Assembly: GCA_025766275.1 (NCBI GenBank)
Contig: JAFKAC010000207.1
Span: 1-64,000, forward strand
Direction of reading: 5' to 3'
DNA length: 64,000 nucleotides
DNA from: Lactarius indigo
Taxonomy: Eukaryota > Basidiomycota > Agaricomycetes > Russulales > Russulaceae
The translations under genes and the position numbers were made by a program. The stretch's first letter is position 1, and every line of letters starts with the position of its first letter. Positions 1 to 64,000 of the stretch are shown in pieces. The notes beneath the pieces were generated by a model that saw nothing but the letters and a program-made list of their open reading frames with translations, had not been told where the DNA came from and did not search any database.

Positions 1-139
1 AAGTGATGATTTCGGATGCAGCGCTTTCTTCATGTATAATTGTAGGGGGGTAAAAGCTAATTCGGTAAAGGGTTAATGGTGGGTTTATGGGTTTAATCTC
101 TCCATTTGAGATCCAATATAGTCCCTCATATATAGGATG

Positions 140-622
140 TATAAACATGGGCGTCGAAAGTTCATCTGCATCAGCAGATAGGTCGTGTTTGTACTTGAAA
201 TATATGTTTTATTGTATTCCGAGTAGAATGGTATATTCTGGGAGTCCAAACCGGCCGCGTATAATGAGATACGATATACGCGGCACCTTTTGGGTTCCAA
301 TATTTCCCAAACTGGCCGCGTATAATGAGATGCAATATACGCGGCACCTTTTGGGTGTCCATATCGACCGCGTATAATTGATCATTATACGCGGTCGATA
401 TGGACACCCAAAAGGTGCCGCGTATATTGCATCTCATTATACGCGGCCAGTTTGGGAAATATTGGAACCCAAAAGGTGCCGCGTATATCGTATCTCATTA
501 TACGCGGCCGGTTTGGACTCCCAGAATATACCATTCTACTCGGAATACAATAAAACATATATTTCAAGTACAAACACGACCTATCTGCTGATGCAGATGA
601 ACTTTCGACGCCCATGTTTATA
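140..622. repeat. 239-bp-arm palindrome (5-base spacer) built of hairpin units
   Basis: The arms 140-378 and 384-622 are reverse complements of each other around a 5-base centre (379-383). I found no mismatch when pairing the arms by eye, and the two strands give the same peptides in mirror positions. Inside each arm the motif CCGCGTATA and its complement recur every 52-61 bases, each pair separated by 11-12 bases, so smaller hairpins are nested in the large one. The motif is the same as in the array at 17181-18049. Outside the arms the similarity drops at once. It could be a foldback element or satellite fragment; a fold-back assembly artefact cannot be excluded. Confidence 0.9.
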
Positions 623-1058
623 TATGACCACATATATCAACTCTCATTATACATAGTCCATATATTTATTTCTGTTTCCGTTTCTGTTTCTACAATTATG
701 CTTAGTCAGCAGCTCCTTCCCTGATGTTCTCCCTTGATATCCCCCTTGAAACCCAGTCAAAACCCTGATGAACAAAACAGGATAGGATTTAATTTAATTG
801 AATTGATTCAATCAAATTCAACTTTCCAGACTATATCCAATCAGATTCATTTGTGTGTTGTAAATAATTGATATTTGTTGCATGCAATTGCACAACAATT
901 GATTTCACCTATTGAATCTTATTGATATCCATTGAATCTTACTGAATGTTGTTGAACCATGCACAAATGTGAAGAATTGAATTACATTGAGTTCAGTTGA
1001 GCTGAGTCCATTCTACTGCAGTACACAACAAAAGAAATCATTCTACACTACCAAGAAA
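623..1058. other. AT-rich stretch without a recognisable gene
   Basis: The stretch is AT-rich with many near-repeats of ATTGAAT and TTGAATTGA around 785-990. No reading frame or element end is evident. The LTR belonging to the gypsy remnant on its right should lie here or further left, but I could not identify one. Confidence 0.6.
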
Positions 1059-1343
1059 CTACCAATTCAACTGAGGCTCCAGTGAGGTCTTCAAGCTGGC
1101 ATTGAGCCAGTAGTTTTCTTCTTCATCACCTTGAGTTTGCACCAGGTATATGTCTGTAGATATAATTGGGTTAGATTGTGTCAGGTGAGAAATGAATGAC
1201 TTACTATGCAGGTATCTTTGTCCAACTTGTTTCATATCTTCACAAACTTGTTTGCATGTCACTTGATGGTCCTTGAGGAAGTTGATTGCATAGAGGTTCC
1301 TATGGGGCTGTGTTAGGACAAGTGATTGAAATGATCCTAATAC

Positions 1344-3758
1344 CTACCTTGCAGTTGTGCTCTTTCCAGGGCACATGATGCCTGCTTTCTTTATCTTGGT
1401 CTTTGAGGTGCTCTTATCAGTCTTGCTGGTTGCCTCCAAGGCATCACCAGTCAACACTGCTCCAGGCATTGGAGCCATTCTCACTGTGTCCATCAGTGTC
1501 ATTGGCACATTGTCAGTTGTGTTGGTGGACTTGCATTGGGGGCCAGGCTTTGCAGGGATGCCATTGGTGGCAGTTGACAGTGCACCTTCTGAAGCTTGGT
1601 CAGGGGTGCTTGCCATTGTGTCCATCATCCATGTGTCATCGTTTGTGCCAGCTGAGTTGGGATGGGGAGCAGGCTCTAGCAGGGTGTGGTTGGTAACTGT
1701 TGTGATAGCATAAAGGGCATACCTTCCTGGGTTTGGATGTTGGCATCTTCCAACAGCAGTACTGGAGGGGTAGTTGGGACAGGAGTCTTCTAGATGATGC
1801 TGGTGCTGGGAATCAAGTTAGCAAAATGGGGTGTGTGGGGTTGCAGAGACATACAGTGGGTTTGAGATAATCTTTGTGAAAGTGTGTTGTTAGTCACATA
1901 GAATGCAGGTGGGATGATAGTAGATGTACTATGGACATCTCTGTGTCAGGGCCACCAGTTGTCACAGCAGCATGTTGAGTATTGGATGGTCCTGGCAGAC
2001 CTTTGGGGGCACCAGACATCATGGGACCCTGATCCTCATGCATGGTGGGTGTGTTGCTGCCATCTGTTGCTGTAGGCACAATGGGTGGTGCAGGTTGAGT
2101 GGAAGGGGTGATGGTTGAGATTGGGGAGTCAAGGGTCAGACAAGAAGTGGATGGTGACATGGGAGACGTGCCACATTGTGCGTCGAGTGCCAGAGTGTGC
2201 ATTGGATTGAGAAGTGGATGGTGACATGGGAGACATGCCATGTGTGCACCAAGTGCCAGAGCATGCATTGGATTGAGAAGTGGATGGTGATGTTGCAGAC
2301 ACGCCATGTGTACTCCATCCCACCATATCTGTGGGGCAGTAGTGAGTGCAGAGGAAAAGGAAGGGACCCCATGCACCACACTTGCGACACATCTTGTATT
2401 GTGGACAATGGATCTCGTCGTGATTAGCATTGGAACAGAAGCATCGCCCATACCACCTTCCCTGAGTGGCAGCTGCAGTGGTTGGTGGGGAGGGCACAGT
2501 GAAGGAGGTGGTTTCATCAGGGGACATCTCCTGACATATCCATTCTTCTGCTTGTTGCATGGTAATCACCTCGGTGACCATCTCTGCACGATAGAAGATA
2601 CACCGATACGATTGGTGCTCCTGGCTTTGACAATGTTGGCAGGCTGGCCTTGGTCTCATGGGGCAGTCACATACAAGGTGGTGAGGACTATTACACTGGT
2701 AACACCATCGTCAGCAGGGTCTGTCGATGAGTCAAGGAAACTTGACTGGTCCACCATGTCTGGGGGAAAAGGGGATGGCATAGTGGGAATGGTGTTGTGG
2801 AGCAGGGAGTGCAGTGAGATGAGCATACTTGTCAGCGATGGTGGTGAGGGCTCCTGCATACTGCAAACATCTTTTTGTACTGGCTAGCATTAGGTCCACC
2901 ATGAGCTGGTCTGCTCTGAGTTTTCAGGCATCCTCTTCTCGCTTCTTGTGTTTTTCATCCAGCTCCTTCAGAGCCACAAGTCCTGTGTGTAATTGAGTTA
3001 TTTTGGCAGTGAGGTGTGGGGAGTTAAGCTCAATCAGGGTTTTGTCCAGAGCACAGGTGTGGATGTCGTTTGGATCAAAGAACTGGAGTTGCTCTGCAGT
3101 GAATGGGGGAGCAGAGATGTTGGGACACAGAGTAGACAGGTAGATGGTTTTGCCATAGTGAGGGTGTTCTTGCCGCATTGTTCCCACTACCTTGGTGAAT
3201 CCTTTGCGATAGTAGATGTACTTCGCAATGTGGAATCCACCCTCAGGTAGTGGGATTTGCAATGGGTAGTACTTGGGCAAGCCAGGGGTGTTTGGGAAGA
3301 AGGGGGCACCTGGGTCATCAGTTTCTTCGCTAGGGGTGTTGGGTCTGTTGTAGTTGATGGGGGTGTGAACTCAGATGGGGGTGAGTGGTGTAGGAGGGGA
3401 TTCTAGTGGGGGTGGTGGTGTCGAGGGTGTCGGTGATGGTACAGGTGCCTCAGGTGATGGTGTAGGGTTTTGACGAGGAGGGGGAGTTGGTGAGTATTGG
3501 CCTTCCTTGGGTGTAGATGGCATGAGTTCCCCTGGTTCTTGTTTCAGGGGAGCAGGGGATGATGGGTACTGGGTTGATGGTCACAGTAGACCGGGGAGAG
3601 TCTGTGGATGGTGGTGGTGGTGACAATCGAGGGATTCCAGGGATGGTGAATGACAGGTTGGTGACAGCGATGGTTTCACCATTGAAGAGGGCAGTGAGTT
3701 GGGGATCCACGTTGAGGACATTGACGAGGGTTGTGTCAGGGACTGGGGTGGTAGCCAT
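1344..3758 (-). pseudogene. Post-pol third ORF of a Ty3/gypsy remnant, zinc-knuckle protein, broken
   Basis: Minus-strand coding remains follow the chromodomain end of the pol remnant by about 80 bases. The N-terminal piece starts with ATG at 3758 (MATTPVPDTT) and is open to about 3450; a Pro/Ser/Thr-rich stretch with an in-frame TGA near 3369 follows. The next open piece (about 3367-2924) carries a conserved-looking segment around the residues KYYPLQIPLPEGG. Further down two canonical CX2CX4HX4C zinc knuckles lie in tandem (about 2700-2620), followed by additional Cys/His pairs (about 2480-2390). A tail with 66-base (22-residue) Ser-rich tandem repeats lies at 2140-2310, and a basic Ser/Thr-rich tail at 1344-1628. 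Zinc knuckles are usual for nucleocapsid; their position downstream of pol is unusual. Frame changes and stops show that the copy is dead. Confidence 0.6.
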
Positions 3759-3837
3759 GGTGTTGTGCTGCTAAAGGGTTTGATTGAGGGTGTTCTCTTT
3801 ATATCTTTCGTCCAGCCCTTGTGGCGGATGGGTGTGA

Positions 3838-4484
3838 ACAATAGTAGTCTCTAATTGTGTCCTTGGTGTGTGTTAGATTGGTCACAGGTTCCCATGTGTT
3901 GTCACTTGTGGGGAATCCCTTCCACTTTACCAGGAAGTGGAGTTTGCACCCTCAGCCTCATTCCTAGGTGTCTTCAATTCACTCCACTTCATATTCTTCT
4001 TCTCCATTGATAAGGTCAGGTGGAGGCCAGGTGAAGTTTGTTCCGTGCATCTCCATCTCCTTATACAGTGTGAGAAGGTTTGTATGAAATACAGGGTGAA
4101 TCTTCCATGATGTGGGAAGTTCGAGCTCATAAGAAACATCTGAAAGAACCTTTGTTATTTTAAGGGGTCTGTATCTTTTGGGGGCAAGTTTGCTTGTGGG
4201 ATAGAAGGTGTGGAGGTTGTTCCTTCTAACCATACATAGTCCCCTTGTTGATAAGGTGTGAACCCCATTTTGCCTCGCTGTGCCATGAGGTGTTGTGCAT
4301 GCCTGATGCTGTCCTGGGCATGCTGTCTAAGGACCAGCAATTCTTCTAATCGTTGATCCACTGTGGGACAACTTGACAGTTTGGGGATCCATGTTGTATG
4401 AGGTTCCCACCCCATAAGGAGTGTGAATGGAGGGTGTTTGGTTGTGGTGTTTGTCCATGAATTGTGCATGAATTGTGCCATGGG
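3838..4484 (-). pseudogene. 3' end of Ty3/gypsy pol: integrase C-terminus and decayed chromodomain
   Basis: The 4484-4156 piece encodes an integrase tail of the Ty3/gypsy type (PMAQFMHNSW, TLLMGWEPHT, then a WLEG motif). It overlaps in another frame the GPY/F-like segment (KLAPKRYRPLKI, IHPVFHTNLLTLYK, 4215-3980), and then a shifted chromodomain ending in residues like KVEGIP and TWEPVTNL with an internal stop. The gene is cut at 4484/4485, where an LTR-like sequence beginning TGTAACG starts. Protease, RT, RNase H and the integrase core are missing from the window. Two frame changes and stops mark it as dead. It is a different and older family from Ty3-A, as its sequence and its zinc-knuckle ORF downstream differ. 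Confidence 0.8.
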
Positions 4485-4491
4485 TGTAACG

Positions 4492-4955
4492 TGTAATGCC
4501 GTCACGACGTTAGCTCGACTTGAGCTCGATTAAGGCGACTCCTATGACTTAGCTAATCACGCGCAAAGGCGTATGGCTTCGAAGGCGGTTCTAGATGTAC
4601 GCAGACACTAGGATCTTGGACGAGGCACTTCCCTAGATGGGAGGCACGGCTTTAGAGATGAGAATGAAAGAGACTAGAAGTGACGATTGAAGAAGACCAA
4701 GATAGCGCATCTTGGTCTTCCGCAGCTACCTTAAATACAAGAAGAGCAGGCTTTCAAGCGCTGCTATGAGTCACCGTAACGTAGCGTCCAACGTATCGCG
4801 TAAGTACCGCAATCCTAATACTACTACTACCTGTACTAGGATCGAGTCATCCCTCAACGCCTAACTCCTACCGTAAACCCCGAGTCCGTGACTAATATAC
4901 CTTACAGCCGTAGCCACAACCGGTACAGTAAGGGTCCGATGCGAAAACCGTAACA
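4492..4955 (-). repeat. Ty3-A 3' LTR
   Basis: 464 bases, identical to 11716-12179 except TGTAATG versus TGTAACG at the outer end and CCGTAAAC versus CCATAAAC near 4874. On the coding strand it is preceded by a purine-rich tract AAAAGGGGGTGA (complement of 4956-4967), the expected plus-strand primer site. Confidence 0.92.
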
Positions 4956-4985
4956 TCACCCCCTTTTCAACGTGAGTCCCCAGAC

Positions 4986-7900
4986 TCACCGAAAGTCCCT
5001 CGCCGTCCATGTAGACTGCTCGTCACTAATCCGCTCGAAGACGTTAGCCCTCTCCAAGCGATAAATGCAGTCCCGCTTGTCGTCCCTCGCTGATAGTCGC
5101 ATTGCTTGAAGCTGGCGAATGCGAGCCGCAAGCCGTTCTTCTTCGTACGCGGCTGCTCGATAACGCGTCACCTCCGCAGTCAGGGACTCGTCCCCAATGC
5201 GGTTCAGTGCGCGGTCTGTGATCTTGTCGGAGGCGAGGATAACTAGATCCTCGTGGGCGATGAAGGCGCGTCCCGCGGCCGATAGCATCGGGAAGGCGTA
5301 GAGGGGTTTGCCGTAAAGATGGGGAGAGCCGGGGATAAGCCCCAGTACAAAAGGGTTCGCACCTCCGACAATCTGAACATGGCTGGCGTTCCTCTCTACG
5401 CCATCAGGTCCGGTGATGGGGAAGTGAACGTAATGGGGCTGTCGATTCGCCCTGAACCCTTCAGGCGCAAGGACCTGCGCGGGGTCGTCATCGTGCGTAA
5501 TGGGGGTGTGAAGTGCGACGCCGGGCAGTCACACACGTCCTCGAGACATGGGGGTTCCGTCGGTGTGAACGAGCCATGGGGTGATTCGGGGATTAGTAGG
5601 GTGGCTGTGCATTCGAAGGAGGGGGTGTCTGACCGGGTAGTAATCTTCGTCGTCAGCGTGAGCTTCGTCGTTAGGGAGCGCTGCCTGCGCTGCCGCAACT
5701 CGCTCAATCTCCTCTGCGCTAAGCGCAGTTGTTCGTCGGCCCACTCCTTCGCCGTCCTCCGCCAATCCTCCGCTGCTTCTAACTCCTGTTGGGTCTTCGA
5801 GGGGACGGTCGGCGGGGAGAATTCCCCTCGTGCCGATGAGGTCGTCACCTGGGGGGATAATGGCAACGGGTTCTCGATTGCCGTTGTCGTCTCTGAAGAT
5901 GTGAGCGACGGCATGCTGCTGCTCATCGTCGGGCTGGCTAGTCGGGTCGGGGAACCTCTGTAAGACATTAGCCCATTCTTGAGCGGTGATATGCCCCGCT
6001 CGTATGTTTGCAGGTGTGTACGGAGTGAGCTGGACCTGTTGAACCACGGTTTCTTCGTCGTCTTCGATGAGGTTGGTGGCGTCTTGTGCGACTTGGTCGA
6101 GGAGGATCGCCATGGTGACATGTCTGAGAGGAGAAGTGGGCATAGACGTCTGAGTGGATCGGAGGTAAGAGGGATGCTCTCCTTGGTCGTCCATGGGCTG
6201 GCTTTTAAAAGATCGCACACCCGCCTGGCCCTCTTGATACGCCTTGATCGCGTCTGGTGCAAACACGTCATCTTTGTCGACCCACTGGTTCTCCGAGTCC
6301 GAATAACCCTTCCATTTGATGAGGTACTGGAGCTTTTTGCGGCGGCCGAAATGCCGCGAGTCTAGAATGGCCTCGACTTCATATTCCTCCTCTCCCTCCA
6401 CAAGATCCAGCGGTGGTCGTGGAAAGTTTTCGCCATGAAAAGCTGTACGTTTGTATGGCGTGAGAAGGTCGATGTGAAACACTGGATGGATGCTCCACTG
6501 CGTGGGAAGTTCGAGACGGTAGTTGTATGGGGACATCACCTGTACTACTTTAAATGGTCCGTGGCGTCGCGCCGCCAATTTCGCTGTGGGTTGATTGGTC
6601 CGTAGATGCCTTCCTTCCAGCCATACTTGATCACCGACTTGATAGCGTGGAGTATCTTTGTGCCGAACCCAGCTGTCTTGTGCCTTTTTGATAAGGTCTT
6701 GGGCAAGCCGGCGTGCCTCCTTTAATTGTGTCAGTCTGGTGATCACGTTTGGGATTGGAGATGGCTTATCCGTCCAATCGGCGGTCGGGTTGTACCCCAT
6801 CAGAAGCATGAATGGCGATTGTTTCGTGTGTTCATGGGGCCAATTGTTGTGAGCGAATTCTGCTATCGGGAGATACGCCGCCCAGTTATCTTGACGCTCG
6901 TTGGCCCAGAATCGTAGATATTGTTCAAGCCACTGATTGGTCCGTTCCGACTGCCCATCCGTGCGCAGATGATAAGCCGTGGAAATGTTCTGTTGGATAC
7001 CCAATATGCGGCATATTTCTCGTGTGAATTTGGAGGTAAACCGGGGGTCTCGGTCACTAATAATTTTACGCGGTAATCCGAATCGTTTGAACACGTGGTT
7101 GACGTACAGAATGGCGGTCCCCTCTGCTGTGATCTCCTCGTTGCAGGGAATAAATATGGATGCTTTGCTACAATCATGATCAGTAACGGTTAGAATGCTG
7201 TCGTACGACTGTGAGATCGGCAGTTTGGTGATGAAGTCAAGGGCAATGGTATGGAAGGGAGGAGCGTCCTTGGCAGCGGTGATTGGGTGTAGTGGTGCAC
7301 GGGTTGGTCTTGTATTGACTTTGATTCGCTGACAGTCAGCACATCCTGTAACGTACTCATACACATCCCGGCGGATACTCGGCCACCAGTGGTGTCGCTC
7401 TACGATCCGTTGTGTCCTGCTTATTCCAGGATGTCCGTGTACCGGTGGGTCGTGGTGGTCTTGTATAATGGCCCAGTACGCTGTCATGGGTCCTGTGACT
7501 ACCAGTCGTCCGTCCTTGTACCACTCTCCCTCTATCTTTTTGAGGCGATGGGCGTCGATCCAGGTTTTGATTATGGCGGGGTCTTGTCGTCGCTTCGGCG
7601 GTTGCATCATCGGGTGTGTTTCCAACGTACGCGCAGCATTAGTGGCTCGTATAAATACCTCCGGAGGTAAGACGACCACACCTTGGTTGTCCCCCTCTCC
7701 TTGGTCGTAGTCTGGCCATCGTGATAGCGCATCCGCTCTGCCATTGTTCTTTCCTTTGATGTGATGGATCTCGAAGTCGTACTCCATTAATTCTAGTACT
7801 TCTCGAGCGACCCTTCGACTGATCTTTTGCGGAGTTTTCCAATATTGGAGATTTAGGTGATCTGAGAATATTTTGATCTTGTGCGGAGACCCTGCGAGCA

Positions 7901-9724
7901 GAGGTCTCCAGTGGCGAAGGGCTTTGACAATGGCGAGAAGTTCTAGGTCATAAATGTCGTAATTTCACTCCGCTTCATTCAGCGTTGCCGAATAATACCC
8001 TATAGGATGCTTGCGACCGTCATTTTTCTTTTGTAGGAGTACTGCGCCTACCGCGAATCCTGACGCGTCGACCTCTAGCTCGAACTGATCTTGTAAGTTG
8101 GGGTGTGCTAGTACTGGTTCTTCCGTTACGAGTCGTTTGAGGGTTTTGAAGGCCCGCTCTTCATCGTCTCCCCAGTTCCACTCGGTATCTTTCCTCGTTA
8201 ACCGGTTGAGTGGTCGTGCGTGGGTTGCGAAACCTTGGATGAAAAGGCGGTAAAAGTTACAGAAACCCAAAAATGACCGTACGTCCCTGACCTTGGTTGG
8301 TGTCGGCCAGTCTCTGATGCCGCGAACTTTTACTGGGTCCATGCGCGTTACCCCCTTTTCAAGGATTACCCCCAGGTAATCCATCCGAGGTTGGTGGAAA
8401 AGGCATTTTTCGAGCTTGAAGTAGAGGTCATGTTCCTGAGCAACGCGAAGAACGTCCGTCACCACGGCTACGTGATCAGCGGATGTGGCGCCTTCCCGTG
8501 TGGCGATGCCGATGTCATCCATGTAGACACGGATGATGGTACCACGGAGTTCGTGCTTCGCGATGGTATCACGATAGATGTGGTTCATCATTGTTTGGAA
8601 GGTGGCCGGCGAGTTGGTGAGACCGAAGAACATTACTGTTGGCTCAAAAAGGCCAAACTTGGTCTTGAAGGCCGCCTTTTCCTGATCACCGTCTCGTATT
8701 CGGATATTATTATATCCCCAGCGGATGTCGAGCTTCGTATAGATGTGGGCGTTACTGAGGTCGTAAATGAGGTCTTGAATTAGGGGGAGCGGGTACTGAT
8801 TTCGTATAGTATATGAATTGATGGTGCGATAGTCCTGTACGGGGAGTAGTTTTCCGTCCTTCTTTTTGACAAAGAAGAATGAAGATGCGTACGGGGATAT
8901 GGAGGGTCGCAGATATCCTTGCTGCAGTTTCTCGTCTAGAAATTCCTTGAGCTTCCCTTCTTCTTCTTGCGTTAATGGGTATATTTTGCAATCTATTGCT
9001 GAAGGGGTACCCGGCTTAAAGTCTATTGTGTGGTCCCACGGCCTGGTGGGGGGAAATCGTTGTGACGCTTCTTCGCTGAAGAGTTGTTGGAAGGCGTGGT
9101 AGACTACCGGCAGTTCTACGGGCTTTTCCTCCCCTTTTGCCTGGATGGCCAATTCTGTGGACGTAGTTGCTCGCAAGTACGTGTCCTCCTCATCTAGTTC
9201 GAGGGCTATCGCTTCCTTTTCATCGTTAGTTAGAGCGGTCGCGATGACGGTGTGACGGTCCAGACTGTCCTGTGTGCTGATCACAATTGGCATGACCTTT
9301 TCATGTATGACCGCGTCTCGCCAATTGATGGTTGGTTCGTAGGTTGCCAACCAGGGATAACCTAGGACAACCTCTTCATTTCCGAGATTCGTGATAAGGA
9401 ATCTCATGGTCCTGTGATACCCGTTGGCGTATACATCCAGATCGGTGAAGTGAGTGATGGACCCAGCTTTATTTTCCGTACTGTCTATGTTCCAGACCTT
9501 CCGCGGTCGGATCAGTTGCTGGATCCCTATACCCATTTTCTTGATGAAATTCGGGTGTATGAAGTTATCGGTGGCCCCCGAGTCCACCAACGCTTTTATG
9601 TCGGCCATCCGGTAATTCGTACGAATCGAGACTGGAATTCGAAGAGAACGAAAGCGCGTCATGATTACAGAATTACAATTTAAAGCCCTCACCCAGGCCG
9701 ATGGGTTCAGGCGCTCCGAAAACC
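4986..9724 (-). pseudogene. pol: Ty3-A pol polyprotein (PR-RT-RNaseH-IN-chromodomain-extension), two TGA stops
   Basis: The pol frame is entered by a -1 shift from gag at the GGGTTTT heptamer (9719-9725, minus). In order it shows an aspartic protease (LVDSGATDNFI), reverse transcriptase (YMDD as VYMDDIGIAT), RNase H (EVDASGFAVGAVL, DHLNLQYW), integrase with an HHCC finger (ERHHWWPS, GCADCQ), the D-D-E core (ALDFITKLP, SDRDPRF, TDGQSERTN), a GPY/F region and a chromodomain (LQYLIKWKGYSDSENQWV, about 6370-6220). About 410 further residues end in a charged coiled-coil-like tail at 4986. Only two stops interrupt about 1,580 codons: TGA at 7965-7967, where Ty3-B has AGA, and TGA at 5529-5531, where Ty3-B has CGA. 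The product would make cDNA and integrate it; the chromodomain would direct it to marked chromatin. Probably dead for lack of full translation. Confidence 0.9.
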
Positions 9725-11189
9725 CTCTTTTCCCCACAGATCCTGCAATATCAGGTCTTTTACTTCGTCGGGCGCGTTTGCAACTCCGGTGAGCCATTCT
9801 TTGGCCCGTCCTTCGGCTGTTTTGCTGGTTGAGGCAGCCTGTATCTGGGCTGGCGGCGATTCTTGCGTGTAGTAGTCGGTTTCGTCATCCGGACACTGGA
9901 GGGTCCAGGGTTCTGTGGTTGCCACTGTCGCGGCTGCCGAGGATGGGGGCAATTTCGTGAGAGATGACCTGGTGCATGGCAGTTATAACACAACACCATC
10001 CTTAGGTCTCGTCGCAACCCTCCCCTTCCTCGGCCCCGGACTCCTGGCCCTCCCCTCGGCGGGAAGGGGGGTGAGTTAGTATACGGTGGTTTGCTATAGT
10101 CGATCTCTTCCAACCCCGCTAGTCGTGCCTTGGTTCGGTCAGCGGAAGTGTCCATTGCCCATGGGTTGGCGAGATTCTGGGGAACGGTCCATCCGGCGTT
10201 TCCTGTCTTTTTGGGCTTGTTGTCTTTATACTCATCCACCCGCGCGCGGATGTGGATGTAATTGCGTTGCCTACGGAGCGTCGCTCGCTTCCATTCGTCG
10301 AACGTCTCCGGTTCGTCCAGATCGTAGGTCTTTTCGTAAAGTTTCTTGGGTAACCCCTTGGTAAAGAGGTCGATTGTTTGGGGGTCATTGAGACGGTATC
10401 CGGCCTTCCTGGCGGCTTCTTCGAACTCGTTGACGTACTTATCAATATCTCCGTCAACCATTTTGAGCCCTTTTCTAAGAAGCGCTTGAGCTTGTTCGCG
10501 TTCGAGGGTGTTGACGAACCTTTGGTTAAATCCCTCCGCCACCGCATTCCACAGATCGCGCGTGTGTTGGTCTATCCCTCGTTGTATCTGCCGGTTGAGC
10601 CATTTGAGGTACGAAAGTACCCATTCGCTGACTGATACCCCTTTTATATAGGACAGAAACAAGAGGCTTCGTCGGTAGTCGTTGCGCATAACAGGGGTGT
10701 CAAGGTTCATTCCCCAATAGACGTGCCATTGCGTGAGGAACGAATCCACTTTAGTACGATCGCCGTCAAAGATGGTGGGAGGTTCACCAGTTAGTTTTTC
10801 ATGCCCTTGCCCCCCTCCTCCTGCACCCCCTCCACCACCGCCTCCTCCCCCTCCCGGGGGTCCTCCTTCCGGTGGATTGTTCGGGAGGTCAGGTGGGTTT
10901 CCTCCTCCTCCTGGGCGTCGGGGGAAGTCGTCTCCGGGTGGTCCTCCCCATCCCGGTGGGGGGTCTAGTGGTATTCCTCGTCTCCCTCCATCCCTGACGG
11001 GGGATCTCCTTGGTCAGGTCCAATGGCTCAGAAGATTGCTGCGTCGTCTGCAGTCATACGATGCCCTGTTTCAGGGTTAATAGGCATAAGATGCTGCTGT
11101 GATTCTTGTCTAATTGCTTCGGCCGCTTCTCGCGCCGCTTGCTCCCTAACGGTCATAATTTCTTCGGCTGTCATGGTGGTGGTTGCCAT
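9707..11189 (-). pseudogene. gag: Ty3-A gag, broken by one TGA and frameshifts
   Basis: An ATG at 11189 opens a gag reading frame paralogous to the intact Ty3-B gag. TGA at 11028-11030 replaces an Arg codon, and a frame change follows in the poly-Gly/Pro stretch (about 10990). The core is then open from the Gly-rich linker through the capsid-like domain (FLTQWHVYWGMNLDTPVMR, about 10745-10200) and an RGRGRGG basic stretch to a CCHC knuckle (CYNCHAPGHLSRNC, about 10000-9960). A second frame change near 9930 moves the C-terminus (ending KEGFRSA at 9707) into the frame that feeds the -1 slip site. Gag would form the virus-like particle and package the element RNA. This copy cannot make it whole. 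Confidence 0.85.
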
Positions 11190-11294
11190 TTCTGCTGCCG
11201 GTGATCGTACGTGAATGACTTCTGGTTGTTCTGAGATATGCAGGGACTCAGCTTGTTGGATGGTGTATTGTTCAATAGGACTGACACTCGCGGG

Positions 11295-11695
11295 TCAGTT
11301 TTCTTCGCTTTGTTCATCCTCTTCGGTTTCCTCGCTGACTGCTTCTCCAGTAGAGTGTTCTCGTAGCTGGCCGTCAATAGGGCCCCAATCGGCCCGTGAA
11401 TTGAGTTCGCGTGCGTCGATGTCGCACTGGTATTGTCTTCCTGCTGGCCTGATGACGTCCCAGCGGTGGTCTATGGGATTCCACGTAATTTCCACCCAGC
11501 ACAGGTGATCGAAATTGAACTCAACAGGTCTGAACCTCGTAGGTCCGTTGAATTCCACAAAATATCCGGTTTGTCTCCTCGGTCCCTCCACCTGGCTGCT
11601 CCTAGGAATTGGGTTGGTACGTTACGGTCTCCTCTTCGGTCTAGATGATAAGGACGGAAATTCGTCCACTGTTCTCTGGTGTTGACAGTCGCCAC
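11295..11695 (-). pseudogene. Ty3-A leader ORF upstream of gag, frameshifted
   Basis: Between the 5' LTR and gag lies a reading frame closely matching the leader ORF of Ty3-B (VEFNFDHLCWVE, DARELNSRADWGPIDGQL). Here it is split by one frame change near 11590: the first part reads to a stop at 11471, and the second part, in another frame, ends at 11295. As in Ty3-B there is no ATG at the 5' end; the frame begins with GTG just after the primer-binding site. Function unknown. It could be a small accessory protein or an N-terminal extension of gag initiated at a non-AUG codon. Confidence 0.6.
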
Positions 11696-11702
11696 AATGA
11701 AT

Positions 11703-11713
11703 ATCTTGGTCTT
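11703..11713 (-). promoter_or_regulatory. Ty3-A self-priming primer-binding site
   Basis: On the coding strand AAGACCAAGAT follows the 5' LTR after two bases. It is the exact complement of ATCTTGGTCTT at the inferred transcript start in the LTR (11927-11917), the arrangement known from the Tf1/sushi lineage, where the transcript's own 5' end primes reverse transcription. No tRNA 3' end match was recognised. Confidence 0.7.
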
Positions 11714-11715
11714 AA

Positions 11716-12179
11716 TGTAACGCCGTCACGACGTTAGCTCGACTTGAGCTCGATTAAGGCGACTCCTATGACTTAGCTAATCACGCGCAAAGGCGTATGG
11801 CTTCGAAGGCGGTTCTAGATGTACGCAGACACTAGGATCTTGGACGAGGCACTTCCCTAGATGGGAGGCACGGCTTTAGAGATGAGAATGAAAGAGACTA
11901 GAAGTGACGATTGAAGAAGACCAAGATAGCGCATCTTGGTCTTCCGCAGCTACCTTAAATACAAGAAGAGCAGGCTTTCAAGCGCTGCTATGAGTCACCG
12001 TAACGTAGCGTCCAACGTATCGCGTAAGTACCGCAATCCTAATACTACTACTACCTGTACTAGGATCGAGTCATCCCTCAACGCCTAACTCCTACCATAA
12101 ACCCCGAGTCCGTGACTAATATACCTTACAGCCGTAGCCACAACCGGTACAGTAAGGGTCCGATGCGAAAACCGTAACA
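11716..12179 (-). repeat. Ty3-A 5' LTR with promoter and start-site hairpin
   Basis: 464 bases. On the coding strand TATTTAA (complement of 11955-11961) lies 34 bases upstream of ATCTTGGTCTT (start 11927), which forms a perfect inverted repeat with AAGACCAAGAT just before it (5-base loop). The same TATA-to-hairpin distance is found in the Ty3-B LTRs, so the R region probably begins at 11927. Confidence 0.9.
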
Positions 12180-13244
12180 TAACGCCACTACAGGGGCATT
12201 AGGTATGACCTGTACCAAGTTAGTCAAGACACGAGAGTACAAGCTCGAAGGCTTGACTTCAGTAGAATGGTGCATAAGAGTCACAAGGATGTAAGTCACT
12301 TGGACTATAGAGAAGGGCTAAGGCGTGAAAACCTAGCAGAATGGGGTTCACAAGACAGGGAAAAGCGCAGAGGTGTTCCGTGTTAGATGAGTGTCGTTAT
12401 TACACAAGAAGTCTAGTCTACTGTACAAGCTAGGTAGTGCTAGGTTTAAATATGGGTAAGGCTGTATGGTCGCTGCAAACAGATGGCACCATTGCCAGAT
12501 TGAGGGATAAAGGGAGACACACAGGGAGAACAAAGCACAACAGTATATGGAACAAGGGCAAATCACATGGGTTCACATGTGAGTGGGAATGGGATGGAAA
12601 CTAGCACATGTCAAGCTTTATCACAAGAGATCGCTGATAAGCAGGGTGTGTGATAGGAACCAGGTAATTGTAAAGTCTGTGTTATTGTACAGGTCTTGTG
12701 GGATGTCAGGGATGGAAAGGTAAAGTAAAGAAAGAAGCTGACTGATACGATATAAGAGTCCATGACTAATACTACTGTTGGGCCATAGTCATAACCAGCC
12801 ATGAGTCATATGATCATGAGTCAGAGTCTGTATTGTAACAACAAGGTAAGTAACAGAATATCACAAAGTTCAAGGGACACATTGTTCTACAACAGGACAA
12901 AGGAGAGTGTGTAAAGAGAACAAGGCATTGTATTTCATAGCAATAAGACAACAGACATCTTCACTTAATACCTGTGTGACTGAGAACCTTTAGAACCCAT
13001 GTCCCTGGTAGGGCATAACAATAACCCTTCATGCCTTACTAGTTGGCCCAGTGGCACATGACCTTTGAACTCAGGCCCTAGCGCTGGTCCATTAGCAACT
13101 CAACTCCAAGTGTTGGACTTAGGCCAGGGAGGTTGTCCAGTGTCCAACCTCAGTGACTAGGTATGAAGCTGCAGGAGTGCCTTTCAGACCTTTCAGACCT
13201 CAGCATAGGGGTTTATATAGAAGACCTTAGGAGTCGTTGCACAC
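12180..13244. repeat. Decayed nested LTR remnants
   Basis: The sequence that Ty3-A interrupted starts TG at 4485-4486 and resumes at 12185; it has LTR-like features (TTTAAATA near 12440, TGTAACA at 12834-12840). The last part, about 12900-13020, matches the 3' end of the solo LTR at 22448-23026 (shared run around TTCATAGCAATAAGACAACA, ending GGGCATAACA). 13021-13244 matches part of the solo LTR at 45192-45934 (GCCCAGTG, ACATGACCTTTG, AGAAGACCTTAGGAGT). I could not assign clean ends or TSDs to these pieces. No gene is visible. Confidence 0.6.
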
Positions 13245-14057
13245 TGTTACAGTTCCGAGGGACCGTACTGTCACGCCACTGTCGGGGTGTGCGTCTGGTC
13301 TGTAACAGGTCCTACCTTAGGCAAAGGATACTGAGTCGACCCGCTGCTGGGCAGAACGGCGTCTAAGTCTGATGGGTGTTCCTTGATATAGCTCAAGGCA
13401 ACAAGGCTTCAGAGAAGAGGGCTGTGATAGAGATGAAAGGAAAGTACTGAGGGGACTAGACAGTATATTGACGAAGCCAAAGCTAAGGAAATACAGAGTA
13501 TACTACAGGGTTTATATAGCTAGCGTTCGGGGATGCCAGCGAGGCAGTACAATGCCAACAAGGCAAGTGCCAGCAAAGCGGGTGCCAGCAAAGCAGATGC
13601 CAGCAAGTCAAAGTAGCGAAGGAGAAAAAGAAGGGAGGAGGAAGAACAGAAGAACATGAGGCGTTCATGACACGTATGGGTTTTCAACGGAGCTGAGCTT
13701 GATGTTTGGGTAGAGTCGGAACTCGCTATTCTCAAGCAAGTCAAGTTTGGGGTACTTGTGTCACTCAAGGAGTTCACAAGTGAGCGGGTTTCAACAGGAT
13801 ACTACTTGGTATTCAAGAACTAAGAGTAGACAAGCATTTGTGCTACTCGATGCACTATGTCTTATACTCACACAGACTGGGGTTTTCGGGGGCCGTTTTC
13901 TACAAGCCACGTCACTAACTACTGCTATGTGGACGATTTGTGATATGAGCACCATAAGGCGTGCTTTGACAAGACTGATACTTCTGCAAAACTTTGAGGG
14001 TCTATACTTCACTGTGCATTGCGTGATGTGATGTGATGATGTCACGTGACCATGACA
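13245..14057 (+). repeat. Solo LTR, family D copy 1 (interrupted), TSD CACAC
   Basis: Begins TGTTACAGTTCCGAGGG and ends GTGACA, flanked on both sides by CACAC (13240-13244 and 14058-14062). It is the same family as 49542-49952 and is split by another LTR (13269-13672). Its host sequence is an LTR of the 45192-45934 family, which at 45842-45862 shows the unfilled site (TTGCACACAGTG), confirming the insertion. Confidence 0.85.
13269..13672 (-). repeat. Solo LTR, family E copy 1, nested in family D copy
   Basis: Reverse-orientation relative of the LTR at 24049-24463 (shared TATATAAACCCTGTA-like stretch, TTAGCTTTGGCTT, and repeated TGCCAGC/GCTGGCA words). It begins TGTCACGCC and ends ATGACA. Flanks are CGTAC (13264-13268) and CGTAT (13673-13677), a TSD with one C/T difference. 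Confidence 0.82.
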
Positions 14058-14062
14058 CACAC

Positions 14063-14589
14063 AGTGCTGATCTAACTTGGCTGTTAACTGCCACATGACA
14101 GGAAGCCAGTGTTGTGAACGGAATGAGTCAGCATGACTCATGATAGTCTTGTGACCCCTCTGTATTATGAAAGCAACATGCAAGCTTGAATATTGAAGGT
14201 ATTCTGAGATTGTCTTCTACTGAATGTGTCAGATGGATCCTTGTAAGATAGGAGTAGGCCACATCAGGGTGATGCACAAGTGTGTAGTCGAAATGTATTT
14301 AAACAGTGAGTTTGTGACTGGAATCACAGAATTGTCTTGCCCATCTTTCACTGCCATCACAAACCCTTAGTCAGAAGTCACATGGAAGTGGGCGACATCA
14401 CACCAGCACAGAAGACGATATGACTGCAGAGGTGTGAGAAGTTAGCTGATGGGGAGGCAAGGTGCTCTTGGTGGTGTTGAAGCATGGGATGTACTGCTGT
14501 CTCTTCTTTGTTGTGTTGTATTGTTGGTCTGATAACTTGAGGAAAAGGAGGGATTGTTATATTTTGGGTGTTTTGGGGATGAACTCTCA
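14063..14589. other. Remnant of a family F LTR, then no recognisable gene
   Basis: 14063-14110 continues the family F LTR (ACTTGGCTGTTAACTGCC, ACATGACAGGAAGCC) interrupted at 13244. Beyond that I see only short open frames without similarity to anything I know. Confidence 0.5.
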
Positions 14590-14599
14590 CTTATTGATT

Positions 14600-14900
14600 G
14601 TAGCTGGGATTGTGAGTAGTTAATCTGTCATGGACTCAGTGTGGATATATCAGATGTACGATAGTGATGACTTGAGCTAGTAGTAGTTGTACTAGGGTTT
14701 GGGATACTTACACGATTGATTGGATGCTACTTAGGTGGCAGTTTTTAGTCTGACGTTACTTGTATTTAAGGTGTACTGGAAAGACCAAGATATGCCATGT
14801 TGGTCTTCTTGAATTGTTAGTTGTTCTTCATTGTGAACTGTTCATCTCTGAGATTGGGCAGAGATTGTCTGTAGGCTTTGAGCTGAAGTGCATGGGAGCA
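14600..14900 (+). repeat. Old, decayed LTR of the Ty3-A/B family
   Basis: TATTTAAGG (14764-14772), followed by AAAGACCAAGATATGCCATGTTGGTCTT, preserves the TATA box and start-site hairpin of the Ty3-A/B LTRs. Upstream words such as GTAGTAGTTGTACTAG and ATTGGATGCTAC correspond to LTR sequence with CG replaced by TG or CA. The ends are not definable, so the interval is approximate. The hairpin has one C-to-T style mismatch. Confidence 0.6.
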
Positions 14901-15512
14901 TATTACTTGCCTTGAGGCATATGGTTAGAAGGATGTTTGAGTGCCCCCTATTTGGGTTAGACCATTGGTGCTTTGAAAGCTGAGGTTGAGGTAACAATTG
15001 CAATGGATTACAGGATGGAGCAGGTGATGGGGTATGTGTTGGGGAACATGTAAGAGTTGAGCTTTTGGTAGGATGTTTGTGTGTGTAGCCTTCCAGGATT
15101 ATAGTTGAAGTAGAGTTGATGATGTTATGACTGTGGTGGATGAGTTGAATGAAAAGGAAGCATTTAAGGTTGGATTAGCAGGTTGTAAGTGAGTTGATAT
15201 AGGTTGCATGAAATATGGTGGTGTAGTGGATTTATAGGTATGTATTTTGGAGTAGAGGGTGGGGTGAGTGAATGAAAAAGGGATGCTTACATAATCAAAA
15301 GTGAGGGTAGATATAGCGTGAGATGATGATGTCAGGTGTGGATGTCTTCTATTGTGGATGTCTTCTATGTTAGAGATGGCAAGAGGGAATGGGTGGGAGG
15401 AGAAGGAAGATGTTTCGAAGTGTGAAAAGCAGACAGATAGAGAGGACAAGAGGGATGGCAAGTATATTTGTGGAAATTGGTCAACAGATGGTACATAAAG
15501 GACGAAAAGGGG
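14901..15512. other. No recognisable gene
   Basis: GT-rich sequence with only short open frames. A short direct repeat (GGATGTCTTCTAT) occurs at about 15338-15370. Confidence 0.5.
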
Positions 15513-18500
15513 TCATTGGAGAGGAGGTCTAGAGGAAAAACCAAGAGTAGTGTGACAGAAGATGCGAGCATTTCTGTCACCTATAAGGAGAGAAAGAGCA
15601 TCAAAGGGAACGAAAGGGTCGTCCCTTGCAAGTATGTGAAGGAGAGAAGTATATAAAGTGTGGATGACGTCTGGGGAATGGCAACCCCAATCAGAGGAAA
15701 AAGAACCCTTATCAAAAGCACCAGGTCCCTTCCCCCACACGGCGCCGAGGCGAATAAGAAGGGAAACGGTGACGCCTTTAACAGCTAAAAAGAAGAAAAT
15801 AAGATAAGAAAAAAGGAAGAAAAGGACGAACAATGTTTCTTAGTCCAATCGTCGCCGAGGCCACGCCTAGGTGATTTGCTCATGTGTGTTCGAAGGGGGC
15901 TAGATGGGTCATAAAGAGCGATGATAAAGGAAGTAATCATTGCTATAAAGATGGACCTGTCTGACATGCCCTTCTTGTTTCTAGAGACCCAATCGATTTG
16001 GCTGTAAACGTTGCGAACTTGTTGGTGAGAGAGTGCGTTGGCGAAGCGATGTCTGGAAACGTCGAGGGGCATGAAAAGGTTTGGGAGGAGGGACGAAGCG
16101 ATGATAGCGACGAGCAAAGCAAGGTGATGCAATGTGATCGGAACCGTTGTAGACCTGCCTAACCCAGGAGTAGGTGTCATCGATATAAGGGGACATGAGA
16201 GAGAGAAGGAGTGACAAAGTCGTGAGGGAGGGAAGTTTGTTGAGGACAGATTGAAGGGCATCGAGGGAGAGGGCATTAGCAAACCATTGGACGGTTGAAT
16301 CATTGGAAAGGGCGTGATTAAGAGCGACTGTGGCGAAATGGAGAGATGGCAAAGGAAGACCGGGAGGGGAAGGAATGGAAGGAATAGAGGCAGCGTCCTT
16401 GAGGCCCAAATGTGCCCAGGAGTCAAAGACAGGCTTCCTCGGAGATGCACCGGCGGTAGAGGACCTAGGCCTGTGAGAAGGAACGAAGGATATGCGAAGA
16501 TAACGGACCCCCCTGAGGAAGAGGTTGTGAGCAAAGGAGTCGCGTGCATCGAGATCTGATTCTGAGATAGGCGATGGAGGCTGCGATGTGCCTCGATAAG
16601 AAGAGGAAGAAAGGAGCCGTTTGTCTGGACAGGAGCAGCTACGAGGGAGGGAGAATGAGGGGAAGACATGGCGAGGAGATGTTGGACGAAGGCGGTGAGG
16701 GTCATTGCATGTGCCTGAAGATTGGGAAAGACCATGGGAAATGGAGTGTGGGTCGTGTACGACAGCCTGAAGAAGAAGCTGATATGTTTGGTGATGATCG
16801 TGTGGGGAATATGAGAGAGGATTGTCGAGAGAAAGCCATTTCTTCAAGTGTTTCTCCCTGTCTCTTCCAAGGAGTTCTGCGGTGTTCCTGGAGTCTTCTG
16901 ATGGGGCTTGGGAAATACGGGCTGCTATATCTGCACGGACGCCATCCATGACCAACTGTTTTGTGTCATCTAATAAGCCAGTGAGAGCGATTTCGACTAT
17001 GCGCATTGCCCTATTAGCGAATGAGGATTCTACACCAGGGTAGACGTTTGGAGGGTCGACATGAAAAGAGTGTTGGATGCGAAACTTTGCCTGATAAGAC
17101 TAAGAAGAAATGAGCAATAATGTAGAAAGGACATGGAAAAGCCAAATAAATAAAGAGGGTAAGTATGTAATGAATCTGAATATACGCGGCACCTTTTGAG
17201 GTCGATTTCATACCCAAAGGGTGCCGCGTATATCCGATCTCATTATACGCGGCACCTTTTTGATCTGAAATCAACTTCAAAAGGTGCCGCGTATAATGAG
17301 ATTGATTATACGCGGCGCCTTTTTGATCTGAAATCAACCTCAAAGGGTGCCGCGTATATCCGATCTCATTATACGCGGCGCCCTTTTGATCTGAAATCAA
17401 CTTCAAAAGGTGCCGCGTATAATGAGATTGATTATACGCGGCGCCTTTTTGATCTGAAATCAACTTCAGAAGGTGCCGCGTATAATGAGATTGATTATAC
17501 GCGGCGCCTTTTTGATCTGAAATCAACCTCAAAGGGTGCCGCGTATATCCGATCTCATTATACGCGGCACCTTTTTGATCTGAAATCAACTTCAAAAGGT
17601 GCCGCGTATAATGAGATTGATTATACGCGGCGCCCTTTTGATCTGAAATCAACTTCAAAAGGTGCCGCGTATAATGAGATTGATTATACGCGGCGCCCTT
17701 TTGATCTGAAATCAACTTCAAAAGGTGCCGCGTATAATGGTATCGAATATACGCGGCACCTTTTGAAGTTGATTTCAGATCAAAAAGGTGCCGCGTATAA
17801 TCAATCTCATTATACGCGGCACCTTTTGAAGTTGATTTCAGATCAAAAAGGTGCCGCGTATAATCAATCTCATTATACGCGGCGCCCTTTTGATCTGAAA
17901 TCAACTTCAAAGGTGCCGCGTATATTCGATACCATTATACGCGGCACCTTTTGAAGTTGATTTCAGATCAAAAAGGCGCCGCGTATAATCAATCTCATTA
18001 TACGCGGCACCTTCTGAGGTCGATTTCAGACCCAAAGGGTGCCGCGTATGAGTGATAGTCCATATACCTGGTGAAAAGAAAAGATAGAAGATAGAATATT
18101 ATGGGCTTACATGGAAATGTCTCATAGAATATGATAGAACTTGAGCTTTCTTAGATGCCACGGCAGGATATCCATTTTTCAGTGGCCATTTTCGATGAGC
18201 GATCACAAGACCATGCTCCATTGCCTGCCCGATCGTGGGATGTTCGAACACGTCTTGTAGCATTGGAAACCCATCTTTAAGAGCTCCTTTGCTCAACCCG
18301 AGAGGACCCATCAGACTGGTTGCCAACACAGCAGCGTTTCCAGTATGGCAGAAGCACAGTGCTCGTTCTAATGCCGCAACCAATTCGACGTGCATGTGGC
18401 AAGGCGTTAGACCCTTGCGTATTCTCTTCCTCTCCACGTCATATATCGACTTGATGAGCAGTGTGATCGGGTATGAAACCCAATCATATAGCGATGGGAA

Positions 18501-20852
18501 TGCCTAGAATACATGTCGTTCTCTCTTCTATCAATTCTTCTATCGTAGCGAGCATCGACTCACATTCGGCTTGAGCACAATTATGTGCTGTTTGATTACT
18601 TTCCGGACATCTGGCTGTCTCCATACCCTCGCAAGAGGTACTATGATCTTTTTGAATATAAACCTTTAATCGATTGGTCCTGTGTTAGTTAGTCGTCGTG
18701 GCGGTGGCACGTCGGGCGTACTTTCCAGATGGTGATCTCAGAGCTCTTACGTCCACACTGTAGACTAGCTCAGCACGGCAGCATGTTGGGCAGTCCTTGC
18801 GGTCGATTCTTGTGTGGAACCGGTCCGATGGCAGAGCTTGGTCACAGTAAGCCTGTTTCTTTTTTGCTGTCGCTTTCTCCTTGTCTGTCTGCGCGAATGC
18901 TCCAGCAAGTGCTGCTGTTACTGTCCCTTGCTGCGAGTCAAGCCTTCCTGCTCGTGTTGCTACACGGTGTGAGATGTAGTTGTAGAATTGTGATGACACT
19001 GGCTTCACAGCAGATCTTCCGCCTCTGCTCCGCATGTTGCCACCTTCCTCTGATCCTTCCCAGCTAGACTCGCTCGATGATTCGTCTTCCTCTTTACACA
19101 CCGATTTGTTGATTTCTGCGATCGCCCGGTAAAAGCATGGCGGTATCCCTGATGCCTGCACATTGCCTGCCGTCCGTAGGAATCCAAGAGGGTACACGTC
19201 TACGTTGATGATGTCATATTTCGTAAGATCTTGTCCAAATAACTCGTCCGCGTCTGCAGAGTATCCTTGATCAGGGTTGAATAGTGAGTGTATCTTCTCA
19301 AGATTCATTAGTACTCCGCAATCCGGCTCATCCGGGTCCACAAGAGCTCGTCTCCGCGGTATCCGTTTCCCATCACGGTCGAAAATTGCCACCTCGTCCC
19401 CGTCTTCGTTCACCATCGGACACGTTTCTATTTTCACCCGCTGTCTTCCCCGTTTGTCTTGCTTGTCGTAGATGTTCGCCCCGTACTTCTCTCTTATCGT
19501 TTCTGTCGCGATCGTTTCCCATTCATGTATGTGGAAGCACCTGCGTCGTTTCGTCGCAGCCATCCTCTCTGCTCAGTCATTTTGATCCACTCTTAATCAC
19601 GGGGGTACTTACTCGATCGACGTTGCTAGCGCGAAAGTGACATATGATATTTTCGAATAGTCTCTTTCCGTGTCCCAGCTTTCTGCTTCGTTATCTTCGT
19701 TTCCCGCAAGCGCGATCGCCGCGTTTTGCCCGTACCGCGACGTCACCACGATTGGTGAGTGCCGTTTCAGGAACCCATCTAACTTCCAGCTGTCCGGTGC
19801 CTTCTCCACCCACTCCTTGTACCCGTTCGCCATCAGCGAGTCAAGTTTCTGAGCGTCTTCGAAGTTCAGCCTAATCGTCGGTTCCTCTCTGTCCCGTTCA
19901 TCGCGTCGTCAGTTTCCTCCCACTGTTATATCGTACTCCTCGTACTGCATGTGTTCACGTACAAGATGTTTGTTATTTTGTCCCATTCCGCTTCCTCGTT
20001 TTCTAGGTTTTGCTCGTATACCTCTTCCACGTTCATGTATGCCCGGTCTGGTATTCTTTCCAGGAAGTGTGCGAACATCATTACCATTTGACGATAGTGC
20101 CGTCTAGATAGTAACGACCCTCCTGTCGAGTGCCCAGGCCCTGGCGGTGCCGTCTTTCCTCGTAGGAACTCGTTCGGTGCCATCGCCACGAACACGTCCT
20201 CGTTCATCGCCCGCCCAATGAATAGGAACCGACCTTTCGTGTCAAATCCCACCATCGCGTGCTTTCCCTTGAACTCCCGATATGGCTTCCCCAAGTCCAG
20301 TTCGAATGAGAATCGGTGCGAGTTTGCGACGTTCGGAAGTATCGCTGATAGCCCAATACGATTCCCGATTGTCAGGTGGTAATCGATCATCGTTTTATTC
20401 GTCCTTATCCCGACGTTTCCCGACCTCGCTTCGACGCAGAATTCCTCGTCGATCTTGATCCTGTTCCGTCTCGATAGCAGCTTCACCGCGTTCGTGCTTT
20501 TCCTCTCATACAACTTCTTCAGCTCTGATAAATCAATTCTCTTCACTTCCTTGTTGTTGAAGTTGTCGATGTTTCCATCAACTTCATAGTTGCTCGCGAT
20601 AATCATGTTCAGCACTTCCGATTGCTTGATCCTGTCATCAGCCTCTACACTCAGCTCATCTGGGATCTCTGTGATGTCAGTTGGGCCCGACGACATCTTC
20701 TTGTCTTCCGCGTTCGCCAGATCAATGTCTGTGCTCTTGTTGCTACTGTACATACAGTGCTCAGCAGCCCATGTCTCCTTTTCCTTCAAATCAGTCACTC
20801 ACATATTGTCCATCGACTCAAGTGAGTCTCTTGAGGTCGCCGCAGATGACAT
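15513..20852 (-). pseudogene. Multi-exon gene of unknown family, hairpin array in an intron, frameshifted
   Basis: I propose one minus-strand gene. Exon 1 runs 20852-20803 (ATG, MSSAATSRDS) to a GTGAGT donor, with an intron at 20746-20802. Then come a long exon to about 19930 (FDTKGRFLFIGRAMNEDVF, RRHYRQMVMMFAHFLERIPD), a segment 19870-19610 (EEPTIRLNFEDAQKL), an exon 19563-18685 (MAATKRRRCFHIHEW; acidic and Ser-rich near the end) and one at about 18520-18111 (SIYDVERKRIRKGLTP, VLATSLMGPLGLSKGAL, AVASKKAQVLSYSMRH). Intron 17091-18110 has GT/AG ends and matching phase 0 and contains the hairpin array. The following exon (from 17090) reads RAMRIVEIALTGLLDDTKQL. Three reading-frame jumps (about 16720, 16560, 16160) and an in-frame TGA near 19910 suggest a dead or misassembled copy. 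A last exon lies at 15785-15513. No known domain recognised; whether host or element gene is unclear. Confidence 0.5.
17181..18049. repeat. Hairpin array, 63-base period, 28 half-sites
   Basis: The 13-base word GGTGCCGCGTATA and its complement alternate 28 times in 869 bases. Spacers are of two kinds: 11 bases (ATGAGATTGAT and relatives) and 26 bases (TTTTTGATCTGAAATCAACT and on). The repeat period is 63 bases (13+11+13+26). Unit polarity flips at about 17745 and again near 17885 and 17930, with rarer centre spacers ATGGTATCGAA or its complement. Because 63 is divisible by 3, long frames stay open on both strands; I regard these as by-products. Each unit can fold into 13-bp stems. Related units occur in the palindrome at 140-622. 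Confidence 0.92.
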
Positions 20853-22447
20853 CTTCACAACGTGCTCTTTGAGTTGTATTGAATACTGAGTAAGCCACAC
20901 TCACTGTGCCGCTCTGTCCATCAGTCACTGCTTAATCAGCATCCCCAAACATGGCAAGACCGGACCGGACTGTCCGTTCTCTGTGAAAAGTCAAATCCTA
21001 TTCCTCACCCACCTCTCCACACCCTCATTCTTTGTGAGTCTCTGTTCAGCTTCTACAATGAGTGTCCCTTGTCGCGCGGAGTAGAGCACGGAGTATATTT
21101 TAGGAGGTGCAACACAGAACGGCGGGGCTGCTGGTGAGACAATAACATTGTTCTGTATTATGTAGGCAAAACCAAGGGGGTCACGGGATTTTAAGCACCC
21201 ATACCCTGGTTAGGAGCATAGGGGGGGTATAGCGGACCCTTGGCAGATTTTTATTTACCAGCGCCTATGGGGCGCTAACTCTACTCTAGCCAAATCTGGC
21301 GAATGTGAAGAACAATTTATACATTAATCTATTCCTACTAGTACTCATGACTGCATGGGTGAGAAGAGTGCATTAATTGGTGATGGAATCGGTAAATGGG
21401 ACAGTTAACACATGAAAGAGATTGTTTGAAGAGGAAATGGTCTTGCAACACATGCAAGATTTGGTGGTGTCTGAAGCATTGCCAGGTGTTGTGCGGGCTT
21501 CCGCGGGGCACGATCTGTCGTATATGGACCCACAGAGATCATGTACACCTCATTGTACAAGGGCTAGGGCCGCATACAAGTGCGGACAGGTCAGAAACAG
21601 AAATGGTGGGCTACAGAGCCCATGGAATGAGGGTGGTTGCAAATGGTCGCGCACGCTTCTGCATGGTACGAAACCTCACAGAGGTAACCGCCATAGTTGG
21701 GAATGTGTTGGGTTCAAATCTCTAAGGCCGCGTGCAATTGGGACACATTGGGGAACACAAGAGATTAGGCTCACTGCACTCAAAAGTCCGAAATCTAAAG
21801 GAAAAAGTCTACTATTGTCTGTGAGAGAGAAAAGGAGTAGTTGATGGGGGTGGAGAGAAGAGAGCGTCAAAATGAGGCAAGACTTCAGATCACACTGAAG
21901 ATGGAGAGCCTGAGGACAGGCTGGGAGAGTTGGGGCCAGACAGCAAAAGGTAGCAGTGAATTACCAAGCCAATTGCTGTATTTAGTAGGTGCAAGAATGT
22001 AATACCATATTTGGATAGGCGCTCGCTTATGTAAATACCTACCCCCCTTTCCCCATTGGCCTTATGAGATTTTTGTACCCCCTATATCTAACTACACTTC
22101 CACGACCCCCTTGGGCAAAACCACTGGACTCATGTGTAGAAGTTATGTACAATGGGCTCAGCAGAGAGACAACAGATGATGTGTAAAAGATCGGGTGAAA
22201 GCTTGAAGCGCTCCTCGATCGAAAAGGAGAGTTCATGTGGCTGAGGCGAGGTCATGACATCCAACCTGAAGGAATCGATGACGCAGCGAGTAAGACTTGG
22301 AACCCCTTAGTTAGGAAGCAATAGAGAGGTTTGCTTACCCTGTGGAAGTCATCAGCAACCAGGCTGGTACAACTAGTGCACTGGCAGCATGGTGTATCGG
22401 ATGACATTTTCATGAAGGGCAGGGGCAGATTGGATGTATGGTGCTAT
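20853..22447. other. No recognisable gene
   Basis: Upstream of the gene that starts at 20852. It contains a small inverted repeat CAGCGCCTATGGGGCGCTAA near 21260. Short frames such as 21422-21844 (+) look random. Nothing matches the LTR families seen elsewhere. Confidence 0.5.
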
Positions 22448-23026
22448 TGTTATGATCCGACGCTTCGGACCTAAGTCACAGTATGTCTCCACCCTGCCTT
22501 CCCCTTTCTGTACTATACCTTGTTACCAAAGGAGCTACTGTTACTAGTGGCGCTGTTTCTTTGATCCGAACTTCTGTTTACTCCGTTTAGTCTCTTTGAT
22601 ATTGTGTGGACTTGTGTTCATGTTGTTTGGAACCCTGTCCTATATAAACCTGTACCATAGACCGTAGGAAGCCAGACTTGGCTTCGTTTGCAATCTAGCA
22701 ACCTTGCCTCCGTACTTTGGTGTGACCTCGCCTTATCCCTCTCTTCTTGTGCATCCCCTACCTCAGTCCCTAACCAGGACACTTCGAAGTCTTTGCAGTT
22801 GAACTATATCAACGCGTTACACCTGTTATACTCTGTGCACTAGCAAGATCAAGTGTAGAGAAGTGTCAGACACTTCGGACGAGGAGTCCTACATTACAGA
22901 GTAGTGCTGCACCTTGTGCCACACTTTTATCACTTGTATTTCATAGCAATAAGACAACAGAGGTCTTCGCTTGATACTTGTGTGATTCAGAACCTTTAGA
23001 ACCCACGCCCCTGCTAGGGCGTAACA
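22448..23026 (+). repeat. Solo LTR, family C, TSD GCTAT
   Basis: 579 bases beginning TGTTATGATCC and ending GGGCGTAACA, flanked by GCTAT at 22443-22447 and 23027-23031. A TATATAAACC box lies near 22643. The 3' 130 bases match the remnant at 12900-13020. No internal coding sequence adjoins, so it is a recombination-derived solo LTR. Confidence 0.88.
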
Positions 23027-23031
23027 GCTAT

Positions 23032-24043
23032 GATGACAGTGTGTTTTCTGAGGTAAAGGAGGAAAGAGTCGCTGGCCCAGCGCCCCATGGCTTTAACGAC
23101 GTTGAAAGGGACCCCACGAAGGAGGTATTTGAGAGTTGAGCTGATTCAAATGCCATGCCCTTGTAGGGGCTCCAGACCGGCTGCATGAGCTGCCTTTCTG
23201 ATCCTTTCCAGGAATTTGGCCTTTGTGAGGGGATGATGCACGTTCTGTTGAAGTGCACAACTAACAAGCAAAGGATAAGCTTGAACAGCTAGAGACAGAC
23301 AAGTTACTTCAGAGGTAGAAGGAACTCTAATACCATCACTACACACCTAGAAACAGACAAGTAGAGGTGAAAGAAGTAAGGTAGAAAGAAGGAACTTACA
23401 CTTCAGAGGTAGAAGGAACTCTGAAGTGTGAAGGCAGAAACAGCAGTCCTTATATATATAGGATGCTTAGCTAATAATGGTCTGTGCACACTTGTGACCC
23501 AAACACAATACTGTCACCAATTTCTCAAGAGTGTCATAGCACAGTGTAACGCATTACGTTGATCGTGACGGACCTCACAGCTGTGCAATCTTTGTACTTG
23601 CGCTGCAATACCACTATAATAACTGTGTTACCTCACAAGTATTTCATCCATACCATAACACCTATGACCGGTCTCGCTGGTTGGGGCTCCACCATGGTGC
23701 CCTAATGACTACTGCGTTCATTCTGTACAACTGACACAACCACAATATATTATACACAGCCACGATATGTAATGTTCTTTCTGCCTGTAACATTTGTACA
23801 CAGCGATGTTGATTGTAATGGAATTACAGCACTGTTGTGACATATACAGGCTAGGCCTGGTGGTGGCAACACTATGCCTCCATCCCACCTTCTCAAGCTT
23901 GTGCGAACACCATCAAGTACATACTTGCATACCCCAGTATTGTCATTTTTGTCCATCCCAGCATTCAACACTCAATATGTAAACTCAGTAGTCATACATG
24001 GCTACGTCAAGCTCACTGTGAACACTGCCATCATCCGCACTGT
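23032..24043. other. No recognisable gene
   Basis: Contains a short direct repeat (ACTTCAGAGGTAGAAGGAACTCT at about 23300 and 23400) but no coding sequence or element end that I recognise. Confidence 0.5.
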
Positions 24044-24048
24044 CTGAG

Positions 24049-24463
24049 TGTCACAAACGCCCTATACCCTTCTCTTCTCTCCCTTCTTTTCCATTTCTTC
24101 ACTTCTTCATTCTGCTGGCATTTGCTTCGCTGGCATCCGCTGTGCTGGCATTTGTACTGCCTCGCTGGCATCCCCAGACACTAGCTATATAAACCCTGTA
24201 ACACGCCCTGTATTTCCTTAGCTTTGGCTTTGTCAATCTACTGTCTTGTCCCTCAGTACAATCCTCTCTTCTCTATCACAGCCCTCTTCTCTATAGCCTA
24301 GCTCTTGTGCTTGAACAAGAGGACCTTTGTCACTGTCCAGTTGACAGTGGCAATTGTATCAGAACTTAGGAGCCCATCCACTCAGTGGGGGTCCAACTCT
24401 GAGTCCTTTGCCTCAGGCAGGATCAGTTACAGAATGAATGCACGCCCCGGCAGTGGCGTGACA
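24049..24463 (+). repeat. Solo LTR, family E copy 2, TSD CTGAG
   Basis: 415 bases, TGTCACAAACG to GGCGTGACA, flanked by CTGAG at 24044-24048 and 24464-24468. TATATAAACCCTGTA lies at about 24185. It carries several GCTGGCAT words upstream of the TATA box, as does its relative at 13269-13672. Confidence 0.9.
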
Positions 24464-24479
24464 CTGAGCCAATGCTTGA

Positions 24480-27400
24480 TCAGTCTCCATCCTCTATTTC
24501 ATTCCCCTTGGTGATTTCAATTTCCGTTTGATCAGTTTGGGCGTTTGCTGGGTTGTCAAGTTCCCTGTCAGATGTTGAAGCAATAAGCGCATTTGCTTCA
24601 TGAGCAAAATCAGGGGGGTTGTGGTGACCGATACCCCAACCAAGGTATTGCATCATCATGTCTCTATCTACGAACCTGGGTGGTATATACGTTAGCAAAC
24701 ATATTGAAGGATTAGTTCAAGTTCATATGTACCTTGAGACATAGTAATTGACCCAATCTCCCGTCACAAAGTCCCGTGCCTGGGATGGTGACAGTAACTG
24801 TGTCATTTTTCCGCAGGAAAATGCTGGTATCAAATGGCAAGCTTGAAAATCACACATGCTGGATTGAGGAAGCCAAATGTACCTGACGGATTGTTTTCTG
24901 GAACCCAGCTGATCCTGTCCAGTCTACAGGTCCCAGGTCCCCCTTGCCAGTCGGGTTCATGTCCAAACCATCATATGAACAAGAAGTCGACACGTTCTGG
25001 TTGACTGCAGAAATTTGGACCAAAATATATGTTTGCATGGTATATACCCAAAACCCACGCATACCAGAAGGGGTGGTGAGCATCATTGCAAGCCCTTAGC
25101 ATGACATCATGGTGTGATGTGTTGCAGTTGATTGAGTTGCAGTCTTGGGTTATGTCATATGTTGTGTAGTTGAATGTTGTGGTCGCATGCGAGAGAATTG
25201 TGTTGTGCTGGATCTTCACATTTGCAAGCTCTGTACTTGTATATTTGGGCTTGTTGCTGACAGTGACCTGGTGGAGATGACAGGCTAGGAGGTGTGATAG
25301 CAGGCTGTTATGAAAGTCCTTGCGTAGCTAGTTAGTATCGGAATACATTCTCATTCTGCACCCTGGTACTTACCTTAAAAGCAGGTTCAACGGCATTTTT
25401 GGGCTCGTTGAGAAACTGTGGGAGGTACAATTTATTAGATTGATCCTGGGCAATATGATACCAATTCCCGGGAAGGTCCTTCACACGAGGGTTGACACAA
25501 GGGGTCTCTGCCTCAGCTTCAGCCGCAACCATTTTGTCATTCATCCATTCGTGGACCTGTTCAACCACGTCTCTATTAATCATTTGGTCAATAAAACATT
25601 GCTTATTAGTGTGCATGTATCATCTCTTGATGTTGCAATGCTCCAGTTCACCCTGTTGGGACAAAATTGAAAATTCATTAGTAGCTTTTCAAATGCATAC
25701 AAGGCCTTTGAAGCGCACAATCTGGGTACTGTACAAGTCAGTAGTACCGAACATCTTGATAGTTTCGACATAGTCCCCAAGCGCATGTAGCTTATATGTT
25801 GATAGGTTGAAGGTCTTAGGCCGCTTCCCACCAGTGCTGGCAGAGAGCACAGCATTGGCACATTGGCAAGACATCCTCTGTTCTGCCGCCCAGCGTCTTG
25901 CATTGTACTCATGGTTGGTCTCAACCGTGTTGAAACATGGGCAAGTCACCTCCGTGAAGTGGCAAAGCACTTTTGCAAAAAGCACTGTGACATTATCAAG
26001 AACCTTGAGGGTTGTCTCTATATGGATCCACAGCTTGGTGAGGGAATGCCAATACGACACGAGGTATAGAAGACTCAGAACTGAGTCAATGTGTGGCACA
26101 GGCAGTAACCCTTCAAAGCAAGGGATGCAGCACTGGAACACGTCCCATGTGAGTAGATAGAACAACACCAGGTTACACTGCAAGCCAAGCTCACCTGAAG
26201 GATGTCCTCAAAATCCTGGGCAGCAAGTTTCTTTATGTCTGCAATGTTGTGCGTGAATCAATGGATTGTAGATGCACCAAATGATGATATTTGCTGGAAG
26301 CTGTTATGGGGTGAACGTGCTGCAGTGCCACAGTCAAAAAAAGAGTATGCACTGATGATTGAATTCCTGCACAATATTTGCACCACATGAATACAGAATC
26401 CTAACTAGATGGGTGAGTAGGGCTTTCCAAACCCCCAGTTTGAACTTGTGCATGATATCAATGACAAGTGTACGGAAGATGTCGAAGTCGAACTCCTTGA
26501 GTGAGTGGGAAAATATGTTCTAGAGTAGAAATTAGCTTGAAATCACTTACGCACCAAAATATGACTTACCAATGTCGGAATGAGAGAGTGCTCTCTGAGG
26601 AGCCACTCAACACTAGGCTCACTGCCAAGTGCATAACCCCTTTGGTAGATGTTATCGCATGCTTTTTGTACAGTGGCTCGGAATGTTTCATTGTCCTGTC
26701 TGATATTCGTTCGATGAGAGTCTGCATCAGTTGTTGTTCCAAGAGCATGGAATTCTTCCTTCTTGATCATGCACTGTGAACATGGGCACCGTCCCATATC
26801 ACAGATTGTTGCAATCAAGACTCTGTGTATCTGGAGTCACGATGGGGATGTTGCTTTGAGTTATTGTGCTACATACTTTTCAGGGTAATTGGCCGAGTAC
26901 ATGAATATTCGGGGAAAGACTTGACGGACAACATGGTCAGCACAGGTAACAGTAATGCTGTGCTCATAAGTTTTGCAGAACTCAGCATCTAATAAGAGCC
27001 GCCAGACCCCATGAAATAGTTTGTGACGACAGTGGGCAAGGAGTGCTGGTGTCGGTGAGACGCCATGACTTTGTACCTCCTCTGCAAAGGAGTTGGGGAG
27101 CTGAACAGTTTCAGTGTTTTTTTTAAAAAAAAAAAAGTAAACGATCACTCACCAGAGGGACATAACCAACCACTTGAGCAGAATGTGTAGAAGGCTTGCA
27201 CTGAGTATACTTTGACTGATTACCAAAGTAGGCGTAAATCGGCCATGCCTTTGCTTGCCTGAATTGTGTGAGATATGTGGAGTCAGACCATATCATGAAT
27301 GCAGCTATGACACAAGGGTGCACTGAGTCCAGATGGGCACTAATAAGGTCGTGTTCAGCAGCCAGGAATGTGTCAGAGGAGTATAGCTCTCCCCAGACAT

Positions 27401-28590
27401 GCTCCAGGGGTGTATCACGATAGGGTGGCTGCCAGACTTCTTTATGGCCATACCAGTGCAGCTCCACAGAATTTCTTCCCTCTTAAATAGTTTCCAACAT
27501 GGTTTGCATGAGAGAGTGAGTGCGGATGTTGTGGACAGGGACTTTGTATGCAGGAAAGGGATCACCATCAGGGTCTACCTCATCGTATCGTTGGCTGCAT
27601 GCATGTGCATTTGCCTCCATGTGGTGTGAAGCTGCTGTCGGTTTTTTTCCAGTTGGGACCTCAATGATGATAGTATTGCGTCGCCATCCATTGCCACCCC
27701 ATGGTGACTGAATATCCATGGCTATCACTCTTTCGATTGCTGCAAAGTCAACACCGTCCAGTTTCTTACTCTCAAAGCGTTCATCAAGGAGCACTTTGAC
27801 CACGGAAGCCCAGTCTGAGGAAGAGACAATGCCCTGCATCTGCCTCCAGGTGAGGTTGAATAAAAATGAACTAATATTCGGATAAGGGTAGATGATGTCA
27901 GAGACTTCCCTGTCAGGTTTTGGACAAGATAGGGAGGGGTCCACGGCAAGGGGGTTTCGTGTATCTTCAGAGATGATGACGGCCGTAGATCGTTGGTATT
28001 CTTGTACAAGACCAAACCGATTTGCGGGCACAAAAGTGAAGTGGGGGACATTCTCAATAAGGGACTCATGTCTTTTGTTGCCATCAATAGGAGATGATCA
28101 CCCATTGTTGCTGGCAGCACTAGACAATGGGGGTTTGACTGGGGCATTCTCTAGGACTTTCCAGGTTGGCCAGTGGACCCGTCGGGAAGAGAGTGGCTCT
28201 GCTGACACCGAGACAGCATCACCAATCTCTACATCCTGGAAGAAATATGTGTATCAGCCAGATCTGAATTAATGACAAGTAGTATACATACCAACTGAGC
28301 CAACTCAAAGTCACAAGTATCTGCAGAGGGGGGAACTGATTGCTCAGCCTGTAGTCTGTGGCCATCACTAGCATGAGGCAGAACCTCCTCACATACTTGC
28401 TTTCGGGAGTATGACAGCAACACTCTGAGTTTTTTGATGTTAGAAGGGCCATTCTTCCAAAGTTCTCTTGAGCAATTGTGAGCAGCGGTGCAGTTGTTGT
28501 GGAGGTGTTTGGTGAGGCTAGCTTTGTGTATGAAGAACTGTCCGCATGCTTCACATCAGCTGCTTTTGGAGGCGCTGTGAAGTCAATTCA
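24480..28590 (-). pseudogene. Plavaka-type (CACTA-related) transposase gene, decayed
   Basis: Minus-strand exons collinear with Plavaka transposases of basidiomycetes. At the 5' end (28575-28240) is a C2HC finger (CEACGQFFIHKASLTKHL) followed by a polar segment. Next come PYPNISSFLFNLTWRQMQ (about 27890), the core with LEHVWGELYSSDTF (27400) and HSAQVVGYVPLV (27170), a CPCSQC zinc-ribbon-like segment (26780), the segment FNLSTYKLHALGDYVETIKM with GTTDLYSTQ (25800-25690), then YTTYDITQDCNS (25150), HPFWYAWVLGIYHANI and the C-terminal RFVDRDMMMQYLGWGIGHH (24670). Exons are separated by short introns, but stops and frame changes occur, for instance TGA just before the finger. The protein would cut and paste its own element. 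I could not identify its terminal repeats, so element limits are unknown. Confidence 0.8.
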
Positions 28591-28599
28591 TGGTGGGAC

Positions 28600-31500
28600 A
28601 GCTAGGGGTACCTAGAGGTGGGAACGGTCAACATGTGTAAGGAGGGGGGGTTCATATACCATGTATTTTGAAAGTTGAATGGTTGGTCATGGTGATCAAA
28701 TGGACAGCCGACAGAAATTGCAGGGTAGTTATATTGATTTGGTGTCAAAATATGGCAGCTACAATACTTGTAGATTGGCGACGGGAGTTGAGGAACGGCA
28801 GTGTCATCCAAGTACGCCTGTGCAGTAGCGTGGCATCAAGAAAAACTAGTCAGACAAACAATACAAAGTAAAAGTAAAAGTGAACTTACCTGCACTCAAG
28901 CCAACTGTGAGTGCACAAAAAACCCAACAGAGCGCACACAGTTTGTTTGATGTGCCATCCATAATGGCTGAACATGAAATTCTGAGTCCAGCCAGAGCAC
29001 ACCCGGCAAAATATCTGCTAGTGACCAAACTTCCCAGTAAAATACCCATAAAGATGGATCTGAGTGAGCGATCGAGGTACCAGTTATGAAAATACGCAAG
29101 GCACTCACCTGAAGCCAAGCAGTCACCCATTGCTGCACAACATCAACAGAGTATCCATGGTTTTGTGTCACACAGCAGCCTAGAATAAAAAAAGGTTCGA
29201 TGTGGTTCAAAGTGGGAAGCCAGCACCTGGTAAAATACCTAGAAAAAAGTAGATCAGAATATAAGGATCTGTGTTAGTGATCGGTTTAAGAATAGCTGGA
29301 ATATGCAACGCACTAAGAAGTCCAGTAGACAGTTGGGAAAAAGGGTACTTGATATTCCAAAATTGGTAGTGTTGGAGTTGTGATGCAGAGTTGTGATGTG
29401 CCAATAACAAACAAGGCTTGTTTGTGGCTAGCGTGACACTCAAACTCAGCTGTCATGCTCACACGCTCACATCCTAGCCTCTCCCACTATGTCCCACCTG
29501 ATACATGCACGGGTTTCCATAGTGCTGTGAGTTTTCAAAGTCATGGTTTGGGTCCACCCAGCTAAGCGATGCCATAATGTCCATATATAAGTGGGCTTGC
29601 CGATTGTGAGTCCTAAATTTTTATGTCATCTAACCAAACCCCTCCCTGTGGACAGAGACTACCAGACGCATCCGCCAATGGGCATCGAAGACGGTCCCAT
29701 ACCCTTGGTCCGTCAAGTAAGTCAAGAAGGAGAGCCCATGACAACTGCCCTCACCGTCAACTCCCTCAGCCATGGTTCTCTCCAGCACCACCACCTGCTG
29801 ATGAGCTAGGTTGTCTCTACATGTCAGGACACTGCCCAAAACAACCCGAGCTACCCTGGGTTCAGGGAGGTGTGAAGCTGCATTGCCGATTGTGCAGGCC
29901 TTCACGGGACCTGCTACTTTGTACAGCAGTTGGCCGATTCGGGGGAAACGTCACTCTAAAGCACTGAAGGGCATGCAATGGTGCAGCACTTAGGGGAACA
30001 CAGCGAGCAAAGGGAACTGGGACCCTCAGAGCTCTAAGCTCTGAGGGAAAGCAGACTAAGATTAACTGGGGGAAAGGGGTAGTTACAGGATGTTTATATA
30101 CATGGAAACAGAGGTATTGATCTAAATATAAAGTAGACCCTAGAGGGCAACCAAGTGAGGTCACAAAGCAAAAGGAATGGAATGGGCCAATGCCCAAGAT
30201 TGGCCGAAGCGTGGGAAAGTCGGCTGCCAGAGCGATGGAAAAGTGCCCAATATTGGCTGAAGTGTGGGAAAGTGCGGGCTGCCAGAGCAGTGCAAGATGG
30301 TAGTAAAAGATGACAGATCCAAAAACAGTAATTTACCTGGCCAGCTATGTGCTGGGTGTATTATCCACTCCCAACTGAGATCCTGACTGTCCTCAGTCAC
30401 CAGTGTGCGCAGGAATTTGGTCGGCTTGTGGCACAGGGGTCAGTAACAGTCATCCCCTTGGATGTATCTTGTGTGCTTGAGACTGCCTCATGCAGTAGTA
30501 CTGATGTCTTGGGCTGAATCGTGTTCGCTGGGTGTGCTGTCGCGGGAGTTGCAAATGTGTGTGCTGGTACATGGTGTCATCCTTGACACTCAGCCGAATC
30601 GCCAAAGGTTGCGTGATTGTGGTGCTGTCACTGATACACTTGCACTTGAGGGACTCAGCCGAACTGCTGCTCTTGGTACTGCAAAGTTGCTCTTGTCGCA
30701 CATGCATTTGTGAGACTTGAAAACACGACTACTGATGCCTAAGACTGCTCTGAACTCCTGTGCAAGCTGCAAATGTACATGCAACGCTGGTGCAGTTGCT
30801 GCCACCGGACTGGTAATACTCCTTGCTGTATGTTGCTGCTGATCCACTGGTGTCATGTATGTTGCTGCATGCCCTGTAAACGTCACCACAGGTGCGGTAT
30901 GCTATCGCCGAACTCTTGCTGTGCCATGGGCATCTGCAAGTAAGTGTCGCTGTTGCTGCCCCACTTGTACTCCCAGTGCATGCCGTTCTTGATTAAGTCG
31001 CTCTGCAAGTACCACACACATCACCGCATGTGTTGTAAGTGCTGTCACATGTACTGTTAGTTGTTGCCAATTTTTTGATGGGCCGCAGACATCCGCACAT
31101 GCGAACTGTTATCGCCGAGGCTGAGTTCTTGCACTGTTCTTGTGCCGAGAGTCACTCTTGATGGACTGGTTGCAACCTTCTGCATGCCTTTCCACATAAC
31201 CTGTAAGCGACGTTGCACATGTGGGTGGCCAACCTTAGTCTTCGAGCATGACACGAACATCCATGCACATGGTGCTTTTGTCACTGCAGTTGGGCCCTTG
31301 TGTTTGTGTTCCTCGCCATGCTTGGGGTCATTCTTGTAAGAACTATGTCATATTCCTCCATGCATGCTGTTGTGGAACCTGCAATCGCTACTGTCAATGC
31401 ATGACATTCTCCATGGTATCGAAAATGTTTGAGTCAACGCCTGGGGCTGGTCTGCACCACTGGGCAAGCCGCGACAATCTGTGTGATGCCTGCACAGGCA

Positions 31501-32070
31501 CTGCTGCTGGACTTGTGACCCTCTTCGGCACGCATTGCTACCGGTCTGCTGGTACTGCGCACTTTGCCACGTGTCCATGAGTATTTGCGCATACATGGCA
31601 CTGCCACTGGAGCCTTTGCTTTGTGCTCTTGTCTCTGCCAAACAGATCCCACCTAGATTGCGTTGCGTTCTTCCTTGCACATTGCTGCACAGCCAAAGAG
31701 CACTGCAGCTGATGTGAGACTGCTCTTTGTGAAGGTGGGGCGCTGTCATCGTGGGATTTGTAGACACTTGTGCTGACTTTGACAGGCAATGAGTGTTGAT
31801 GGAAGACCTGTGGGAATGTGTACAATGGCATGGGATAGCTGGTAGTACGTGTGCTGGCCCTAGTTGCTGTGAACTGATTGCTGATGCTACACATGTCTGT
31901 GCACATTGCTGTGGTTACCATAAGTGCTGTCCTGTGTACTGATAGTCATTGCCAATCTTTCGATGGGCTGTGGATGTCTGTGTGCGCATGCTGCTGCTGC
32001 TGAACCTCGCACTTGTGTTCCTCTTCGCACTGGGTACTGCTCTTGAAAGGGCCATGTTGCATTCTTCCAT
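28600..32070. other. Non-coding stretch with a diverged internal duplication
   Basis: No gene is supported. 31060-31400 and 31945-32075 (continuing after the LTR at 32681) are two diverged copies of the same sequence: both contain TTGCCAAT, TTCGATGGGC-like, TTGTGTTCCTC, ATTCCTCCATGCATG or ATTCTTCCATGCATG, and AACCTGCAATCGCTACTGT. Offset about 890 bases. The rest is rich in GTTGCTG and TGCCACTGG words. Open frames on either strand are short and of low complexity. Confidence 0.5.
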
Positions 32071-32075
32071 GCATG

Positions 32076-32680
32076 TGTTGATAAGTGACCCTTGCGCACT
32101 TAGTGGCTCATACGGACCGGACTTACAGATATGGACTGCTGTAGATTAATTAGGACCGCTTTAGATTAGATTTGATTTGATCTGTACAATCTAGGACTTC
32201 TATGACATCACTGTACAATGACATCATATGAACTACACCGGACTCTTCATTGTACTCTTTCCTTTGTTCTCTTTCTAGCGTTATCTTTATTGTGATGTCA
32301 CTATGATATCATCTTAGTCTGGACTCTCTTTGTTTTGCGCTCCTTGTTCTCCATTAACACACTCCTTTGTCCCACATGTAGAACAACGTCCCTTGTACTG
32401 TGTGACCCTATGTTACTTCTCTTGTAGTAGTGTCACTCCTCTGTATAGTATAAATAGTAGGCTTGTATGCTCCTGGTCCACATCAGTTCCTCACTGCTCT
32501 GTGTGCCAGGTATGTCTCCTCCTCTCTAATGTATCATCAGTTCCTCACTGCTCTGTGTGCCAGACTTCCACTTTGCTTCACTCTGCTTGACACCCCTGTG
32601 CTGCTTCCAGCCACCCAGCTTATCTCACCACAGTCCTCTTAGTCCACTGTGAGTATGCTACTTCTGTGTGCTGTTCATCA
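32076..32680 (+). repeat. Solo LTR, family G copy 1, TSD GCATG
   Basis: 605 bases, TGTTGATAAG to CTGTTCATCA, flanked by GCATG at 32071-32075 and 32681-32685. TATAAATAG near 32449. It contains a tandem duplication of about 60 bases (CATCAGTTCCTCACTGCTCT twice at about 32483 and 32529). An inverted copy lies at 38571-39179. Confidence 0.9.
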
Positions 32681-32685
32681 GCATG

Positions 32686-33112
32686 CTGTCACAGAACCTG
32701 CAATCGCTACTGTTGATAAGCAATGTCCACCATAATCTGTGGGCGACCAATGAGCTGCCGCGTGATTGTGGTGTGCTTGTAATCGGGGCTGTGCTTGATA
32801 CCTCTTGATGCAGGATACTCTTCACAAAACTTGATGGCTGCTGTTGTGCATGTCGCTGTGGAACTGGGAAACGCGGTCTGTAGCTCAGCTGGTTGTTACA
32901 AAGGTGTACGCTCGGCATGGGAGCCTGTGTGATCGTAGCTCGCTTGCTATTGATGCTGTATAAGAGGTTGCCTTTACAAAGAAAGGTGGCATCGTGGCTG
33001 AATCAGGGAACCTGTGCACATTGTTGTGTGGCTGGTGAATGCTTGTGCGAAGCTCTGAGTTTGCTAAGACTCCTGCTGTACACTGCCAGGGGTCCGCACG
33101 CACATAATGATC
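32686..33112. other. Flank of the KDZ transposon, no gene
   Basis: Continues the duplicated non-coding sequence interrupted by the LTR at 32076. The last bases before the terminal repeat read ATAATGATC. Confidence 0.5.
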
Positions 33113-33720
33113 AGCGGTGGCTTATGTAATTGATACCCCCAGCTGACGGTGAGAATCTTCTGTGATTCATACTCAGCCGGCACCGGCCGACGTCGGAGAA
33201 TCCGACGTAATTGATAGTCCAACCAGCACCAGCTGGAAGTGGGGTGTCCGCTTTTTGATTATTAGCACACACAAGTCGAAACATGCCTCATAGTAACACA
33301 TATTAGTGACAGGAAGTACAGGGAATATGGATATACAAGGGACGACAAAAGGAACTCAGTGAATGGATGTGGGGGTATGCTTTGATGGTCTGTTGATTGT
33401 GAAACAAGTCAATAAGATGTTTAGAGAGTTTGGATGAAATTGTAATAAGTCCTTACTACTCCAGGAGTTGGAATCAGTGGTCGTGATCATTATTTGATTG
33501 AGGGTAATATTCACATAGAATGAATAGATATAGAAAGGCTATACAAATGTGAAGGGGTTGAAAGATACCATCCCTCATGAATGGACATGACTCGATGCCT
33601 AACCAGCTAATATACCCAAGAATACACCTTGCATTGGCTGGTATCCATATGTGTCCAGTGGATCTATGATTGTAGCAGAGTCAGACACTCCGTCAATGTC
33701 ACCATATACATACTTCTATC
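33113..33720 (+). repeat. KDZ transposon left terminal inverted repeat
   Basis: Starts AGCGGTGGCTTATGTAATTG. Includes the word GTAATTGATA twice (about 33125 and 33205), a GC-rich imperfect palindrome GCCGGCACCGGC and the word GGGGTGTCCGC, all matched in the right repeat. The outer 155 bases are the best conserved; the inner limit is approximate. Confidence 0.85.
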
Positions 33721-33804
33721 CATCTGAATATATTAACATAAGAGTATGGATATCCTGCAAAGAACTGATATCCATCCATATGTAAAATAATGGGAATGCA
33801 TGTG

Positions 33805-36800
33805 TTAGAACAAGTGGATTGATTTAACTTTACAATGTTTTAATGGAGCATCTGTGATTGGGGTGAGGGCCTTAACTGAGCTTCTGGAGAGTTCTTCCCA
33901 TGCATGCATCTGATATGATGCATATGCTTGGTGCCCCTTAAGCGAATCCTGTGCAGCAATGGTCATGAGCTTCTTCCACATCTTTGCCTTGGCATGGAAG
34001 TATGCAGGGACCCATTCAGCTTCATTATGGATGCTGTGCTGCTCCTCCAACCATCGTTCAAACTGTGCCCTTGCACGGAGCCAATGAACCCTTTCAACTG
34101 TTAAATAATTGAGTCCATCAATATAAGCACTGATGAATATGAGAACCTACAATCATCCATCCATGTTCCATCATCTTCAACAGTGTGGCCAAACCCCCAG
34201 ATTCAGGATGTTTGCTTGTTACGCTGTCCTATTGGCTCTGATCCAAGAACCAAGGTTGCTACATGGAAGTCCTCTGCACGTAATCTTGGAAGGTCCTATA
34301 GATTCATTGATGCCTGTCGGAGACTCCGGTATGCATCACGTGCCATGCTATATATGCGTGCATGCTCATGGACAGTAGTATCAACACTGTGTATGGCATT
34401 CCAAGCATGGGTCTTTGTCTGCTGTGTGTTAGCAGGTCTAACCTGAGTGCGGAACAGAGCTGACTTGAATCCAAGGGCAAGGCGGATCCTGTGAATGGAA
34501 TCACTGGCTTGTGCATGGCGTAGCTGTACCTCCTTCCTGGCAAGAGATTGGGCTCCATGCTTGACACACCATTCCCATCCAAGGGATGAGGGAAGAAGAA
34601 TGGGAAGATCTTCTGGATTGATGCCATCCATCCCAGATCCATCCAATGCCTGATGAGTGTGATGATGGAAATCATGACCTGAATGATTGTCATCTGTATT
34701 ATTGGGAGGTCCAAGATCATCCACATGGTCGTACTCTTCATAATTACCCAATGGTGATATTGGGGAATCATCTGTGAGTTTCTGTTGGAGGAGGAAAGAA
34801 TCTCCCTGATGCTCAAATATGTCAATGAGCTTCTGGAGGCGACTCTGCTTATTTTCAATGACTTGGACCTCCTCTGTGTTGATCTTTGGACCATATGCCT
34901 GTAGTTGATATCTGATGGCCAGTCTTCACAGGACATCAGCCAACAGTCACATATACCATTGAAGGGACCAACTGTAGCTCCTGAATCTTTATCCCACAAG
35001 AAATCCAAGATGTTTGCCCATGAGTAGTAATATCTCTACTTTCCTCTGAAATCAGTTGTTGCTGGATTTCTGCACGAGAGGGAGCTAATGATATTCATCA
35101 GTGTAGAATAGATTGGTTTATTGGGTAACAATACCTTTGGATGATGCTGTATCATATATGTCCATTAAAGTAGGGTCTTCATGCCTGTTAGATTGAGCAT
35201 GGTTCTCTGCCTCAAGCCATCGCTTGGTCTTCTTCCTGAAGCATGCATTGAGTGTATTGAATGTCTCAGCACTGAGATCTATTCCAGTTTCCATGCGCTT
35301 CCACCGCTTCAGAAGTGATGGAACTGGAACATGGATTATTATATTAGAATGTAGCATGGATATGGATGTGACAGACCAATGCAGACCATCTTCTTCCAAT
35401 TGGAATGGTTCATGTGTGCATCCAAGACCTCCTGGCGATGGGCCAGGGACATCCCACGGATACTCTGTGAGATATTATTGAGTGGTGCCCACAATGTCTC
35501 AATGATCTCCCCATCCACCTGCTTCGCTCCAGGAATATAGCTTGGTGAAAAGCGGGGTAAGCATGAATCTTGATGGCCATGAATATGAAAGAGGCCAATC
35601 CCAGTCCGAAGTTGTAAAGAGCTAGACAGAGATAACTCTGGGCTCTTTTCCACCCTTTCCCTGAAGTGGACACCATATTGGCACATGATGTCATACATAA
35701 CCAGGGCCACAGGGATGTCCTCCATGTTGTAGGAAAGGGCCTTGCAAAGGCTATAGTCCATATTTATTTGCCTAGCATAAGAGCGATGTCATATCCACAC
35801 CTAGAGTCTTTAAACATTGGACATACCTCTCTCCCTTCTGGAAGTCAACTACAGATGTAGGGACAAAGAATCCATGACAGCATGCAGTTGCCCCGATGCC
35901 TGTAACATCAAGGTGTGGACGACTTGAATTGGCCTGTTCAATGGCCCTATATGTGTTACATGTGCTGGGCTATGAGAATATAAGACAACAGTCACTGTTA
36001 ATAGTATCTGACATACCTGGGAAATCTCTTGCCCACTATGCAGGTGAGCCTTATATGAATTGGGATTTGCCATGAAGGCCATCCCTGCTGACAGCGGAAT
36101 GTCCGCTTCCCCAGTTCTGCATCTCATATGCTCTGCTGAGAAGTTACCATCCATTATAAATGTTCGGATGAGCTGATTCCTTTGAGCAAGTCAACAATGG
36201 GATATTTGACATGTTTAATGAATGCATACGGTTCATCATTATATCTGTCCTTCCAATCATCAGGTAGATTGATACCTGGCTGTGGACAGGCTGGACAGAA
36301 TATGGCCATGGATCCATCATTAGCGGGGTCCCTGACTTGCAGATGTCCCAGACCATTCTGAATCCTATTCCTTAAATCTCGCCATTGCCTGGATGCTCTC
36401 AAGAGCTGTTTGTAGAGATTCTGTAAATGTTTATCAGTGATACAGTATGTGGTGCTGGGATGGCATTGTAACATACTGGGACATGGTCAGGGAACATCCG
36501 ATTGGTGATGCTCTGAAGCTTAGAGTAGTACTGTTGTGCAGTTGTCTTGCACTCCAGGTTGTCAGCCAAGAAGTCATCCAGAACTGAGAAGGTAAATGCA
36601 GTCTCAATCTGCTTGAAGGTTGAAGGAAATATTCCAGCTTGGAGTAGTTGCTCATCATCGGCACCAGCATTGGGGCATATGCAGAAGAGTACATCCATAT
36701 CAAAGACACCTGTCTGATTGACAATTGTGATCAGTGGATTGCCTGACTTTGCGGTCCGTGTGCGTCTTGTGTTTCCCTCAGAGGGATCCAACACATCCCC

Positions 36801-37674
36801 AGCAAAGTCATACAATGTGTCTGAAATCCCATGCATATCCTCAAGAGCTTGCAAAGGAGATTGCGGGCCTCCCGAGGAATGGGCCTGCTCCTCCTCAACA
36901 GATATTAGTGATGTAGACCGAGTGTGTCGGGACCTCCGCCTGCTTGTCTGTGGCTCTTTAGCTGCTTGAACTCCCTGGGTATAGATAAGTGCATATGACA
37001 TTTCATAGGACTGATGTATTCATACCTCTACTGTAAGTGGGCATGGCTTTCCATCATGACCCAAACAGAGCTTAAATCCAATTGATATTAATGATATTGG
37101 TGCAAAGTGTGTGCCAGTCCAGTGGGACATCCAATGGAATGGGGATCTTGTATGTATTTGAAGGCAACATTCCTTGCAAAAGTAGTTACCTCCAACACAG
37201 TTGGAACACTTGATCTGCATTGACATGGTGCACATGGAGCATTTTGGGGCCCTTGTCAAACCCTCCATCTCTAGTAACAGGTGAAGATATCTGCTCCGGA
37301 TGTCTATCCATTGGCCCATATGTGTCTGCAATGGTGTCTGTAAATGATCAGTATTTGATGGATGATGAAGGGTATTGTGTCGCATACATGTGGTTGGGGT
37401 TGTGTGTCATCAAGTTGAAGGTCTTGCATGTCAGCTTCATATGGTTCTATGGGTTGAAGGGTATGTGACTCCTGAACCCCCTGCGTTTGTTGCTTGGATG
37501 ACTGCTCCTCAACTATTGTAGCTTGGTTTGAAGCCTGGCCTGACTTCTTCTGCTTTGAAGAATGGAATGGGACCTCCTTCACAGTGGTTTGGAGTCCCCG
37601 CTTAGACTTTGATGTTTTAGAGACAACCTCAGAGACATCTCCCATAGGAATGGTAAAGGTGTTCTTGCGAGGCA
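33805..37674 (-). CDS. KDZ-superfamily transposase with CxC2 cysteine cluster
   Basis: Minus-strand gene of about 11 short-intron exons. ATG at 37674 (MPRKNTFTIPMGD) opens a low-complexity N-terminus. After an intron at 37339-37387 comes the cysteine cluster (CSMCTMSMQIKCSNC, FCKECC) with HWTGTHF (37300-37080). Further introns are at 36975-37025, 36421-36476, 35970-36016 and 35772-35826. Exon 3 reads VFDMDVLFCICPNAGADDEQ; later IFCPACPQPGINLPDDW, FIMDGNFSAEHM, then GIGATACCHGFFVPTSVVDF and the catalytic region MYDIMCQYGVHF, GIGLFHIHGHQDSCLPRF, GEIIETLWAPLNN. The C-terminal half has SQTQQTKTHAW-like and WLEEQHSIHNEAEW segments, ending at 33805, about 85 bases inside the left repeat. One frame jump near 36190 may be an indel or a missed intron. 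The enzyme would excise and insert the whole 23 kb unit. Confidence 0.85.
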
Positions 37675-37884
37675 TGATAGAAAGTTTCAATGGAGTTAGG
37701 AGGATATGGATGATAGCAATTGGGACAGCATCAATCCTTTCACGCATTAAATACATTTACAACACCTTGGATATTCTACACATTGGAATATTGGGCTCGC
37801 TGCACAATCATACACCTGAAGAATGTGTACCCAATTCTAATCTGAAACTGTGGAGTGTATCTGATAGGAATACCATCATCTGTT

Positions 37885-38331
37885 CTATGTCATTTCGGGT
37901 GCTCCGAAACTACCGCTACCATTATCAACACCTTCAGATCCTGATGCCATCTCTGATGCATGTGGGGAGTGACCTTGATACTGTCCATCTTGTGTTTCAC
38001 TTGTCGTTTGTGATATATTGATTCCCACTGTTTCACATAGTGCCCTTACCATAAGGGAGATATCCTTAAGATCCATGCACATCTCCTCTGTCTCCAATAT
38101 GAGGTCTGCATGCTCCTGACCATGTCAGACATGTTAAATGGCTCCATATTATTGTGTACATACCATATGGTCATTGGGCAGACTTGCATGGTCCACATGG
38201 GCAGGGGAATGTGGTTCAATGGAGTCAGGTTTCAGGTTAATGGTTTCAGCATTAGAATCTGATCCATACATGTCATCTTCATCAAATGACATTGCATCGG
38301 AGGAAGAGCTATCAACTGGATCGGAAAACAT
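37885..38331 (-). CDS. Small acidic two-exon protein of unknown function
   Basis: ATG at 38331 (MFSDPVDSSSSDAM), donor GTATGT at 38163, acceptor CAG, second exon from 38115 to the stop at 37885; intron 38116-38163 (48 bases), phase 0 at both ends. The predicted protein is about 130 residues: Ser/Asp/Glu-rich first half, then a likely helical segment (ETEEMCMDLKDISLMVRALCE) and a Ser/Gly-rich tail. It lies 210 bases upstream of the KDZ start on the same strand. No family recognised; being inside the transposon, it may be an accessory gene. The reading frame is intact. Confidence 0.55.
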
Positions 38332-38570
38332 GGTGGGTGGATGTTTGGAGTATGCTTGGGGAGTCCGCCTATCCCTCAAGTGGGTTTTCTGATTCTTATG
38401 GTGGGTTCCTGGGATAGTGGCAATTAGTGAATATTCATGGAAGTACCTGAAATGGAGGGCATACATTTTACTTTGGATGTGGATGGCTGCATGGTGTATA
38501 ATGTAGTCTAGCTGTTACACGGTATAAATATCCCCTAATTGAACTATCATGTGTGGAACACAGTTACATG

Positions 38571-39179
38571 TGATGAACAGACACATAAGAACTATACTCA
38601 CAGTGGACTGATAGTACTGTGGTGAGATATAGAGGGTGACTGGAAGCAGCACAGGGGTGTCAAGCAGAGTGAAGCAAAGTGGAAGTCTGGCACACAAACA
38701 GTGAGAACTGATGTTATACATTGGAGGGAAGGGAGCTTACCTGGCACACAAACAGTGAGAACTGATGTGGACCAGGAGCGTACATGCTACTCTACTTATA
38801 CACTTTCTGGGAGTGACACTATACAAGGGATGTAACACTAGTCACGTACTACAAGACAGTTATTGTTCTACAAACGGACAAAGGAGTGGACGTTCTGAGA
38901 ACAAGGACAGAAAGTACAAAGAGAGTCTAGAAGTAAATGATATCATAATGACATCACAATAAAGATAACGCCACAAAGAGAATAAAGGGAAGAGTACAAT
39001 GAAATGTCCAGAGTGTTCTACATGATGTCATTGTACATGATGTCATAGATAAGCTAAGAAGTCCGAGATTGTACAGATCATATAATCTAATCTACAGGTC
39101 CAATATATCTTATCTAAAGCAGTCCATATCTGCAAGTCCTTTTTAGAGCCGCTAAGTGCGCGCGGGTCACTTATCAACA
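38571..39179 (-). repeat. Solo LTR, family G copy 2, TSD ACATG
   Basis: 609 bases, reverse orientation of 32076-32680 (TGATGAACAG at the left end, TTATCAACA at the right), flanked by ACATG at 38566-38570 and 39180-39184. Includes the same internal tandem duplication near 38700-38760. It inserted inside the KDZ element upstream of the small acidic gene. Confidence 0.9.
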
Positions 39180-39426
39180 ACATGTTTGCCTCATATGTAG
39201 GAGCATTGTGTATGCCATCTAGTATCATGCCGGACTCCCCATCTAATCGCACAACTATCTCCCATATGTGTTTCACGAATCCCTGTAGCATTACATCTAA
39301 TACAGGTATCACAATACCCACCAAACCACATACGGATATCCCATGCATTACGGCGGGGTCCCCGCCACACTGTACGCATATATGTAACAAATATATTTGA
39401 TTGTTTGATGCAGATGTCACATAGAC

Positions 39427-39970
39427 TGTCACGTTCCTACTCGTACGGACTACTTGACTTGAGACCCTTACTGTACCGGTTGCAACTACGGCGGTAAGGT
39501 ATATTAGTTGCGGACTTACCTACAGTGATACGGCAGTGCGATAGGTGATACGGGTACGATAGCTGACTGATGACCGACGCCACTAGTACAGGTACTAGTA
39601 GTATTAGTGTTTGCGATGTTTCTGCGATACGTTGGACGCTACCTACTGTGACTCATAGCAGCGCTTGTAAGCCTGCTCGACATGTATTTAAGACTCTATG
39701 CGAAGACCAAGATACGCCATCTTGGTCTTCTTGAATCGTCACTTGTTGTTTCTCTTTCTGTCTGCCTCTTACCTTTCACTCTCTTTCTCTCGATCTATCT
39801 CGCGTCAACAAGAACAGGATCGTACTTGTCAGTGTGCCTCCGAGCATTCACTAGAACAAGAACACGGGTCTTCGTGCCGTCGTGTCAGGATCAAGATCAG
39901 GACCCGGATATTCGCTAAGTGGTTACCGCTACTCGAGCTCAAGTCGAGCTAACGTCGTGACGACATTACA
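39427..39970 (+). repeat. Ty3-B 5' LTR
   Basis: TGTCACG to CATTACA, 544 bases. Contains TATTTAA at 39685-39691 and the hairpin AAGACCAAGAT / ATCTTGGTCTT at 39703-39729 around the inferred start at 39719. Confidence 0.93.
39685..39729 (+). promoter_or_regulatory. Ty3-B core promoter and start-site hairpin
   Basis: TATTTAA begins 34 bases before ATCTTGGTCTT (39719-39729). The latter is complementary both to AAGACCAAGAT just upstream (39703-39713) and to the primer-binding site at 39973-39983. The spacing fits a TATA-directed start at 39719, and the same arrangement is kept in Ty3-A (11961 to 11927) and the solo LTR at 57603. Confidence 0.7.
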
Positions 39971-39972
39971 TT

Positions 39973-39983
39973 AAGACCAAGAT
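39973..39983 (+). promoter_or_regulatory. Ty3-B self-priming primer-binding site
   Basis: AAGACCAAGAT starts two bases after the LTR and is the exact 11-base complement of the inferred RNA 5' end (39719-39729). Tf1 also uses 11 bases for self-priming; the mechanism here is inferred. Confidence 0.72.
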
Positions 39984-39989
39984 CCCATC

Positions 39990-40394
39990 GTGGCGGTGAC
40001 TACAAGAGATCAGTGGACAAGCTTCCGCCCCTACTCTCTCCCAAGAAGAGGAGAACGTAACGTCCCTACGCGCTTTCTACAAGCTGCCAGTTGGAGGGAG
40101 AGACAAGAAGAAACCGGATATTTCGTAGAGTTCAACGGACCTGCCAGGTTCCGCCCAGTTGAGTTCAACTTCGACCACTTGTGCTGGGTAGAAGTTACGT
40201 GGAACCCCATAGACTCTCAGTGGGATGTCATACGACCAGCAGGACCCAGATATCGGTGTGATATCGACGCAAGAGAACTCAATAGCAGGGCAGATTGGGG
40301 CCCCATCGACGGGCAACTGCGAGAACACTCCACCGGAGAAGTCGTGACAGAAGAGGAAGAAGGTGAACAAAGCCAGGAAGAAAGTGAAGGATGA
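39990..40394 (+). CDS. Ty3-B leader ORF, about 134 residues, no methionine
   Basis: Open from GTG at 39990 to the stop at 40394. It contains a central segment ETGYFVEFNG, HLCWVEVTWNPID, DARELNSRADWGPIDGQL, and an acidic tail. The homologous region of Ty3-A keeps the same residues apart from one frameshift, so coding is supported by two copies. No ATG occurs in the frame, and a stop lies upstream within the LTR in the Ty3-A version. Translation might start at GTG or ATC near the primer-binding site, or the segment may be joined by splicing. The function is unknown. It lies 114 bases upstream of the gag ATG. Confidence 0.6.
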   Translation: MAVTTRDQWTSFRPYSLPRRGERNVPTRFLQAASWRERQEETGYFVEFNGPARFRPVEFNFDHLCWVEVTWNPIDSQWDVIRPAGPRYRCDIDARELNSRADWGPIDGQLREHSTGEVVTEEEEGEQSQEESEG

Positions 40395-40508
40395 GAACCA
40401 AATCAAACGGAAACCAGCGGAGGAGCAATACAAGATCTCCTTATAGAACGAGCTGAGTCTGCGCATATTACTGAGCCAGAACCGATTCATATTCGATCAC
40501 CAGCAATC

Positions 40509-42059
40509 ATGGCAACCCTGACGCAGGCCATGGAAGAAGTCGCACTAGAAGAAACACGCGCCATACGGGCTGAGGCAAGGGAAATCCTCATGCCCATCAA
40601 TCCAGAAACTGGAACACGCATGACCGCAGAAGACGCCGCAATTTTCAGAGCCATAGGATCTGACAGAGGAGATCCCCCATCCGGGCAGCCGCTATCACTA
40701 GAACTACCGCTGGGAATGGGAGGACCGAGCAGAGACCTGCCACCACCACCCGGGGGAGGAATCCCCTTTGACCTGCGCAGAACAGAACCACCAAGAGGAC
40801 CACCCATAGGACCACCGGGAGGAGGAGGTGGAGGTGGAGGTGGAGGAGGAGACGGTGGCGGGAGCGCTGGAGGAGGCGGGGGGCATCACAACGAAAAACT
40901 CACCGGCGAGCCCCCTTCTATTTTTGACGGAGACAGGCTTAAAGTGGATCAATTTTTGACGCAGTGGCACATCTATTGGGGCATGAACCTGGACGCGCCC
41001 ATCATGCGAAACGACTACAGGAGATGCCTCCTGTTTCTATCTTACATCAAAGGAGGAGCGGTCAGCGAATGGGTCCTGTCCTTCCTGAACTGGCTCAACA
41101 GGCAAATACAACGAGGGATCAGTCCCTATACCAGAGATCTGTGGGAAGCCGTGGCTGACGGCTTCAGTCAGCGGTTTGAAAACACATTAGAACGGGAACA
41201 AGCACAGGCCATACTAAGGAAGGGCTTCAAAATGGTGGGAGAGGACATTGACAAGTACGTCAATGATTTCGAACAGCTAGCACGGAAGGCTCATTACCGC
41301 CTCAATGAACCCCAAACCATCGACCTCTTCACGTCGGGGTTACCCAAAGAGCTGTTCAAGAACGCGTTCCAATTCGACGATCCGGTCACGTTCGATGACT
41401 GGAAGAGGGCCGTTCTCAAGAGGCAAAAGAATTACATACACCTCAAGGCCAGATTAAACGAACACAAAAACACGATGACGCAGCCAAAGAAACAAAGTGG
41501 GAACGCGGGATGGACCCTCCCCCAGAATCTACCACAAACCAATCCGTGGGCAATGGACACTTCCGCCGATCGCGCCAAGGTACGACTTGCCAGATCGGAA
41601 GACATCGATTTCAACAAGCTGCCCCACACCGGAGCTCCACCCCCGTTCCCGCCAAGAGGAGGACCGGGAGTCCGAGGAAGAGGAAGAGGAGGGGCTAGAA
41701 GGGACTTAAGGAATGTCCTTTGTTATAACTGTCATGCTCCGGGGCATCTCTCACGAAATTGCCCCTACCCGCGAATGCCGAGGCAATGGCAGAACACCCC
41801 CTCAAGCAGCAGAATGACCGAAACAGCGTGGCCCCCTCAGTGGCCCACATCACCAGGACCTGTGTCGCACTACGAACCCTCACTACCAGGGTATGCGACG
41901 CCAGCACCAAGTGCAACACCCGCACCCCAAATTAACGCGGCAAAAATGGCGGGAGAACAAGCGAAGGAGTGGCTCACGCAAGTGGCCAATAGTACGGACG
42001 AGGTAAAAGACCTCATACTTCAAGACTTGTGGGGAAAAGAGGGTTTTCGGGACGCCTAA
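40509..42059 (+). CDS. gag: Ty3-B Gag, 516 residues, intact
   Basis: ATG at 40509 (MATLTQAMEEVALEE). Residues 1-60 are helical and charged; about 60-130 form a Pro/Gly-rich linker with a run of Gly. A capsid-like retrotransposon gag domain spans about 145-320 (FLTQWHIYWGMNLDAPIMR, LEREQAQAILRKGFKMV). Then come an RGRGRGGAR basic patch and one CX2CX4HX4C knuckle (CYNCHAPGHLSRNC, about residues 400-413). The C-terminus (EVKDLILQDLWGKEGFRDA) overlaps the start of pol. Gag would assemble the particle and bind element RNA. This is the only undamaged large retrotransposon ORF in the window and could still be expressed or complement other copies. Confidence 0.93.
   Translation: MATLTQAMEEVALEETRAIRAEAREILMPINPETGTRMTAEDAAIFRAIGSDRGDPPSGQPLSLELPLGMGGPSRDLPPPPGGGIPFDLRRTEPPRGPPIGPPGGGGGGGGGGGDGGGSAGGGGGHHNEKLTGEPPSIFDGDRLKVDQFLTQWHIYWGMNLDAPIMRNDYRRCLLFLSYIKGGAVSEWVLSFLNWLNRQIQRGISPYTRDLWEAVADGFSQRFENTLEREQAQAILRKGFKMVGEDIDKYVNDFEQLARKAHYRLNEPQTIDLFTSGLPKELFKNAFQFDDPVTFDDWKRAVLKRQKNYIHLKARLNEHKNTMTQPKKQSGNAGWTLPQNLPQTNPWAMDTSADRAKVRLARSEDIDFNKLPHTGAPPPFPPRGGPGVRGRGRGGARRDLRNVLCYNCHAPGHLSRNCPYPRMPRQWQNTPSSSRMTETAWPPQWPTSPGPVSHYEPSLPGYATPAPSATPAPQINAAKMAGEQAKEWLTQVANSTDEVKDLILQDLWGKEGFRDA
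42041..42047 (+). promoter_or_regulatory. Predicted -1 ribosomal frameshift site GGGTTTT
   Basis: In the gag frame the codons are GAG GGT TTT CGG, so G-GGT-TTT has the X-XXY-YYZ form. A -1 slip enters the pol frame, which is open on (FSGRLNPSVWVRAL). Gag stops 13 bases downstream at 42057-42059. Ty3-A keeps the same heptamer (9719-9725, minus). Confidence 0.6.
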
Positions 42060-45000
42060 ACCCGTCAGTCTGGGTGAGGGCTTTACAATGTAATTCTGTA
42101 ATTGTGACAATGCGCTATCGATCCTTGCGACTCCCAGTGACTGTCCAAACAAATTACAAAACGACTGAAACCAACGCCTTGGTCGACTCTGGAGCGACCG
42201 ACAACTTTATTCGGCCAAGTATGGCAGTACAAGCGGGTGTCCCATTACAATTGTTGGACACGCCTCGCAAAATATGGAACATAGACAACACGGAAAACAA
42301 AGCTGGGTTAATCACTCATTACGTTAACCTAGAAGTAACGACACGAGGACAGGTGAAGAAGATGACCTTCCTGGTCACCGACCTTGGAAGCGAAGACATG
42401 GTGCTGGGCTACCCATGGATGAGCGCATTCGAGCCCACCATCAGTTGGGCAAACGCAACCATACATCCGGATATGTTACCAATAGTGCTAGCCACTACCG
42501 AAGAATTGCTTCGCAACCCTGTCGTCCGAGCCTTGATTACGGACGAAAAGGAGCAAATTATACAAGAACTAGAAGAAGAAACCTTCGCCAGAGCCACTAC
42601 CTCGATGGAACTGGCCATACAGGCAAAGCAGCAGCAGACAGCAGTACCGCTCCCCTCCGAATATGCGGCATTCACGAAACTCTTCAGTGAGCAGGCATCA
42701 CATCGCTTCCCTCCGGCCAGACCGTGGGACCACGCAATCGACTTCAAACCATCCGCGCCAGCCGCCATAGACTGCAAAATATACCCTATGACGCAGAAAG
42801 AAGAAAGCGAACTCAGGGAGTTCTTAGACGAGAAGTTAAAGCAAGGATATTTGCGCCCTTCTATTTCGCTGTACGCATCCTCCTTTTTCTTTATCAAAAA
42901 GAAGGACGGAAAACTACGCCCGGTTCAGGATTATCGGGTTATTAATTCACACACCATACGCAACCAATACCCGCTGCCTCTGATCCAAGACCTCATTTTG
43001 GACCTCAGCAACGCGCACATTTACACCAAACTCGACATCCGCTGGGGATACAACAATATATGCATACGTGACGGCGACCAAGAGAAAGCGGCATTCAAAA
43101 CTAAGTTTGGCCTCTTTGAACCAACGGTCATGTTCTTCGGACTTACCAACTCCCCTGCCACCTTCCAAGCTATGATGAACCACATCTACCAAGACACGAT
43201 ATCAAAGCACGAACGCCTGGGCACCACGATACGTGTTTATATGGATGATATCAGGATAGCCACTCACTTCGATCACGACCTCTCAGCCCACGCTGCCGCA
43301 GTTCGCGACATCTTACGCGTCGCGGAGGAACATGACCTCTACTTCAAGCTCGAGAAGTGCCTTTTCCACCAACCGCGAATGGATTACCTGGGGGTAATCC
43401 TTGAAAGGGGGGTAACTCGCATGGATCCTGTAAAAGTTCAAGGCATCAAAGACTGGCCGACGCCAACAAAAGTCAAGGACGTGCGATCCTTCCTGAACTT
43501 TTTTAACTTTTACAGACTTTTCATTCGCGGCTTTGCAAATCACGCCAAACCACTGACCAAACTAACAAGAAAAGACGAAGAATGGCGATGGACGGCGGAG
43601 GAGGACAAGGCGTTTAACACGCTAAAGAGTCTTGTCACAGAGGAACCGGTGCTGGCACACCCTGTCCTCCAAGACCCGTTCGAACTGGAAGTAGACGCTT
43701 CGGGTTACGCGGTGGGAGCAGTGTTACTGCAAAAGAAATCTGACGGCAAGCGACACCCTATAGGTTATTACTCAGCAATGCTCTCTGAAGCTGAGAGAAA
43801 CTACGACATATACGACCTAGAGCTACTCGCAATCGTCAAGGCCCTGCGGAACTGGAGACCACTACTGGCAGGAGCCCCTCACAAAATTAAAATCTATTCG
43901 GACCATCTCAACCTACAATACTGGAAGTCCCCACAAAAGATTAGTAGGCGTGTTGCCAGGGAAGTACTCGAACTCTCTGAATACGACTTCGAGATTCATC
44001 ACATCAAGGGAAAGAACAACGGAAGGGCGGACGCCTTATCACAGACAACAGCGAAGTTGTCGTCCTCCCCCCCGAAGTCTTTGTACGCACTCTCAATACC
44101 GCACGCACCTTTGTGGCAAACCCAAATCTGCGGCAACCACGCCACCAACAAGATGAAGAAGTGATCAAGGTGTGGGCGGATCCCCACAACCTCAAGAAGA
44201 TACAGGGAGAGTGGTACAAAGACGGCAGGTTTGTAATAACCGGACCCGCATCAACCCATCGAGATCAACCCATCGAGTGCTGATACACGATCACCACAAC
44301 TTACCGATACACGGTCACCCGGGAATCGCGAGAACACAACGAATCCTGGAAAGACATTACTGGTGGCCGCGACTGCGAAGAGACGTATACGAGTACGTGC
44401 AAGGATGCGCAGAATGCCAACGGAATAAAGTAAACACCCGACCCATCCGCGCCGCGCTGCACCCCATAACGCCAATATTGGAAGCCACGCTGTTCCATAC
44501 GGTAGCCATGGACTTCATCACTAAACTTCCATCATCCAAGGGGTACGACAGTATTCTAACTGTCACAGATCATGACTGCAGCAAAGCCTCCATCTTCATA
44601 CCGTGTAAAGAAGAAATTTCCGCAGAAGAGACGGCGATTCTGTACGTAACTCACGTGTTCAAACGTTTCGGACTACCGCGTAAAATCATCAGCGATCGAG
44701 ACCCCCGCTTCGCGTCCAAATTCACAAGGGAGATTTGCCGAATTTTGGGAATCCAGCAAAACATATCCACGGCGTACCACCCACGCACCGATGGACAGTC
44801 TGAAAGGACTAATCAATGGCTGGAGCAGTACTTGCGCTTTTGGGTAAATGAGCGGCAAGATAACTGGACTGCTTATCTATCGATCACGGAATTCACGCAC
44901 AACAACTGGCCACATGAACACACCAAACAATCGCCGTTCCAACTTCTGATGGGATACGACCCACATGCGGATTGGACCGATAAGCCGTCTCCCATTCCGC

Positions 45001-45191
45001 AGGTAATGAAACGACTAACACAGCTAAAGGAGGCACGAGAAGAAGCCCAACGCCTTATGAAGAAGGCACAGGAAGCTTGGGTACGCAACAAAGATACGCC
45101 CAAATTCCGCGTCAACGACCTTGTATGGCTAGAAGGGAAACACTTGAGGACCAATCAACCCACGGCCAAATTAGCGGCCAAACGCCACGGT

Positions 45192-45934
45192 TGCCATGAA
45201 CTCCCCTGTCACCTTTTCTTTTTCTGCCCTTATCTGATCCATTCCCTTTCTTGGCAGTTACCTGTCTTGAACCTATGCTTCCCTTTTATCAGATTATTCT
45301 AGCACCTTCTATGCTATTCTCATTCACCCTTCTCCTGCTTTGCTGGCATGACACCATCTTGTACGATAGTAGCATCATCTTGCCAGCACATCATCTATAG
45401 CAACCAGTAGCACTATGCGCTCAGGCGCAATCCTGTACTATATAAGGAACCCTGTAGTGCGCCTTAGCTCCTTAGCTTTGGCTTAATCAATCATCTGCGT
45501 TGTATCTCTATTGACTCCCTGAGTGCTTCAGCCCCTTCAGCACTCAAGTCCTTGGCCCTGAACCCTTGCCCTTGACCCTTATCCCCTTTGGGTCATTTCC
45601 CCTCTCAACCTCTGTGCAGGCTTCCCTTTGACTCCGCTCTTACCCTCTCTCTGTCTTACTGGTCAGCCCAGTGACACGTGACCTTTGGACTTAGGCCTCC
45701 GCGCTCGTCCATTGTTACAGACTCAGTCACCTTAACACAAGGGGCTGTTACAGAAGGACTTTTCCCACCTCAGCATCGCGGGATTGCCACAGACTCAGTC
45801 ACCTTAGTACGGGGACTGTTACAGAAGACCTTAGGAGTTGTTGCACACAGTGTCGATCCGACTTGGCTGTCGACTGCCACGTGACAGGAAGCCATTACAG
45901 AAGACCGCGCCCCCCCCCCCGCAGAGGCGTGACA
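45192..45934 (+). repeat. Solo LTR, family F, TSD ACGGT, inside Ty3-B integrase
   Basis: 743 bases, TGCCATGAAC to GGCGTGACA, with ACGGT at 45187-45191 and 45935-45939. TATATAAGG near 45439. Internal near-repeats of CAGACTCAGTCACCTTA (about 45717 and 45790). A run of C lies at 45909-45920. Removing the insert plus one TSD rejoins the integrase tail. Confidence 0.92.
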
Positions 45935-47331
45935 ACGGTCCCTTTCGGGTGACACAGGTGATGTCCCCCTACAATTATCGATTGGAACTTCCCACACAGT
46001 GGAGCATCCACCCAGTATTCCATATCGATCTTCTCACGCCGTACAGACAAACTCTTCTTCATGGAGAAAATTTCACGCACCCACCACCCGAATTGATTGA
46101 TGGAGAAGAAGAATAAGAAGTCGAGGCCATTCTGGACTCTCGGCACTTCGGCAGGGGGAGACGCCTCCAATATCTCGTCAAATGGAAGGGATACCCAGAC
46201 TCAGAGAATCAGTGGGTCAACAAGGATGACGTCTTTGCGCCCGAAGCTCTCCGTCTATATCAGGAAGCGCAAACACACGGAAGAACAGTTAAAACGAGCG
46301 AGACGAGAGCAGAGGAAAGTCATCCCATCTTCCTTCGCTCTACCACCTCCACTCTCATGCCCACTTCCCCTCTGCGACATGTCACCCAAGCAGCACTCCT
46401 CGACTCCCTTGCCAACGACGCCAGAGCACTCCTGGAAGACGACGCCGACACTGAAATTCCCGCCGCCCAAATCACACCATGGACGCCTCTTCGACCACAA
46501 GAGGGCCCCATCACCGCGCAAGAGTGGGCACACGTCATTGCCCGATTCCCAGACCCCACACAACACCCCGACGATGAACACGCCGTCGCCCATGTCTTCA
46601 GAAATGAGGCTGGTGAGCGCGAACCCATCGCAGCCATCCCCCCAAGCGACGACATCATCAGCGTTCGCGGAATTTTCCCGAGCAACGACGAGCATTCAAG
46701 CTCTCCTGGAGTACGAGTTGGACGGTTGGAGGAGAGTGGCGGCGGAGTGGCAGAAGGAACAGCTCGACTCAGCCACGGCCCGACTGAGGGAGATGCGAGA
46801 GCGACGGCAGCGATGGCAGCAGCTGAGGCTGGCCATGACGACTCAGATTACTACCCGGCGAGACACCCCTTCCTACAAACGAAACGCGACGCTGATAATC
46901 CCCTCATCACGCCATGGCTCGTCTACACCGACGGGTCCCCCATGTATCGAGGACGTGTGCGAGTCCCTGGTGTTGCGGAGCACCGCCCGTTCACCGCCAC
47001 CGAAGACCCCGCACATGTCATTGCGCCTGAAGGGTTCCGGGCAAATAGAAGACCCCATTATATTCGATACCCCATCACCGGGCCCGACGGAGTAGAGAGG
47101 GACGTGTCGCACGTCCAGATTATCAGAGGGGCAGACCCCATTATACTGGGGGTCATACCGGGCTCTCCTCATGTATACGGTAAGCCCTTCTACACCGAAC
47201 CCCATGTCTCCGCCGCTCTCCGCCCCCAATATCTGCACGAGGACCTCGTCATTTTTGCGGCGGACAAGATAACCGACCGTGCCCTCAATCGCATCAACGA
47301 CGAGTCGCTCACAGCCGAGGTCACGCGCTAC

Positions 47332-47850
47332 TGTAACGTCATCACAACGTTAGCTCGACTTGAGCTCGATGGGGGCGGGTAACAACTTAGTGATAACCCT
47401 TAGGGAAGTCCTGGCTTGAAGGCACGAAGGCCCAAGGCGTATATTCTGGTGAATGCGCGTAGGCACACCGAAGTTGTTCTACTTGACTGGAAAGGAAGTT
47501 GAAAGATGATACGAGATGAAGAGGAATAGAAACAAGTGACGATTCAAGAAGACCAAGATGGCGTATCTTGGTCTTCGCATAGAGTCTTAAATACATGTCG
47601 AGCAGGCTTACAAGCGCTGCTATGAGTCACAGTAGGTAGCGTCCAACGTATCGCAGAAACATCGCAAACACTAATACTACTAGTACCTGTACTAGTGGCG
47701 TCGGTCATCAGTCAGCTATCAGTCGTAATCGCCTATCGCACTACCGTATCACCGTGAGTAAGTCCGCAACTAATCTACCTTACCGCCGTAGTTGCAACCG
47801 GTACAGTAAGGGTCACAGTCCGTATAGTCCGTACAAGTCGAAACATGACA
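47332..47850 (-). repeat. Solo LTR of the Ty3-B family, reverse orientation, TSD GCTAC
   Basis: 519 bases, TGTAACGTCATC to AACATGACA, flanked by GCTAC at 47327-47331 and 47851-47855. It keeps the complement of TATTTAA and the start hairpin (47548-47596). It interrupts the C-terminal extension of Ty3-B pol at the residues LTAEVTRY. Confidence 0.93.
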
Positions 47851-48060
47851 GCTACCGCGCGGCGAGCTATGAGCTCGACCGACTTCGCGCCCGCATAGCC
47901 CAACTCCGCGCGATGATCGAGTGCGTGCAGGATGACAGACGCAACTCCATCTATCGACTGGAGCACGCTACAGTGTTGGAGAGGATTGCCGACGAACAGA
48001 GGGACTGGCCGCCAAGAGACTTTCGGTGAGTCTGGGGCCTCACGCTTAGAAGGGGGGTGA

Positions 48061-48604
48061 TGTCACGTTCCTACTCGTACGGACTACTTGACTTGAGACC
48101 CTTACTGTACCGGTTGCAACTATGGCGGTAAGGTATATTAGTTGCGGACTTACCTACAGTGATACGGCAGTGCGATAGGTGATACGGGTACGATAGCTGA
48201 CTGATGACCGACGCCACTAGTACAGGTACTAGTAGTATTAGTGTTTGCGATGTTTCTGCGATACGTTGGACGCTACCTACTGTGACTCATAGCAGCGCTT
48301 GTAAGCCTGCTCGACATGTATTTAAGACTCTATGCGAAGACCAAGATACGCCATCTTGGTCTTCTTGAATCGTCACTTGTTGTTTCTCTTTCTGTCTGCC
48401 TCTTACCTTTCGCTCTCTTTCTCTCGATCTATCTCGCGTCAACAAGAACAGGATCGTACTTGTCGGTGTGCCTCCAAGCATTCACTAGAACAAGAACACG
48501 GGTCTTCGTGCCATCGTGTCAGGATCAAGATCAGGACCCGGATATTCGCTAAGTGGTTACCGCTACTCGAGCTCAAGTCGAGCTAATGTCGTGACGACAT
48601 TACA
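48061..48604 (+). repeat. Ty3-B 3' LTR
   Basis: 544 bases, preceded by a purine tract AGAAGGGGGGTGA (48048-48060). Relative to the 5' LTR it shows TATGG for TACGG, CGCTC for CACTC, GTCGG for GTCAG, CCAAG for CCGAG, CCATC for CCGTC and AATGTC for AACGTC: all CpG transitions. Confidence 0.93.
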
Positions 48605-49149
48605 TAGACCTTCAGATATACCACAAGGAAATAACAAACATATTGAAGCAGGGGTTCTGGACTGTTGCATATGTAAAACATGTTTTATGTGTACCAGGTA
48701 GCAATTGTAATACAGTCCCACACAACGCTTCAATCAGCATATCCAATTGAGCGGACCTCCCGACACATCACATGACACCTTCCCATCATACATTGATACA
48801 GGGACCCCAAACTGTTGCATATGGAAAACGTAAATCTAGATACAGTCCCACACGACACGTCATCAGGTATATCTGATGCATCAGGTATCCCCCAATACCA
48901 CATGACGCTCTCCTATTCATAGAAGCGGGGACCCCGACACATCACACGTATCACGCCTGCTTCAAATACAAGTCATCATATATTCGAAACGAAGGCCCCT
49001 TAGTCACTGGATCACATGGTGATTATTATGTTGATATGGTCACATGCAAACAGTCCTGACACATCATATATTTCGACCCTCAATGGGCCGGACCTCCCGA
49101 ACATGCATTTACAGAATAGTATACATCATTTAAATCGAAAAACTCCATT
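48605..49149. other. Spacer inside KDZ element with repeated GGACCTCCCGA words
   Basis: No gene. The words CGGACCTCCCGA (about 48754 and 49090), GGGACCCCGACACATCAC (48947) and GGGACCCC recur, and related words (inverted) appear in the spacer 52.6-53.3 kb and in the terminal repeats. ACAGTCCCACACAACGC / ACGACAC repeats at about 48712 and 48842. Confidence 0.5.
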
Positions 49150-50674
49150 CTAAGCCACAGGACCAGCTGATGATGACCCACCAGATATTCCAGATGGGGT
49201 CAGACGTCCCCCTGAGGCAACACTCTCCCCTGTAATGTGGATGAGCCTGTGTTTCCGATTCAGATGATATAAGTGCTTACCTGATGGTTGGCGAGAGCGG
49301 CTTGGGGGTGCACTTGAAAGGGAAGAAGGAGGCCGAATGTCAGAGAGAGTGAGGCCAGACATATGTGCTCCAACTGATGAGGTCGACTGGACACCAGGGG
49401 ATACTGAGCGATGATTGGTGGGGGGCATCCCGACACCAGGAATCGATGTCGATTCAATACCCTGGTGGGACAGGAGTTTCCCAACCATAAGCCGTGTGTC
49501 ATGCAAATCCTGGCGTGTGTTTACAACCTCAAATAGCACACTGTTACGGTTCCGAGGGACCATACGTTCGCTAAGTCACGCGGAGCTATGCTCAATGCAG
49601 TCGGTAGAGTCGGGACTTGTTCTGCAAACAAGTCAAGATTCGGGGAGTTCTAAGCTCAACTCAAAGAGTATCGCTAGAGAGAGGGGAGAGCACGTGGGGT
49701 TCTGAGACAAGGCAAGCTAGGTCGGATTCAAGAACTAAGAGTAGACAACCAAAAGTACTACTCAGACAGCTACTACTTATACTCTTACAGACTATTGGTT
49801 TTCGTGACTATTTTCTTGATGAGCACCATAAGGCGTGCTTATTAGCACTGTCAGTCGTGCTATTCCGGAACTCTGAGGCCATACTTTGTTTGATGCTTTG
49901 CTGGCACGACGTAACGCGTGACCGATAGTCACGATGTCACGTGACCGTGACACACACGGTCTACTGTCTGAGTGACATCACCAAGTTTCGATGTCAATGA
50001 CTCCACTTTGCACTCCAGTGCATCAACACGGGAGTCCCCGAAGCTTCCTACTAGGTGTGTGATGCATGTGGGTTTTGTTTATGCTTGCAGAAAACAGGTG
50101 GGACGTACCTGGGGACCCCGCTCCCATCGATGGTGTTGATCTGGCCTCCATTGCACGATGCAGCGGGATGGCCCACGTTGCAGGGGGTTCACATGGCTTG
50201 TGCCTCTGCGCACACTTCACACATGCGATTGACCGCTTATTGGCCTGGGCTTTGCATTCAGCATCCCCAAAATGGATGCAGGGGCCACAGCAGTCCTACA
50301 AGTAGTGCACATATACATCAGATCGTTATTTGGATGCAGGAGGATGGAATAAGAATACTTACATTCCCATAGGCAACAATATCACCAGCATCCGTACGCT
50401 GACGTTGTGTGGGTCGAGGGGGAGATGCCTGCTCCACTTCGACATGTGGAACAGGGGGGTTCTGATGTGGGACCGTTTCGGATGCTTCTCCCGGATTGCC
50501 CGGTGAATCCCGTTTCATTCCTCGCAGCACATATGGAGCAGTGTGGCGTTTGGATGGAGCATCGGCCGGGCGGTCCGACGAACGTGTCTGTATGGCACGT
50601 GCCTTTACTGTGCCTCGTGTATTGTGTACGGGTGGGGGGGTGGCCGGGGGGTCCGGGGGTTCTGGGGGGTCCAT
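49150..50674 (-). pseudogene. Six-cysteine zinc-cluster and coiled-coil protein, interrupted by a solo LTR
   Basis: ATG at 50674 (MDPPEPPDPPATPP) opens a Pro/Thr-rich N-terminus to a GTAAGT donor near 50362. The next exon encodes CX2CX7CX10CX2CX6C (CGPCIHFGDAEC, then CVKCAQRHKPC; about 50290-50195), close to the fungal Zn(II)2Cys6 pattern, and ends at a GTACGT donor near 50107. The third exon carries a heptad-like segment (RVDALECKVESLTSKLGDV, about 50030-49965). It is cut by the solo LTR at 49542-49952; on the other side the frame continues (LFEVVNTRQDLHDTRLMV) to a Ser/Pro-rich tail and stop at 49150. Deleting the LTR and one CACAC copy restores the frame exactly. Likely a DNA-binding dimeric protein of the transposon, e.g. 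a regulator or transposase helper; function inferred. Confidence 0.65.
49542..49952 (+). repeat. Solo LTR, family D copy 2, TSD CACAC
   Basis: 411 bases, TGTTACGGTTCCGAGGG to GTGACA, flanked by CACAC at 49537-49541 and 49953-49957. It interrupts the coiled-coil exon of the zinc-cluster gene. Its relative 13245-14057 also has CACAC flanks. Confidence 0.92.
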
Positions 50675-50732
50675 GGAGGCGGAAGGAGGGGCAAGTGTCA
50701 ATCATGAAGACAACAACTGGGATGGGAGATTG

Positions 50733-51303
50733 TCAACTGTAGCTGTGCATGAGGATGTGAATAGGTATGAATCGATACAATATATCTGACACACATTCTG
50801 AGGGCATCTGTGGTATGGTGTTCTCTTCGAGCCACCACATCTTGCTCGGATGGAGGCCATCCAGATATGAGTTCAGATCAAGGGATGAGAGTTTGAGGTG
50901 CCAGTCCGGGTTCTCCGACGATACATATTCACAAAGCGTAGTAATGTATTCAGTCGTTAGTATGAACCAATCAGGGTAGCAGTCCTCTATTGCAGCTGAC
51001 TGCCACTCGGTCCCAATGACCTGGATGATCAGATGGACACAGGGGGTCTTGGAATGTATCCCATAGCCCGCAAATATCGAATTAATGGTTCTCTGAATAG
51101 CATACCATTAGATACATCGCATATGCGTTGAGGATATTAAATCGACTCACCACTTCTTGGTTGATCTTTGTATCCATTATGTCCAGCTCCATTGGTGACG
51201 GACCAGTCTCCTCCACACGTTTCATGGCAGCCATGAACTTAGCTGCTATGGTGAGCAACTGAACTTCATGCTTTGTCAATTCGGATGGGCCTTTCCTACC
51301 CAT
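50733..51303 (-). CDS. Two-exon, 170-residue protein of unknown function in KDZ element
   Basis: Exon 1 51303-51151 (MGRKGPSELTKHEVQLL), intron 51093-51150 with GTGAGT donor and CAG acceptor, exon 2 51092-50733 ending in TGA. The reading frame is intact across both exons. The N-terminal half looks helical (LTIAAKFMAAMKRVEE); the C-terminal half has clustered aromatics (CYPDWFILTTEYITTLCEYV, SKMWWLEENTIP). No family recognised. It is on the same strand as the zinc-cluster gene, whose start lies about 60 bases downstream of this stop. Open, intact coding inside an old transposon suggests it is, or recently was, under constraint. Confidence 0.6.
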
Positions 51304-51562
51304 TGAGCGTGGGGGTGTCTAATGTGAATGATAGCGAAGTCACAGATGGAAGCACCTCAGATGGAAGCACCTTGAAACGTTTGGGGGTCCCACTATTGAT
51401 TATCGATCTCCTCTGGTATCCAGGAACCCCAAAATCCGATTTAGGAAATTTGGAAAATATATATCCGATTGATCCGATAATCAAGCGATGACTGTGGTGA
51501 CTAGATATGATATATATCTACGCAGGTGGCGAGCTCCAATATCCCACAGACCCCTTTCCAGT

Positions 51563-52512
51563 ATGTCTGATACCTCTCGTGGTTCGCGTTCGTGATCTTG
51601 TGCAGCTGCAGGAACCCCGCAGTCTCAACAAGCGTCACCAAAGCCTCAGTCTATGGGCCCTCCATCAAAACAGCGTTCTGAAGCATCCAGGGTGTCCACT
51701 GGCTTTGAATTCCTATCCAAGGTACTGTCGCCTGTCGTACCTATTCCATCTGGGCCATGTCTTTCGGATACCCCGCGGGTGCGTAACTGTATTTATATAT
51801 TCGACAGCACTCTAACAGTGTGTTGTATAGGATGATGGCAAGCGCAAGAAGAGGCGCACACCCTCTCCACCCAAAGACTTTATGGATCGCATCCCACTCT
51901 CACAACGTGTTATCCGTGAACCCACTGTGGTCGCTAAGCCTGTATCACCAGCACCTGAGATCATCTCTATTGATGATCAACCAAGTGACGCTCCAACTGT
52001 GGGTGCCCCGACAGGTTCCCCAACGTCAGCAGGACTTGCTCTGAGCGTATGTGATAATTACCCATCGTCTATAGCTTATCTGATGCATCATATAAAAGTC
52101 ACAGATAGCTGATACGATGGATGTCGATGATCCAGGGAGTTCTGTTCAGTGTGCAATCACCCCATCGCAGTCGGACGCCCCAAAACGCAAGGTATGTATA
52201 CACAATTACATACAACTATTCTATTAATCTGTACAAATGGTTAAGGCCACCAGGAGGTCCGCCCCTTGTGCACGAACTGGGGAGATACCCCCATCCACCC
52301 GTACAATCAAGCATCGAATGGGCATCACCATCCCTGTGTCTCCCCTCCCTGAGGACCTCGGAAATGTCGAGTCCAGGATTGAGAGATGCAAGCTGACACT
52401 TGCTGATGTGTGGGATGAGCTCACAGAGCTGCGGGGTCGAGTTCAAGCAATCAATGACTCAATCCTGAAGACTTTGATTGATCTGGAGAATATGGCGAAA
52501 TACTTGGAGTAA
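51563..52512 (+). pseudogene. Ser/Pro-rich protein with C-terminal coiled coil, one TGA near the start
   Basis: ATG at 51563 (MSDTSRGSRS) is followed after ten codons by TGA in the context TCGTGA, most simply a CGA to TGA change; the same frame then stays open (GPPSKQRSEASRVSTGFEF) to a GTGCGT donor at about 51779. Three short introns (about 51779-51830, 52047-52105, 52193-52245) separate exons with KDFMDRIPLSQRVIREP, EIISIDDQPSDAP and TMDVDDPGSS. The last exon (52246-52512) ends in a helical heptad segment (ESRIERCKLTLADVWDEL, AINDSILKTLIDLENMAKYL). If translation can start downstream, e.g. at Met in SMGPPSK, a protein could still be made. Divergent from the 51303 gene with a 260-base shared upstream region. 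Function unknown. Confidence 0.55.
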
Positions 52513-53559
52513 GGACTGTAACTATGTAGCACATGTATTGTGATCATCTTGCATGTGTCGGTAACAATATCACGCATTGAGATCATGTTTTGGTACCATT
52601 TTGGTACCAATTTGGTACCATGTCGGAGTGTCCGCAACCATTAAATACATCAGTTATGCAACGTGTCTGAAATGCGGACTTCCCACGTCCCTTTGTTCAT
52701 ATTTACCTTTGATATTTACCTTTGTCTCTTAAGATGATGTGATATGTACATGTCGGGAGGTCCGGCGTATCAGATATGCTTGATGACATATTAGTTCAGA
52801 CCATGTCAAAACCCTACTTGCCGCATGAATCACTAAGAACTATCTACGATGTCCATATCAAACACGTGCCACAGATGGGATGTTTCAGATCCCCACTTTG
52901 ATGTATGGATGTATGGGAGAATTCCACGTGATATGTCAGGTGGCCCAACACACCTGAAATATCGATGACATGCTGTGCAGGACCAAATCTGATACATACA
53001 ATGTGTCAGGGTCCCCGATGCAACAGTGAGACATCGTCATATGATGTACTATGTGAGCAGGAGGCACGATCTCCTTGCACAAGCATGTCTAGCCAAATAT
53101 GAAATATATGTGAAGCCATGCATCATATTCACACCCCCCTCCTTAATGTATAGGCTCAAGTACCATTTCTCATTGATATACATCCTATTCTCCATGTAGA
53201 TAGCTGTCACAATTCATCAAAAGCGGGAGGTCCGCTCTTGAGGTACAAGCATATCTAGCCCATGCGTGAAACATATGTGAAACCATAATTCATGTCCATA
53301 TTTCCCATCCATGTCATGTGGCACCTCTCACCCAGATCCGTATTCAAACCCATTGAAACCTGCTATATTATCTTACCACATATATTAACCTATGTGTCCT
53401 GTTTTACCCTCACTATATCCCGATTGCCAGTGTCCATATTTTGTTTTCTGATCCAACACAACCAAACTACTGTCATGTATTTAAACTACTTCATGCTCAA
53501 TATATCTATCCACACACACCGTATCTATATCCTCTAATCACCTTTGATTAATATTCCCC
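52513..53559. other. Spacer inside KDZ element with dispersed GCGGAC/GTCCGC words
   Basis: No gene. Two diverged copies of a 50-base segment lie at about 53083 (GCATGTCTAGCC...ATATGTGAAGCCATG) and 53251 (GCATATCTAGCC...ATATGTGAAACCAT). Words GGAGTGTCCGC (52624), TGCGGACTTCCC (52673), CGGGAGGTCCGGC (52757) and CGGGAGGTCCGC (53224) resemble the GGGGTGTCCGC of the terminal repeats. Confidence 0.5.
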
Positions 53560-55690
53560 ATGCAGAACGAGGACATCACTTACTCTGGCTCTGGCGGAGA
53601 GTCCGAGATATCACAGAGTCAAAGAGCACAGTCTGGTGACACAGGATTTATCATTACTCCTGAAGATGCAGATGTATTGCAGGAATATCTTGAAGAGTTC
53701 CAAGCTGCTGATACAAGCCTTCGTACCAGGATAATTGAGAAAGCCATGGCCCCAGTTATATCTGCTCCGCCCTTCTAGTGCACCATTTGATAAGAAGGTG
53801 GCCACAAAGGTGGGCTTCATTTATACAGTGACGGATATATTGCTCATTTCAGATTTCAGAAAATTCAGAAATGGTTTTATAACCACTACATCCGCCCAGG
53901 CGTTCAATATATCAAGTTCACTTGCAAATGGTCTGCCAGGAATGCATTCTATCACCTGCACTGTGAGGAAGTCTTGGAGCGTGCTAGGGAGGACTCTGGG
54001 ACAGAGCCAGGGAACCCCGCATTCCTGGGGGCCCTTCAAGATGCAACCACTGCTTATGGAATGATGTATCCCCTAAAGATCAAAGGGAGTATGTAGATGC
54101 TGCTAAGGAATGGTCAGAGAAGACTCCACCAAAGCATATTCAATCCAGGTACGCAAATATGATCACCTTGGATCCATTTTCTCTCATCTCTTCTATACAG
54201 AATGGCATCTTCTATGTGTGAGTGGATCATCCAAGACTTTCAAAGTCAACTCTACAAGACATGTGGTATTCGTTCCATTGTTCTCACAGCATATGAGGGT
54301 GAAGACAACAACCTCAAGATTGGCTTGTAAGTCATCCAAAAATGTATCCTTAATCTGTACTGACCATCAATTGATGCAAACCAATTTCAGCAATGATGTG
54401 AACAGTGTATTGCGGATGGAAAGGACTTTCAGAAATTCTGCCCAGACTGGAAGAGTGCTGCCCTCTGGGAGCAGTGGACTCAATTTGGATTAAAGTGCTT
54501 TGCAAAAGGTTTGACAAGCTTCTTATCCCAGTGAGTGAATATCATTCATGTACATTCTAGAGGACTGTCCAGGAGCATCCAAAAAAGGACAACTCAGGAC
54601 AATCCAATCCCCAATCCCCCTGTATTTGATGCAGATGGATGTCCGGAGCTTCCGACAGTTACTCAGCGTCATGGATATAAAGCCAAGATTGTTCAGTCAT
54701 TGCTCAGGGATTATTGCACTGCACATATCCATAAGCCATTCTTTTAATAATGTGTATCAGTATTTAATATGTTGGAATAAGGTTATGTCACTGGAAAGCC
54801 AACACTGACCATTCCATGGGGATCATTGGTCAAGGACCCATCTTCCTGGATTCGTGATGAATGTATTCCAGATGGGTTTGAGTGGAAGGACCCATCTAAG
54901 ATCCAGATTGGAGAGGTCTTTCGTCTACTGTACCACTGGAGTGACAGGCAAGATAAAGGCATTGACCCCTTGATGTGGGTATCAACGTCCCCACTCTTTA
55001 GTAATTTGGAAGATTCCCCAAGGCCTATGCGGAGTGTCCGAAGGGCTCGAAAGCAGCAATCACCAGCATCTGATGAAGAGTGCTTCATTCTTCCAGCTAG
55101 TCGGGACTCTGATCAGGAGGATGACATTACTGATGCTGAAGATTCTTCAGATGATTCATCCAGGAATGATGATTCATCTGACAGGACTGATCCATCTGAG
55201 GATGAAGTGGCTATGAGGTCTCCACCCTTGAATATGTCTTATATACAGGAGGACGCTTGTCCTGGTGAGTCCGATTGTTATTGGGTTACCCTCAACTTAT
55301 CAATGACAACATTGCATGTAGATGATGATGGAGGTCCCAGTCCCACCTCTGCTGGACACGATTATCTGAGCATGAATAGATCTTCATTTCCAGGTTTGCA
55401 TCCTATCCACATTACATCCGGCACCACCAATTCATTCATCAATGCACAGAAATGGCAGGACCATCACACTCTCCTCAGCTTCAATGGAAAGAAATGCAAG
55501 TTGGCCATCAGCCTCATGTAGCAAAAGGGAAAGGGAAAGAAATCAAACAAACTATCAAGGTCTCAGAGAAGGTCAGGTTAGTGGCTAACAATTAGCCCCT
55601 TCCCCAGACTTCTGATCACTTCACAGGAATATGGATACTGGTTGGGGTGCAGCTAAAGTCCATCCTGACATCTGGAGCATGAATAGATAG
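53560..55690 (+). pseudogene. Long degraded gene at right end of KDZ element, unknown family
   Basis: Exons on the plus strand read in order: NEDITYSGSGGESEIS (53563 on), WFYNHYIRPGVQYIKFTC (53865-54060), PKDQREYVDAAKEWSEKTPP (54067-54150, in another frame), CEWIIQDFQSQLYKTCGIR (54200-54330), ADGKDFQKFCPDWKSAALW (54412-54530, another frame), RHGYKAKIVQSLLRDYCTAH (54660-54740), and DPSSWIRDECIPDGFEWKD with LLYHWSDRQDKGI (54791-54960). A long acidic Ser-rich tail follows to 55521, with a possible continuation to 55690. Exon joins at 54330-54390 and 54530-54600 look like introns, but at least two 1-base frame changes lie inside exons. I do not recognise the fold. Position next to the right terminal repeat, mirror-image to the transposase, suggests a second element-encoded factor. 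The 5' end is uncertain: CATGCAG at 53559 could also be an acceptor. Confidence 0.55.
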
Positions 55691-56298
55691 ATATAAACAT
55701 CTATATAGTCATGCTGGCGGAGTGTCCACCCATAGCTTCAATGATGTGCCCTGAACCCATATGGATATTGGTCAACTAATTGTTTACAAACTGGTTGTGT
55801 ATTTCATCGAGGATATCCCTGCTGGATGCACTTATATGTTAGTCTCTTCAAACCCCTTTTCATTTGAACAGTATTTCTACATCTCTTTGTTGTATATGAG
55901 TATGACCCTCAATCAAATAATGACAAGACCCACTGGTTCCTACTCCTGGAACACTCATGGTCAAGCTCAGGGTTCACTGAAAATTCATCCGAACTCCCCA
56001 TACATCCTATGGACTTGTTATACTGTAAAGGTATCCCCCAACATCCATTCAGGAGTAACCTTTGGTCATTGCTTATATATCCACATTCCCTGTACTTCCT
56101 GCCACCAATATGTATCACAATGAGTCATGTATCGACTTGTTTATGCTAATAATCGAAAAGCGGACACCCCGCTTCCAGCCGGCGCCGGTTGGACTATCAA
56201 TTACATCGGATTCTCCGACGTTGGCTGGCGCCGGCTGAGTATGAATCACAGAAGATTCTCACCATCGGTTGGGGGTATCAATTACATAAGCCACCGCT
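55690..56298 (-). repeat. KDZ transposon right terminal inverted repeat
   Basis: Inverted match of 33113-33720. Outer 155 bases (56144-56298) carry about twelve differences, all transitions, several at CpG. The inner part includes GGACACCCCGC (56161), CCTCAATCAAATAATGAC (55909-55926) and TCCATATGGGTTC (complement near 55757), matched in the left repeat. Confidence 0.85.
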
Positions 56299-57597
56299 AT
56301 CCATTGGCTGCCGCACGCTGGTGGTATTGCTACTGTGAATGCTGGCACATTCTTGTTGTTGCCTGATCCACCCTTCACTTGAACCTGCCGAGGGTTTGCT
56401 GCTTTTGTACTTGTCATTGCTGTCAGTAGTGTTGGAAAGGGTGGGAAATGCAAGCTGGAATCAAAAATAAATAAATAAAGTAAAATGAGAGTTAGCAGTG
56501 CCAGCTGAATGGACAAGAGTAAGGCAAAAAGTGGGCAATTGCGTTGATTCATGTGAAAGGGGCAGGGCCTAGTTCTCTTCCCCACTGAAAAATGAACTGT
56601 CCTCAGTTCTCAACAGGTTGGTGACCAGGGGCAATGTAGAACGCATCCGTATTGGGAGAGTCCCAAGGTAGTACTGTACACAATATCTGGGGGTTTTTGC
56701 AGGTGGTAGAGCAGCCAGAGCATAGTCGCTCGGCTCAGGTTTGTTGATTTGTTGCCGCCAGGGTCATTGTTGTATGACTCATCGCTGGGGCTTGCTGTCT
56801 GTGGACACCGAGTGTGCTGACGCATGTGGGCCGATGCGTGACTTGTGGGACACATAATGCTGACTGGGGATGCCCAGGTATGCTGAGCTGTCACCGGCGG
56901 GGCCTATACTGGTTAGATTATAGATGCTGTGTGGGATTGTGCAAGTTATCCGGGTGGAGGGTCATAGGCGCAGGGACTGAAGCTTCATGAATAATATTGC
57001 AAGTGCAGGAGTAATGTGGGTTGAGACAGGGACAATGGTGGGAACATGTTGTGAATGTTGGTGGTGATGATATTGCGGGTAGCCCAAGCAAGGCCTCTTG
57101 AAGATGGTGCTGGTGGGCACATAGGTATGAAGGAAGATGAGTGCTAGAGTGAAGATGGTGAAGAGCTGTGGCTGGCTCTGCAGGTGTTGGGCAACGCTGC
57201 TCGGGCAAAAACCTGTTGGATGTAAAAAAAACAAAACAAATGAAAATGTGCATGGCTAGTACGGCTTGAATCCAGTATGAATGCGAGCTTGTCTGTCTGT
57301 GCAGAATGGTGCAGCTAGATTACAATTGTACTGGCGCCACTACACCCTCTAGTTGCCTGACATCGGGTGGCTTGTGAGGGCAGAAACGCAAATGAAGTGC
57401 CACCAATCAGCATGGGTTCATGGGCTTCCTACTGCTGGTTTCTTCTATGCGTGACCCATCGCTTGGGTTCATAATCTTCGCAAAGGGGGTGAAGGGGGAA
57501 ATTGAGGTATTACTGAAGCCGGTGCCACATGAGGCTGCTAAAATACTGGGGAAACATGGTGCCGTCAAATTGCCTGGCCACACGGGGCTGGAAAATG
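56299..57597. other. Right flank of KDZ element, no supported gene
   Basis: A minus-strand open piece 56435-56299 (MTSTKAANPRQVQV, VAIPPACGSQW) runs straight into the terminal repeat and could be the 5' end of a gene split by the transposon, but I could not find its continuation at 33112. Otherwise only short frames. Confidence 0.4.
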
Positions 57598-57602
57598 CAG
57601 GG

Positions 57603-58047
57603 TGTTACGGTTGCACGTATCGAACCCTTACTGTACTGGTTGTGGCTACGGCGGTAAGGTAGATTAGTCACGGACTTGGGGTTTACAATAGGAGTTAGGT
57701 GTTGAAGGATGACTCGATCCTAGTACAAGTAGTAGTAGTATTAGGATTGCGCTACTTACGTGATACGTTGGACACTACATTACTGTGACTCATAGCAGCG
57801 CTTCTAAGCCTGCTCTTCTTGTATTTAAGGTAGCTTCGGAAGACCAAGATACGCCATCTTGGTCTTCTTCAATCGTCACTTCTCTGTCTTCGCATCTGAG
57901 TCTTGCCTCTATTCAATTAGAGTGCCACGAGTTATACTAGTGTCTTCGAACATCTAGAACCTGCCTTCGTGCCATACGCCTTAAGGCGTGATTAGCTAAG
58001 TCGCCTTATCGAAGCTCAAGTCGAGCTGACGTTGTGACGGCGTTACA
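57603..58047 (+). repeat. Solo LTR of the Ty3-A family, TSD CAGGG
   Basis: 445 bases, TGTTACGG to GGCGTTACA, flanked by CAGGG at 57598-57602 and 58048-58052. TATTTAA at 57822-57828 and the start hairpin (57840-57868) are intact. It inserted in a short tandem repeat of CAGGGCCACA type (57570-57600 and 58048-58150). Confidence 0.93.
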
Positions 58048-58052
58048 CAGGG

Positions 58053-59070
58053 CCACACAGGGCCAGAAATCACAGGGCCACATGGGGCCAATAGATTGCC
58101 TGGCCACATGGGGCTGGAAAACACAGGGCCACACAGGGCTGATAAAATGCAGGGGAGTCAGTGAGGATGAGTGCATTGCCAAATGACAGTGGCAAGGATC
58201 TTAATGATGGGCACTGTGCCTGAGACAGAGAGCGTGAACTAGAGCGATCCAACAGAAAGTCATGGCTTGAGAGGTGATGATGCAAAGTTGATTGGCCAAG
58301 GGTGAAGATACAAAGGAGGCGATGAAGACAGCAGGGAAAGCAAGGGAATGATGAGTGGTGGAAGCATGGTAGACTTGAGGCCATTGGTGTCACAGTTGGG
58401 GGGCTTGAAGGCGATGTTAGCCCAGTACGGGCAATTGGGTGGCATCTGACAATGATGGAAGAGTTGGGGAAGATGACAAGGCAAGGAGTGACAGATTCAA
58501 CAATGAGATGAAAGAGAAAGGGTGAAAGACGAGGCGAAGTGCAGTGCAGAAGTCAGAGTGATCGAAGATAAAGACATGTGCTCAGGGTCGGGTGGTTACA
58601 CCCCATTGGGCCGAAGATTGAGCTGAGATATTTGACAGGTTGAGGTTGACCTCTTGTTCACTATCTGATTCTGCTTGGCCCAAGTTTGAGCTGGATGTGA
58701 GGTCGCTAAGATCACAACTAAGCGAAGATAAATCTGTTAGATTAGTAAAATTTCTGGGGATCGGCTGTGTCAGGTCATAGCTGGCATCAATTAGTTCTTC
58801 TAAAAGGTTGCATCGCCTTAGCAGTGGGGAGAGAGAGACTGAGGATAGTCATGTAGATGTTGTGATTGGGAATGTGAGCTTGGAAAGAGAAGCCAAGGAG
58901 AGTGATGTTGCCAAAATCGTGGGTGTGGGCTTGGGCTGATCAAGCATCACCAAATGTGCATGCATCTGCTGAGATTCCAGGGCTGTGAGTGAAGACAAAG
59001 GGGAAAGCTGGGGGTGTTGATGGTGTCGGTGATGCTGTTGGTGCTTGTGAAGTTGTATACAAAGATTGTT
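58053..59070. other. Degenerate CAGGGCCACA repeats, then no recognisable gene
   Basis: 58048-58150 holds several copies of a GGCCACA(C/T)GGGGC unit. The rest has no supported gene; small minus-strand frames are Ser/Pro-rich and unconvincing. Confidence 0.5.
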
Positions 59071-59145
59071 TGTTACGATTTGGACCATATTACTGTGGAC
59101 CCTTACTGTACCAGTGGTGACTATGGCAGTAAGGTAGATTATGTC
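59071..59145 (+). repeat. Truncated LTR of the Ty3-A/B family
   Basis: TGTTACGATTTGG and CCCTTACTGTACCAGTGGTG with GGCAGTAAGGTAGATTA match the first 75 or so bases of the Ty3-A family LTR (compare 57603-57665). The match ends abruptly. Confidence 0.75.
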
Positions 59146-59159
59146 GCAAAATTCGGGAA

Positions 59160-59440
59160 GGGGGTTATAACGTCTTATAATGATTTAATGTAATGTAATT
59201 TTGCCGGAACATTGTAACCATTATAAGAAGACTGGCTTCTGATAATCGGCTTTGTAATTATACTTGTAAGTTGCCTTATTAAGTGATTATAAGGCCCGAT
59301 GGATCATGTCATTTATTATAAGAAACACGTAGTATTACCAGATCGATCACGATTATAATGTATGATTCCCTTATAATTCTCCTTACAAGATCAACTCCCT
59401 TTCTGATAATTCAACAAGCTACGGCCCGGGTTGCTAAATC
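59160..59440. repeat. Cluster of TTATAA words
   Basis: TTATAA occurs seven times between about 59166 and 59375 (as GTTATAAC, CTTATAAT, ATTATAAG, ATTATAAG, ATTATAAG, ATTATAAT, CTTATAAT). No reading frame. Adjacent to the truncated LTR on the left. Confidence 0.6.
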
Positions 59441-61192
59441 ATAAAAATTACATAATTTATTTACAACCTTTTTTTGTCGGTCAATGAAGGGGAGGGTCGA
59501 TGAGCGAAAGGGCACATGCCCCAGTCTGCATGTACCGTCTCATTATTCCTGCCCCATACATATGCAGGGGGAGGGGGAGGGCACCTGCACCTTTCTGTAT
59601 GTCTCCCATTCACGCATCGCCCCTGCAAGCTGACCAGTATGCCACACCTGTGTTTGTGCGCTGGTGCTACGCAAGCAAAAAGCAGAGGGGGCATACCTCT
59701 GCCACACTTCACGCGGCCCCATGTTCATGTATTGCACAAGAGCGGGGGAGGGGGGGGTTGCTATTGTAGACATGGGTTCCTGTCAGCATGTCAATGGGAA
59801 GGGAAAGGAGAAGACGTACCACGGCGCAAAAAGGGTTTGTATGTCCCGTTCACTGTGCACTACTCTTAGCACGCACATGATCCACGGCAAAAAAACCTAG
59901 CTCCGCATCTGGATGAGTGGGAGGTAGTTCCGACTCCGGCAGCAGCTTTAGCTTCTTGAAGCCCGCTCACAAGGCTCGTTGAGGGTGAGACGGATGATAG
60001 CACCAAGAGGAAGAGAGACGCAGCCAAGCCCAACTGAGAAGAGCCATTCTCTAGCCCCTATGCGCGTGACGTCGAAAGCGGCACCACCAACGAAACAGAT
60101 TAAGACTTGTACGGCAACCTCTGATGGAAGATTTTAGCCATGCTACACAAACTCAGAAGAGAGGACACACCGGTGGTGATGACGGCCATGAAATACCGAT
60201 TCTTCGACATGCCTTCCAACTTTCAATCCAGCCGTCGGCAGTTGAACGAATTGAAGATCTGCGCGAACACGAACATATTGAAAACAAGTGTCTGCACAAT
60301 GTTGTTGCGGTGTTTGCACGCCTCGTTGTGGTGAGGTGGGCACAAGGGGAAGTGGGTGGGCGTCCTAAAAAAAAAGGGAGGATCCTCTGTACATCGACAG
60401 AGGTGGAGAGGAGAAGAAAACGGACATGATATGTGCGCGCTGCCTTTTGTGGTAGATAGATGGGTGGGGAGTCCTTAAAAAAAAAAGGGGGGGGGAGGGG
60501 AGGGTCCTCATCTGCATATCAATGGTGCAGGAGAAGGGGGAAAGAAAGGCACATACGTCGGGGTGCAAATGTGGGGGGTAACAAAGAAGTGGGTACTACA
60601 CAGTGGGTAATACACTCGGAAGGGAAGGCTGGACGACGACGTTGAATTCAAACTTGCTTATAAGCTAGCCACCCTGAAAACATGGCAGGTTTTGATGCTA
60701 TCTGGGGCTGCGAACGTAGGGGGAGTGACAGAAGGAGGGAGGGCATGCGGAAGGGAGGGAACTTGAGTTGGGGTACAGAAGAAAGTGTCGCGTTCGAATC
60801 CGAACTTGCTTACCAGTGCTTACTAATCGCATTCCTTTTTGAGAAACGTAACTAGCCACCCTATAGTAGATTGCTCCGCGCTAAGGGCCAACGAGATATA
60901 TCATTAGCAGAGTGAGATGTACCATAACATGGTGTCAATACTTGCGCATCCAAGGCGTTGCGAATAGTCCAGGAAGAGAACCCCAAAGCTTCCCAATCCT
61001 GAACGGCAAGTGCTGATAGTTGATCCTGGCGCTCACGTGCAATGTCAAGCGTGTAATATTAAGCACCCAGAAGCGCAAGCAGAAGCGCCTCGGCAAGTCG
61101 TTCAGTAATATGAATCCCTCGGGTTGCTCACACCTTCACTATGCGTAAAACGGAGAGAACGGAAACTGCGCATCATACGGTGCGCGTAAAGG
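59441..61192. other. Gene-poor stretch, purine-rich tracts
   Basis: Poly-A/poly-G tracts at 60367-60380 and 60475-60500. A segment GAACTTGCTTA...CTAGCCACCCT is present twice (about 60650 and 60800). Open frames are short on both strands and unconvincing. Confidence 0.5.
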
Positions 61193-61417
61193 CTAGGTAG
61201 CGCCGTCTACCTGAAACGCAGCAAGCTGTTCGATGAGATCGACAGCTTTCTCAACCCGACCATATGTCGCGTTCAGCCTAATCAACTCCCGGGTAGCTTC
61301 GTTGCCATTCATGCCCATGAGGACGGAGCCCCAATTCTCACAAGGACCGAGGATGGTGAGGGCTTGATCAAGAAGTGCGACGGTTTGTAGAAAACTAAAC
61401 CGGAAAGGATATCTCAC
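61193..61417 (-). other. Possible short exon of unknown gene
   Basis: A 70-residue minus frame (FLQTVALLDQALTILGPCEN, RELIRLNATYGRVEKAVDLI) has a plausible helical composition and ends at 61193, but no start or partner exon was found. It could be the last exon of a gene otherwise lost. Low confidence. Confidence 0.3.
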
Positions 61418-61541
61418 GTTTCAGACGACTCTGTCTCTCAATGTCCGAGTCTAATAGATCAACTAAACTAGACAGAACTCTAGGAGTCTATTGGTGAGGG
61501 AACAGGTACCGTTCTCTTATTAGTGGCTTTCGTCGTTGGTT

Positions 61542-63196
61542 TCACCTTTTGAGTGGTGGCTGCTTCTTTTTAGACTGACGCTTGGGGCGACGCACTGCAA
61601 TGTCCAGCTCGTGGTCATCTGCCATAAGTTTTGTGTCGGTGTTTGCGTCCTTCGGGGGTTGCCCCATCTGATCATTGACAGGGGCTGGACCCCGCACACC
61701 ATTAGAACTAGGGGATTGAGTGTAAGGAATCAGTGCTGGATCGTCGTCGGCAGCACCCATGGGCTGAGCCACATGGGCTGGAGGGCTAGATAAGCAGGTG
61801 ACTTCAGAAAGTTCGGCTTGCTGGAGGCGTTTGAGTAGATCTTCGACGTCTCCTCCATGGCCTTGATTGAGGGAACCTGTGCCAGATGAACTAGTCGCAG
61901 CTTCCAAGTCCGTTTTGAAGAGGTGGCCGTTAAACCAAGAAAATAGTTCCGTGCGGTAGCTAATGGGAAAACAATGATGGATTCCTTGTACAACTTGAAG
62001 CGTTCCTTCCAAATAACGCCACTGGGGCCCTTGGTCCTCGTAAATGACTGGTCTTGGCTGCATGCATATATGAGCTAATAAATCGGGTCAGTAAAGGAGG
62101 ACATCACAACACTATGACTTACGAGGGTCGCTGCCATTGCAATCATCCCCGCGGTGGTCCTTTTCACACCCCAGAGGACCGCTTTCGGCGCGCGATTCCC
62201 AGTACCTGAACCATCTATCGATGAGGGCCCGTACAAGATGATTTTAAGGAACTGAAGAACGTGTTAGCAGTACACACGACCAAAGATTCTTAGACTCATA
62301 CATACCTTCACTAGCGCCATGCACTGGAATGGACGGGTACTCGAGGTGTCCTGGTCGGGGAATAGAAGCCGTGGCCAAAGTGGATACAGTTCGGATGGCT
62401 TCCCAGGGTTTTCAAGGAGCCGACGCAGCACTGGGGCACTTGTACGATCGAAAGTTTTCAAGAAAAAAGTAGAGTCGACCTCAAGCACGTGGCTCGCATA
62501 AGTGCGCACCAAGTGCACCGAATTTGCCCGTTCCTGGTTCAATTGCTTCAAGAACTATTATGTGGATCACTGATTCAGAGACGCGGTCTGGGGGTATGTG
62601 CAGAGGCGATTGAAACTTACGATTGATATGAAGGACCGCTTTCGATTGCGATCCGCAAGTAACTGCCGGAGGCTAGGCGCAAGATCTAAATAAAGCTCAG
62701 CCATAACACCGCGGACTTCGGCATGGGGATCATCGGGGGAATAGCGTGCGGGATTGAGCGGATCGAAGTTCTGAGGGAAGGGGACCTCGAGCGTAGCGGT
62801 GTCGACCCAAAGCTCCCCAACCACGGAGAACCTACCCCCAGCATGCGAAATTTCCTTCGACTCTCCGGATAAAGATCCCCTTGGAGCCCTTGCGGCATTT
62901 GTGGGCCTGCGAGAGGCCGCCAACTCGTCACGATCAATTTTTAGCGCCTTGTACTTCTCGACAAGTAACTGGTAATCGATCTGGATATTTTTGAGTGACT
63001 AGAAGAGTGACAGGTCAAGTCCAGTTAGCACAAAAACAGACAAGATTGTATGACTGACATCACGCAGTTGCGAAGCTGTCAACTCGTCGACATCCAATGT
63101 CACCATGGGCCGCAATAGCGCCTTGTCGTCTGACTCCAAACCGTCAGGGAAGGAATCGGGCTGTGAGGAAAGTGATTCGTTGTCGTCGTCGTCCAT
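61542..63196 (-). pseudogene. Multi-exon protein of a basidiomycete family of unknown function (DUF6698-like)
   Basis: Exons on the minus strand: 63196-63059 (MDDDDNESLSSQPDSFPD) to a GTCAGT donor; 62998-62620 (IQIDYQLLVEKYKALKIDR, AELYLDLAPSLRQLLADRN) with a GTAAGT donor; 62559-62307 (FLKQLNQERANSVHLVRTY, FLKTFDRTSAPVLRRLLENP, LYPLWPRLLFPDQD) with GTATGT; 62252-62127 (ILYGPSSIDGSG, KRTTAGMIAMAATL) with GTAAGT; and 62077-61542 (WKERFKLYKESIIVF, then in another frame ELFSWFNGHLFKTDLEAAT and a Lys/Arg-rich tail). The order resembles a large family of Agaricomycete hypothetical proteins, which from memory is catalogued as DUF6698. One frame change near 61955 breaks the last exon, a real mutation or an assembly indel. 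Biochemical role unknown. Confidence 0.65.
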
Positions 63197-63610
63197 GTAA
63201 AAAAAAGTATATTCGTGAGAGTCAATGGGAAGGACAAAGTCAGCGAATCAGTGATGCGTCGACAATGACAACAACTTCTTACCTCTTATATCCTATAGTC
63301 GCCTTTCAATCGCCAAAAGAAAAGGTTCAATACAGCACCTAGAAGGTCCACGTCCACGTACAAAGACACCTGCTATCCTGGCGTGAATGGTTCTGTTACA
63401 ACATGATTGACGTCTAGATCAACTGTATTGATCAGCACTCTTCTAGATAATCGGAGAAAGGGGTTTGAGTGATCGGCCATGCGATTGTTGTGTTGATACT
63501 TACGTGTGGCGATGACGCGCCAGCATTGCTCTCAAGAACAATCATACTTTATTGATGATTGGAGAAAAGGATGCGAGTTCATCGATCATGCGATTGTTGT
63601 ACTGGTACTT
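63197..63610. other. Spacer with a direct repeat
   Basis: A diverged direct repeat of about 95 bases: 63453-63500 (GGAGAAAGGGGTTTGAGTGATCGGCC...GCGATTGTTGTGTTGATACTTACGTGTG) and 63561-63617 (GGAGAAAAGGATGCGAGTTCATCGAT...GCGATTGTTGTACTGGTACTTACGTGTG). ACTTACGTGTG would read as a splice donor CACACGTAAGT on the minus strand in both copies. Confidence 0.5.
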
Positions 63611-63617
63611 ACGTGTG

Positions 63618-63960
63618 ACGACCTCATCGGAGACATAGGTGATAGCAATAGGACGAGAAAGTTCTTGGGCGCCACTAGGGTTGACAAATATTCCGTCCTC
63701 AGCTAGGAATCGTCAGATCTTTGTCTCGAGAGCAGAGATGTCGCGATAAAGCTTCTTGAGCTGGACGGAGAAGGCACTCGTCTTGGACTCTTTGTGGGCT
63801 TTGTGGTCGAAGACGGAAGATGGCACCGATGAACCATCTGTAGTGCTGGAAGAGAGGGCGAAATTGGAAGAGACGATGGAATTTGCGTATGAGCAGACTG
63901 AGGATATGGAAGCATTGTAATAATACTCACTAGAAAGCTTTGCGCCGCCCCCCGATCACA
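63618..63960 (-). pseudogene. Partial gene at window edge, unknown
   Basis: One minus frame reads SVFDHKAHKESKTSAFSVQL and LYRDISALETKI (about 63810-63703), then TGA, and continues in the same frame with AEDGIFVNPSGAQELSRPI and ITYVSDEVVT up to a GTAAGT donor near 63610. This looks like a coding exon with one stop. The 5' end is at or beyond about 63920. No family recognised. Confidence 0.4.
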
Positions 63961-64000
63961 ATCACGTCAATTTTGCGCCATCAGATTGACAAAGTCCCCG

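Follow-up and report, generated by a model that had tools for sequence, protein, structure and literature searches.

We asked whether the region between two inverted ends in this stretch of Lactarius indigo DNA (the window, 64,000 nucleotides, contig C121 of our genome set) is a single mobile element, and what its genes might do for it. An earlier note, made from the sequence alone, had read the region as a multi-gene mobile system, a 23 kb transposon spanning 33113..56298 with a KDZ transposase and at least four more genes. KDZ transposases are DDE-type enzymes. Our comparison makes it very likely that the element of the window belongs to the KDZ superfamily and derives from an autonomous, Kyakuja-like DNA transposon of 13 kb, of which it is one decayed copy with three interruptions; such an element would work by the mechanism set out below.

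The outer borders were obtained by comparing copies and place the element at 33101-56310, with the 7-bp target-site duplication CCGCACG abutting both borders (Table 1). A self-comparison of the window using BLAST aligned the inverted repeats 33106-33571 and 55836-56305 with 80% identity over 484 aligned columns (E 7.6e-90). The outermost 12 bp, read inward, are CACATAATGATC on the left and CAGCCAATGGAT on the right, and only 6 of the 12 positions are identical, which is why the true ends had been missed. The inverted-end element described earlier is real, but each of its ends lies 12 bp further out. Its reported identity of about 92 percent over the outer 155 bases was reproduced (92.3% from 33113/56298), whereas the ends, thought to be traceable for about 600 bases, were followed by BLAST for about 470 bp.

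Table 1. Coordinates of the element, its genes and its later insertions in the window.
Feature	Position	Strand	Remarks
Target-site duplication CCGCACG, left copy	33094..33100		
Left long inverted repeat	33101..33571		L-type terminus CACATAATGATC = 33101-33112
KDZ transposase gene, CxC2 + KDZ domains	33716..37675	-	12 exons; protein of 1114 aa (C16 copy)
G2, small acidic/Ser-rich protein, ~100 aa	37890..38331	-	Model approximate
Later insertion, 608 bp	38572..39179		6-bp duplication ACATGT; absent from the C16 copy
Later Ty3-type LTR retroelement, ~9.2 kb	39427..48604	+	5-bp duplication TAGAC; absent from the C16 copy
G3z, Cys-cluster protein (CxxC..C..CxxCx6C)	49200..50295	-	Split here by the ~390-bp insertion
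Later insertion, ~390 bp	near 49561-49952		Interrupts G3z
G3s, ~152 aa protein	50791..51303	-	
G4, Ser/Pro-rich protein, ~229 aa	51563..52512	+	
G5, large protein	53560..55690	+	HMG-box-like region, second conserved module, acidic tail
Right long inverted repeat	55836..56310		R-type terminus = reverse complement of CAGCCAATGGAT, 56299-56310
Target-site duplication CCGCACG, right copy	56311..56317		

The element measures 23.2 kb in the window because three later insertions have entered it, and its uninterrupted form is 12,977 bp; the length of 23 kb given earlier was correct overall but counted the nested insertions in. We defined these three extra blocks by comparison with the C16 copy. What had been called nested retroelements between the genes are one Ty3-type retroelement and two further inserts. 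The LTRs of the nested Ty3-type element are 98.9% identical, and all six substitutions between them (39427-39971 and 48061-48605) are C/T or G/A at CpG. The 608-bp insert (38567-39184) resembles a repeat at 32072-32685, immediately outside the left end, at 81.5% in inverted orientation, and the two are perhaps copies of a small mobile repeat. Elsewhere in the window, 4492-12180 holds a Ty3-type element that is related to the one at 39427-48604 (~73-80% in the longer internal matches) and lies in the opposite orientation, and 17168-18049 is a tandem array with a spacing of ~63 bp, similar to 246-516, whose units match their own reverse complement. Scans of the window for Rfam families (gathering threshold) and tRNA genes gave no matches.

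The earlier note had proposed searching the same genome for the outer ends, for full copies without the Ty3 element and for empty sites, and we found all three in the assembly (90.3 Mb, 291 contigs). The outer ends recur genome-wide. Seven of the eight measured copies of the window's own family, family A, are free of the Ty3 element, and they are 12,977 (C16 and C91), 12,979, 12,982, 13,506, 13,532 and 14,330 bp long. Four uninterrupted family A copies are 99.3-99.9% identical and represent a recent spread. Both flanks were read for 11 copies, eight of family A and one each of families B, D and E. An exact 7-bp duplication was present in 8 of the 11: the window copy, C146, C91, C16 and C63 (A), C279 (B), C35 (D) and C248 (E). 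The duplication of C201 (family A) matches at 6 of 7 positions, and no matching duplication was found for C218b and C54, two of the eight family A copies. CA..TG termini are present in all four families.

The empty sites were sought with queries in which the flanks were joined after removal of the element and one duplication. The C201 join (253 bases) gave a full-length match with 100% identity at C232, and all of the 40 scored matches (from 260 candidates) crossed the junction at 98-100%. The C16 join gave 14 matches, 10 of which crossed the junction at 87-99%; the other four were the two halves of C16 itself and two short side matches at 75%. Precise empty sites therefore exist for both insertions tried. 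Together with the further insertions that are flanked by duplications of their own, they show that the element is a mobile unit. A Pfam scan that covered 9 of the 22 listed flank ORFs found retroelement coding sequence in a flank of six of the eight family A copies; C218b and C54 share one such flank, which makes five distinct flanks.

The right flank of the window element (56311-58300) is present on five contigs at 98-100% (C121, C14, C89, C22 and C104), as haplotigs or a segmental duplication, and the window locus must therefore count as a single insertion. The left junction is also present in C14, C242, C15 and C29. The repeated locus means that some of the counted copies go back to a single duplicated insertion, as would suit a single-gene KDZ transposon lying beside a cluster of host genes, with ends that arose by coincidence or are parts of some larger repeat. 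Such an arrangement is already contradicted by the five other family A insertions, which have different flanks and 7-bp duplications (one at 6/7), by one copy each of families B, D and E with duplications of their own, by the empty sites and by the recurrence of the genes in these three families, and we give it next to no credence.

The two ends of the mobile unit differ from each other. Families A, B, D and E, as far as copies were fetched, have a common L-type end (CACATAATGATC or -ATT) and a common R-type end (CAGCCAATGATC or -GGAT), and the gene block lies between them in either orientation. The L end is on the KDZ side in six of the eight family A copies and in the family D copy, and on the G5 side in the family B copy, the family E copy and the family A copy C54; both ends of C218b are R-type. 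Both orientations of the gene block could be accounted for by an inversion that uses the long inverted repeats. Palindromes resembling CCGACGTCGG are repeated within the long inverted repeats and are candidate transposase sites. At C218:185385-233500, two elements are adjacent in opposite orientation, and a GAGCTGA duplication is split between the L end of one element and an R end of the other. This split, together with the two R-type ends of the second element, suggests an inversion between the C218 copies.

The element carries six genes, of which KDZ, G2, G3z and G3s, in this order from the left, are on the minus strand and G4 and G5 on the plus strand. The transposase thus occupies the left end and the large G5 gene the right, each with outward transcription, as had been noticed before. 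The accessory genes number five, in keeping with the earlier count of at least four, although the small genes between the two end genes are four rather than three. The models of G2, G3z and G4 are predictions from a sequence comparison of two families. The annotated family A relative of G5, P0001, has 566 aa.

We searched the six family A proteins against Pfam. The transposase contains a KDZ domain (PF18758; 166.6 bits against a cut-off of 26.6, E 8.8e-49) and an N-terminal CxC2 domain (PF18803; 73.8 bits against a cut-off of 27, E 1.5e-20), and the other five proteins gave nothing above the cut-off. In regard to G5, 59 homologues were aligned, and 21 of them matched HMG_box_2 with E values of 0.1 or less, the best being 1.1e-4; these HMG matches fall in the corresponding region of the proteins. 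Among 30 homologues examined singly, one passed the Pfam HMG cut-off (P0047 from Lactarius hengduanensis, 23.3 against 22.4 bits); P0001 gave no HMG match at E 0.1, and a G5 profile matched no solved structure among the PDB sequences at E 1. Six Cys residues of G3z can be aligned across the four families (A, B, D and E), and their spacing in family A is x2, x7, x10, x2 and x6; G3z, a candidate Zn2Cys6 cluster protein, had no Pfam match at E 1. A protein-database search with G3s found no relatives at E 1e-3 outside the element family.

For C16 (family A) compared with C279 (family B), the dN/dS values were 0.16 for KDZ (1097 codons), 0.23 for G2 (67 codons), 0.25 for G3z (175 codons), 0.33 for G3s (142 codons), 0.17 for G4 (163 codons) and 0.17 for the N-terminal exons of G5 (259 codons), and 0.54 for one C-terminal (tail) exon of G5 (147 codons). 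The codon pairs were chosen by protein similarity, which favours low values, and without a wrong-frame control; the dN/dS values of the small genes rest on near-saturated dS, and the comparisons of A with D or E are saturated for several genes. An independent count on the nucleotide alignment of A and B gave a divergence of third > first > second codon positions in all six genes. These sequence comparisons indicate purifying selection on all six genes since the divergence of A and B. Three of the eight family A copies (C16, C91 and C201) are free of stops and frameshifts throughout the parts examined, which comprised four G5 exons and, for G3z and G3s, all but two tiny end exons. The window copy is broken: KDZ contains two in-frame stops and G4 contains one, G5 is frameshifted, and G3z is split by the insertion.

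The association of the genes was examined across the genome using 129 of the 149 rows of a KDZ core scan, from which 20 fragments and second pieces were dropped. The loci were sorted by identity into bands that do not represent a tree: A 15, B 26, C 7, D 18, E 16, F 39 and partial 8. For G5, 96 loci were used, represented by one central-exon hit each, from the listed part of 230 matches. Among the 82 loci of bands A-E, 71 have a G5 gene no more than 25 kb away, lying to the expected side and on the opposite strand (A 13/15, B 22/26, C 7/7, D 16/18 and E 13/16), and the other 11 lack such a neighbour. Permuting the G5 positions within contigs, with the largest hit coordinate taken as the contig extent, gave a mean of 6.9 and a maximum of 14 such pairs in 1000 rounds. 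Conversely, a KDZ gene lies within 60 kb of 79 of the 96 G5 loci when all bands are counted, and of 77 when it must belong to bands A-E and be on the expected side and strand, leaving 19 without.

Among the smaller genes, G3s (71 of 87 rows used) accompanies KDZ at 60 of the 66 loci of bands A-D; it was found at none of band E in the genome scan, yet the copy fetched from family E contains a match at E 1.4e-7. G4 (41 rows) was found only with bands A and B in the genome scan. The gene set between matching ends, whose co-occurrence the earlier note had wished to see followed up, recurs collinearly in three diverged families, B, D and E, from each of which a single copy was fetched; G4 is weak in two of them. 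For bands A-E, the pairings at 71 of 82 KDZ loci and 77 of 96 G5 loci speak against both refuting patterns named in the earlier note, namely KDZ copies whose ends lie just outside that gene and genes like those at 49-55 kb that occur regularly without the terminal repeats. The recurring ends, Ty3-free copies, empty sites and recurring gene set support the reading as a multi-gene mobile system.

Relatives of G5 were found by two protein searches, the second covering 120 of its 159 matches, in named records of at least ten Lactarius species (L. indigo, L. hatsudake, L. akahatsu, L. sanguifluus, L. hengduanensis, L. pseudohatsudake, L. deliciosus, L. tabidus, L. quietus and L. psammicola). Further relatives are in unnamed records, many of them metagenome-derived. 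Fused gene models with G4 directly ahead of G5 occur in L. sanguifluus (three) and L. quietus (one, at 2e-5). The accessory genes might instead be passengers, useful to the fungus and carried on an ordinary transposon, and their putative role in transposition leaves room for this. Against it, the named G5 homologues among the matches listed are all from Lactarius and are often present in several copies, and the kept order and orientation across families and the constraint in every gene fit selection on the element. We regard the passenger explanation as improbable.

A second KDZ lineage in the same genome carries a different cargo. The TET/JBP domain (PF12851) has 39 matches in the genome, 38 of them over the cut-off, and none among the six family A proteins. 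A TET match lies within 25 kb of 36 of the 39 band-F KDZ loci (within 4.4 kb of 32) and of only 5 of the 82 loci of bands A-E. In four of these five cases a band-F gene is ~4 kb from the TET match, and in the fifth (C112) KDZ fragments that had been dropped from the count sit 3-12 kb from it. G5 is within 25 kb of 3 of the 39 band-F loci, at 18-21 kb. TET and the five-gene cargo are thus partitioned between KDZ lineages of one genome and are almost mutually exclusive, and the A-E elements seem to carry five genes in place of the DNA-demethylating gene of their cousins. The KDZ cores of band F are 60-67% identical to that of the element described here over matches of 129-130 residues, and both lineages probably belong to the same deep group. 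Twenty copies of the band-F element are 99-100% identical over 2.1 kb. No inverted repeat was detected in the 14,001 bp around a band-F copy at C24:1320000-1334000, and a search for band-F ends by a 7-bp duplication plus CA..TG returned five candidates, all of chance quality; the band-F copies that were compared stop short of the left border. The C24 stretch, a TET-associated locus, contains direct repeats at its positions 1515-1924.

Both lineages show decay at CpG. Singleton C>T changes were counted separately at CpG and at other C/G positions. The figures are 202 of 757 and 45 of 5249, respectively, for the eight family A copies, and 35 of 118 and 6 of 851 for the 2.1-kb stretch of the 20 band-F copies, 17 of which are within 25 kb of a TET match. 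By this pattern both KDZ lineages appear to be CpG-methylated. Shielding of its own lineage from CpG mutation by TET is not supported, as the band-F copies decay in the same way, and neither cargo visibly stops this decay.

The partition of TET and G5 within one genome raises the possibility, to which we give limited credence, that the five accessory genes form a module against silencing and stand in for the TET/JBP dioxygenase of the sister lineage, rather than being transposition helpers. The CpG-mutated family A copies make silencing pressure plausible. The TET-associated lineage is, however, CpG-decayed as well, Pfam detects no chromatin- or methylation-related domain in the six proteins, and the mutual exclusion may be simple descent. 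A broader proposal would join the two functions: a separate Kyakuja-like lineage may have replaced the TET/JBP strategy by a six-gene, polar-ended machine (the transposase, three partner proteins, an HMG-like architectural protein and a DNA binder with a Cys cluster) that would serve to assemble transposition and also to keep the element active under CpG methylation. We consider this conceivable but doubtful.

In the reading that we prefer, an autonomous transposon with transposition helpers, the KDZ transposase would bind the repeated palindromic motifs of the long inverted repeats, pair one L-type with one R-type end and insert the element via a 7-bp staggered cut. G5 (HMG-box-like, DNA bending, with an acidic tail) and G3z (Cys-cluster) would be DNA-binding helpers that assist the pairing of the ends or maintain expression of the element, and G2, G3s and G4 may be partner or regulatory subunits of the transposition machinery. 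To our knowledge, few cut-and-paste transposons of eukaryotes carry as many as five accessory genes as a conserved set. Two related CpG-mutated KDZ lineages with different cargo in one nucleus make the purpose of accessory genes directly comparable, and the defined ends, duplications and intact coding copies make a transposition assay feasible. The element would also help the annotation of Lactarius genomes, where G5-type genes are called 'hypothetical proteins'.

A search of the literature available to us returned nothing linking Lactarius with KDZ or Kyakuja, and one for fungal KDZ transposases together with HMG proteins gave a single paper, on a brown alga. Among known systems, the consulted text on Kyakuja reports TET-carrying elements from Agaricomycetes including Russulales (Kojima 2025, PMC12730594). 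The Lactarius element shares with Kyakuja the KDZ transposase, CA..TG termini, 7-bp target-site duplications and host group (PMC12730594). It differs in having inverted ends of ~470 bp, L/R polarity, five other genes and no TET, whereas the Kyakuja families in this text carry TET/JBP, and two Laccaria families (Kyakuja-1_LB and -2_LB) are described there with 7-bp duplications, CA..TG ends and TET but without TIRs (PMC12730594). In the consulted part of the Cryptococcus study, KDZ1-KDZ3 are elements of 9-11 kb with TIRs of 139-241 bp whose movement was demonstrated (PMC12810828). TIRs are common to these and the Lactarius element, but their duplications are of 8 bp for KDZ1 and 4-8 bp for KDZ2/KDZ3, compared with 7 bp here, and that part names CxC1 and mentions no further genes, compared with CxC2 and five genes here (PMC12810828). 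Zisupton, also of the KDZ superfamily, has TIRs as does the Lactarius element, but is described with 8-bp rather than 7-bp duplications (PMC12730594), and in Pleurotus CxC2 is reported ahead of intact KDZ genes (PMC7641404). Within L. indigo itself, the band-F loci have a related KDZ core, but TET is close by and the G5 set is nearly always absent. We do not claim strict membership in Kyakuja, as the Lactarius element has TIRs and the kinship of its transposase is gauged by core identity to band F. We file the element as a member of the KDZ superfamily that would work like Kyakuja, and the long TIRs, the polar ends and the cargo set it apart from the published Kyakuja families.
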